The position numbers and the translations under genes were made by a program. A stretch of 36,321 bases of DNA from Bacteroidaceae bacterium (lineage in GTDB: Bacteria; Bacteroidota; Bacteroidia; Bacteroidales; Bacteroidaceae), in the NCBI GenBank assembly GCA_017464815.1, contig JAFTYI010000013.1:1-36321 (forward strand), read 5' to 3'. The notes beneath the pieces are model-generated. The model was not told the origin of the DNA and ran no database searches. It was given only the letters and a program-made list of their open reading frames with translations. Shown here piece after piece: positions 1 to 36,321 of the stretch; within the stretch, counting starts at the first letter, position 1; the number at the start of each line of letters is the position of its first letter.

Positions 1-190
1 GTTTCCCGTAAAGGGGTACAAAGTTCTCTCTCAAAGGGGAAAAGTTTTTCCCCAGTAAGAAACTTCCGTTTCCTTCAAGAGGAACGCGAGTCCCCCTATG
101 AGGAAACTGAAGTTCCCCACCAAGGAAACGACAGTTCCCCAGTAGGGAAACGCGAGTTTCCAACCCGAGAATTTTCAGGAAACTGTAGAG
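1..190. repeat. Tandem array of short palindromes, 22-bp period
   Basis: Imperfect dyads of the form GGAAAC-N4-GTTTCC follow each other at an almost exact 22-bp step. They begin near 37, 59, 81, 102, 124 and 146. The clearest are GGGGAAAAGTTTTTCCCC at 36-53, GGAAACTGAAGTTCCC at 102-117, GGAAACGACAGTTCCC at 124-139 and GGAAACGCGAGTTTCC at 146-161. Degenerate half units lie at 1-30 and 178-190. The four central bases vary while the arms hold. The 22-bp step is not a multiple of three, so this is not a peptide repeat. It ends just before the permease gene and may continue left of the window. Function unknown; binding array, multi-hairpin leader or repeat element are all possible. Confidence 0.8.
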
Positions 191-240
191 TCTTGGAAAA
201 CAAGAGATTAAAGGCATTGAAAGAAAGGACAAAAAAACAT

Positions 241-2610
241 ATGATTATGAAAGACTACTTGAAAAATCTGTTCGCCGCACGCGGTGCGGCCTTTTGGCTC
301 AACCTGCTGGGCCTGAGTTTGGCATTCGTCATCTTCTATGTGTTGATGGCAGAGGTGAAATGGGTGCATGGATTCGACAAGTTCCACGACGGTGCGGAGC
401 GCATCTGCCGGGTGGACTTCTATGAACCGGAGATGGGGAAATACCTTAGATCATTCAACACCCAGACTTGCGAAGAGCTGTCGCACACGTTTGCTGACCT
501 GTTAGAAAGTTCGGCTTTCATCATCTATGGAAATAACGGCCCCTCCCTATACCACATTGTGGACGGTGACAGCACTGCCGAGAAGGAATCGGTTCTTGCC
601 CCCATCTTTCTCACAAGCAAGGGAATGCCCAAAGTCTTCACTTTCGACATGATAGAGGGGAATATTGAAGACTACGAAACGCCCAATGCCGACTTCTTCC
701 CACTGAGCCTTTGCAAGAAAATATTCGGTGAAAAAGGGCCTTACGTGGGACGCACTTTTTCTTTCAAAGGGAGCGGAAACTATTCGCACAAAGTGTCGGG
801 TGTCTATCGCGACTTTCCCAGTAACTCACGCATGGAGAACTGTATCTACCACTCGATGGAAGACTTTGAGTTTGAGCGTGAACGGAAAAACACTTCTGAT
901 TGGACAACCGCCCTGTATGTGAAGGTGCGCGAGGGATTACCCGTGGACTCGGCTGCGGCCCAAATGAGCCGGATGATGCAAAAGAATAACTTGGACTTCA
1001 CATTCTACCTGCCCACGTTGCACGAACTCTACTTCATGCCGATGTATAAGGATGGTATGCAGGGAAGCCACTACATGACGATGATTTACCTGCTCATTGC
1101 CTGCCTGGTGGTAGTAATAGCTGCGGTCAACTATATGAACTTCGAGATTTCCCTCATACCTTATTATATAAAGGAGATAAACGTACGCCGTATTTTCGGT
1201 GCACGGGCGTGGCCGCTCCGTTGGAGACGGTTGCGACATTCCTTCTTTACCATCGCGTTGGCTTTAGTCTTGTCATTTGTGCTGATAAGCATCATCAATC
1301 GCCAAGACTGGTTGGCTGAATATCTGCATGCCGACTTGGCATTCGACCGGAATCTTCTCATCATAGGCGTCATGGGCATACTCACACTGATGATTCTTGT
1401 TGTCTCGGGCGGCTATCCTGCCTGGTACTCCACCTCGCGCAAGCCCGCTCTGGTCATCAATGGTAACTTTGCTCTCTCCCCATCAGGCCGCGCCTTGCGT
1501 CGCACATTGGTGGGCGTGCAGTTTGCCGTGTCGATGACCATCATCATCTTTACCCTGCTGATGACTTCGCAAACACACTTTATGTACAACAGCCCCGTAG
1601 GTTATGCCCGCGACTCCATCATCTACATGCAAGTAGATACCGACTTGCGCACCAACTATGAGGCTCCCATCACGGAGAAGCTGAAAGCATGCCCCGACGT
1701 GAAGGATTTCTCGTGGTGCCAATTCCGTTTGGGAGAACCAAGTGCATTGGGATTTGGACATCCGTACAAAGGCAAAAACATATTCTTTGCTGCTTATCCC
1801 GTGAAAGCCAACTTCTTGAGCACGATGGGCATCCGTGTGACCGAGGGGCGCGACTTTCGTCCCGAAGATGCGTCGAGCAAACACGGAGCCATCATATTCA
1901 ACGAGGAGGCACGGCAGGCTTATGGTTTGGAGCTTCACACCACCATCAAGACTGAGACGGGCGAAGCCGAAATCATAGGCTTTGTAAAGGGGGTCAACAC
2001 CATCACATTCCATCAGAAAATGGGACCTGTAGGGTTCTATGTACAAGGTACGGATAACTGGGGCGTAAGCAACGAGGTGAACTGCGCCATTCGCCTTGTT
2101 TCACCCGACCGGGCCGCTAAGGTAAGCCGGATGTTGGCTGATTTTGAAAACGAATTGAGAGGGTCTCATGTGATGAAGTTCTACACCGGCGACGACGTTG
2201 CTGACATTGCCTATGCCGTGGAGAACAAGCAGTTCACGATGGTGCTCACCGGCTCCATCATTTCGCTTGTCATCTCCTTGATAGGTATCTTCGGCCTTGT
2301 CCTCTTCGAAACACGCGCCAAGCGCAAGGAGATTGGCATCCGCAAGGTGTTCGGTGCCACCACGCGGGGCATCCTGGTGATGTTCAACATGCAGTACCTC
2401 CGCATCCTGGCCGTCTGCTTCCTCTTTGCCGCCCCCGTGGCTCATAGCCTCTATATGCGGTGGATTGAGTCCTTTGCCTACCGCACCCCCATGCACTGGT
2501 GGTTGTTCGCCGTGGCCTTCCTCATCGTGGCGCTCGTCGTCTGCCTCACCGTCACCGTCCAGAGCTGGCGCGCCGCAAAGGAGCGACCGGTGGAGACGAT
2601 AATGAAGTAA
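241..2610 (+). CDS. ABC transporter permease, MacB/FtsX type
   Basis: Inner-membrane permease of the MacB/FtsX family, about 789 residues from the ATG at 241 (a second ATG at 247 is equally possible). A TTG at 193 would extend it, but into the end of the repeat array, so I prefer the ATG. One membrane segment lies near the N-terminus (LGLSLAFVIFYVL), followed by a large extracytoplasmic domain. Three segments follow around residues 285-410, then another extracytoplasmic domain, and the C-terminal FtsX bundle with the cytoplasmic coupling sequence KRKEIGIRKVFGAT. This two-FtsX-block layout is usual for Bacteroides permeases that work with a separate MacB-like ATPase and a periplasmic adaptor, none of which is in the window. 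Substrate unknown; such systems export peptides, antibiotics or lipoproteins, or signal mechanically. It is probably part of a cluster extending to the left. Confidence 0.88.
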   Translation: MIMKDYLKNLFAARGAAFWLNLLGLSLAFVIFYVLMAEVKWVHGFDKFHDGAERICRVDFYEPEMGKYLRSFNTQTCEELSHTFADLLESSAFIIYGNNGPSLYHIVDGDSTAEKESVLAPIFLTSKGMPKVFTFDMIEGNIEDYETPNADFFPLSLCKKIFGEKGPYVGRTFSFKGSGNYSHKVSGVYRDFPSNSRMENCIYHSMEDFEFERERKNTSDWTTALYVKVREGLPVDSAAAQMSRMMQKNNLDFTFYLPTLHELYFMPMYKDGMQGSHYMTMIYLLIACLVVVIAAVNYMNFEISLIPYYIKEINVRRIFGARAWPLRWRRLRHSFFTIALALVLSFVLISIINRQDWLAEYLHADLAFDRNLLIIGVMGILTLMILVVSGGYPAWYSTSRKPALVINGNFALSPSGRALRRTLVGVQFAVSMTIIIFTLLMTSQTHFMYNSPVGYARDSIIYMQVDTDLRTNYEAPITEKLKACPDVKDFSWCQFRLGEPSALGFGHPYKGKNIFFAAYPVKANFLSTMGIRVTEGRDFRPEDASSKHGAIIFNEEARQAYGLELHTTIKTETGEAEIIGFVKGVNTITFHQKMGPVGFYVQGTDNWGVSNEVNCAIRLVSPDRAAKVSRMLADFENELRGSHVMKFYTGDDVADIAYAVENKQFTMVLTGSIISLVISLIGIFGLVLFETRAKRKEIGIRKVFGATTRGILVMFNMQYLRILAVCFLFAAPVAHSLYMRWIESFAYRTPMHWWLFAVAFLIVALVVCLTVTVQSWRAAKERPVETIMK

Positions 2611-2742
2611 GGAGCCCCACCCTGCCCTCTCTGTGAGGAAAGGGATGACGAGCGAGGAATTCACGCAAAATCCCGACCGTATTTCCGAGCAGGGATTCAG
2701 GTGCTTGAGAAAAACGCAAAAATTCGCCATCTCAAAGTTTAC

Positions 2743-2790
2743 AAAAAGAAAGTCCATTCAACAAAAGAAGCGGGCTTTCTTTTTTCTTTT
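2743..2790 (+). terminator. Rho-independent terminator
   Basis: The arm AAAGAAAGTCC (ending at 2755) pairs with GGGCTTTCTTT (from 2772) with one G-U pair, across a 16-nt loop. A T-rich tract follows to about 2790. It lies 130 bp after the permease stop codon and fits as its terminator. The surrounding 2611-2929 shows no credible gene. Confidence 0.7.
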
Positions 2791-2929
2791 TGATATTTTG
2801 AAAGAAATAAGCAGCAAAGAATTTGCATTTTCTTGCAGTTTTACGACAAAATGACATGCACGGTTCCTACTCCTAAAAAAATGAAAAAGGGAAAGAAAGA
2901 GGGGAAAACGTCAAAAATCAAGTAACTGA

Positions 2930-2960
2930 TTGCTCCATTCAACTTTTATCCCTAACTTTG
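2930..2960 (+). promoter_or_regulatory. Bacteroidetes-type promoter of mnmG
   Basis: TTG at 2930-2932, 20 bp, then TAACTTTG at 2953-2960. This matches the -33/-7 pattern of the Bacteroidetes primary sigma factor. It would give a leader of about 100 nt before the mnmG ATG at 3068. Confidence 0.7.
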
Positions 2961-3067
2961 CCACCGAAATAGATTGCGTGCTCAGCACGGACAAGGAACA
3001 ACGAGGAGATTAAAGGAAACATTTCTGCTCTTATGTCCTTGTGTCGAAAAAACAAGAAAGAAGAAAG

Positions 3068-4939
3068 ATGGAATTTACCTACGACGTGATTGTCATCGGT
3101 GCCGGCCACGCCGGATGCGAAGCTGCGGCCGCCGCGGCCAACATGGGGTCGAAGACTTGCCTCATCACCATGGACATGAACAAAATCGGGCAGATGAGTT
3201 GCAACCCCGCCGTGGGAGGCATTGCCAAGGGACAGATTGTGCGCGAAATCGATGCACTGGGCGGACACATGGGACTGGTGACCGACCGCTCGGCCATACA
3301 GTTCCGCATGCTGAACCGCTCAAAGGGACCGGCCATGTGGAGTCCGCGTGCGCAATGCGACCGCGAGAAGTTTATCTGGGCCTGGCGCGAGGTGTTGGAG
3401 AACACGCCCAACCTGCACATTTGGCAAGACACGGTGAACGAATTGCTCGTTGAAAAGGGAAAAGTTACGGGCGTAAAGACGGTGTGGGGCGTGACATTCC
3501 ACGCCTGCTGCGTAGTCATCACCGCGGGCACATTCCTCAACGGACTGATGCACGTGGGACGCACCCAACTGCCCGGCGGACGCATGGCCGAGCCTGCCGC
3601 CTACCAACTGACGGAGTCCATCACCCGACACGGCATCGTGGCCGGGCGCATGAAGACGGGAACACCCGTGCGCATCGACGGACGCAGCGTGCACTACGAT
3701 GAAATGGAGATTCAGGAGGGAGAGCAGGACTTCCACAGCTTCTCCTACATGAGCGAACCGCGCCGGCTGAAACAGCTCTGCTGCTGGACCTGCTTCACCA
3801 ATCCCGAGGTGCACGACATCCTGCGTAACGGACTTCCCGAATCGCCCCTTTTCAACGGACAAATCCAGAGCATCGGCCCGCGATATTGCCCCAGCATCGA
3901 GACGAAAATCGTCACCTTCCCCGACAAGGAACAGCACCAACTCTTCTTGGAACCGGAGGGAGAGACCACGCGCGAACTCTACTTGAACGGTTTCTCCTCT
4001 TCCCTGCCGATGGAGATACAGATTGCCGCACTGAAGAAGGTGCCCGCCTTCCGCGACCTGGTCATCTACCGTCCGGGATACGCCATCGAATACGACTACT
4101 TCGACCCCACACAGCTGAAACATACGTTGGAATCGAAGATTATCGGTAACCTCTTCTTTGCCGGACAGGTGAACGGAACCACGGGATATGAGGAAGCTGG
4201 CGGACAAGGACTGGTAGCCGGAGTGAATGCACACATCAACTGCCACGGCGGAGAGCCCTTCACACTGAAACGCGACGAAGCCTACATCGGTGTACTTATC
4301 GACGACCTGGTGACAAAGGGAGTGGACGAGCCGTACCGCATGTTCACCTCGCGTGCCGAATACCGCATCCTGCTCCGTCAGGACGATGCCGACATGCGAC
4401 TGACCGAACGCTCGTACAACATGGGATTAGCCAAGCGCGACCGCTACGACCTGTTGCTTCAGAAGCGCGAGAACATAGAAAACATCATTGGCTTCGCACA
4501 GAAGTTCTCCATCAAAGCCGTCTACATCAACAGTGCCTTGGAGAGCCTCGGCACCACTCCCCTGCGTGGCGGGTGCAAGCTCATCGACCTGCTCGACCGG
4601 CCGGAAATCAACATCAAGAACATTGCCCCCCACGTCAACGCCTTCAACCAATTGCTGGAAGGCATCGACGGACGAAAGGAGGAGACACTGGAAGCGGCCG
4701 AAATAAAGATAAAGTATCGCGGCTACATCGAGCGCGAACGGCTGATTGCCGACAAGATGCAACGGCTGGAGAACATCCGCATCAAAGGGCGGTTCAACTA
4801 CAACGAACTGCAATCCCTCTCCACCGAAGCTCGGCAGAAACTCTCCAAAATCGCCCCCGAGACCTTGGCACAGGCAAGCCGCATACCGGGCGTTTCGCCT
4901 AGCGACGTAAACGTCCTGCTGGTGCTCATGGGAAGATAA
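3068..4939 (+). CDS. mnmG: tRNA uridine-5-carboxymethylaminomethyl modification enzyme MnmG (GidA)
   Basis: FAD-dependent partner of MnmE. The complex adds the carboxymethylaminomethyl (or aminomethyl) group to U34 of tRNAs reading split codon boxes, using methylene-tetrahydrofolate and NADH. The protein is 623 residues, normal for the family. The dinucleotide-binding motif GAGHAG is at residues 11-16, the family signature with CPSIE is near 274, GYEEAGGQG near 373, and the C-terminal MnmE/tRNA-binding helical domain ends RIPGVSPSDVNVLLVLMGR. The frame is open from a GTG at 3041, but the ATG at 3068 follows a purine-rich AAGAAAGAAGAAAG stretch and starts exactly at the conserved N-terminus. 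apt and uvrC follow on the same strand, the conserved order I expect in Bacteroidales. Confidence 0.97.
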   Translation: MEFTYDVIVIGAGHAGCEAAAAAANMGSKTCLITMDMNKIGQMSCNPAVGGIAKGQIVREIDALGGHMGLVTDRSAIQFRMLNRSKGPAMWSPRAQCDREKFIWAWREVLENTPNLHIWQDTVNELLVEKGKVTGVKTVWGVTFHACCVVITAGTFLNGLMHVGRTQLPGGRMAEPAAYQLTESITRHGIVAGRMKTGTPVRIDGRSVHYDEMEIQEGEQDFHSFSYMSEPRRLKQLCCWTCFTNPEVHDILRNGLPESPLFNGQIQSIGPRYCPSIETKIVTFPDKEQHQLFLEPEGETTRELYLNGFSSSLPMEIQIAALKKVPAFRDLVIYRPGYAIEYDYFDPTQLKHTLESKIIGNLFFAGQVNGTTGYEEAGGQGLVAGVNAHINCHGGEPFTLKRDEAYIGVLIDDLVTKGVDEPYRMFTSRAEYRILLRQDDADMRLTERSYNMGLAKRDRYDLLLQKRENIENIIGFAQKFSIKAVYINSALESLGTTPLRGGCKLIDLLDRPEINIKNIAPHVNAFNQLLEGIDGRKEETLEAAEIKIKYRGYIERERLIADKMQRLENIRIKGRFNYNELQSLSTEARQKLSKIAPETLAQASRIPGVSPSDVNVLLVLMGR

Positions 4940-4971
4940 AAAGGCGTGGAACACGACCGCAAAAGCGCAAA

Positions 4972-4987
4972 TGTTCCACGTGGAACA
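4972..4987. promoter_or_regulatory. Probable parS site (ParB-binding centromere)
   Basis: TGTTCCACGTGGAACA is a perfect 16-bp palindrome. It matches the near-universal parS form TGTTnCACGTGnAACA; the CC/GG variant is the one I recall from Pseudomonas. It lies in the 81-bp gap between mnmG and apt, outside both reading frames. ParB-CTP clamps load at such sites near the replication origin for chromosome segregation. mnmG is often close to oriC in bacteria, which agrees with this reading. Its role as parS here is inferred from sequence alone. Confidence 0.8.
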
Positions 4988-5020
4988 AAAAGATTAACCA
5001 ATACAGATAAAAGACTGGGT

Positions 5021-5551
5021 ATGAACAAAGATTTGCTATTAGAAAACCTGCGCACAGTGCCCGATTTTCCCATTCCGGGCATCCTGTTCTTCGACGTTAC
5101 CACGCTGTTCAAAAGCGCCGAATGCCTGAAGGAGCTGGAGAACGCGCTATATGAATTGTACAAGGACAAAGGCATCACCAAAGTGGTAGGCATCGAATCA
5201 CGTGGTTTCGTCATGGGAGCATTGCTGGCCGCCCGACTGGGAGCAGGCTTTGTACCTGCACGCAAGCCGGGCAAACTGCCGGCCGAGACCATCAAAGAAT
5301 CCTTTGCCAAGGAGTATGGGACCGACACCATCGAGATTCACAAAGATGCCATCACAAAGGACGACGTGGTGTTGATTCACGACGACCTGCTGGCCACAGG
5401 AGGAACCGCCAAGGCTGCCTATAATCTGGTAAAGAAGTTCGGTCCGAAAGAGGTGTTCGTGAACTTCATTATCGAAATCACCAACCTCAACGGACGCGAA
5501 ATCTTCGACGAAGAGGTGGAAGTAAGCGCACTCTTGGAGGTTGAGGAATAA
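5021..5551 (+). CDS. apt: Adenine phosphoribosyltransferase
   Basis: Converts adenine and PRPP to AMP in purine salvage; cytosolic. The protein is 176 residues, normal for Apt. The N-terminus has the family pattern RTVPDFPIPGILFFDVTTL. The PRPP-binding loop is HDDLLATGGTAKA near residues 120-132, with the two acidic residues and the TGGT turn intact. ESRGF, the conserved adenine-side loop, is also present. The frame is open upstream to a GTG at 4946, but that extension would include the parS palindrome and does not resemble Apt, so the ATG at 5021 is chosen. It is probably cotranscribed with mnmG. Confidence 0.96.
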   Translation: MNKDLLLENLRTVPDFPIPGILFFDVTTLFKSAECLKELENALYELYKDKGITKVVGIESRGFVMGALLAARLGAGFVPARKPGKLPAETIKESFAKEYGTDTIEIHKDAITKDDVVLIHDDLLATGGTAKAAYNLVKKFGPKEVFVNFIIEITNLNGREIFDEEVEVSALLEVEE

Positions 5552-5605
5552 TAAAATCCTAATTCCGCGAAAGAATCACTCATGCTTCTGTACTCTGACG
5601 GTCTC

Positions 5606-5682
5606 TGTCATTCTGAACGTAGTGAAGAATCTGTAAGCGCAAGCAAAACGTCACCAGATTCTTCACTACGTTCAGAATGACA
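5606..5682. repeat. Perfect 28-bp inverted repeat in the apt-uvrC gap
   Basis: The left arm (5606-5633) begins TGTCATTCTGAACGTAGTGA, and the right arm (5655-5682) is its exact reverse complement. The loop is 21 nt. The TCATTCTGAACG-type sequence resembles a family of dispersed hairpins common in Bacteroidetes genomes (from memory). It has no T tract, so it is not a classic terminator. It could be a REP/MITE-like element, an mRNA end-stabiliser or an attenuator between apt and uvrC. Confidence 0.85.
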
Positions 5683-5729
5683 AAACATTATGCTGACAAT
5701 CAACTCCTACATTCCTAAAAAAAAGAAAT

Positions 5730-7550
5730 ATGGTAGAACAAGACCTGCATACGAATGACTACCTGCGCGGCATTGTGATGAACTTGCCCGAAACACCTGG
5801 CTGCTACCAGTATCTGGACAGCATGGGCACGGTCATCTATGTGGGCAAGGCCAAGAACCTGAAACGGCGCGTCTATTCCTACTTCTCCAAGGAGCACGGG
5901 CCGGGAAAGACGCGCGTGTTGGTCAGCAAGATTGCCGACATACGCTACGTGGTGGTAAAGACCGAGGAGGACGCCCTGCTATTGGAAAACAATCTCATCA
6001 AGAAGTACCGCCCGCGCTACAACGTGCTGCTGAAGGACGACAAAACCTATCCTTCAATCTGTGTCAGCAACGAGTATTTTCCCCGCATCTTCCCCACCCG
6101 ACGCATCGTGCGCAACGGTTCCACCTACTACGGTCCCTACAGCCACGTGCCCACCATGCACAGCCTGCTCGACCTCATCAAGAAACTCTATAAAGTACGG
6201 CGCTGCAACCTGGCACTGACACCCGAGAACATACGCAACGGCAAGTTCAAGGTCTGCCTGGAGTACCACATCAAGAACTGTCAGGCTCCCTGCATAGGAG
6301 AGCAAACCCACGAGGAATACATGAGGAGCATCGGTGAAATCAAGCAAATTCTTGCAGGAAATGCTCACGAGCTGACCCGACAGATGATGGAGGAGATGCA
6401 ACGTCTGGCCGCCGAAATGCGCTTCGAAGAGGCCCAAACCATCAAGGAGCGCTACCAGCTGTTGGAGAACTACCGTGCCAAGAGCGAGGTGGTGAGCAGT
6501 GTGCTCCACAACATCGACGTGTTCTCCATCGAGAGCGATGAAAACGATGTTTTTATCAATTATCTGCACATCACCAACGGTTGCGTCAACCAAGCCTTCA
6601 CCTTTGAATACAAGAAGCGCATGGAGGAGACACAGGAGGAACTGTTGCAGCTGGGCATTGTGGAGATGCGCGAACGGTACAAGAGCCATTCAAGGGAGAT
6701 TATCGTCCCCTTTGAACTGGACTTGGAGCTGAACAACGTCACCTTCACCGTTCCTCAGCGAGGCGAGAAGAAGAAGCTGCTCGACCTCTCCATCCTCAAC
6801 GTGAAGCAATACCGCGCCGACCGCATGAAACAGGCCGAAAAGCTGAATCCCGAGCAGAAGAGCGTGCGCCTGATGAAGGAGATACAGGCCGCCTTGGGCA
6901 TGGAGAAGATGCCTTATCAGATAGAGTGTTTCGACAACTCCAACATCTCCGGCTCCGATGCCGTGGCGGCTTGTGTGGTCTTCAAAAAGGCCAAACCCAG
7001 CAAGCAGGACTATCGGAAATACACCATCAAGACGGTCGTTGGCCCTGACGACTACGCCTCGATGCAAGAGGTGGTGCGCCGTCGCTATAGCCGCGTCATC
7101 GAGGAGGGTACTCCCCTACCCGACCTCATCATCACCGACGGTGGAAAGGGACAAATGGAGGTGGTGCGCCAAGTGGTGGAGGACGAACTGCACCTCAGCA
7201 TCCCCATCGCCGGACTGGCCAAAGACGACCGCCACCGCACCCGCGAACTGCTCTTCGGCTTCCCGCCACTCACCATCGGATTGAAGCAGAGCACTCCCCT
7301 CTTCCACCTGCTGGAACAGATACAGGACGAGGTACACCGCTTCGCCATCACCTTCCACCGCGACAAGCGCAGCAAACGACAGACGGCCTCCGCCCTCGAC
7401 ACCATCAAGGGCATCGGCGAAAAAACAAAGTCCGCCCTGCTGAAACATTTCAAGAGCGTGAAGCGCATCCGCGAAGCCTCGGAAGAGGAACTTGCCTCCG
7501 TCATCGGACAAGCCAAAGCAAAAGCTCTCATCGAAGGACTGAAAGAATAG
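5730..7550 (+). CDS. uvrC: Excinuclease ABC subunit C
   Basis: Dual-incision nuclease of nucleotide excision repair; it is recruited by UvrB at a lesion and cuts on both sides. The protein is 606 residues, full length. The N-terminal GIY-YIG nuclease (3' incision) is at residues 20-105 with PGCYQYLD, VIYVGKAKNLKRRV and KYRPRYNVLLKDDKTYP. The UVR helix that binds UvrB follows (RLAAEMRFEEAQTIKERYQLLENY region, near 225-250). The RNase H-like 5'-incision domain has CFDNSN near 400, DGGKGQ and the KDDRHRT motif. The C-terminus is a helix-hairpin-helix pair with IKGIGEKTKSALL. No strong promoter is visible directly upstream. It may be read through the hairpin from apt. Confidence 0.97.
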   Translation: MVEQDLHTNDYLRGIVMNLPETPGCYQYLDSMGTVIYVGKAKNLKRRVYSYFSKEHGPGKTRVLVSKIADIRYVVVKTEEDALLLENNLIKKYRPRYNVLLKDDKTYPSICVSNEYFPRIFPTRRIVRNGSTYYGPYSHVPTMHSLLDLIKKLYKVRRCNLALTPENIRNGKFKVCLEYHIKNCQAPCIGEQTHEEYMRSIGEIKQILAGNAHELTRQMMEEMQRLAAEMRFEEAQTIKERYQLLENYRAKSEVVSSVLHNIDVFSIESDENDVFINYLHITNGCVNQAFTFEYKKRMEETQEELLQLGIVEMRERYKSHSREIIVPFELDLELNNVTFTVPQRGEKKKLLDLSILNVKQYRADRMKQAEKLNPEQKSVRLMKEIQAALGMEKMPYQIECFDNSNISGSDAVAACVVFKKAKPSKQDYRKYTIKTVVGPDDYASMQEVVRRRYSRVIEEGTPLPDLIITDGGKGQMEVVRQVVEDELHLSIPIAGLAKDDRHRTRELLFGFPPLTIGLKQSTPLFHLLEQIQDEVHRFAITFHRDKRSKRQTASALDTIKGIGEKTKSALLKHFKSVKRIREASEEELASVIGQAKAKALIEGLKE

Positions 7551-7565
7551 CATCCCTATGCCCGC

Positions 7566-7670
7566 AAGATTGGGATTCTTCCCCCGATGAAGAATACTAA
7601 TCTTACCCCTTCCAAACCTCGCGAGAATCGCGAATTTCCGTCCCTCCGCCCGGAAGAACGGAAATATCGC
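7566..7670. repeat. Two hairpins downstream of uvrC
   Basis: First hairpin: AAGATTGGGATTCTTC (7566-7581) pairs with GAAGAATACTAATCTT (7589-7604) with two imperfect positions and a 7-nt loop. Second hairpin: GCGAATTTCCGT (7630-7641) pairs with ACGGAAATATCGC (7658-7670) with a one-base bulge. Neither is followed by a clear T run. They may end or protect the uvrC message. I see no gene in the remaining 7551-7907 stretch, which also holds two copies of AAGATTTAAATC (7836-7847 and 7858-7869). Confidence 0.5.
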
Positions 7671-7907
7671 AAGGATTTCGCGCCAATTTGACACCTATTC
7701 CACTGACTGACAGCGCCGTAACCCCACTTTTTATTGTTCACATTTTCAAGTGAAATAGAAAATCCGCGAGCAAGAGCCCCAATGAACCGGCAAAAGAGCA
7801 GAAAAAGCCCCACAAGATATAGACGTTGGAGCCGGAAGATTTAAATCCTCAGCCGATAAGATTTAAATCTTCAAATCGAGCAAAACTTAGATGGCGATTC
7901 TCTTCAA

Positions 7908-7991
7908 TTTCTTGGAAAAGTGGCAAAATAAAGCGATTTTTTCTTGGAAAAGTGGCAAAAATGGCTTACTTTTGCCTTAGAAAAGTGGAAA
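7908..7991 (+). promoter_or_regulatory. Promoter with three operator-like direct repeats
   Basis: CTTGGAAAAGTGGCAAAA occurs at 7911-7928 and 7943-7960 within an exact 21-bp repeat that starts three bases earlier. A diverged third copy, CTTAGAAAAGTGGAAA, is at 7976-7991. The copies are 32 and 33 bp apart, about three helical turns. The promoter is TTG (7944-7946), 20 bp, TACTTTTG (7967-7974). Copy 2 therefore covers the -33 box and spacer, and copy 3 covers the transcription start. This is the geometry of a repressor operator for the ATPase gene that starts 5 bp further on. The regulator is unknown; self-regulation is an inference. Confidence 0.75.
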
Positions 7992-7995
7992 TATT

Positions 7996-9342
7996 ATGCT
8001 GGAAAGAAAAATAAGCCGCTATATAATAGACTATTACGAATCAACCCGCAATGCTTTGCTCATTACAGGAGCAAGACAGACGGGTAAGACATTCTCTATA
8101 CGAGAGTTTGGCAAGACATTCAAGGCATTCGTGGAAATTAACTTTGTAGAAAACCCCGAAGCTGTTGAAATATTCAAGAATGCACACAGCAGCAGCGACA
8201 TCCTGTTGCGCCTGTCAGCCATGACCAACGTACCACTCATCAAAGGGGAAACCCTGATCTTCTTTGACGAAGTACAGAAATGCCCGGAGATTGTCACAGC
8301 CATCAAGTTTCTGGTAAACGAAGGTTCTTACCGATATATCCTCAGTGGCTCCTTGTTGGGTGTGGAACTGAAAGACCTGCGCTCTGAACCCGTAGGCTAT
8401 ATGGGGGTTAAAGAAATGTATCCGCTCGACTTTGAAGAGTTCATATCGTGCGTAGGAGTCAGCAACGAGGTCATCTCTTCTATCCGTCGGGCATGGGAAC
8501 AGCGTACTCCGGTTGACGAATTTATCCACACAAAGATGATGGAGCTTTTCCGTCTCTACCTGATTGTGGGCGGTATGCCTGCGGCCGTCAACAGGTACAT
8601 TGAGACGAACAATCTGCAGGAGGTGATGGGCATACAGCAGGACATCATACGCCTCTACAAGCGCGACATTGCACAGTACGATCCCAATAACAAGCTCTAC
8701 ATCGAGGAGATTTTCAATCTGATTCCTCCCGAATTGAATGCCAAAAACAAGCGCTTTATCCTGAAACGCCTGAACGAAAATGCCAAATTCGAACGCTACC
8801 AGAACAGTTTCCTCTGGCTGGCCAATGCCGGTGTGGCGTTACCCGTCTATAACGTGGAAGAACCGAAGACTCCACTGTTGCTTGCCCGTTCGCGTAATCT
8901 GTTCAAACTCTTTCAGAGCGACATCGGTTTGCTGGCAGCACAGTATGCAGAAGGCATCCAACTGCGCATCATCAAGGGGGACAAGGACATCAACTTCGGT
9001 TCAATCTACGAAAATGCCGTGGCACAAGAGCTCGTGGCACACGGTTTGTCTCCTTACTACTACAACAATAAAAAACGTGGCGAACTGGATTTCGTCATTG
9101 AACTGGACGGCAGGGTCATCCCCATTGAGGTCAAATCGGGAAAGGATTACGAAGTTCACCGTGCTCTCTCCAACCTCATGGATTGCGAGGAATACGACCT
9201 GCCCGAAGCCCTTATCCTCACCAATGATAATCTGAGCGTCAAAGGACCTCTCATCTATGCCCCAATCTATATGAGCATGTTTCTTGAAAGAAACAATGAA
9301 GCACCCACTCACTACAAAGTGGACCTGAGCGGATTGATATAG
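7996..9342 (+). CDS. P-loop ATPase, AAA_14/DUF4143 family (locus A)
   Basis: 448-residue ATPase with a nuclease-like tail; biological role not established for the family. Walker A GARQTGKT is at residues 25-32, and Walker B LIFFDEVQ near 87-94. SGSLLG near 115 is the usual sensor-like segment. The DUF4143 region follows, with YLIVGGMPAAVNRY near 190-205. The C-terminal PD-(D/E)XK-like core has GELDFVIE near 361 and PIEVKSGK near 376-383. The leader is very short, since promoter and repeats end 5 bp before the ATG. This is the first gene of the accessory island after uvrC. Its relatives in the window begin (in transcription order) at 11537, 14106, 15903 and 35946. Confidence 0.9.
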   Translation: MLERKISRYIIDYYESTRNALLITGARQTGKTFSIREFGKTFKAFVEINFVENPEAVEIFKNAHSSSDILLRLSAMTNVPLIKGETLIFFDEVQKCPEIVTAIKFLVNEGSYRYILSGSLLGVELKDLRSEPVGYMGVKEMYPLDFEEFISCVGVSNEVISSIRRAWEQRTPVDEFIHTKMMELFRLYLIVGGMPAAVNRYIETNNLQEVMGIQQDIIRLYKRDIAQYDPNNKLYIEEIFNLIPPELNAKNKRFILKRLNENAKFERYQNSFLWLANAGVALPVYNVEEPKTPLLLARSRNLFKLFQSDIGLLAAQYAEGIQLRIIKGDKDINFGSIYENAVAQELVAHGLSPYYYNNKKRGELDFVIELDGRVIPIEVKSGKDYEVHRALSNLMDCEEYDLPEALILTNDNLSVKGPLIYAPIYMSMFLERNNEAPTHYKVDLSGLI

Positions 9343-9353
9343 CAGATTATCTG

Positions 9354-9673
9354 CTGACGTACAGGAATCAATCCGTCCGGCTTTGCCTATTCTTCCGCAT
9401 CCCTTTAACTTAAAATACAAAGCGTAGTGCCGCACTACGCTACAGTGCAATGCCGCATTACACTATTGTACAGTGCCGCACTACACTTTACACCTATCGA
9501 AGAAGTTGTGCGGACAAATAGGTATAGACGGACAGACAAACAGGTATTGTCGGACGGACTTTTTGGGGAAGTAGATTGGAAGAAACTATGCCCTTCCGTG
9601 AAAGGATCTATCCCCTCTTCTCATTTTTCCTCTCTTTTTCATCCAACTTATTTGATTTATTGATATATTTGCA
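9354..9673 (+). repeat. Long intergenic repeat, copy 1
   Basis: About 320 bp, closely matched by 14221-14470 and more loosely by 12664-12890. It contains three palindromes centred on CCG at an exact 23-bp step: GCGTAGTG-CCG-CACTACGC (9422-9440), AGTGCAATG-CCG-CATTACACT (9444-9464) and GTACAGTG-CCG-CACTACAC (9468-9486). Next come two tandem 22-bp units of the AAAyAGGTAT..CGGAC.GAC type (9516-9559). A pyrimidine-rich stretch follows, then TATATTTG (9664-9671), a good -7 box. No convincing gene lies inside. The conserved right end suggests a portable promoter or leader. Confidence 0.75.
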
Positions 9674-9842
9674 GGCGGATTGGGAGCTATCCCGTCCAAA
9701 GACATTAGAAATTGCCCCCGTACGCAATAGAACTAATACAGAAGAAGTCCGTATGATTTATGATTTCTCGGGAATATGGGAGATATGGGATTACCATGTA
9801 TTACGACAATGAGTACAACCGTGCCAACGGAGAAGATCTGTA
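9674..9842 (+). pseudogene. Possible decayed coding remnant after repeat copy 1
   Basis: Between the TATATTTG box and the next gene, fragments of protein-like sequence lie in different frames. One frame reads NTEEVRMIYDFSGIWEI; another ends YYDNEYNRANGEDL and a stop at 9840-9842. Neither has a proper start. This would fit the tail of a gene broken by frameshifts, but short open stretches also occur by chance. No family recognised. Confidence 0.25.
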
Positions 9843-9860
9843 ATTAAAAAAAGGAATAAT

Positions 9861-10103
9861 ATGGTAGAAAAGACATTGAAAGTCGTGTGTGGACAGGATT
9901 CTGACAGTATAAAAAAGTTAGAAGCCTTGTGTAGAGAGAAAGCAGAAGAGCTGAAAAACAAAATAGAGATTTCTAATGGAAATACCGTAGATGTAAGTTT
10001 CTGGACAAAAGGTATGCCTGAACTGATTTGTGTCGGACATTTCCATCAAAATAAATTAGGAGAAATTACGTTTGTATTAGATTTCTCAGAGTCAACTCTA
10101 TAA
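9861..10103 (+). CDS. Hypothetical protein, 80 residues
   Basis: Small soluble protein that I do not recognise. The ATG at 9861 follows AAAAAAAGGAATAAT, a plausible ribosome-binding region. The N-terminal half is a charged helix (SIKKLEALCREKAEELKNK). The C-terminal half looks beta-rich (VDVSFWTKGMPELICVGHF, ITFVLDF). There is no signal peptide and no membrane segment. Its likely promoter is TATATTTG at 9664-9671, in repeat copy 1. Its size and its position after a decayed remnant would suit an orphan immunity or antitoxin-like protein, but nothing in the sequence proves that. Confidence 0.6.
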   Translation: MVEKTLKVVCGQDSDSIKKLEALCREKAEELKNKIEISNGNTVDVSFWTKGMPELICVGHFHQNKLGEITFVLDFSESTL

Positions 10104-10125
10104 TTCTTGTCCCCCTCTTTATCAA

Positions 10126-10165
10126 TACGGCTCTACAAATGAAAACTTCACTTTGTAGAGCCGTA
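10126..10165. terminator. Bidirectional terminator hairpin
   Basis: TACGGCTCTACAAA (10126-10139) and TTTGTAGAGCCGTA (10152-10165) form a perfect 14-bp stem with a 12-nt loop. It lies between the convergent 80-residue gene and the ATPase gene on the minus strand, so it can serve both. Confidence 0.7.
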
Positions 10166-10184
10166 ACTATTTTGCCCAAAGATG

Positions 10185-11537
10185 CTACACCAACGGCGTC
10201 ATATACAACGGCAAGAACAAGATTCCCTCCTCTTCTTTCACGTCACCGGCATGTATCACATAAGGAGTGGAAAGGAAATTGCGATATTTGGCCATACACT
10301 TCCTCAATGAGGTAAGCGTATAGCGGGATGAGGATTTTACTTCAATGGGAGAAATGTTGTGTCGGCTTGTTACTTTGCTTTTCGCAATGAGAAAGTCTAT
10401 TTCCATGCGCTCCTCTTTGTCTTTGGCTGACGGAGAAGAGTAGAAATAGAGTTTATGCCCTGAGGCACGGAGCATCTGAGCCACAATGTTTTCTATCAGC
10501 ATACCGTTGTTTATCTCCAATTTGTCGAGCATAATCTTGCGGTACAGTTCTTCTGATACGATGCCACTTTCATCAAATGCATGACTGATGAGCAATCCCG
10601 TGTCGACCATGTAGCACTTCATGGTAGAATTGTCCTGATTGAGACGAAGGCCGATGCTTGGCTCCGTGGCATTGTAACATGAGTTCATAATCATGGCATC
10701 GTCGAGCCAAAAGAATGCCGTCTCATAGTCGCGTGAACGTGCCCCTTCCTTCAGTGCCGAAAGGCGGAAACGTTTCTCATGCCGTTGGAGTTGCGAAGGG
10801 ATTTCGTCAAAGATGCTTCGCACCTTGGTGTCGTATCCCTTGGCGTATTTGGAGATATCGTTCCGATAGAGTTCTATAATCTGACGCTTCACCCTGTCCA
10901 CCTTTGCAAAGTCTTTTGTCTCAGCATACTTGGCGACGGCTTGTGGCATTCCACCTACGATGAAGTATTGGCGGAAATAGTCCATGGCCTTGCGGTGCAT
11001 CAATTGTCCCATCGGTCGCTTGGCTTCAAAGGCCGAACGGATGAAAGGCATCAGCATCTCTTCACCCATAGCCCAAAGGAACTCTTCAAAATCCATCGGG
11101 TACATTTTCAAGTGTTCCTCCTCCGAGGGAATCACGATGCCTTCCACATTCTTTTTGATGGAAATCAGCGAACCTGTCTCAATGTAGTCATACCGTCCGT
11201 CCTCCACCAGATATTTGATGGCCGCACGGGCTTTGGGATATTGCTGTACCTCATCGAAAACAATGACGGACTCGCGTTCATGAAGTTGAGTGGAAGTATA
11301 GCTGCTGAGGTGCATGAAGAACATGTCCAGATTATCCAAGTAGTTCTCGAACAACTCTTTCACCTCCTTATTCGCCTTGTTGAAGTCAATAAGGATATGG
11401 CTCTTATATTCCCTGCGGGCAAACTCTTTCACTATATAGCTTTTCCCCACACGGCGTGCACCATCAATAAGGAGAGCGGTCTCACCCTGTTGTTCTTGCT
11501 TCCATTTCAGCAACTTATCGTATATCTTCCGTTTCAT
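10185..11537 (-). CDS. P-loop ATPase, AAA_14/DUF4143 family (locus B)
   Basis: 450-residue relative of the ATPase at 7996, on the opposite strand. Walker A GARRVGKS is at residues 26-33, and Walker B VIVFDEVQQ near 91-99. ETGSLISI follows, and the DUF4143-type segment YFIVGGMPQAVAKY is near 190. The C-terminal nuclease-like core has MEIDFLIAKSK and SPIEVKSSSRY around residues 375-400. No signal peptide or membrane segment. It starts with the ATG at 11535-11537 behind its own promoter with three exact direct repeats. Molecular role unknown; the family combines nucleotide binding with a PD-(D/E)XK-like fold. Confidence 0.9.
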   Translation of the reverse strand: MKRKIYDKLLKWKQEQQGETALLIDGARRVGKSYIVKEFARREYKSHILIDFNKANKEVKELFENYLDNLDMFFMHLSSYTSTQLHERESVIVFDEVQQYPKARAAIKYLVEDGRYDYIETGSLISIKKNVEGIVIPSEEEHLKMYPMDFEEFLWAMGEEMLMPFIRSAFEAKRPMGQLMHRKAMDYFRQYFIVGGMPQAVAKYAETKDFAKVDRVKRQIIELYRNDISKYAKGYDTKVRSIFDEIPSQLQRHEKRFRLSALKEGARSRDYETAFFWLDDAMIMNSCYNATEPSIGLRLNQDNSTMKCYMVDTGLLISHAFDESGIVSEELYRKIMLDKLEINNGMLIENIVAQMLRASGHKLYFYSSPSAKDKEERMEIDFLIAKSKVTSRHNISPIEVKSSSRYTLTSLRKCMAKYRNFLSTPYVIHAGDVKEEEGILFLPLYMTPLV

Positions 11538-11542
11538 ATTCG

Positions 11543-11633
11543 CACCAAATCGAGATTATCAAACAGGCGTATTCTACACCAAATCGAGATTATTGAACGG
11601 TGCAAATATACACCAAATCGAGATTATTGGCAA
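11543..11633 (-). promoter_or_regulatory. Promoter with three operator-like direct repeats, exact 34-bp step
   Basis: CACCAAATCGAGATTAT(T/C) (plus-strand reading) occurs at 11543-11560, 11577-11594 and 11611-11628, an exact 34-bp step. On the minus strand the promoter is TTG (complement of 11631-11633), 20 bp, TATATTTG (complement of 11603-11610). The third copy lies within the 20-bp spacer between -33 and -7, and the other two lie in the leader. Such placement predicts strong repression by whatever protein binds the repeat. The sequence is unrelated to the repeats of locus A. Confidence 0.8.
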
Positions 11634-11671
11634 CTATTTCTGCTATTTTTATCTGTTTTCATGCAAAAAAA

Positions 11672-11726
11672 AACGAGCTACGGAGGAATAAAAAAGCAAA
11701 AATGCTTCTCCGTAACTTGTTTTTAA
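11672..11726. repeat. Orphan hairpin of the GAGyTACGGAnGAATAAAAA family
   Basis: AACGAGCTACGGAG (11672-11685) pairs imperfectly with CTCCGTAACTTGTT (11708-11721). An A run precedes it and a T run follows. It closely resembles the hairpins at 15818-15869 and 18878-18926. Unlike those, it lies between two divergent genes and follows no gene, so a terminator role is not obvious. Confidence 0.65.
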
Positions 11727-11846
11727 TCTAGTTTTAAACAGGCGAAGATGCTATGTTTAAAACTTTCACATTCATAACGAAATCATATTTCAAGAACGAC
11801 ATCTGCCAGGAAATAGTCATCAAGCCGCTAAATTCAAGGGATAAAG

Positions 11847-11877
11847 TTGTTGTTTTGAAATAAAAGCATTACTTTTG
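11847..11877 (+). promoter_or_regulatory. Promoter of the TSUP permease gene
   Basis: TTG at 11847-11849, 20 bp, TACTTTTG at 11870-11877: a full Bacteroidetes-type promoter. The start of transcription would fall near 11884, leaving a leader of about 15 nt before the ATG at 11899. No repeats surround it, in contrast with the ATPase promoters. Confidence 0.7.
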
Positions 11878-11898
11878 CTAAAAAACCGAGCACTCATC

Positions 11899-12624
11899 AT
11901 GTGGACAACCCTCTTTCTTGTCTTCGCCCTCACCATTGTGGCCAGCTTCATCCAGCGGGTCACGGGTTTTGGGTTCGGTATCTTCGTCATGATGTTCTTC
12001 CCCCACTTCCTGCCCACCTACGGCGAATGCACCACCCTGTCGGGCCTCTTGGCGGGGAGCACAGCGCTGATTATTGCCGTGCAGAATTGGCGCTACATCC
12101 GTTGGCGGATGATGGGTCTCGTATTGCTCTTCAACGTAGTGGCCTCGTACATCGCCATCGAGTACATGACGGCACTGAGTAACGACACACTGAAGCGCTG
12201 TTTCGGAGCGGTGCTCATCCTCATTGCCCTCTATTTCCTTTTCCTTGACGGACGCACAAGGGTATCGCTCAAGTCCCCGTTGGCGCAATCGGGCGTAGGC
12301 ACCATCAGTGGCATCATGGGCGGCATGTTTGCCATGCCCGGCCCTCCCGTAGTGCTCTACAGCGTCAGCGTCCTTCCCGACAAGCGGGAGTATGTGGCCA
12401 CCCTCCAGGCTTTTTCCGTCCTTTTCAACCTCTTCTACACCCTTTTCCGCCTGCGGGTGGGCTTCTTCCCCTCCTCCACCCTACCCCTCTGGGCCTTCGG
12501 CCTGCTAGGCGGTTTCATCGGTGCATGGCTAGGCAGCCGCCTCTTCCTCCTCATCAGCAATGCCCGCCTGAAGCAGCTCGTCTATCTGATGATGATTATC
12601 AGCGGCCTCGTGACAATGTGGTGA
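11899..12624 (+). CDS. TSUP-family membrane permease (TauE/SafE, DUF81)
   Basis: Inner-membrane protein of 241 residues, of the family that moves sulfite, sulfoacetate, taurine-derived or other small organic anions. There are about seven or eight hydrophobic segments. The N-terminal block FIQRVTGFGFGIFVMMFF and the half-way block GTISGIMGGMFAMPGPPVVLYS are the two duplicated family signatures with conserved G and P residues. The frame is open from a TTG at 11875, but that codon lies inside the -7 box, so the ATG at 11899 is the start. It faces the ATPase gene at 12934-14106 tail to tail. Substrate not predictable. Confidence 0.88.
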   Translation: MWTTLFLVFALTIVASFIQRVTGFGFGIFVMMFFPHFLPTYGECTTLSGLLAGSTALIIAVQNWRYIRWRMMGLVLLFNVVASYIAIEYMTALSNDTLKRCFGAVLILIALYFLFLDGRTRVSLKSPLAQSGVGTISGIMGGMFAMPGPPVVLYSVSVLPDKREYVATLQAFSVLFNLFYTLFRLRVGFFPSSTLPLWAFGLLGGFIGAWLGSRLFLLISNARLKQLVYLMMIISGLVTMW

Positions 12625-12663
12625 GCAGCCTCTCACTCTCCGCCGACGCTCCGCAACAGTTCC

Positions 12664-12890
12664 ACTGACCTACAGGCATCCATCCACCGACAAACAACGA
12701 AAGTGCCGCTCAAGAACCGTAGTCTTTTGAAAGTACAGTGCCGCATTGCACTAAAGTGTAGTGCCGCACTATACAATTGCACAGTGCCGCACTGCACTTT
12801 TCACCTACCGAAGGAGTTGTGCGGAGAAATAGGCATAGACGGACGGAGAAACAGGCTTTGTCGGACAGACTTTTCGGTAAGAGAATCAAC
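12664..12890. repeat. Long intergenic repeat, copy 2
   Basis: Diverged relative of 9354-9673, beginning CTGACCTACAGGCATCCATCC. It has three CCG-centred palindromes at an exact 23-bp step (CCG at 12741, 12764 and 12787). The shared AAGGAGTTGTGCGGA.AAATAGG block and the AGACGGAC..AAACAGG...GTCGGACAGAC tandem follow. It stops before the pyrimidine-rich and TATATTTG end found in copies 1 and 3. It fills the gap between the convergent TSUP and ATPase genes; I see no gene in it. Confidence 0.7.
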
Positions 12891-12933
12891 TTATATAAAG
12901 ATAATAATCAACCTTTTACACAACCAACCCCCA

Positions 12934-14106
12934 CTACACCCCTAATACCTCATCCAAATGCGAATAGTTGAGCAACTTGATTTCGCCAGCGGTATTCTCA
13001 AAAGTCCCAGCATATATCACAGCCTTGCCTTGCACGGGAGCCTCAATCCAGTTATTCATTTGCTTCAAAGCTTTCTCAAAACCGGTGTGATAGGTCATTG
13101 AAGATTTGATTTCAATGCCATAGAATTCCTGACCTTTATCCAACAACAGGTCAACTTCATTCTGATTCGAATCACGATAGAAATAGAGATTGCTCTCCTT
13201 TCCCTGATTATACCGATGCTTCAAGGCCTCCATCACCACAAAGTTCTCAAACAAGGCTCCGCGCATCTTGTCACGGGCAAGTTGCTTTGGCGATTCGATG
13301 CCCAACAAATGGCAAGCAAGCCCTGTGTCCGTAAAGTAGAGTTTTGGGGTCTTGGTCAACCGTTTACGCGTACTCTTGAAATAAGGAGGCAGCAAAGCAA
13401 TGATGTAGGAAGCTTGCAAAACAGATAACCATGACGTAATCGTATGAGAGCTGACACCGATTTCATTAGCCAGCTCCGAAGCGTTGAATAAGGAGCCTAT
13501 ACGCCCGGCACAAAGTCGGACAAACGTGTGGAACTGCATCATATCTTTTATCTGAAGCAAATCGCGCACGTCTTTATCCAAATAAGTCTTCATATATGCT
13601 GGATAAAGGAATTTAGGCACGTTGCGACCTGCGTATATCGCCGGATAAAATCCATCAAACAAGAGCTTATCCAGCGGCATCTCAACAGCCATATCCTGTA
13701 TTTCAGAGTAGGAAAGAGGCAACAACTCGAACACGGCTGTGCGACCGGCTAAAGATTGAGTTACCTTTTTCAACATGGCAAATTGTGAACTTCCAGAAAG
13801 GATAAATCGCAAATCCGGATTATCGTCCACCATACCCTGAATGTACGACAACAGATGAGGAGCATTATGCACCTCATCAAGAATCATACCCTGTGTGTGC
13901 TGGTTTAAAAAGGCAACAGGGTCATTCTCTGCAAAACCCCGGACATCAAGGTTTTCCAAAGAGTAATATGGTAAATCGGAGAACAGATTACGAATTAACG
14001 TAGTCTTTCCCGATTGACGAGGTCCTGTCACTGTGATTACGGAGAAATAGCGGTACGCCTCCTCCATCGCTGCTGACAATTCTCTGCGAATATACTTTGT
14101 TTTCAT
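12934..14106 (-). CDS. P-loop ATPase, AAA_14/DUF4143 family (locus C)
   Basis: 390-residue COG1373-type protein, shorter than its neighbours and closest to the classic AAA_14 plus DUF4143 plan. Walker A GPRQSGKT is at residues 28-35, and Walker B GMILDEVHNAP near 73-83. SGSSQF is the sensor-like motif near 103, and LPLSYSEI the family segment after it. A winged-helix-like stretch, ASELANEIGVSSHTITSWLSVLQASYII, is near 207-234 and could bind DNA. The C-terminal nuclease-like core is NEVDLLLDKGQEFYGIEIKSS near 325-345. Start ATG at 14104-14106. Function unknown. Confidence 0.9.
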   Translation of the reverse strand: MKTKYIRRELSAAMEEAYRYFSVITVTGPRQSGKTTLIRNLFSDLPYYSLENLDVRGFAENDPVAFLNQHTQGMILDEVHNAPHLLSYIQGMVDDNPDLRFILSGSSQFAMLKKVTQSLAGRTAVFELLPLSYSEIQDMAVEMPLDKLLFDGFYPAIYAGRNVPKFLYPAYMKTYLDKDVRDLLQIKDMMQFHTFVRLCAGRIGSLFNASELANEIGVSSHTITSWLSVLQASYIIALLPPYFKSTRKRLTKTPKLYFTDTGLACHLLGIESPKQLARDKMRGALFENFVVMEALKHRYNQGKESNLYFYRDSNQNEVDLLLDKGQEFYGIEIKSSMTYHTGFEKALKQMNNWIEAPVQGKAVIYAGTFENTAGEIKLLNYSHLDEVLGV

Positions 14107-14111
14107 CTTGT

Positions 14112-14183
14112 TTTATGCAAATTTGAAATGCAACTGCAAATTTACATAAAATATCGGATACGCAATAATCTTTGTAGATTATT
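14112..14183 (-). promoter_or_regulatory. Promoter with nested inverted repeats (locus C)
   Basis: TTTATGCAAATTTG (14112-14125) and CAAATTTACATAAA (14137-14150) are inverted copies with one mismatch and an 11-bp spacer. The second arm contains the minus-strand -7 box TAAATTTG (complement of 14137-14144). A TTG lies 18 bp upstream of it (complement of 14163-14165). Further out, AATAATCT-TTGT-AGATTATT (14164-14183) is a perfect small palindrome. This is dyad rather than direct-repeat geometry, so it is a weaker member of the operator-like set. Confidence 0.55.
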
Positions 14184-14220
14184 ATCGCGCTTGAGTGCAA
14201 TAATTTGTACTATCGTTCCA

Positions 14221-14470
14221 CTGAGGCTACCCCGTTTTGCCTGTTCTTCCGCATCCCTTTAACTTAAATATGCCGCACTATACTTTACACCTATCGAAGG
14301 AGTTGTGCGGACAAATAGGTATAGACGGACAGACAAACAGGTATTGTCGGACAGACTTTTCGGGGAAGTAGATTGGAAGAAACTATGCCCTTCCGTGAAA
14401 GAATCTCTCCCCTCTCCTCATTTTTCCTCTCTTTTTCATCCAACTTATTTGATTTATTGATATATTTGCA
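14221..14470 (+). repeat. Long intergenic repeat, copy 3, with promoter
   Basis: Nearly identical to copy 1 from TTGTGCGGACAAATAGG through the pyrimidine-rich tract to TATATTTG (14461-14468). The CCG palindrome array is reduced to one half unit (TGCCGCACTATAC), as if units were lost by slippage. Here the TATATTTG box lies 21 bp before the ATG of the secreted protease-like gene, so this copy supplies that gene's promoter. Confidence 0.75.
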
Positions 14471-14489
14471 AAAAATAAAAGCAAACCGT

Positions 14490-15776
14490 ATGCACAAAAC
14501 AATCATCACTGTATCAATTCTCTTTCTCAACCTCTTTACTGTTTACGCACAAAATGCAGACATGAGAATAAGTGAATTGATTAATACTTCTGACTGGTTC
14601 GCACTGGAAAAGGAATATCCGAAGCTGAAAGACTCCATTCAATATGACTATGTCGGCTTGATGGCCGAAGCTATGATTGCACAAAATTTCAACAGAGAGA
14701 AAGATGCTATAGAACCGTTTCGCACGCTGATAAACAAACACCAACAACAGATTGGCAGTGGTACAGCCTTGGTTTTTGCCGAGATGACATTAGGTATTTA
14801 CGAGCGTTGTGGTATGTATGCTTTAGCAGCCCAAAAAGCCAATGGACTGATTGGACAGATAAAATCCTCTGGCGCCCCTGTTGACTATTCCAATCTGATT
14901 GAAATACAAAAAAGGAATGAAGCGTTGTCAAAGTATGATTCAACAATGGTAATCCGTAACCGTGCGAAGGACTTGGTTATTCCTTTCACGACGGAAAAGA
15001 CAGACACGGCATTGTTCGACAATCAAAAACCTGTATCAAACAGGTTCTACATTCCTGTAATAGTCCACGGAGAAACGCATCAATTCATGTTTGACACAGG
15101 AGCGTCTACAACATATCTGTCAAAAAGGTTTGCAGACTTTATAGGCGTGAAATATGTGGGGTATAGTTTCCCAATCGGCGACTTAGCTTATTTGGACAGT
15201 TTGCAATTGGGCGATGTTACCTTCAAAAATGTAATCGCATTGGTACATGACGGAACTCTCTTTAATGGTGTGTGTACTATAGATGCGGTTTTAGGAATGG
15301 ATCTTGTACGACAATTAGACGAACTGCGGATAGACAACAAGAAGAACCAAATAATATTTCCTGCCAAACAATCAAAGATGCCTGAATATGGGCGGAATCT
15401 CAGGTGTACAAATCAACTTCTGTTTGTAGAGGCGACGGACTCAGCAGGTTCATTGGCAATATTGCTTGACAGTGGAGCTGAATCAGGTTTCTTCTATAAT
15501 TATTTCGTCAAGCATCGTAACGAACTAAGCCAGCTTCGCGGAACAAAAGAAATTGTTTCAGGAAACGTCTATGGTTTTCATTCCACGATGGCTATACATG
15601 TTCCTTCCGTAAAGTTCAACATTTGCAATCAGAATATAGAAATGAAAGACGTGTATGTCCCTTATATGAAAAATGAACATAATAATAGGGATGACATGGC
15701 ACTTGGCATAGACTTCTTCAGGCAATACGACAAAATCATCTTAAATTTCAAAGAAATGTTCATGACTGTTGAATAA
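14490..15776 (+). CDS. Secreted retropepsin-like aspartic protease family protein
   Basis: 428 residues. A signal peptide of about 19 residues (MHKTIITVSILFLNLFTVYA, cleaved before QNAD) predicts export to the periplasm or surface. A helical N-terminal region is followed by two retropepsin-like halves, each with an active-site-type triplet: FDTGAS with Asp near residue 202, and LDSGAE with Asp near 327. This is the layout of bacterial clan AA proteases (PF13650/PF13975 type), in which each half normally supplies one Asp. The frame is open upstream to 14373, but that extension lies inside repeat copy 3 and before the -7 box. AT-rich compared with uvrC or polA, which suggests transfer. Target unknown. 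Confidence 0.85.
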   Translation: MHKTIITVSILFLNLFTVYAQNADMRISELINTSDWFALEKEYPKLKDSIQYDYVGLMAEAMIAQNFNREKDAIEPFRTLINKHQQQIGSGTALVFAEMTLGIYERCGMYALAAQKANGLIGQIKSSGAPVDYSNLIEIQKRNEALSKYDSTMVIRNRAKDLVIPFTTEKTDTALFDNQKPVSNRFYIPVIVHGETHQFMFDTGASTTYLSKRFADFIGVKYVGYSFPIGDLAYLDSLQLGDVTFKNVIALVHDGTLFNGVCTIDAVLGMDLVRQLDELRIDNKKNQIIFPAKQSKMPEYGRNLRCTNQLLFVEATDSAGSLAILLDSGAESGFFYNYFVKHRNELSQLRGTKEIVSGNVYGFHSTMAIHVPSVKFNICNQNIEMKDVYVPYMKNEHNNRDDMALGIDFFRQYDKIILNFKEMFMTVE

Positions 15777-15817
15777 TAGGAAACACTTGAATCTCCTCCT
15801 TAAGTGCTAAAAAAAAC

Positions 15818-15869
15818 GAGTTACGGAAGAATAAAAATAGAAAATACTCTTCCGTAACTCTTTTTTTTA
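15818..15869 (+). terminator. Hairpin with T tract, GAGTTACGGAAGA family
   Basis: GAGTTACGGAAGA (15818-15830) and TCTTCCGTAACTC (15848-15860) form a perfect 13-bp stem, followed by a run of nine T. It ends the preceding gene. The arm sequence GCGGAAGAAT recurs just after the next promoter's -7 box (TACCTTTG at 15870-15877), so it may also act as an operator for the following ATPase gene. Confidence 0.75.
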
Positions 15870-15886
15870 TACCTTTGCGGAAGAAT
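15870..15886 (+). promoter_or_regulatory. -7 box and third repeat copy before locus D
   Basis: TACCTTTG at 15870-15877 is a consensus -7 box, though no TTG lies 20 bp upstream. The bases GCGGAAGAAT (15877-15886) repeat the arm of the hairpin at 15818-15860. The three sites are centred about 26-28 bp apart, an arrangement like those of the other ATPase loci. Confidence 0.55.
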
Positions 15887-15902
15887 TTAAAAGCGTTTCG
15901 AT

Positions 15903-17327
15903 ATGAATGCAAAGATTATAGGAAGAGAAAAGGAGCAGGATGTGCTGAAAAGTTGCTTCGAATCGGAAAAAGCCGAACTGATTGCAGTTTATGGCCGACG
16001 CCGTGTGGGAAAGACATTCCTCGTGAAAAACTTCTTCAGGGAAAAGTTTGACTTCTATATCACCGGTATCTACCAAGGAAGCAAGAAGGAGCAACTACAA
16101 TTCTTCAACAGGCAACTGTGTGCCCATTCCGGTGTACCTTATCCGTATGCCGACAATTGGTTTGATGCATTCGAACAGTTGAAGCATTACATTTCGGGAT
16201 TGAAGAAGGACCGTGTCGTCATCTTCATCGACGAACTGCCTTGGCTGGACACACCACGCTCACGCTTCACCAAGGCCTTGGAACTGTTTTGGAATAGTTG
16301 GGCAGCCGACCAACCCTCAATCAAGATGGTGGTATGCGGTTCGGCCACCACATGGATGATGTCGCATCTGTTAGGCAATAAAGGAGGACTGCACAACCGC
16401 GTCACCCGACGCATCAAACTCTCTCCCTTTACTCTTGCCGAGGTGGAGGCTTACCTGAAATCGCAAAGCATCGTGTGGAACCGTTACCAGATAACCGAGG
16501 CTTACATGATATTGGGCGGTACACCTTATTACTTACAGATGTTGCAAAAAGGAATGAGCCTCTCGCAAAATATCGACTACCTGATTTTCTCCGAGAATGC
16601 AGAACTGAGGGACGAATATGGTTTTCTGTTCAAGTCACTCTTCAACGACTCTGCCATCTACCGTTCTACGGTGGAACTGCTCAGCCGGAAAGCCAAAGGG
16701 ATGACGCGCATGGAGATAGTGCAGTCGCTCAAACTCCCGGAAGGCGGAGCTATCTCTGAGGTGCTTGAAAACCTGTGTAACTGTGATTTCATTCGGAAAT
16801 ACTCCGCATTCGGGAAGAAAGAACGTGACGTACTTTACCAACTCACCGACCTATTCACCCTCTTTTACCTGCGCTTTGTAAAAAACAGCAACAGACGCGA
16901 TGAGCACCTGTGGAGCAACATGATAGACTCTGCCGAACGCCGGACATGGAGCGGCTATTCCTTCGAGCAAGTGTGCCTGCACCACATTCCCCAAATCAAG
17001 CAAAAGCTCGGCATCAGCGGCATACAGAGCGATGTCTGCTCGTGGAACACGCCCACTACAGAAGAGCACAAGGGTGGACAAATAGACCTGTTAATTGACC
17101 GTCGCGACCAAATCATCAATCTGTGCGAAATGAAGTATTCTACCCAAGAATACGAAATCACCAAGCGGTATAACGACGAGATGCAAGAACGCAAAGAGCT
17201 TTTCCGCTCAAAGACAAAGACCCGCAAAGCCCTGCATCTGACCCTGGTCACCACCTACGGAGTGAAGCCCAATGCCTATTCCGGCATGATTCAAAGCGAA
17301 GTGACAATGGATGATTTGTTCAGATAA
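15903..17327 (+). CDS. P-loop ATPase, ATPase_2/DUF234 family (locus D)
   Basis: 474-residue protein of the COG1672 type, a different branch from the DUF4143 proteins around it. Walker A GRRRVGKT is at residues 31-38, Walker B VVIFIDELPW near 103-112, and VCGSATTWM near 147 is sensor-like. A winged-helix region around 255-310 (SRKAKGMTRMEIVQSL..GGAISEVLENL) could bind DNA. The C-terminal DUF234-type nuclease-like domain has GQIDLLIDRRDQIINLCEMKY near 394-414, with the D and E-x-K positions kept. ATG at 15903. Function unknown; relatives are common in archaea and Bacteroidetes. The next gene is only 53 bp away. Confidence 0.9.
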   Translation: MNAKIIGREKEQDVLKSCFESEKAELIAVYGRRRVGKTFLVKNFFREKFDFYITGIYQGSKKEQLQFFNRQLCAHSGVPYPYADNWFDAFEQLKHYISGLKKDRVVIFIDELPWLDTPRSRFTKALELFWNSWAADQPSIKMVVCGSATTWMMSHLLGNKGGLHNRVTRRIKLSPFTLAEVEAYLKSQSIVWNRYQITEAYMILGGTPYYLQMLQKGMSLSQNIDYLIFSENAELRDEYGFLFKSLFNDSAIYRSTVELLSRKAKGMTRMEIVQSLKLPEGGAISEVLENLCNCDFIRKYSAFGKKERDVLYQLTDLFTLFYLRFVKNSNRRDEHLWSNMIDSAERRTWSGYSFEQVCLHHIPQIKQKLGISGIQSDVCSWNTPTTEEHKGGQIDLLIDRRDQIINLCEMKYSTQEYEITKRYNDEMQERKELFRSKTKTRKALHLTLVTTYGVKPNAYSGMIQSEVTMDDLFR

Positions 17328-17380
17328 ATCCGACTTTTTAATAGGCAGACAAAAAGATTAGATAAAAAAAACAAAAGATT

Positions 17381-18844
17381 ATGGCAAAAAATAAAAAGCG
17401 TAAAGTACAGCCACAAAAACAACAAATGTCTCCTCAGCAGTTCATGAAGGAGAAAGTACGCAATCTCCCTATCGAGGTTTGCTACATGAACCCTGAAATA
17501 TGGGAAATTGGTGAAGGAAATGTTATTATCGTGCGCCGCCATCCCAATGACAAATATACAATAGGTTGTTTCCTAATAGATGTATTCTGTTTAGGAGTAA
17601 AAGATGTCATTTACCGTGTCCGCATTGATGAAGAAGAATACAAAGGTTTGATTGAGCACCTGAAATCTGGCGGTTTAAAAGCTGTTTCATACGACGAAGC
17701 GCATAACGTTGTATACGGTGCCGTATCTTTTGCTGAAGAGGCAGGAATTATGCCCCACAAGGATTTCCACATCGGTAAAAACATATTGGAGGAAGACACC
17801 GATGATGTCCCACTCATCGAATATACCTACGGGAAAGAAGGGAAATATTTCTTGGTGGCAAACAGCCGATTGGAACTAAGCAAATATCTACCTACGCTAA
17901 AAAAGAATTTAAGTGAAAGAGAATTTGACTACATCATTATGGATGATGACGATGAGGAAGAAGAGGACTACGAAGAGATTGATTTGAAAAACAACCCGAT
18001 GTTCAAGCGCTATGGTCCAGACACAATTTACACCTACGAACATCCTGAATATCTGACAGCACTTTCTGTAAAAAACGAAGAATTGATTCCGATTTTCTAC
18101 GACCCAAAGAATGCTTACGGACTGACAAATGAGGATATTGATCATATTCTGTCCATACCTGCAGATAGCTTGCGCCATGATTTGGAACAAATTATCCTGC
18201 ACCGTACAGGGGAGACATGCGATGAAATTACAGATGAGATGTGGAAAGCGGAGTACAACGCTTCCATTACACATGCACTCTTTTTCTTAAGTGAAGTAGG
18301 TAATGAAGAAAGTTTGGACGTTGTTTTAGAAGTACTCTGCCAATCTGAGGATTACCGCGATTTTCACTTTGGAGATAGTGCTGATGAGGTCATTGTACCC
18401 ACTCTTTACAAACTGGGACGCAATCACTTGGACAAATTGATGGAATTTGCAAAGAAAAAGGGATTGTACACATACAATCATGCTACAGTCTTCGATGCTG
18501 TTACATTGATAGGTTTATTACATCCTGAACGCCGCAATGAAATCATCGAATGGTATCGCGAAATGTTGCAATTTGCGACAGAAAAGCTACCCGAAACTCA
18601 ATACTTTGACAGCACTTTGGCAAGTTTGATGGTTTGTGACATCATGGATTTAGGAGCCAAAGAGTTGATTCCCGAAATTGAAGAACTATTTGCTACTAAT
18701 TTGGTTGACCTCGGATGTTGCGGCAATCTTAATGAAGTAAGAAGAACTTTACTTTCACCCATTTTTTTCAACCGTGCAGATGATTATGAACTGGATATCT
18801 ATAGACGATATGAAAAGCATTTGAAACAGTGGGGAAATAAGTAA
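17381..18844 (+). CDS. Hypothetical protein, possibly DUF1186-like
   Basis: 487 residues, cytoplasmic by appearance. It has a basic start (MAKNKKRKVQPQKQQ), an alpha/beta N-terminal half, an acidic run near residues 188-200 (DDDDEEEEDYEE), and a helical C-terminal half from about 245 with HEAT-like pairs (HALFFLSEVGNEESLDVVLEVL, NHATVFDAVTLIGLLHPERRNEI). The helical half weakly resembles DUF1186; I would not assign function on that. No separate promoter is seen in the 53-bp gap after locus D, so the two are probably cotranscribed. It is AT-rich like the secreted protease-like gene at 14490. Confidence 0.75.
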   Translation: MAKNKKRKVQPQKQQMSPQQFMKEKVRNLPIEVCYMNPEIWEIGEGNVIIVRRHPNDKYTIGCFLIDVFCLGVKDVIYRVRIDEEEYKGLIEHLKSGGLKAVSYDEAHNVVYGAVSFAEEAGIMPHKDFHIGKNILEEDTDDVPLIEYTYGKEGKYFLVANSRLELSKYLPTLKKNLSEREFDYIIMDDDDEEEEDYEEIDLKNNPMFKRYGPDTIYTYEHPEYLTALSVKNEELIPIFYDPKNAYGLTNEDIDHILSIPADSLRHDLEQIILHRTGETCDEITDEMWKAEYNASITHALFFLSEVGNEESLDVVLEVLCQSEDYRDFHFGDSADEVIVPTLYKLGRNHLDKLMEFAKKKGLYTYNHATVFDAVTLIGLLHPERRNEIIEWYREMLQFATEKLPETQYFDSTLASLMVCDIMDLGAKELIPEIEELFATNLVDLGCCGNLNEVRRTLLSPIFFNRADDYELDIYRRYEKHLKQWGNK

Positions 18845-18877
18845 ACCAAGTTAAAAATAAATATGCCCTATAAAAGC

Positions 18878-18926
18878 CGAGTTATGGATGAATAAAAATA
18901 AAAAAATTCTCCATAACTCGTTTTTT
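18878..18926 (+). terminator. Hairpin with T tract, GAGTTATGGA family
   Basis: CGAGTTATGGA (18878-18888) and TCCATAACTCG (18910-18920) form a perfect 11-bp stem followed by six T. It fits as terminator of the preceding gene. It shares its arm and the GAATAAAAATA loop start with the hairpins at 11672 and 15818. A related GTGGACGAATAA follows the next promoter's -7 box. Confidence 0.7.
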
Positions 18927-18961
18927 CATGTTGTTCCCATACAACGATAAAGAAACTTTCG

Positions 18962-18980
18962 TACCTTTGTGGACGAATAA
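18962..18980 (+). promoter_or_regulatory. -7 box and repeat copy before the AlbA_2 gene
   Basis: TACCTTTG at 18962-18969 is a consensus -7 box 33 bp before the ATG at 19002; no TTG lies 20 bp upstream. GTGGACGAATAA (18969-18980) repeats the motif of the upstream hairpin arm (ATGGATGAATAA). Confidence 0.5.
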
Positions 18981-19001
18981 CTGCAAAACCGTTGAAGTAA
19001 G

Positions 19002-20498
19002 ATGACAGAGACCAATCGGCTAGAGTATAAACAGGAGCTGACACCCGAAGTGGACATTGAGAAAGAGGTGGTGGCCTTCTTGAATTATAAGGAGGGCGGA
19101 TTCATCTACATCGGTGTTGACCGCGGGGGAAAGACCGTGGGCGTGGATGATATAGACGGCTGTATGCTGAAGCTGAAAGACCGCATCAAGAACAACGTCT
19201 CCCCTTCGGCCATGGGATTGTTCGACATTGCCACGGAGCAACGCGACGGTCTCAGCGTCATCAAACTGACGGTGGCCAGCGGCATAGAGAAACCTTATTT
19301 CAAGACGAAATATGGCATGACTCCCAAGGGGGCTTACATTCGCGTGGGAACCTCGGCCGAGCCGATGCCACAGGAACAGATTGACCGCCTGTTTGCCACA
19401 CGCACCCGAAACTCCATCGGACGCATTGTCTCCAACCGTCAGGACTTGACCTTCGAGCAACTGCGCATCTACTACGACGAGCATGGCAAACGGTTGAACG
19501 ACAATTTCAAACGCACATTGGAACTGCTGACCGAGGAGGGAAAGTATAACTACGTGGCCTATCTGTTGGCTGACGAGAACGGCAATTCCATCAAGGTGGC
19601 CAAATACTCCAGCCTCGACAGGTGCGACCTGATAGAGAATAATGAATATGGCTATTGCTCTCTCATCAAAGCCACCAAAAGCGTGTTGTCCAAGTTGGAG
19701 ATTGAGAACAAGACAGCAGCCACCATCACTCCGGTGGAGCGCATCGAGACGCCCCTGTGGAACCGCATTGCCCTCCGCGAGGCGGTTATCAACGCCATCG
19801 TACACAACGATTACTCCTTTGAAGTGCCACCCAAGTTTGAAATCTTCCCCGACCGACTTGAAATCACCTCTGCCGGCCGTCTGCCCGAATCACTCAGCCG
19901 CGAAGAGTTCTTCAACGGAGTCTCTATCCCTCGCAACAAGGAACTGATGCGTATCTACCGCGATGTGGAGTTGGTGGAGTCTTTAGGCTCCGGCATCCCC
20001 CGCATCCTCCGTGCATACGGCGAAGAGAGCTTCAAGTTTACCGACAATTTCATCCGCATCACTTTCCCCATCGGAGTGCATGATACCGCACATGTTACCG
20101 CGCATGTTGGAGAAGAAGGCACCCAGTCGGAAGCAAATCGGCACCAAGAAGGAAGTGACTCTGACACAAGGACTAATACCAACAATGGCACTAACTCTAA
20201 AATCGACACTAACACTGATACCGCACATGTTACCGCACATGTTACCGCACATGTTGAAAAACTGATTTCAGTCATTGAAGGAGAGTTGAACAGGGAGGCT
20301 TTGCAGGAACTGGTTCAAATAAACCATCGCCAGCATTTCCTAAAGGAATACCTGAAACCATCCATCGAGGCTGGATACATAGAATTGACCATCCCCGACA
20401 AACCAAAGAGCATCAATCAGAAATACCGATTGACTCCTAAGGGATTGCAGTTTAAGGAAATGATAAAGAGGAAAGAGGAAAAAGGAATAATACAATAA
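19002..20498 (+). CDS. AlbA_2 / RecG-like predicted transcriptional regulator
   Basis: 498-residue COG2865-type protein. The N-terminal Schlafen-type AlbA_2 domain (residues 1-130) has the family patterns RLEYKQELT, FLNYKEGGFIYIGVD and KGAYIRVGTS. A HATPase_c_4-like region spans about 245-360 with LREAVINAIVHNDY and ESLGSGIPRIL. A low-complexity linker follows with TAHV tetrapeptides, twice then three times. The C-terminal winged-helix-like domain (LNREALQELVQ..YRLTPKGLQF) matches the C-terminal domain often found in Fic-like and AlbA_2 proteins. Proteins of this type are predicted regulators; some Schlafen-like AlbA domains are nucleases. It is the last gene of the island, 11 bp before dtd, and may share its transcript. 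Confidence 0.87.
   Translation: MTETNRLEYKQELTPEVDIEKEVVAFLNYKEGGFIYIGVDRGGKTVGVDDIDGCMLKLKDRIKNNVSPSAMGLFDIATEQRDGLSVIKLTVASGIEKPYFKTKYGMTPKGAYIRVGTSAEPMPQEQIDRLFATRTRNSIGRIVSNRQDLTFEQLRIYYDEHGKRLNDNFKRTLELLTEEGKYNYVAYLLADENGNSIKVAKYSSLDRCDLIENNEYGYCSLIKATKSVLSKLEIENKTAATITPVERIETPLWNRIALREAVINAIVHNDYSFEVPPKFEIFPDRLEITSAGRLPESLSREEFFNGVSIPRNKELMRIYRDVELVESLGSGIPRILRAYGEESFKFTDNFIRITFPIGVHDTAHVTAHVGEEGTQSEANRHQEGSDSDTRTNTNNGTNSKIDTNTDTAHVTAHVTAHVEKLISVIEGELNREALQELVQINHRQHFLKEYLKPSIEAGYIELTIPDKPKSINQKYRLTPKGLQFKEMIKRKEEKGIIQ
20085..20255 (+). repeat. 12-bp coding repeat (TAHV units)
   Basis: ACCGCACATGTT occurs at 20085-20096, 20220-20231, 20232-20243 and 20244-20255, with a one-base variant at 20097-20108. 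In frame it encodes the tetrapeptide TAHV (T-A-H-V), twice before and three times after an S/T/N-rich stretch. Tandem in-frame units invite replication slippage that changes linker length without a frameshift. Confidence 0.8.
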
Positions 20499-20509
20499 TT
20501 ATCACATAT

Positions 20510-20962
20510 ATGCGAACAGTAATCCAACGCGTGCGCCATGCATCGGTGACCATTGACGGGGTGGTGAAGTCGGCCATCCGAAAGGGGTTGTTGGTGCTTG
20601 TGGGCGTAGAAGACGCGGACACGGAAGAGGATATCCAGTGGCTCTGCAAGAAGATTGTGGGGCTGCGCGTGTTTGACGACGAACAGGGGGTGATGAACAA
20701 AAACATCCAGGATGCCGAGGGCGACATCTTGGTCATCAGCCAGTTTACCCTGTTTGCCTCGACAAAGAAGGGGAACAGGCCGTCGTACATACGGGCGGCC
20801 AAGCCGGACATTTCGGTGCCCTTATATGAGAAGTTTTGCGAAGAATTGAGCATTGCCCTCGGGAAGCCTGTGGGCACAGGGGAATTCGGTGCCGACATGA
20901 AAGTGGAGCTGCTGAACGACGGCCCGGTGACAATTTGCATGGATACGAAGAATAAGGAGTGA
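20510..20962 (+). CDS. dtd: D-aminoacyl-tRNA deacylase
   Basis: Hydrolyses D-amino acids (and glycine) mischarged onto tRNA, protecting translation; cytosolic dimer. The protein is 150 residues, the usual size. It has the N-terminal RTVIQRVRHASVTI, the conserved SQFTL segment near residue 78, GNRPSY, and the C-terminal NDGPVT with the cross-subunit Gly-Pro motif. ATG at 20510. mazG and deoC follow on the same strand. The order uvrC-dtd-mazG-deoC is what I recall from Bacteroides, which makes the 13 kb between uvrC and dtd look inserted. Confidence 0.96.
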   Translation: MRTVIQRVRHASVTIDGVVKSAIRKGLLVLVGVEDADTEEDIQWLCKKIVGLRVFDDEQGVMNKNIQDAEGDILVISQFTLFASTKKGNRPSYIRAAKPDISVPLYEKFCEELSIALGKPVGTGEFGADMKVELLNDGPVTICMDTKNKE

Positions 20963-20970
20963 AATAAGAA

Positions 20971-21056
20971 GACCCTCCCTAACCCTCCCTCTAGGGAGGG
21001 AACTTGATAGACAAGCACTCTTTTTCCCCTCCCTAGAGGGAGGGATAGGGTGGGTC
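20971..21056. repeat. 30-bp inverted repeat of CCCTCCCT type
   Basis: The left arm (20971-21000, beginning GACCCTCCCTAACCCTCCCT) and the right arm (21027-21056, ending AGGGATAGGGTGGGTC) match as inverted copies at 28 of 30 positions, with a 26-nt loop. Each arm is itself partly palindromic (CCCTCTAGGG). It resembles a dispersed repeat often seen between Bacteroidales genes (from memory). It lies between dtd and mazG and ends 15 bp before the mazG start. Confidence 0.8.
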
Positions 21057-21071
21057 TGATAACTGAACATT

Positions 21072-21398
21072 ATGACCCTACAAGAAGCACAAGAGCGCGT
21101 TGACGGGTGGATAAAGACCTACGGCGTGCGCTATTTCAGCGAACTGACAAACATGGCCTGCCTCACCGAAGAGGTGGGCGAACTGGCGCGCATCATGGCA
21201 CGCACATACGGCGACCAATCGTTCAAGGAGGGCGAAAAGCACGACCTTGGCGACGAGATGGCCGATGTCCTGTGGGTACTCATCTGCCTGGCCAACCAGA
21301 CGGGCGTAGATCTCACAGAAGCCTTCGAACAGAACCTGCAAAAGAAGACCGAACGGGACAAGGAGAGACACTTGGAGAATGAAAAATTAAAGAATTAA
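21072..21398 (+). CDS. MazG-like nucleotide pyrophosphohydrolase
   Basis: 108 residues, all-alpha NTP-PPase superfamily. Enzymes of this family hydrolyse (d)NTPs to monophosphates and pyrophosphate, usually as a clean-up step. The metal-binding acidic motifs are visible: LTEEVGELARIM near residues 31-42 and GDEMADVLWVLICLA near 60-74. One domain only, so it is of the short MazG/iMazG type rather than E. coli MazG. The C-terminal tail is charged (KKTERDKERHLENEKLKN). It lies 20 bp before deoC, probably in one transcript with dtd and deoC. Confidence 0.92.
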   Translation: MTLQEAQERVDGWIKTYGVRYFSELTNMACLTEEVGELARIMARTYGDQSFKEGEKHDLGDEMADVLWVLICLANQTGVDLTEAFEQNLQKKTERDKERHLENEKLKN

Positions 21399-21418
21399 AA
21401 ATTAAATTTATAACCATT

Positions 21419-22387
21419 ATGAATCATCATCATCACGACCACGATTGCGAATGTGGATGCGGACACGGCCATGAGCACGACCACTTCCACGAAGCTGATT
21501 TCAGCAACCAGGACAAGTACCACGAGGCCCTGGCACAGTATGACACCCAACTGAGCGACGAGCACATTAGTGCGCAAGTTGCCCGCCTGTTGGAGCGCGT
21601 CGGCGAGAACGACACCCCCGAGGTGAAAAAGGCTCTCCTCGGCTGCCTCGACCTCACCACCCTGAAGTGTACCGACAGCGAAGAGAGTGTGCTTGGCTTT
21701 GTTGAGAAGGTAAACACACTGGATGAAGAGCATCCCGACCTTCCCCACGTAGCCGCCCTCTGTGTATATCCCTGCTTTGCAGGCCTCGTCAGCCAGTCGT
21801 TGCAAGCCGAGGGCGTGGAAGTTGCCTGTGTCAGCGGCGGTTTTCCCTCGTCGCAAACCTTTATGGAGGTGAAGATTGCCGAGACAAGCCTTGCCCTACA
21901 CGAGGGAGCTACGGAGATTGACGTGGTTATCCCCGTCGGGAAGTTCCTCAGTGGCGACTACGAGGGCATGTGCGACGAGTTGCAGGAACTGAAAGCCCTC
22001 TGTGGCGACCACGCACTGAAGGTAATCCTTGAGACCGGCGCACTGAAGTCGTCCGCCAACATCAAGCGCGCCGCCCTGCTGGCCATGTACAGCGGTGCGG
22101 ACTTCATCAAGACCTCAACGGGAAAGGAGGCCGTCAGTGCCACTCCCGAAGCGGCCTTTGTCATGTGCCAAGCCATCAAGGAGTACTACGCCAAAACGGG
22201 CCGCAAAATCGGTTTTAAGGCCGCCGGAGGCATCAACTCCGTGCAGGACGCCCTCTCCTACTACACCATCGTAAAAGAGCTGTTAGGTGACGAATGGCTC
22301 TCCCCTGCCCTCTTCCGCATCGGCACCAGCCGACTGGCCAACCTGCTGCTCAGCGACATCTTGGGCGAAGAGGTGAAGATGTTCTGA
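21419..22387 (+). CDS. deoC: Deoxyribose-phosphate aldolase with His/Cys-rich N-terminus
   Basis: Cleaves 2-deoxyribose-5-phosphate to acetaldehyde and glyceraldehyde-3-phosphate in deoxynucleoside catabolism. The protein is 322 residues, longer than the ~260 of E. coli DeoC. The TIM-barrel catalytic residues are present: the Schiff-base lysine in DFIKTSTGK (Lys231), the second lysine in GFKAAGG (Lys267), and EIDVVIP for the catalytic Asp. The first 25 residues (MNHHHHDHDCECGCGHGHEH, then DHFHE) form a likely metal-binding extension. An internal ATG is not well placed, and the ATG at 21419 is preceded by an AT-rich stretch typical of starts here. Confidence 0.95.
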   Translation: MNHHHHDHDCECGCGHGHEHDHFHEADFSNQDKYHEALAQYDTQLSDEHISAQVARLLERVGENDTPEVKKALLGCLDLTTLKCTDSEESVLGFVEKVNTLDEEHPDLPHVAALCVYPCFAGLVSQSLQAEGVEVACVSGGFPSSQTFMEVKIAETSLALHEGATEIDVVIPVGKFLSGDYEGMCDELQELKALCGDHALKVILETGALKSSANIKRAALLAMYSGADFIKTSTGKEAVSATPEAAFVMCQAIKEYYAKTGRKIGFKAAGGINSVQDALSYYTIVKELLGDEWLSPALFRIGTSRLANLLLSDILGEEVKMF

Positions 22388-22405
22388 CAGATACTCACCA
22401 AAGCT

Positions 22406-22450
22406 AAAAGGGCTGTGTCTAAAAAAACAAACGAAGATACAGCCCTTTTT
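22406..22450 (+). terminator. Rho-independent terminator after deoC
   Basis: AAAAGGGCTGTGTC pairs with GATACAGCCCTTTT with one G-U pair, and the right arm runs into TTTTT (22446-22450). It lies 19 bp after the deoC stop. The rest of the gap (22451-22651) has no gene I can support; a lone minus-strand -7-like TACCTTTG (complement of 22514-22521) leads to nothing. Confidence 0.85.
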
Positions 22451-22651
22451 GTAATATACAAATATCCCAACATTTCACCCCTATACTTCTCACAATCCCC
22501 AATGCCCCTTCCGCAAAGGTAAAGTGGCAAAAACGGCCAAAACATGAACAAATCGGGTGTAAATAGAGGCTATTTCGATAGTTTTCCTCTATCATGGGGA
22601 AAGTATCTCAGGACGAAGAATCAGATAATAGAACATGACAACGAGAAAGGA

Positions 22652-23629
22652 TTACTTCTCGCGGTTCACAACAAAACTGATGTAAGTAGACAAGGCGGTG
22701 CGCACGGCTTCGTCGGCACACTCGGCCAATAGGAGTCGGGCACGCTCCATCTGTTGCTGCATATACTGCTCAGCGTACAAAATGCCCCCCTTGGCCTTAG
22801 TGAACTCCACCAAGCGGGCAATCTCATCATCGGTGGCCTCCAAGCGCTTCACCTTGCGGGCCAAAGCCATCATTTCGTCGTCATCGGCCATCAGCAGAGC
22901 ATGGATAACGGACAGGGTCAGTTTTCCCTCGCGCATATCGTTTCCCACCGGCTTGCCAATGGCGGCGGCACTGCTGGTGTAGTCAAAAATGTCGTCCTTC
23001 ACCTGGAAGGCAATACCGATGATTTCGCCGATGCTCCTCGCCCACTCCACTCGTTCGGGCGAAGCGCCGGCCGAGAGGGCGCCTACCTGGGCACAAGTCT
23101 CGAAAAGGACGGCCGTCTTCTTACGGATAATTTGGAAATAGGTCTCTTCAGAAATTGCCTCGTTGGAGACATTAGAGAGTTGCAGGAGTTCGCCTTCGGC
23201 CAAGCATTGGCCCAATTGGGAAATAAGGCGGATAATCTCCACGTCGCCCGTCAGCGAGCCATGCAGAAGGGAAGTGGAAAGCAGGTAATCGCCCGTCAAC
23301 ACCGACACCCGGTTGTCGAACACAGCATTGACCGAGGGCTGTCCGCGGCGTTCGCGGCTGTTATCGACAACGTCGTCGTGCACCAGGCTGGCCGTGTGCA
23401 GCAGTTCCAACGAAGCGGCCGCATGCAACGCCTTCTCCGTCACTCCACCGTGGCACTTGGCCATCAGCAGAGCCAGAATGGGGCGCATCATCTTGCCCGT
23501 CTGACGTCTGACGTGGTCGAGCACCTGTCCCAGCAGGTCGTAATCGCTGCTGAGCGAGGAGCGCATGAGGGCAACCAACTGGCGGAGTTCGCTTTCAATG
23601 GGTGCGGTTATGAGGGTCTGTTGATTCAT
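22652..23629 (-). CDS. Polyprenyl synthetase (octaprenyl/heptaprenyl diphosphate synthase type)
   Basis: Trans-prenyltransferase that adds isopentenyl units to an allylic diphosphate to make the long chain for menaquinone or a related quinone. The protein is 325 residues from the ATG at 23629; the frame is open to a TTG at 23650, but the ATG gives the normal N-terminus. The first Asp-rich motif is LVHDDVVDNSRERRG (Asp85-Asp89), and the second is KDDIFDY (Asp212-Asp216). GKMMRP and the HTASL region are also present. The residues before the first DDxxD are small (Ala80, Ser81), in line with a long product. It is divergent from polA. Confidence 0.93.
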   Translation of the reverse strand: MNQQTLITAPIESELRQLVALMRSSLSSDYDLLGQVLDHVRRQTGKMMRPILALLMAKCHGGVTEKALHAAASLELLHTASLVHDDVVDNSRERRGQPSVNAVFDNRVSVLTGDYLLSTSLLHGSLTGDVEIIRLISQLGQCLAEGELLQLSNVSNEAISEETYFQIIRKKTAVLFETCAQVGALSAGASPERVEWARSIGEIIGIAFQVKDDIFDYTSSAAAIGKPVGNDMREGKLTLSVIHALLMADDDEMMALARKVKRLEATDDEIARLVEFTKAKGGILYAEQYMQQQMERARLLLAECADEAVRTALSTYISFVVNREK

Positions 23630-23647
23630 CTTCCTGCAAATTTCCTG

Positions 23648-23655
23648 CAAAATTA
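23648..23655 (-). promoter_or_regulatory. -7 box of the polyprenyl synthetase gene
   Basis: On the minus strand TAATTTTG (complement of 23648-23655) fits the TAnnTTTG -7 pattern, 18 bp before the chosen ATG. A matching TTG at the right distance is not clear. Confidence 0.4.
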
Positions 23656-23737
23656 GTAATAAAACGTCAAACTAAGGAGCAATAAAGAGGTAAAGTCAGC
23701 ATTTTTTAGTACTTTTACCACCAAAATAACAAACAAT

Positions 23738-26545
23738 ATGGAAAAATTGTTCCTTTTAGACGCCTACGCGCTCATCTATCGCGCCTACTACGCCTTCATC
23801 AAGAATCCCCGCATCAACTCCAAGGGGATGAACACGTCGGCCATCTTTGGCTTTGTCAACACACTGGCCGATGTCATCAAGCGGCAACAGCCCACCCACC
23901 TCGGCGTGGCCTTCGACCCGGCCGGCCCGACGTTCCGCCACGAAGCCTTCGAGCAGTACAAGGCGCAGCGTGAGGAGACACCCGAGGACATCCGCCTCTC
24001 CGTACCTATTATAAAGGAAATCATCGCGGCCTACCGCATCCCCATTCTGGAAGTTGCGGGCTACGAAGCCGATGACGTGATAGGCACCTTGGCCACCACG
24101 GCCGGTGCACAAGGCATCGACACCTATATGATGACCCCCGACAAAGACTATGGCCAGTTGGTGGGCGAACACGTGTTCATGTACCGCCCGCGCTTTGGCG
24201 ACAAGGACTTCGACACGTTAGGCGTCGAGGAGGTGAAGGTCAAGTTCGGCATCAGCCGTCCCGAGCAGGTGATTGACCTGTTGGGCCTGATGGGCGACTC
24301 GTCGGACAACATTCCCGGCTGTCCGGGCGTGGGCGAGAAGACGGCGCTGAAACTCATCACTGAATTTGACAGCATCGAAAACCTGTTGGCCAACACCGAC
24401 CAGCTGAAGGGTGCACTGAAGAAGAAGGTGGAAGAGAACGCCGAACAGATCCGCTTCTCGCGTTTCCTGGCCACCATCAAGACGGACGTACCCATCGAAC
24501 TGGACATGGAGAGCCTGCGCCTGCAAGAGCCGGACGAGGAAAAGCTGCGCACCCTGTTCGAGGAACTGGAGTTCCGTAACCTGGCCGACCGCGTGCTGAA
24601 GCCGACAAGCAATGCCACCACCCCTGCGCCCAAAAAGGCGGCGAAGAAGGAAGACTCCCCTACCCTGCCTTTCCAAGGCGATTTGTTTGCCGAATTTGAG
24701 GCCGAGAGTACGGACGAGCCAAAATATTCGACTCTCGCAGGCCTTGAAGACGCTCCCTATAACTACCAATTAGCTGACACAAAGGAGAAAAGGGCTGAAT
24801 TATTAAGAAATCTGCGGACACGCGATTTTCTCGTTCTAGACACAGAGACCACCGGCACCGAGCCAATGGCTTCGGAATTGGTGGGCATGAGCTTCAGCGT
24901 GAACGAAGGGGAAGCATGGTACGTGCCCGTGCCGGCCAACCGCGACGAAGCGACGGCCATCGTCGGGGAGTTCCGCGATATCCTGACCAATCCCAAAGTG
25001 ACCAAGGTGGGACAGAACATCAAGTACGACCTCCTGATGCTTGCCCAGTACGGTGTGTGGCTCGAAGGTCCGCTGTTCGACACCATGGTGGCCCACTACG
25101 TGCTCTCGCCGGAGCTGCACCACGGGATGGATTACTTGGCCGAAGTGCTCCTCCACTACCGCACCATCCGCATTGAAGAGCTTATCGGTCCCAAGGGAAA
25201 GAACCAGAAGAATATGCGCGACCTTGCGCCCGAAGAGATATACAAATACGCCTGCGAAGATGCCGACATCACTCTCCGCTTGAAGAACATCCTGGAGAAG
25301 CAGTTGCACGAACAGGGAGCTTACGACCTCTTCCACGACATCGAGATGCCCCTCGTGCCCGTGTTGGCACAGATGGAGTTCAACGGTGTGCGCATCGACA
25401 CCGACGCCCTGCGCGAAACCTCGGCCCTCTACACCCAACGCTTGCAGGAAATCGAGCAGGACATCTATGCGTTGGCGGGCCAGCCGTTCAATATCTCCTC
25501 TCCCAAACAGGTGGGCGAAATGCTTTTCGACACATTGAAAATCAGCGCAAAAGCCAAGAAGACCAAAGGCGGACAGTACTCCACTTCGGAGGAGGTGCTC
25601 GAGAGTCTGCGCGACAAACATCCCGTCGTGGGACGCATCCTCGACTACCGCGGACTGAAGAAACTCCTGAGCACCTACATCGACGCCCTACCCGCCCTCA
25701 TCAATCCCCGCACGGGGCGCATACACACATCGTTCAACCAGACGATAACCGCCACCGGCCGACTCAGCAGCAGCAATCCCAACCTGCAGAACATACCCAT
25801 CCGCCACGAAGACGGACGCGAAATCCGCCGCGCCTTCATCCCCGACGACGGGTGTGAGTTCTTCTCGGCCGACTACTCTCAAATCGAACTCCGCATCATG
25901 GCTCATCTGAGTGGCGACGCCCACATGATGGAGGCTTTCCGCCTCGGCCAGGACATCCATGCCGCCACGGCCGCCAAGGTCTATAAAGTGCCCCTTGCTG
26001 AGGTCACCCGCGAGCAGCGCAGCAAGGCCAAGACGGCCAACTTCGGCATCATCTACGGCATCTCGGCCTACGGACTGAGCGACCGTATGCACGTACCCGT
26101 AAAGGAGGCTAAAGAACTGATTGACGGCTATTTCCAAACCTATCCGCAGGTGAAAGCCTACATGGACGGCAGCATCGCCTTAGCACGCGACAAGGGCTAC
26201 ACCGAGACCATCTGCCGCCGCCGATGCTACCTGCCCGACATCAATTCACACAACGCCGTCGTGCGCGGATATGCCGAACGCAACGCCATCAACGCTCCCA
26301 TCCAAGGCAGCGCGGCCGACATTATCAAAGTAGCCATGGCCAACATCCACCAGCGCTTCCGTCGCGAAGGAATCCGCTCGAAAATGCTCATCCAGGTGCA
26401 CGACGAACTCAACTTCAGCGTCCTCCCCGAAGAGCGCGACCGCGTGCAACGCATCGTCATCGAAGAGATGGAGGGCGCCTACCTGATGCAAGTCCCCCTC
26501 CAAGCCGACTGCGGTTGGGGAAAGAACTGGTTGGAGGCGCATTGA
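23738..26545 (+). CDS. polA: DNA polymerase I
   Basis: Repair and Okazaki-fragment polymerase, 935 residues, full length. The 5'-3' exonuclease domain (1-290) starts FLLDAYALIYRAYYAF. The 3'-5' proofreading domain starts near 355 with the intact FLVLDTETTGTEP. The polymerase domain has motif A FFSADYSQIELR near 706-717, motif B RSKAKTANFGIIYG near 762-775 and motif C QVHDELNF near 887. The intact DTE motif suggests active proofreading, unlike some Pol I. A broken copy of its last 140 bp is found at 34375-34513. Confidence 0.97.
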   Translation: MEKLFLLDAYALIYRAYYAFIKNPRINSKGMNTSAIFGFVNTLADVIKRQQPTHLGVAFDPAGPTFRHEAFEQYKAQREETPEDIRLSVPIIKEIIAAYRIPILEVAGYEADDVIGTLATTAGAQGIDTYMMTPDKDYGQLVGEHVFMYRPRFGDKDFDTLGVEEVKVKFGISRPEQVIDLLGLMGDSSDNIPGCPGVGEKTALKLITEFDSIENLLANTDQLKGALKKKVEENAEQIRFSRFLATIKTDVPIELDMESLRLQEPDEEKLRTLFEELEFRNLADRVLKPTSNATTPAPKKAAKKEDSPTLPFQGDLFAEFEAESTDEPKYSTLAGLEDAPYNYQLADTKEKRAELLRNLRTRDFLVLDTETTGTEPMASELVGMSFSVNEGEAWYVPVPANRDEATAIVGEFRDILTNPKVTKVGQNIKYDLLMLAQYGVWLEGPLFDTMVAHYVLSPELHHGMDYLAEVLLHYRTIRIEELIGPKGKNQKNMRDLAPEEIYKYACEDADITLRLKNILEKQLHEQGAYDLFHDIEMPLVPVLAQMEFNGVRIDTDALRETSALYTQRLQEIEQDIYALAGQPFNISSPKQVGEMLFDTLKISAKAKKTKGGQYSTSEEVLESLRDKHPVVGRILDYRGLKKLLSTYIDALPALINPRTGRIHTSFNQTITATGRLSSSNPNLQNIPIRHEDGREIRRAFIPDDGCEFFSADYSQIELRIMAHLSGDAHMMEAFRLGQDIHAATAAKVYKVPLAEVTREQRSKAKTANFGIIYGISAYGLSDRMHVPVKEAKELIDGYFQTYPQVKAYMDGSIALARDKGYTETICRRRCYLPDINSHNAVVRGYAERNAINAPIQGSAADIIKVAMANIHQRFRREGIRSKMLIQVHDELNFSVLPEERDRVQRIVIEEMEGAYLMQVPLQADCGWGKNWLEAH

Positions 26546-26558
26546 TAGCGCCTCCAAC
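26530..26558. terminator. Perfect hairpin across the polA stop codon
   Basis: GTTGGAGGCGC (26530-26540) and GCGCCTCCAAC (26548-26558) form an 11-bp GC-rich stem with a 7-nt loop, and the polA stop codon is in the loop. No T tract follows. It could block 3' exonucleases or aid termination. The polA copy at 34375 keeps only the left arm. Confidence 0.6.
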
Positions 26559-26651
26559 GAAACAGAATCTGTACACAAACAGCAGAGCATTACAAAAGTG
26601 CAGAAAAACAATAATTATTGCACAATACAATTTTACTTATCTGCCACCTCC

Positions 26652-26762
26652 CTATACAGGGTCGCCAAATTCATCCACAAACGGAATATTGCTTGCTGCG
26701 AAGCCCTTCTCTACGGCCACTTCGATAATCTCCACTTGCGGAGCGATATATTTTTCTTCCAT
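26652..26762 (-). CDS. Small 36-residue peptide
   Basis: A short complete frame, ATG at 26760-26762 to TAG at 26652-26654, encoding MEEKYIAPQVEIIEVAVEKG followed by FAASNIPFVDEFGDPV. The pattern (K-Y-x-A/T-P-x-x-E-x-I/V-E-V-x-V-E-x-G-F-A-x-S) is one I recognise from many short, unnamed Bacteroides/Prevotella proteins with a conserved N-terminal strand and a variable acidic tail. It has no signal peptide. Role unknown. It lies 125 bp downstream of the large surface-protein gene on the same strand, beyond an inverted repeat. The rest of the gap between polA and this frame is empty. Confidence 0.65.
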   Translation of the reverse strand: MEEKYIAPQVEIIEVAVEKGFAASNIPFVDEFGDPV

Positions 26763-26824
26763 AATCTTATTTGAGTCGTTTTTATTGGTTATACAAATTG
26801 CTATTTGACAACTTTATCCCCCCA

Positions 26825-26874
26825 CTCCGTTCTGCCTTGCTTCACTTCGCGGGACAAAGTGTATCAGAACGGAG
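26825..26874. repeat. Inverted repeat after the surface-protein gene
   Basis: CTCCGTTCTG (26825-26834) and CAGAACGGAG (26865-26874) are exact inverted copies. C- and G-runs flank them and can extend the stem, and a smaller CACTT/AAGTG stem lies inside. It follows the stop of the large surface protein (minus strand) and may end the B12 operon, though a T tract is lacking. Confidence 0.55.
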
Positions 26875-26887
26875 AAGGGGAGAATAG

Positions 26888-29800
26888 TTAGAAAATCACC
26901 TTTTTTCCATTCACTATATAGATTCCTTTCGAAGGATTCTCCACACGACGACCCTGCAAGTCATACACCGCACCAGAGGGCGAATTGTCAATTGTCAATT
27001 GCCCACGGTCAATTGAAGTCGTTTCCTCATCGCGAATGACGACGCGCACCTTGACAGGAGTGCTTGCCACGCCATTGTTAAGCGTAATTGTCAGGTAGAA
27101 ACGGAAGGGACTCAGGGTACTGCCTTCGTTCATCTTTGCCCATACACCATCAGCGGTGATGACACGGATGTCCGTATCCATGTCCGTGCGTGTCATCGCA
27201 CTATAGACAGGTACGAGTTCATAGGTCGTGGCACTTGTCAAGTAGGTGACACTCTCCGCTGTTGTAGCCTTCAGAGTCGCGTCCTCCACAGTGATGCTCA
27301 TCTCTCGAGCCATCTCGCTCTTGGCGCGAATGAAGTAGGGAGTGTTGGCACTCAGGATGCCTTCCCTGATTATCTCGATTTCCATATTATCCACAGTGCC
27401 CTCGGCATCAGTGGTCGTATATACACGGCTTATCTGGGCCACGTCGTAATCATCAAGACAGCTTACTGGGATGTCAAACGGCACATACAGCGGATTCCAC
27501 AATGTATTGGGTAGCGTGCGGATGTAGGTGATGCTTGCCACGTTTTCTACATCTTTAGCAAGGGTAAACGATGCCATTGCACCGTCAAGCAAGGTTACGC
27601 CACCCTCGGTATTGCTATAGGCGTAAGTCTCTTCAGTAAAACCGCCCGTTTGGTTCTTATACACCTTTGCACCACTGAGCACGGGGTGGGTGTCGGCACC
27701 AATCTGCTGTCCGTAGGCTTCGCCCAAGAGGTATGCCACCTCGCCCGACTGCATCTGCTCGCTTGTAACAGTTGTCTGTCCTTCAGTGATGTCGTATTCC
27801 TTTGTAGCAAAGACATTTTTAGCTTTATCCTTCGTTGCAGCGCCACCGATACAAGCAGCGACCTTGTTACCTGTGACTTCGCCCAAACTAAATACATTTT
27901 CAATAACAGCACTTTTGTGATTGTTTCCGGCAACACCGCCACAGTTGGTTGTACCCTTGATGTCACCAAGGTTGTACGAATTAGTGAGTTCTGATGTCGT
28001 TTGTGACACCGAGCCTGTGATGCCGCCTACATAGGTAGATGTTCCAGATACTTTGGCCTTATTGACACAACGGTCCACAAAGGTCTTCGTACCCATGTAT
28101 GCCACGACACCTGCCACGTACTGCTTGGCATTTACCTCACCATCCACGGTGATGCCACTGATATGACTATCTTTGATGTAGCCGAAAAATGCTTGGTAGG
28201 TCTTCTCGTTGTTGATGTAAAGGCCGTCAATGGCGTGTCCGTCACCTTCAAATGTACCTTGATAGGCAGTGCTTGACTTTGCACCTCCTATAGGAGTCCA
28301 ATCATAGCCACAGAGGTCGATATCGTTTACAAGCGTGGCAGATATCTTGTAGTCACCGCTATTTACCTTAGCCGCAAACCATGCCAACTCAGCGCCATTG
28401 CTGATTTGGTATATATCGTCCTTGAGTTCCGGTTCGGCGACAGTGGTGCCATCCCATCCGTTCTCGCCAGCCTTAACCATCTCTACGATGCAGGTCTGCT
28501 TGCCATCGGCATCATCAGCAATGGTCAGCTCGGTACGGGAACAACGATAGCCTGACTTTGAAGCCTTAATCAGGTATGTACCATAAGTGGCTGTGTATAT
28601 GCCATCTTCATCAGGGAGTAACGTGCCGGCATCATGGGTAATAGTATACTCAACACCGTTTACATTGGATTGCAGGTCGAGCACAAACTTCTTCATCGGT
28701 GAGATGGGGATGCGTACCTCGGGCAATTGGCCGAAATAGGTCTTGTGGGCTATGGCGGTAAAGTTTGGCGAACGGCCCAAGTTCTTGTTTATATCGCGAT
28801 GGGCACCGATGGGGTCGCCATAGCCATTTACCTGTATTACACCTTGGTCCATGACAAGTTCTGTAGAGACAGAAGTATCAAAGTCTGTAGGGACATCTAT
28901 CGTTACAGCCTGAGCCGAAGGAGCAGAGCCAAAGGTATATTGACCGGCACCAAGGATAAGTGACGAGCCATTGGGAATGTTGTTGTATGTCACATAAGCC
29001 GACATATTGTATATACCCGCCAGTTTGTTGGCCGGATGATGCAGTCCGCTATACTGGATTTTTATCTTATCGCCAGGTTGGAAGATGGTGCTTCCTTCGC
29101 GACTTGCATGGGTAATCTCGCGATGACAAGGCTTGGCTGTCAGCACCTGATAGATGGAGTTGCCCTTGGCATCGGTCATCTTGACAATCTGTCGTCCCTC
29201 CTTCAGCAACAGGGTGTATGAGGCGTCTTCATTCTTGCGGACTCCCTCCGTGCCGAATCCGTGGTAGGTAGCCATCTGCTCACCGATGGTGGGATATGCA
29301 ATCTCAATATGGTCAACACCTGTGGGAGTGAATGTATAAGTGGCTCCCTCCTCAGTGTCGAGGTAATAGAACACGTCATGCTCGGCATCGACATACTTGC
29401 CGGCAGTCTTCAGTGCTCCTTCGTTGTAAGCCTCATTGATAAACATATTGGGTTGCATGGCAGTAGCACCATCACCCACAGTAACCACATAAGCTGCAGT
29501 GTTCTCGGGCCATATGGCTCCCCAATATTCGCCGCCCATGTAGTTAGTTTTGGTCAATGAAGCGGTACTAGTATTGTATTTATAATAATTCAGTGCAATG
29601 GCATCGTATGTCACCAATACGATGGCAGTACCCTTGCCGACAGCCTTTATGGTAGACCACGGCTCTGTAGTAGTGTTTGCATTGTCAATTTCGATGACAC
29701 CGGTGCTGGGATTTCCATTCAGGTCGATGACAGTGTAATGGAAATCGGGTTCAAGGAAGTAGTTGTTGGTTTGCGTGTCGGTCAACTGCCATGAGCGCAT

Positions 29801-30766
29801 AGGCAGTGTATTGTAGGTGTCGCCTACGTTGAGTTGCAGGTGTCCGCGCTCGTTGATATTGACAAGGATATTACCCGTCTCATATCCTCCATTCCAATTC
29901 ACATCATGCTTGATGGTTTTAGGTCCGAAAGCCTCATAACTGCTGTCAGAGAACTTCAGGTATGAGTTTTCACCTGCATCTATATCCATGGTGAAATATC
30001 CACCTTGGGTAAGCCCACCGGACCTCCATGTGCGGAAGTTGTAAACCTGATTGTCGGCCAAGCGGTAATATACCTTTTTACTGTTTCCATCAACCTCAGT
30101 CTTCGAGGGTTCAACCTTAGCAAAGTTGGTGAAGTGGCTGAACTTCTTTCCTATAAACATTTCGGCATCGGCAGGCAAGGTCACAATGTAATCGCCCCCC
30201 AATGGTATAGCACCGCTTACGGTTATGCCTGCTGTCAAGGTTCCGCTTCGCTCACTGGTCATGTATCCCTCGGCCTGACGCTCCTCGCTGGGGACAAGCG
30301 ACACATAGTAGCTGTTTCCACTAAGTGCCAAAAAAGTCTTGCGACCGGCAGTGACGCTGTTGCCCAGTGTCACCACCATTCTTCCGCCCTCACGAGCAGA
30401 TACATCAACCGTAATGGTGTAGTCTTTGCCTACCTCCCATGCGGTCTTGTCTTCGTTCTTATTGGTGGCATAAACGGTGCTGGTCAGAACTGAATACTCC
30501 TCGTTTTCTTCACTGACATTCAGCTCGATAGAACCATTGATTGTCGTGTTATCTTTGGCATAAGCCGTGAGCACATACACACCTTCGGGGACGTCAAAAG
30601 TGTACGTTTTGTCTACTGCTTCACCTACGTTAACGGTGTTTCCTGTAGCCTTATCCACAAGACTCATCGTCGGTGAAGTGGAGTTCATTTTCACAATCAC
30701 ATTGGCCGACTGCACACTCATACAGCATGCCATCATTGCGGCCAAACTCAAGATTAACTTTTTCAT
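26888..30766 (-). CDS. Large secreted surface protein, third gene of the B12 operon
   Basis: 1292 residues from the ATG at 30766; a longer frame exists upstream but overlaps the preceding gene, while this start gives a signal peptide (MKKLILSLAAMMACCMSVQS). 'MAC' could also be read as a poor lipobox. The protein is rich in beta strands and in Asn/Thr/Tyr. A GLUG-type repeat domain covers roughly 775-970 (NDIDLCGYDWTPIGG, FEGDGHAIDGLYIN, YVGGITGSV, CGGVAGN). The last ~35 residues carry the tail VYDLQGRRVENPSKGIYIVN, then GKKVIF, typical of Bacteroidetes surface or secreted proteins. It starts 20 bp after the btuG-like stop, so it is probably under the same B12 riboswitch. A role in corrinoid capture is an inference from position; it does not look like BtuH (DUF4465). 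Confidence 0.85.
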   Translation of the reverse strand: MKKLILSLAAMMACCMSVQSANVIVKMNSTSPTMSLVDKATGNTVNVGEAVDKTYTFDVPEGVYVLTAYAKDNTTINGSIELNVSEENEEYSVLTSTVYATNKNEDKTAWEVGKDYTITVDVSAREGGRMVVTLGNSVTAGRKTFLALSGNSYYVSLVPSEERQAEGYMTSERSGTLTAGITVSGAIPLGGDYIVTLPADAEMFIGKKFSHFTNFAKVEPSKTEVDGNSKKVYYRLADNQVYNFRTWRSGGLTQGGYFTMDIDAGENSYLKFSDSSYEAFGPKTIKHDVNWNGGYETGNILVNINERGHLQLNVGDTYNTLPMRSWQLTDTQTNNYFLEPDFHYTVIDLNGNPSTGVIEIDNANTTTEPWSTIKAVGKGTAIVLVTYDAIALNYYKYNTSTASLTKTNYMGGEYWGAIWPENTAAYVVTVGDGATAMQPNMFINEAYNEGALKTAGKYVDAEHDVFYYLDTEEGATYTFTPTGVDHIEIAYPTIGEQMATYHGFGTEGVRKNEDASYTLLLKEGRQIVKMTDAKGNSIYQVLTAKPCHREITHASREGSTIFQPGDKIKIQYSGLHHPANKLAGIYNMSAYVTYNNIPNGSSLILGAGQYTFGSAPSAQAVTIDVPTDFDTSVSTELVMDQGVIQVNGYGDPIGAHRDINKNLGRSPNFTAIAHKTYFGQLPEVRIPISPMKKFVLDLQSNVNGVEYTITHDAGTLLPDEDGIYTATYGTYLIKASKSGYRCSRTELTIADDADGKQTCIVEMVKAGENGWDGTTVAEPELKDDIYQISNGAELAWFAAKVNSGDYKISATLVNDIDLCGYDWTPIGGAKSSTAYQGTFEGDGHAIDGLYINNEKTYQAFFGYIKDSHISGITVDGEVNAKQYVAGVVAYMGTKTFVDRCVNKAKVSGTSTYVGGITGSVSQTTSELTNSYNLGDIKGTTNCGGVAGNNHKSAVIENVFSLGEVTGNKVAACIGGAATKDKAKNVFATKEYDITEGQTTVTSEQMQSGEVAYLLGEAYGQQIGADTHPVLSGAKVYKNQTGGFTEETYAYSNTEGGVTLLDGAMASFTLAKDVENVASITYIRTLPNTLWNPLYVPFDIPVSCLDDYDVAQISRVYTTTDAEGTVDNMEIEIIREGILSANTPYFIRAKSEMAREMSITVEDATLKATTAESVTYLTSATTYELVPVYSAMTRTDMDTDIRVITADGVWAKMNEGSTLSPFRFYLTITLNNGVASTPVKVRVVIRDEETTSIDRGQLTIDNSPSGAVYDLQGRRVENPSKGIYIVNGKKVIF

Positions 30767-30785
30767 TTTCTTTTGATTATTACGC

Positions 30786-32060
30786 TTATTGTTTGTATAT
30801 CTTCTTTCCATCGTGTATATAGAGCCCACGGTCAGGTGCAACATCCATACGCATACCTCGCAAATCAAACATTCCATCGGCTCTTACAAGTCTGCCTCTA
30901 TCTGCTATCTGTCTTATGCTGGTAACGTCATCTCCATCGGGTGGGAGAGCCAGAAAGTGTGCCGGATTGATATAAACCTTGTGCCTCCCCAAGAAGTTGC
31001 CTTCGGGCGACCATTGAACCAATGCACCAGCTGCTGCAAAAGAACCCGCATCGGTAGCATAGATATATCCTGTATAAGGATTGACGTATACACCATACGG
31101 CATACCCAATGCCATCAGGTCGTCAAGCATGGTGCCGGGTAAAGACTCTTCTACTCCGCCTGCTCCATCTGTAATGATTACTTCACAGGGGTCGATGACT
31201 ACGTAATTGAATGTATATTCATTAGTATAATAGGAGAATCGTGCTCCAATGGCCAAGAAGTTGCCGTCAAGCATCGTGCAGTTATAGGTTGATGCATACT
31301 CCAAGACAACGAAACAATCATCATCCCCCTCAAGCGCTTTCTCGCAGTCGAAGATAACCGTCGCTGCAGGTATGTCGTAATAGTCGCCCGGAGAGTTGAT
31401 GCACAGATACTGCCCCGACTGCGACAGCTTACCATAGAGATTGATTTGTCCAGTGTCAACGTCGCGAACCAACTGCATGGTCTCCGCATCGATGATGCTC
31501 ACGGTAGTTTCATATTCGTGGTCTTCTTGGAATGCATATCCACCCGTATTGGCAACGAAGAGGTGGCCCTCATAAAGTGCAATACCCTCCGGCTCATACC
31601 CTACCTCGCAGGTGGCAACAACCTTGAACGTCCGGATGTCAATCTTGGCAACGTATCCCTTTGTAAATGTGACAAACCCATCTACTGTGCCACATTCATG
31701 GCCATAGGAAGTCACATAGACATAGTTCCCGTCAGTAGCAAGTTTACGGTTGTTGGGCACATCTTCGGTTTCTGCCACACTTTTCCCGTCGGGCGATATG
31801 AATTGGATGATGTTGCTCCAATTTACAGATATGGCAATCAGATTGTTGTTGACCTGGATGATATCGTTGGGAGTATCGCCAAGTTTGCGTTTGTTGACAT
31901 CCCTAAACCATTGGTTACTGATGACCTCACCATCTTCAAAATAGGTAATTTTCCCGTTATCGGCCTGCCAGTTGCCCTCGTTCAACAGGATGATACGCTC
32001 TTGAGCCTGTAGTATGTTCACAGCAATAGAGCAAAGAAACAATAGAATCAGTTTTTTCAT
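30786..32060 (-). CDS. btuG: BtuG-like surface beta-propeller (DUF5074), cobalamin capture
   Basis: 424 residues, related to BtuG, which sits on BtuB at the surface of Bacteroides and binds B12 very tightly before passing it on. A signal peptide MKKLILLFLCSIAVNILQAQ starts it. Propeller blades with YVTSYG, KIDIRTFKVVATCEVGYEPEGIALYEGHLFVANTGG and TVSIIDAETMQLVRDVDTG follow, then NPYTGYIYATDAG. Known BtuG proteins are lipoproteins; here I see no good lipobox. Instead there is a C-terminal tail MFDLRGMRMDVAPDRGLYIH, then DGKKIYKQ, like the sorting tail of the next gene. The start codon overlaps the btuB stop (ATGA), so translation is probably coupled. Confidence 0.88.
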   Translation of the reverse strand: MKKLILLFLCSIAVNILQAQERIILLNEGNWQADNGKITYFEDGEVISNQWFRDVNKRKLGDTPNDIIQVNNNLIAISVNWSNIIQFISPDGKSVAETEDVPNNRKLATDGNYVYVTSYGHECGTVDGFVTFTKGYVAKIDIRTFKVVATCEVGYEPEGIALYEGHLFVANTGGYAFQEDHEYETTVSIIDAETMQLVRDVDTGQINLYGKLSQSGQYLCINSPGDYYDIPAATVIFDCEKALEGDDDCFVVLEYASTYNCTMLDGNFLAIGARFSYYTNEYTFNYVVIDPCEVIITDGAGGVEESLPGTMLDDLMALGMPYGVYVNPYTGYIYATDAGSFAAAGALVQWSPEGNFLGRHKVYINPAHFLALPPDGDDVTSIRQIADRGRLVRADGMFDLRGMRMDVAPDRGLYIHDGKKIYKQ

Positions 32061-34048
32061 AATCCAAATGACAATGTTAGTTTATAATTACGACCGGGCA
32101 TAGGATAGCGCGGAATGTGTTCGTACTGTTCATCAAGCAAGTCGCACACCTCGAGGCAAACGCCCCACTCCATCTTGCCTATGGTGTGTGAGTAGGTCAA
32201 CTTCGTATCGATGTTGTGATAGGGGGCTAACACATCCTCGGGGTCGGCGTAGCTCCACATACGCTCGCCCACGTAGAGGTAGGAGGTGGTAAGTTGCAGA
32301 TTGCGCCAGCCGACAATCGCCGTAATGCCCGATGACAAGGTGGGAGAATAACAGATAGGCTTGTCATACGTATCCTCATCGTCGGGGTCGGTGCGGTTCA
32401 CATCGCGCTGCCAAGTCAATGAAGTGAGTAGTGAGAACTGCCAGCCGCCCGTGTGAAAGCGGCCCTGTGCCGTGGCATTGAGTCCACGGCAGAAGGTGTA
32501 CCCGTAGTTCATCATCGACCACGTATAGGTACCCTTCAAGGGCAGGCACACGATGCGGTTCTCAATCTTGTTCTGATAGACATCGGCCTGCAAAGAGGCG
32601 TTCCAATGTGGTGAATTGAACTGATATTCCAATCCAAAATTCAGTTGCTTGGTGTATTCGGGCTTCAGGTTTCGGTTACCCGCTTGAGTATAATAGAGGT
32701 CGTTGAGCGTAGGGGCACGGAAGATTTTCTTGTACCAGGCGCGAAGTGTCAGCCCACCCCAAGTGTAAGCAGTAGAAAACGCCGGTGTCCAACGATCCAA
32801 GGGGTCAGCAGCGCCCACATGGGCAGAAGTGATGTCGCGATAATGTTGGTGAAGCAACGAAGCCGCCATCCGTAGTCCCTGCCAATTGACCTGTGCCGCT
32901 AAAACCTGTTTTTGATCAAGACGAAAGACGTCATCGAATTTCTTCAGGTCGGCAGTCAGTTTGCTATAACGCGCATCGTAGCTTGCCGAGAGCGACAACC
33001 ACGACCAAGGCGTGAACGCATAGCAAAGTGCTCCGTAACCATCTTGTTGGATATAATGGTTGTTCACGCGGGCAGTGTTATGATTCTCTGGATAGTCGGT
33101 GCAGTAGCGCAAGTATTCATGCGTATATTTGGCATTCACCTTCACGTGGTGGTAATCCATCAACTGCGCCTGATACGAGGCTTGCACAAAGAAGTCGCGG
33201 TCCCACTCGCGGCCCACGTTGACATACTTGTCGCTCAACCGTCGCACGATGCCACCCGGACAACCGCGTTCACTATCATAATAATAAACGTGTGACGAGA
33301 AACCGCCTTTGAACAAAGCGCCCTCGATACGACCATAACGGATGTCACTGTTAGACCGGCGTCCTACGGTGTCTTCATACTCCGAATGGTAGCGGAAGGG
33401 ATAGTCGCCACGCGAGTCGGTCCACTCCCCATCAATGAAGCCACTCCATCCCTTCCTCTCGAATTGGGCATTCGCTTTCGCCATCCATGTTGTGAATGAT
33501 GCACGACGTAACTGTACTGACAAAGAATCTTTCACAGGTCTTCGTGTACGCAGATACACTGTGGCTCCCGAGGCATACTCCGAAGCTGATTGGCAATTAT
33601 CAAGTTTATTTGCATTGTAGAGCGAAACGCTCTCCATCGTCGATAGCGAGAATTTTCCCAAATCCACGGTGCCATTTTGTGCATTGGTGACGCGTATGCC
33701 ATCCACATAGATACCCACATGTTGCGCACCGAGCGACCTCACGTTGATGGTCTTCAGCCCTCCGAGTCCACCATAGTCCTTAATCTGTACACCCGCAAAA
33801 TACTTCAGCGCATCGGCCACCGAAGTCGTACTCAATGCCTGAAGTTCGCCACCTTTCAGTGTCTGCGATGTGGCCGTAGAACGGAAAGGTTGCTTAGAGG
33901 AAATGACGACTTCCGACAAATACTGTATGCTGTCGAGACGACTTGGCTTCAACCCTGTCCCGACATCCTGCGCCAAGGCACTCTGCACCAACAGGTACAT
34001 GGCCCATAGCACAGCCAATCTGCTGTGTCTGTAAAACCTTTCTGACAT
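32057..34048 (-). CDS. btuB: TonB-dependent cobalamin receptor BtuB
   Basis: Outer-membrane receptor, 663 residues, importing cobalamin with energy from TonB-ExbBD. A signal peptide (LAVLWAMYLLVQSALAQ) is followed by a TonB-box-like LSEVVISSK near residue 44. The plug domain to about 165 includes VADALKYFAGVQIKDYGGLGGLKTINVRSLGAQHVGIYVDGIRV. The 22-strand barrel follows, with aromatic-rich strands and APTLNDLYYTQAGNRNLKPEYTKQLNFGLEYQF, a common BtuB/TBDR signature. The vitamin assignment rests on the riboswitch directly upstream and the BtuG-like gene directly downstream. Confidence 0.93.
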   Translation of the reverse strand: MSERFYRHSRLAVLWAMYLLVQSALAQDVGTGLKPSRLDSIQYLSEVVISSKQPFRSTATSQTLKGGELQALSTTSVADALKYFAGVQIKDYGGLGGLKTINVRSLGAQHVGIYVDGIRVTNAQNGTVDLGKFSLSTMESVSLYNANKLDNCQSASEYASGATVYLRTRRPVKDSLSVQLRRASFTTWMAKANAQFERKGWSGFIDGEWTDSRGDYPFRYHSEYEDTVGRRSNSDIRYGRIEGALFKGGFSSHVYYYDSERGCPGGIVRRLSDKYVNVGREWDRDFFVQASYQAQLMDYHHVKVNAKYTHEYLRYCTDYPENHNTARVNNHYIQQDGYGALCYAFTPWSWLSLSASYDARYSKLTADLKKFDDVFRLDQKQVLAAQVNWQGLRMAASLLHQHYRDITSAHVGAADPLDRWTPAFSTAYTWGGLTLRAWYKKIFRAPTLNDLYYTQAGNRNLKPEYTKQLNFGLEYQFNSPHWNASLQADVYQNKIENRIVCLPLKGTYTWSMMNYGYTFCRGLNATAQGRFHTGGWQFSLLTSLTWQRDVNRTDPDDEDTYDKPICYSPTLSSGITAIVGWRNLQLTTSYLYVGERMWSYADPEDVLAPYHNIDTKLTYSHTIGKMEWGVCLEVCDLLDEQYEHIPRYPMPGRNYKLTLSFGL

Positions 34049-34094
34049 TGTTCAATCCCAACCCAATCCCGGGGGTTATGAATGATGATGCAAG

Positions 34095-34265
34095 AGGCAG
34101 GTCTTCTGACTTGTCGCCCGGCACGAACGTCTTCCCGAAAAAATGTTCAGTGACTTCATGTTCGCCCAGAAAAGCGACTTACAGCTGCGGGACAGTTCAG
34201 GACTTTCACCTGATTCCCTTTTAATCGTTGTCTGCGGAACCTGCGTCGGCTTCCAACAGGTGCAA
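34095..34265 (-). promoter_or_regulatory. Cobalamin riboswitch
   Basis: On the minus strand the leader of btuB contains GGGAATCAGGTGAAAGTCC, CTGTCCCGCAGCTGTAAG and the B12-box AAGTCAGAAGACCTGCCT (complement of 34095-34112), in the order and spacing of the AdoCbl-type riboswitch core. It ends about 47 bp before the btuB ATG, so binding cobalamin would shut the operon, probably by hiding the ribosome site or by early termination. Confidence 0.93.
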
Positions 34266-34282
34266 CGAACCAAATGCGGGTG

Positions 34283-34290
34283 CAAAGGTA
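34283..34290 (-). promoter_or_regulatory. -7 box of the B12 operon promoter
   Basis: TACCTTTG on the minus strand (complement of 34283-34290) is a consensus -7 box. Transcription would start just upstream of the riboswitch core. A TTG lies 22 bp further upstream (complement of 34313-34315). Confidence 0.6.
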
Positions 34291-34329
34291 CGGCTTATTT
34301 TTGAAAACAATGCAATCTCCGGCAAAAAA

Positions 34330-34374
34330 AATTATCCATACTCCCTGTCCGAGCATTGCTTTTGTTGGATAATT
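34330..34374. repeat. Inverted repeat abutting the polA remnant
   Basis: AATTATCC (34330-34337) and GGATAATT (34367-34374) are exact inverted copies 29 bp apart. The right copy ends at the base before the polA-like sequence begins (34375), so it may mark a junction. Confidence 0.5.
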
Positions 34375-34513
34375 TGCACGACGAACTCAACTTCTCCGTC
34401 CTCCCCGAAGAGCGCGACCGCGTGCAACGGAAGAGATGGAGGGTGCCTACCTGATGCAAGTCCCTCTCCAGACCGATTGCGGATGGGGAAAGAACTGGTT
34501 GGAGGCGCATTAA
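34375..34513 (+). pseudogene. Broken second copy of the polA 3' end
   Basis: TGCACGACGAACTCAACTTC through GAAAGAACTGGTTGGAGGCG to the stop matches polA 26397-26545, from motif C to the last codon. A 10-bp deletion (CATCGTCATC missing after GTGCAACG) breaks the frame. Substitutions are nearly all silent: AGC/TCC serine, GGC/GGT, CCC/CCT, CAA/CAG, GAC/GAT, GGT/GGA and TGA/TAA, with one Ala to Thr. Silent divergence means the copy separated as a working gene, most simply in a related genome, and decayed later. Confidence 0.9.
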
Positions 34514-34547
34514 AAACATTTCCTCAAACGGGTGAATACCCTGACTT

Positions 34548-34597
34548 TTTTTCCTCCCTTACCTGAAAAAAATATTTTCCAGACAGGGGAGGAAAAA
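34548..34597. terminator. Bidirectional terminator
   Basis: TTTTTCCTCCC (34548-34558) and GGGAGGAAAAA (34587-34597) are inverted copies, each with a T or A run on its outer side. It lies 42 bp beyond the stop of the ATPase gene on the minus strand and can end that transcript. Confidence 0.6.
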
Positions 34598-34638
34598 TTC
34601 TTTTGTGGGAAGGTTCTTTTCATAATTTCTCATATTTA

Positions 34639-35946
34639 TTATTCTTTCTCCAAAAAACTTCTCCAAACCGGCAACACCTCTATCGTCAAATCGCCTTGTT
34701 GTATGGAGGTCTGTTGGTTGTGGGTGATTATCTTGCAGTTGGTGCATCCAGTAAAGGCCGAGGCTGCTAACAGGCCTTTCACTTCCCGCTCTGTGTTTGA
34801 CGCATCCAATGCCCAACACACTTGCAGAAGTTCCGTCACCTGGTCGCCTCGCTGAACCACAAAGTCGCACTCCTCCGAGTCGTGGAAATAGGAAATACGC
34901 TCGTCCTCTCCCAATGTGCGTTGCAACATCATATAGACGATGTTTTCCAATGCCTTCCCCTCGTCTTCACTTTGTGGAAGCAGTACGGCCGTGCGCAAAC
35001 CAATGTCGGCTATGTAGTATTTGGGAAGAGCCGTATTCTCCTTCACCAGCGACTTGGTGTATCGGGGCACCCGATAGAACATGAAGATGTTGCAGGCATA
35101 GTCAAGCCATTGGTACAAAGAATCCTTCGACACCTTCATTCCCTGCGATTTCAGCTCGTTGTAGATGGCATTCACGCTGGTGGGCTTGGTCAGATTGTTC
35201 ATCACCCGCTTCAAGACGTAGCGTATGACGGAGGGCGATGCACCGATGCGGTAGTGTTCTATCAGGTCGTGAAACAACATAGTGTTGAAGTACGACTGAA
35301 GGATTTTTGTCTTCTCCGTCTCCCCCTGCGTCAAAACTACTTGGGGAAAGCCGCCCTCCTTGCAATAGGAGCGGAATGCACTGGCAAGCACAGCGGCCCC
35401 GTCTTCGGTATATCTGTTGGCCTCTATTCCCTTGAAAGAAAGGTATTCGTCAAAACTGAGCGGATATTCCCGATACTCGTCAGGCCATCCACGGAGTGCC
35501 GAAGCCATTTCACCCGATAACATCTTGGCCGTGCTGCCCGTCACATAGATGTTCTTGCAATAATTCTTATAAACTCGAAGCACGAACAATTCCCACCCGT
35601 CAACAAGTTGGATTTCATCGAAGAACATATACACCTCCTTCAACGATTGACCCGGATACATTTCGCGATAGGCTTGAAGTATCTCATCAAACTGATTGGC
35701 TTCCATGGATATGAAGCGTTCGTCATCAAATCCGATATAAAGAATCCGCTCGCGAGGAACACCGCTTTCAAGCAAGCGATTGATGGCAAGCCCCAGCAAC
35801 GATGACTTTCCGCAACGGCGGATGCCGGTCACCGTCACGATACGCTCCCCATTGATGGGCAATTTACGTTCCCGCTCCTGCAAACTCAGTGGCAATTCCG
35901 CCTGATGCAAGGAAATGATAGACTGAAATGTTCTACGAAGTTCCAT
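34639..35946 (-). CDS. P-loop ATPase, AAA_14/DUF4143 family (locus F)
   Basis: 435 residues from the ATG at 35946; the frame is open to a TTG at 35979, but that would lie upstream of the -7 box. Walker A GIRRCGKS is at 41-48, and Walker B VYMFFDEIQ near 105-113. TGSTAKML is sensor-like, and LSFDEYLSFKG follows. The C-terminal nuclease-like region has ECDFVVQRGDQVTELLQVCW, in which the usual E-x-K is replaced by QVC. I recall that subfamily pattern and expect no nuclease activity. It lies outside the uvrC-dtd island, just after the polA remnant, with three palindromes at its promoter. Confidence 0.9.
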   Translation of the reverse strand: MELRRTFQSIISLHQAELPLSLQERERKLPINGERIVTVTGIRRCGKSSLLGLAINRLLESGVPRERILYIGFDDERFISMEANQFDEILQAYREMYPGQSLKEVYMFFDEIQLVDGWELFVLRVYKNYCKNIYVTGSTAKMLSGEMASALRGWPDEYREYPLSFDEYLSFKGIEANRYTEDGAAVLASAFRSYCKEGGFPQVVLTQGETEKTKILQSYFNTMLFHDLIEHYRIGASPSVIRYVLKRVMNNLTKPTSVNAIYNELKSQGMKVSKDSLYQWLDYACNIFMFYRVPRYTKSLVKENTALPKYYIADIGLRTAVLLPQSEDEGKALENIVYMMLQRTLGEDERISYFHDSEECDFVVQRGDQVTELLQVCWALDASNTEREVKGLLAASAFTGCTNCKIITHNQQTSIQQGDLTIEVLPVWRSFLEKE

Positions 35947-35967
35947 AATTCTTTCCTGTTTTGCGTG

Positions 35968-36066
35968 CAAAGATAACAACTTTCCTTTTCAGAAGGAAAT
36001 AAATGAGGAATATTTTCCTTCTGAAAAGGAAAGTTTCCATGAATTCTTTCCTTTTGGGAAGGAAAG
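35968..36066 (-). promoter_or_regulatory. Promoter with three operator-like palindromes (locus F)
   Basis: On the minus strand TATCTTTG (complement of 35968-35975) is a consensus -7 box, 22 bp before the ATG. Upstream, AACTTTCCTTTTCAGAAGGA (from 35978, arm to 35999) and its exact inverted copy at 36014-36035 are followed by a related palindrome, CTTTCCTTTTGGGAAGGAAA (from 36046, to 36066). Each is itself a CTTTCCTT/AAGGAAAG-type dyad. Centres are about 36 and 31 bp apart. No clear TTG is at -33, where the first palindrome lies. Confidence 0.7.
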
Positions 36067-36105
36067 AATAGGTTCCTCAGCACCTTAATATATTTGCAAG
36101 TGGCA

Positions 36106-36225
36106 ATGAGTAAAGAATTAAAGCTGTCCCTCTACACCATTATAGGCAAAGAACTCGTTCATCTTTGCCTATCACTCCAAGACAGGGCAAACGCATTAAA
36201 AAGCGTTGCTTTGCAAAAGCAATGA
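36106..36225 (+). CDS. Possible small ORF, 39 residues
   Basis: MSKELKLSLYTIIGKELVHL is followed by 19 more residues to TGA. TATATTTG (36089-36096), a consensus -7 box, lies just upstream. It overlaps, on the other strand, the end of a likely gene at 36196-36321, and contains an 11-bp inverted repeat, so it may not be real. Confidence 0.25.
   Translation: MSKELKLSLYTIIGKELVHLCLSLQDRANALKSVALQKQ
36142..36172. terminator. Perfect hairpin near the right edge
   Basis: ATAGGCAAAGA (36142-36152) and TCTTTGCCTAT (36162-36172) form an 11-bp stem with a 9-nt loop. It lies 24 bp after the stop of the minus-strand frame at the edge and may end it. Confidence 0.45.
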
Positions 36226-36321
36226 CAAATATGCTTCATCCCACCCGGCTTTAAGTCTTTTGAGGTTGATGCTCCCTTTTGTAGTTTTATCATTCTTTAA
36301 TACGGCAAGCGCCATTTTAGA
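36196..36321 (-). CDS. Partial gene at the window edge
   Basis: An open minus-strand frame enters from the right edge and stops with TAA at 36196-36198. The visible residues read SKMALAVLKNDKTTKGSINL, then KRLKAGWDEAYLSLLLQSNAF. It could begin at the internal ATG (39 residues) or outside the window. The composition is protein-like and the hairpin at 36142-36172 follows it, but I do not recognise a family. AT-rich. Confidence 0.4.
   Translation of the reverse strand, partial: SKMALAVLKNDKTTKGSINLKRLKAGWDEAYLSLLLQSNAF

Follow-up and report, generated by a model that had tools for sequence, protein, structure and literature searches.

Gene-specific site arrays at the promoters of AAA_14-DUF4143 ATPase-nuclease genes and their putative role in self-repression

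Genes and promoter sites of the window

The window (the whole 36,321-nucleotide stretch of Bacteroidaceae DNA that was analyzed) contains six genes of interest, listed here with the evidence for each assignment.

7996..9342, plus strand: gene 1, AAA_14-DUF4143 ATPase-nuclease, PDC-S01 (profile matches, AF2 model, residue conservation)
10185..11537, minus strand: gene 2, AAA_14-DUF4143 ATPase-nuclease, PDC-S01 (profile matches)
12934..14106, minus strand: gene 3, AAA_14-DUF4143 ATPase-nuclease, PDC-S01, other subfamily (profile matches)
15903..17327, plus strand: gene 4, ATPase_2-type ATPase-nuclease, PDC-S27 (profile matches, AF2 model)
19002..20498, plus strand: gene 5, SLFN_AlbA_2 - HATPase_c_4 - Fic-like_C protein (domain matches)
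34639..35946, minus strand: gene 6, AAA_14-DUF4143 ATPase-nuclease, PDC-S01 (profile matches)

An earlier, sequence-only reading of this DNA had recognized five P-loop ATPases with nuclease-like tails, and profile matches agree: genes 1, 2, 3 and 6 each combine AAA_14 and DUF4143 in one chain, both above cut-off, and gene 4 combines ATPase_2 with a DUF234 match below threshold. In gene 1, residues G30, K31, E92, E339, D365, E378 and K380 are invariant among 48 homologues and D91 is kept in at least 90% of them; from the PD-(D/E)XK pattern, E339, D365, E378 and K380 are presumably the catalytic residues. The AF2 models of genes 1 and 4 predict an AAA core, a winged helix and a nuclease-like fold with the conserved motif residues, and the solved folds that appear nearest to these models are archaeal Walker ATPases, CED-4/NLR, Avs5 and Orc1/Cdc6. 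Against the PADLOC models, the best PDC-S01 scores were 672, 393, 326 and 344 bits for genes 1, 2, 3 and 6, respectively, and gene 4 scored 684 bits with PDC-S27. The suggestion that these are defence loci therefore holds as far as family membership goes, but both families are listed as candidates only in the available part of the published account (PMC12988326).

Repeated or dyad sites were located at the promoters of these genes, as follows.

7908..7993, plus strand: gene 1 array of CTTGGAAAAGTGGCAAAA-type sites at 7908-7928, 7940-7960 and 7973-7993 (direct repeats, steps 32 and 33)
7967..7974, plus strand: gene 1 -7 box TACTTTTG, between sites 2 and 3 (sequence)
11543..11628, minus strand: gene 2 array of AATAATCTCGATTTGGTG-type sites at 11543-11560, 11577-11594 and 11611-11628 (steps 34 and 34)
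11603..11610, minus strand: gene 2 -7 box TATATTTG, between array sites (sequence)
11676..11717, minus strand: gene 4 palindrome, outlying copy upstream of gene 2 (pattern search)
14111..14151, minus strand: gene 3 dyad TTTTATGTAAATTTG / CAAATTTGCATAAAA, over the -7 box (sequence; homologue comparison)
15810..15868, plus strand: gene 4 inverted repeat with arms at 15810-15833 and 15845-15868 (35 bp from centre to centre)
15875..15891, plus strand: gene 4 half site, a partial third copy before the start codon (sequence)
18872..18926, plus strand: gene 4 palindrome, copy upstream of gene 5 (pattern search)
35947..35960, minus strand: gene 6 half site, beside the gene 6 array
35968..35975, minus strand: gene 6 -7 box TATCTTTG, next to the array (sequence)
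35980..36068, minus strand: gene 6 array of CTTTCCTTTTnnGAAGGAAAG near-palindromes at 35980, 36013 and 36046 (steps 33 and 33)

The layout first described, usually three sites 26-36 bp apart, needs revision: three sites are present at genes 1, 2 and 6, where the step is 32-34 bp, but gene 3 has a single dyad and gene 4 an inverted repeat plus the partial copy. Sites resembling CTTGGAAAAGTGGCAAAA were found upstream of homologues, and another promoter carries a solitary perfect gene 1 site; the gene 2 sites are the sole matches to the AATAATCTCGATTTGGTG motif at ≤2 mismatches in the draft genome. The gene 3 dyad is retained in homologues of 85-88% identity, and varied forms of it are present in homologues as distant as 57%.

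The gene 4 palindrome pattern occurs at exactly three places in the 2.63-Mb draft genome (79% complete), the other two lying ≤5 kb away. Gene 5 had been credited with a repeat set of its own, a claim that is withdrawn because the palindrome at its promoter is a copy of that of gene 4. It is improbable that the gene 4 inverted repeat is merely an intrinsic terminator of the preceding gene. A T run does follow the repeat in the window, but inverted repeats scoring at least 12 were found upstream of 13 of 22 gene 4 homologues (controls: 3' flank 1/22, far upstream 4/22, inside the gene 0/22, shuffled 0/110), many of them without a T run and with sequences that vary gene by gene, and the copy at 11676 sits between divergent ORFs.

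Frequency and form of the arrays

Within this genome, 29 DUF4143 matches were found, 26 of them above the curated cut-off. An upstream repeat score of at least 14 was reached at 15 of the 29 genes (12 at step 32-34, 3 at 22-23), and no direct array at that score was found upstream of the other 14. Among called control ORFs with at least 100 bp upstream (n=157), 20 reached the same score.

Across homologues, many of these single-gene loci have at the promoter a core of 16-18 bp in about three copies, with an unconserved spacer, and such direct repeats were often found in archaea as well as in several bacterial phyla. A scoring repeat was present at 151 of 232 non-redundant AAA_14-DUF4143 genes, with a step that follows the protein subfamily: one large subfamily has 32-34 bp (three helical turns), and others have 22-23 bp (two turns). 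When the own set was pooled with those of genes 1, 2 and 6, a score of at least 14 was reached by 57 of 96 non-redundant genes, at steps of 22 (2 genes), 23 (1), 32 (12), 33 (38) and 34 (4) and no others. The corresponding controls gave 6/123 for 3' flanks (none at 32-34), 8/120 far upstream (two at step 33), 0/124 inside genes and 0/630 for shuffled sequences. Repeats at the 32-34 step are far more frequent at the ATPase genes than at control genes, so the frequency test proposed in the sequence-only reading was passed. In a second set spanning many phylum labels, the best repeat (score at least 10) lay at step 32/33 in 66 of 79 genes; by cluster, 109 of 112 scoring genes of cluster 1 had step 32-34, and cluster 4, which has five archaeal members, had 10 of 11 at step 23 and one at 46. 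None of the 8 genes of the gene 3 set reached a direct-repeat score of 14, two of 22 in the gene 4 set did so (steps 52 and 53), and no array was found at a Thermus ATP-binding gene of like kind (WP_011174357).

Conservation within the arrays is confined to the cores. Copy-to-copy identity in 79 arrays was 0.68-0.96 over core columns 1-17 and 0.31-0.38 over spacer columns 20-25, and across gene 1 orthologues it was 0.79 for the core versus 0.31 for the spacer; since the spacers are not conserved, the arrays are sites rather than tandem duplications, and a whole-unit repeat of the VNTR type does not describe them. It is exceedingly unlikely that they are neutral tandem repeats of a repeat-rich genome. 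Repeats at a 17-28 bp step are indeed common in this genome, but step 32-34 was best in none of the 20 scoring controls; a scan of 436 kb gave 5 places scoring at least 16 at step 32-34, two of which are the gene 1 and gene 2 arrays, leaving 3 others; the cores are conserved between species as well as within arrays, with spacers at background; and the pattern spans two domains. For the direct-repeat classes, the core and spacer values refute a neutral origin.

The -7 box was found at repeat phase 12 or 19-24 in 48 of 62 cases, in a test inflated by relatedness (shuffled pairings p = 7e-6 versus observed 5e-8). Many arrays are near the start codon; some, L082, L083 and L088 among them, are 50-120 bp upstream of the -7 box.

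Some viral contigs carry step-33 pairs without an ATPase gene, an observation that is a lead only. Five clear and two doubtful non-coding pair families of the same core and step were found there, and none at two other step ranges.

Site sequence, protein identity and a model of self-repression

Similarity of repeat sequence follows similarity of the ATPase (Mantel test on 7381 pairs, Spearman 0.44, 0/999 permutations), as had been predicted, and the step follows the subfamily in both domains. Motif similarity was 0.66 both within and across phyla at 55-65% protein identity, 0.74 within and 0.76 across at 65-80%, and 0.53 across versus 0.58 within at 35-45%, values that depend on phylum labels that may be wrong since many homologue loci are MAG contigs. 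The array core varies from protein to protein, and the host phylum makes hardly any difference to it. No conserved partner gene was found, the top neighbour family, itself another ATPase, occurring in at most 6 of 80 loci; this disfavors the linked factor that had been offered as an alternative reader, and the view that the ATPase protein itself reads the array is well supported by these sequence comparisons. When recognition residues were sought by mutual information, the signal was diffuse and no residues could be named; the partial correlation of the winged helix was weak (0.12) and near that of the nuclease (0.10).

The proposal that each ATPase has its own private sites holds for most motifs but not as strict orthogonality: gene 1 and its 57%-identical paralogue L008 have nearly common motifs (similarity 0.85), and genes 4 and 5 have one palindrome in common. 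It is very unlikely that the repeats are recognized by a separate host regulator with all these genes under its control. Many cluster-1 motifs do have a TTGGAAAA-like core in common, as such a regulator would predict, but the 15 arrays of this genome comprise about 14 distinct motifs (judged by eye), like motifs recur with like ATPases under different phylum labels, and neither the subfamily-dependent step nor the lack of a linked factor fits a common reader.

It is probable, judging from sequence, that each AAA_14-DUF4143 ATPase-nuclease reads its own promoter array and represses itself. Protomers would dock side by side on one helix face, probably via the winged helix between the ATPase and PD-(D/E)XK domains, and an ATP-dependent oligomer would occlude or contact the promoter and so repress its own gene. 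A private address would stop co-resident copies, here 29 matches, from controlling one another. On invasion, the protein might be released by its ATP state, by replication or through sequestration by invader DNA, so that synthesis would rise and the nuclease be freed for a putative role in defence. The PDC-S27 (ATPase_2) gene may work likewise with an inverted pair of sites, and the gene 4 site at two neighbouring promoters could define a small local regulon.

Arrays 50-120 bp upstream of the -7 box are unlike simple occlusion, and they are among the observations that would fit a different use of the sites, either as a docking or holding platform that the nuclease leaves on infection or as a replicon-like mark as for Orc1/Cdc6, with regulation secondary. 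This alternative, which we consider unlikely though it retains an appreciable chance, is also favored by ATPase and nuclease motif residues that are invariant or nearly so, beyond a repressor's needs, by a predicted fold like Orc1/Cdc6 and CED-4/Avs5, and by the specific dependence of each haloarchaeal origin on its co-located cdc6, as stated in the available part of one study (PMC3936714). The preferred phase of the -7 box and the proximity of many arrays to the start codon argue against it, and 29 replicon-like loci on one chromosome would be odd.

A cis-element that accompanies PDC-S01 genes in two domains provides a handle on their mode of action: the array indicates what DNA the protein should be offered, points to an oligomer that reads sites on one face of the helix, and hints that address changes are how copy number is accommodated. 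PDC-S01 and PDC-S27 together number tens of thousands of bacterial and archaeal loci, and thousands of protein-site pairs would let the recognition code of a new class of presumed DNA readers be learned, with potential use as orthogonal genetic switches. The arrays also connect an NLR-like ATPase with a DNA switch in a way that can be tested. A wider proposal, possible but doubtful, is that the two families form a library of largely orthogonal, self-addressed ATPase-nucleases that are held inactive and self-repressed as oligomers, each on its own array of two- or three-turn step, and freed by invasion, with phage array pairs acting as decoys or as a borrowed switch.

Comparison with known systems

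The closest known relatives are PDC-S01 and PDC-S27 themselves, single-gene PADLOC candidates in which the same ATPase is fused to a PD-(D/E)XK domain; the available part of their published description ranks PDC-S01 fourth in frequency among the defence systems of prokaryotes, describes validation as pending for most candidates of this type, PDC-S01 included, and mentions no promoter element (PMC12988326). RptR-type repressors of defence islands are separate small regulators with one conserved site, whereas here the large effector itself is the apparent reader and the site differs from gene to gene. Toxin-antitoxin and restriction controller proteins are self-encoded DNA readers at their own promoters, as is presumed for the ATPases, but in those systems the reader is separate and small, while here ATPase, nuclease and presumed reader form one chain. 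Plasmid initiators that bind iterons recognize direct repeats at helical steps and are autoregulatory; the arrays resemble theirs in step and putative autoregulation, but the ATPase loci are mostly chromosomal, dispersed and nuclease-bearing, and no replicon genes were noticed with them. Haloarchaeal Orc1/Cdc6 is an AAA+ protein with a winged helix; DUF4143 ATPases differ in having a nuclease domain, a fixed two- or three-turn step, an array that contains or adjoins a promoter, and numerous copies on each chromosome. As in known autoregulatory pairs, repeated sites lie at the gene's own promoter, in the direct-repeat classes if not at every gene, and the sequence of the site co-varies with the protein.

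Arrays at the promoters of the window's ATPase genes

Repeats had been noticed in the window at the promoters of five ATPase genes with nuclease-like tails and of a gene for an AlbA_2 protein. By reading these promoters, searching them for repeats and matching the proteins to Pfam, the following features were found (step being the distance in bp from copy to copy):

7996, plus strand: gene 1, AAA_14 and DUF4143; three direct copies, steps 32 and 33
10185-11537, minus strand: gene 2, AAA_14 and DUF4143; three direct copies, steps 34 and 34
12934-14106, minus strand: gene 3, AAA_14 and DUF4143; a single dyad over the -7 box
15903, plus strand: gene 4, ATPase_2, with DUF234 below threshold; an inverted pair and a partial third copy
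19002, plus strand: gene 5 (AlbA_2), SLFN_AlbA_2, HATPase_c_4 and Fic-like_C; an inverted pair
34639-35946, minus strand: gene 6, AAA_14 and DUF4143; three direct copies, steps 33 and 33

The repeat layout at the ATPase promoters is real, but the three-site form ascribed to it holds for genes 1, 2 and 6 and not for gene 3, with its one dyad, or gene 4, with its inverted pair and partial copy. The AlbA_2 protein is dropped as an owner of repeats, since its inverted pair has the same sequence as that of gene 4. Perfect inverted repeats with arms of 13 and 14 bp also lie near genes 1 and 2 (window 7835-7872 and 10126-10165), and are possibly terminators.

In the draft genome that contains the window (2.63 Mb in 58 contigs, 79% complete), DUF4143 is matched 29 times, 26 of these above the curated cut-off, and all 29 matches were used. 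When the region from -180 to +10 was scored by its best ungapped self-diagonal at steps of 15-60, 15 of the 29 genes scored at least 14, twelve at a step of 32-34 and three at 22-23. Among 157 control ORFs with at least 100 bp upstream, out of 250 called in 400 kb, 20 reached this score and none had its best step at 32-34, so the controls are rich in repeats and it is the step of 32-34, unlike repeats as such, that is peculiar to these genes. The 26-36 bp of the sequence-only reading is corrected here to 32-34. A scan of 436 kb at this step revealed five places that scored at least 16, two of which are the gene 1 and gene 2 arrays, and these two alone reached 18.

Intergenic tandem repeats of 17-28 bp are plentiful in this genome (stretches L047-L066; window 12730-12798 and 14310-14353), and their units are often palindromic (ACTATAG, CTTAACCCATGG and CATAGTCCA).

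Conservation of the sites and of their step

Homologues of genes 1, 2, 3, 4 and 6 were sought in related genomes as best matches only, with up to 30 loci per search, and their promoters were compared both visually and by score; for the first count, which leaves out loci L092, L098 and L101, proteins with 90% identity or more to another were removed. Of the 96 genes then left from the genome itself and from the best matches to genes 1, 2 and 6, 57 scored at least 14, at steps of 33 (38 genes), 32 (12), 34 (four), 22 (two) and 23 (one), and at no other step. This score was reached by 0 of 8 dereplicated best matches in the gene 3 set and by 2 of 22 in the gene 4 set, at steps of 52 and 53. Control regions of all sets scored as high in 6 of 123 3' flanks (none at 32-34), 8 of 120 far-upstream regions (two at 33), 0 of 124 gene-internal regions and 0 of 630 shuffled ones.

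A second set of 80 loci was taken from genome contigs, many of them MAGs, that are labelled as many phyla. The best repeat was at step 32 or 33, with a score of at least 10, in 66 of its 79 usable genes (L211 was left out), a count made without dereplication in which at least L200, L208 and L230 are the same as L069, L074 and L079 of the first set. Of 300 neighbouring ORFs used as a control, 16 scored at least 10 at a step of 32-34; nine of these share the ATPase's own array, five are ATPases by eye and two are unexplained. Eight further genomes were reached through second-set loci (L363, L343, L352, L367, L371 and L375 being left out), and the archaeal arrays that they added have steps of 23 and 33-34, plus a few at 40-54. 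Gene 1 relatives are present in 93 plasmid records, and a step of 32 or 33 was found in all four examined, including one Vibrio and one Acinetobacter plasmid. Among the eight further genomes, DUF4143 copy number is extreme in a Kiritimatiellae MAG of 3.5 Mb (37 matches) and a Methanocorpusculum MAG of 1.3 Mb (21 matches).

When all sets were dereplicated and the resulting 232 non-redundant proteins clustered, 151 of the genes had a repeat, defined here by a score of at least 12. The step was 32-34 in 109 of 112 scoring genes of the cluster containing genes 1 and 2 (140 genes from bacteria and archaea) and in 15 of 19 in the gene 6 cluster (49 genes). It was 23 in 10 of 11 scoring genes of a cluster of 12 around locus L007, five of them archaeal, the remaining one having a step of 46. 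The gene 3 cluster (23 genes) had six scoring genes with no step in common, and the eight genes outside these clusters yielded a step of 33 in one case and of 22 in two. The repeat step therefore goes with protein subfamily. At the ~11 bp per helical turn that is generally given for DNA in vivo, 33 bp is three turns and 22 bp two.

Agreement between successive copies in 79 arrays, 48 of which have three sites, was 0.68-0.96 per column over core positions 1-17, values somewhat inflated by the picking of sites by similarity, and 0.31-0.38 over spacer positions 20-25. Across genomes, where such inflation is smaller, gene 1 orthologues agreed at 0.79 over the core and 0.31 over the next 12 bp (189 site pairs). 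Judged from these profiles, the copies are sites and not tandem duplications. It is by such comparison that the sites are seen to be conserved and linked to the protein, and the cross-genome evidence favours the idea that each ATPase has its own address.

Privacy of the addresses and the surrounding locus

The gene 2 core, when up to two mismatches are allowed, has three matches in the draft genome, all inside its own array. The gene 1 core, with up to three mismatches, has ten, of which its own array and that of a 57%-identical paralogue (L008) account for three each; one is a perfect match at C1:52552, and three have three mismatches, these last being at chance level because a reversed-pattern control gave six. 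The lone perfect site (L365:2552-2569, or G000 C1:52552-52569) precedes a gene for an 842-aa protein, for which no Pfam match was found, and lies six bases from a TACTTTTG box, the same distance as at gene 1. A Pkinase-LRR_5 gene is immediately upstream at this locus. Within 436 kb, or 17% of the genome, the cores of 15 own arrays matched nothing but sites in arrays of the window; the L008 core matched those of gene 1.

The gene 4 palindrome is ruled out as a genome-wide dispersed repeat, as the draft genome has it at only three places, each of them in the window (its own promoter, upstream of the AlbA_2 gene and upstream of gene 2); one relative (G123) has a single copy, and another (G193) has a second elsewhere in the vicinity of gene 4, just past the 3' end of another AAA_14-ATPase-looking gene. 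A reading of the repeats as transposon ends was likewise rejected, since the gene 2 motif is confined to its array and no copy of the gene 1 motif lies 3' of gene 1. Taken together, the private, local and outside matches indicate that most addresses are private and some are locally shared, and that one, that of gene 1, may have a target outside its own gene. One address per protein is thus a fair description of most cases, but strict orthogonality is softened by the sharing.

Where the window has genes 1-3 (7682-14420), G123 and G193 carry largely unrelated DNA within conserved flanks, marking the stretch on this comparison as a variable locus. The 140 bp at window 34375-34514 match the same place in these relatives as does the 3' end of a polA-like gene (at about 23731-26545 in the window), a picture that suggests an insertion of ~7 kb there together with a duplication. 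An ARAGORN selenocysteine tRNA call on the minus strand (window 3709-3808), within a gidA-like gene, is probably a false positive.

Viral contigs and a proposed mode of action

A search of viral contigs by DNA pattern alone, for two TTGGAAAARYG at a step of 32-34, yielded 13 stretches in 12 families, and no ATPase homologue was found in these 13 stretches. The same pair occurred once at 26-28, in a coding-looking stretch, and not at 38-40. Five families are non-coding (L409/L417, L410, L412, L416 and L418), five are coding-looking (L406, L411, L413, L414 and L415) and two are doubtful (L407, in an antisense frame, and L408, overlapping a start codon). A control motif with the same letters rearranged gave 17 stretches in three families: a coding 11-aa repeat (15 stretches), a coding single and a non-coding pair (L427, GTGATAAAAAGGTTACG, step 32) that resembles an array with a different address; GGAATAAGTG pairs gave four stretches in two families, both coding. 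Five proteins adjoining pairs on phage contigs included one transposase-like match. Viral contigs also contain 48 ATPase relatives, many with their own arrays. It is possible that contigs with bare core pairs (L406-L418) carry decoys or borrowed switches, some pairs being coding chance matches, and pairs lacking an ATPase are a lead rather than a result.

Most arrays are no further than 160 bp from the start codon, and the -7 box, present at 62 of 88, has preferred phases in the repeat (12 or 19-24 for 48 of the boxes), an arrangement that a self-repressor would need. A function in an RNA leader was rejected, since some arrays sit entirely upstream of the -7 box and so are not transcribed from it. 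Among 48 homologues the residues of the ATPase and nuclease motifs vary hardly or not at all, so the protein is probably not solely a regulator. As to which domain reads the sites, mutual information between columns of the protein and those of the motif (90 sequences, Neff 52) had scattered top pairs with no domain prominent, and region-wise partial correlations in the same sequences, at 0.12 for the winged helix, 0.10 for the nuclease and -0.11 for the AAA core (4005 pairs), are too weak to name one.

The window's ATPase genes have the PADLOC family names PDC-S01 and PDC-S27, single-gene phage defence candidates that two reports place among the commonest, with validation pending (PMC12988326; PMC13356809). 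Promoter geometry, conserved motifs and this candidacy together lead to the proposal that the nuclease would repress its own gene while on its private array, and that invasion would release it; binding, repression, release and defence are all steps that we infer. No description of arrays at these ATPase genes was found in the literature searched, which was mostly without subscription papers and preprints. No array was found at the gene for WP_011174357, annotated as an ATP-binding protein and presumably the same gene as Thermus TT_P0211. TT_P0211 RNA is reported to be 6.6-fold more abundant when an Argonaute-positive strain carries a plasmid (PMC4406477).
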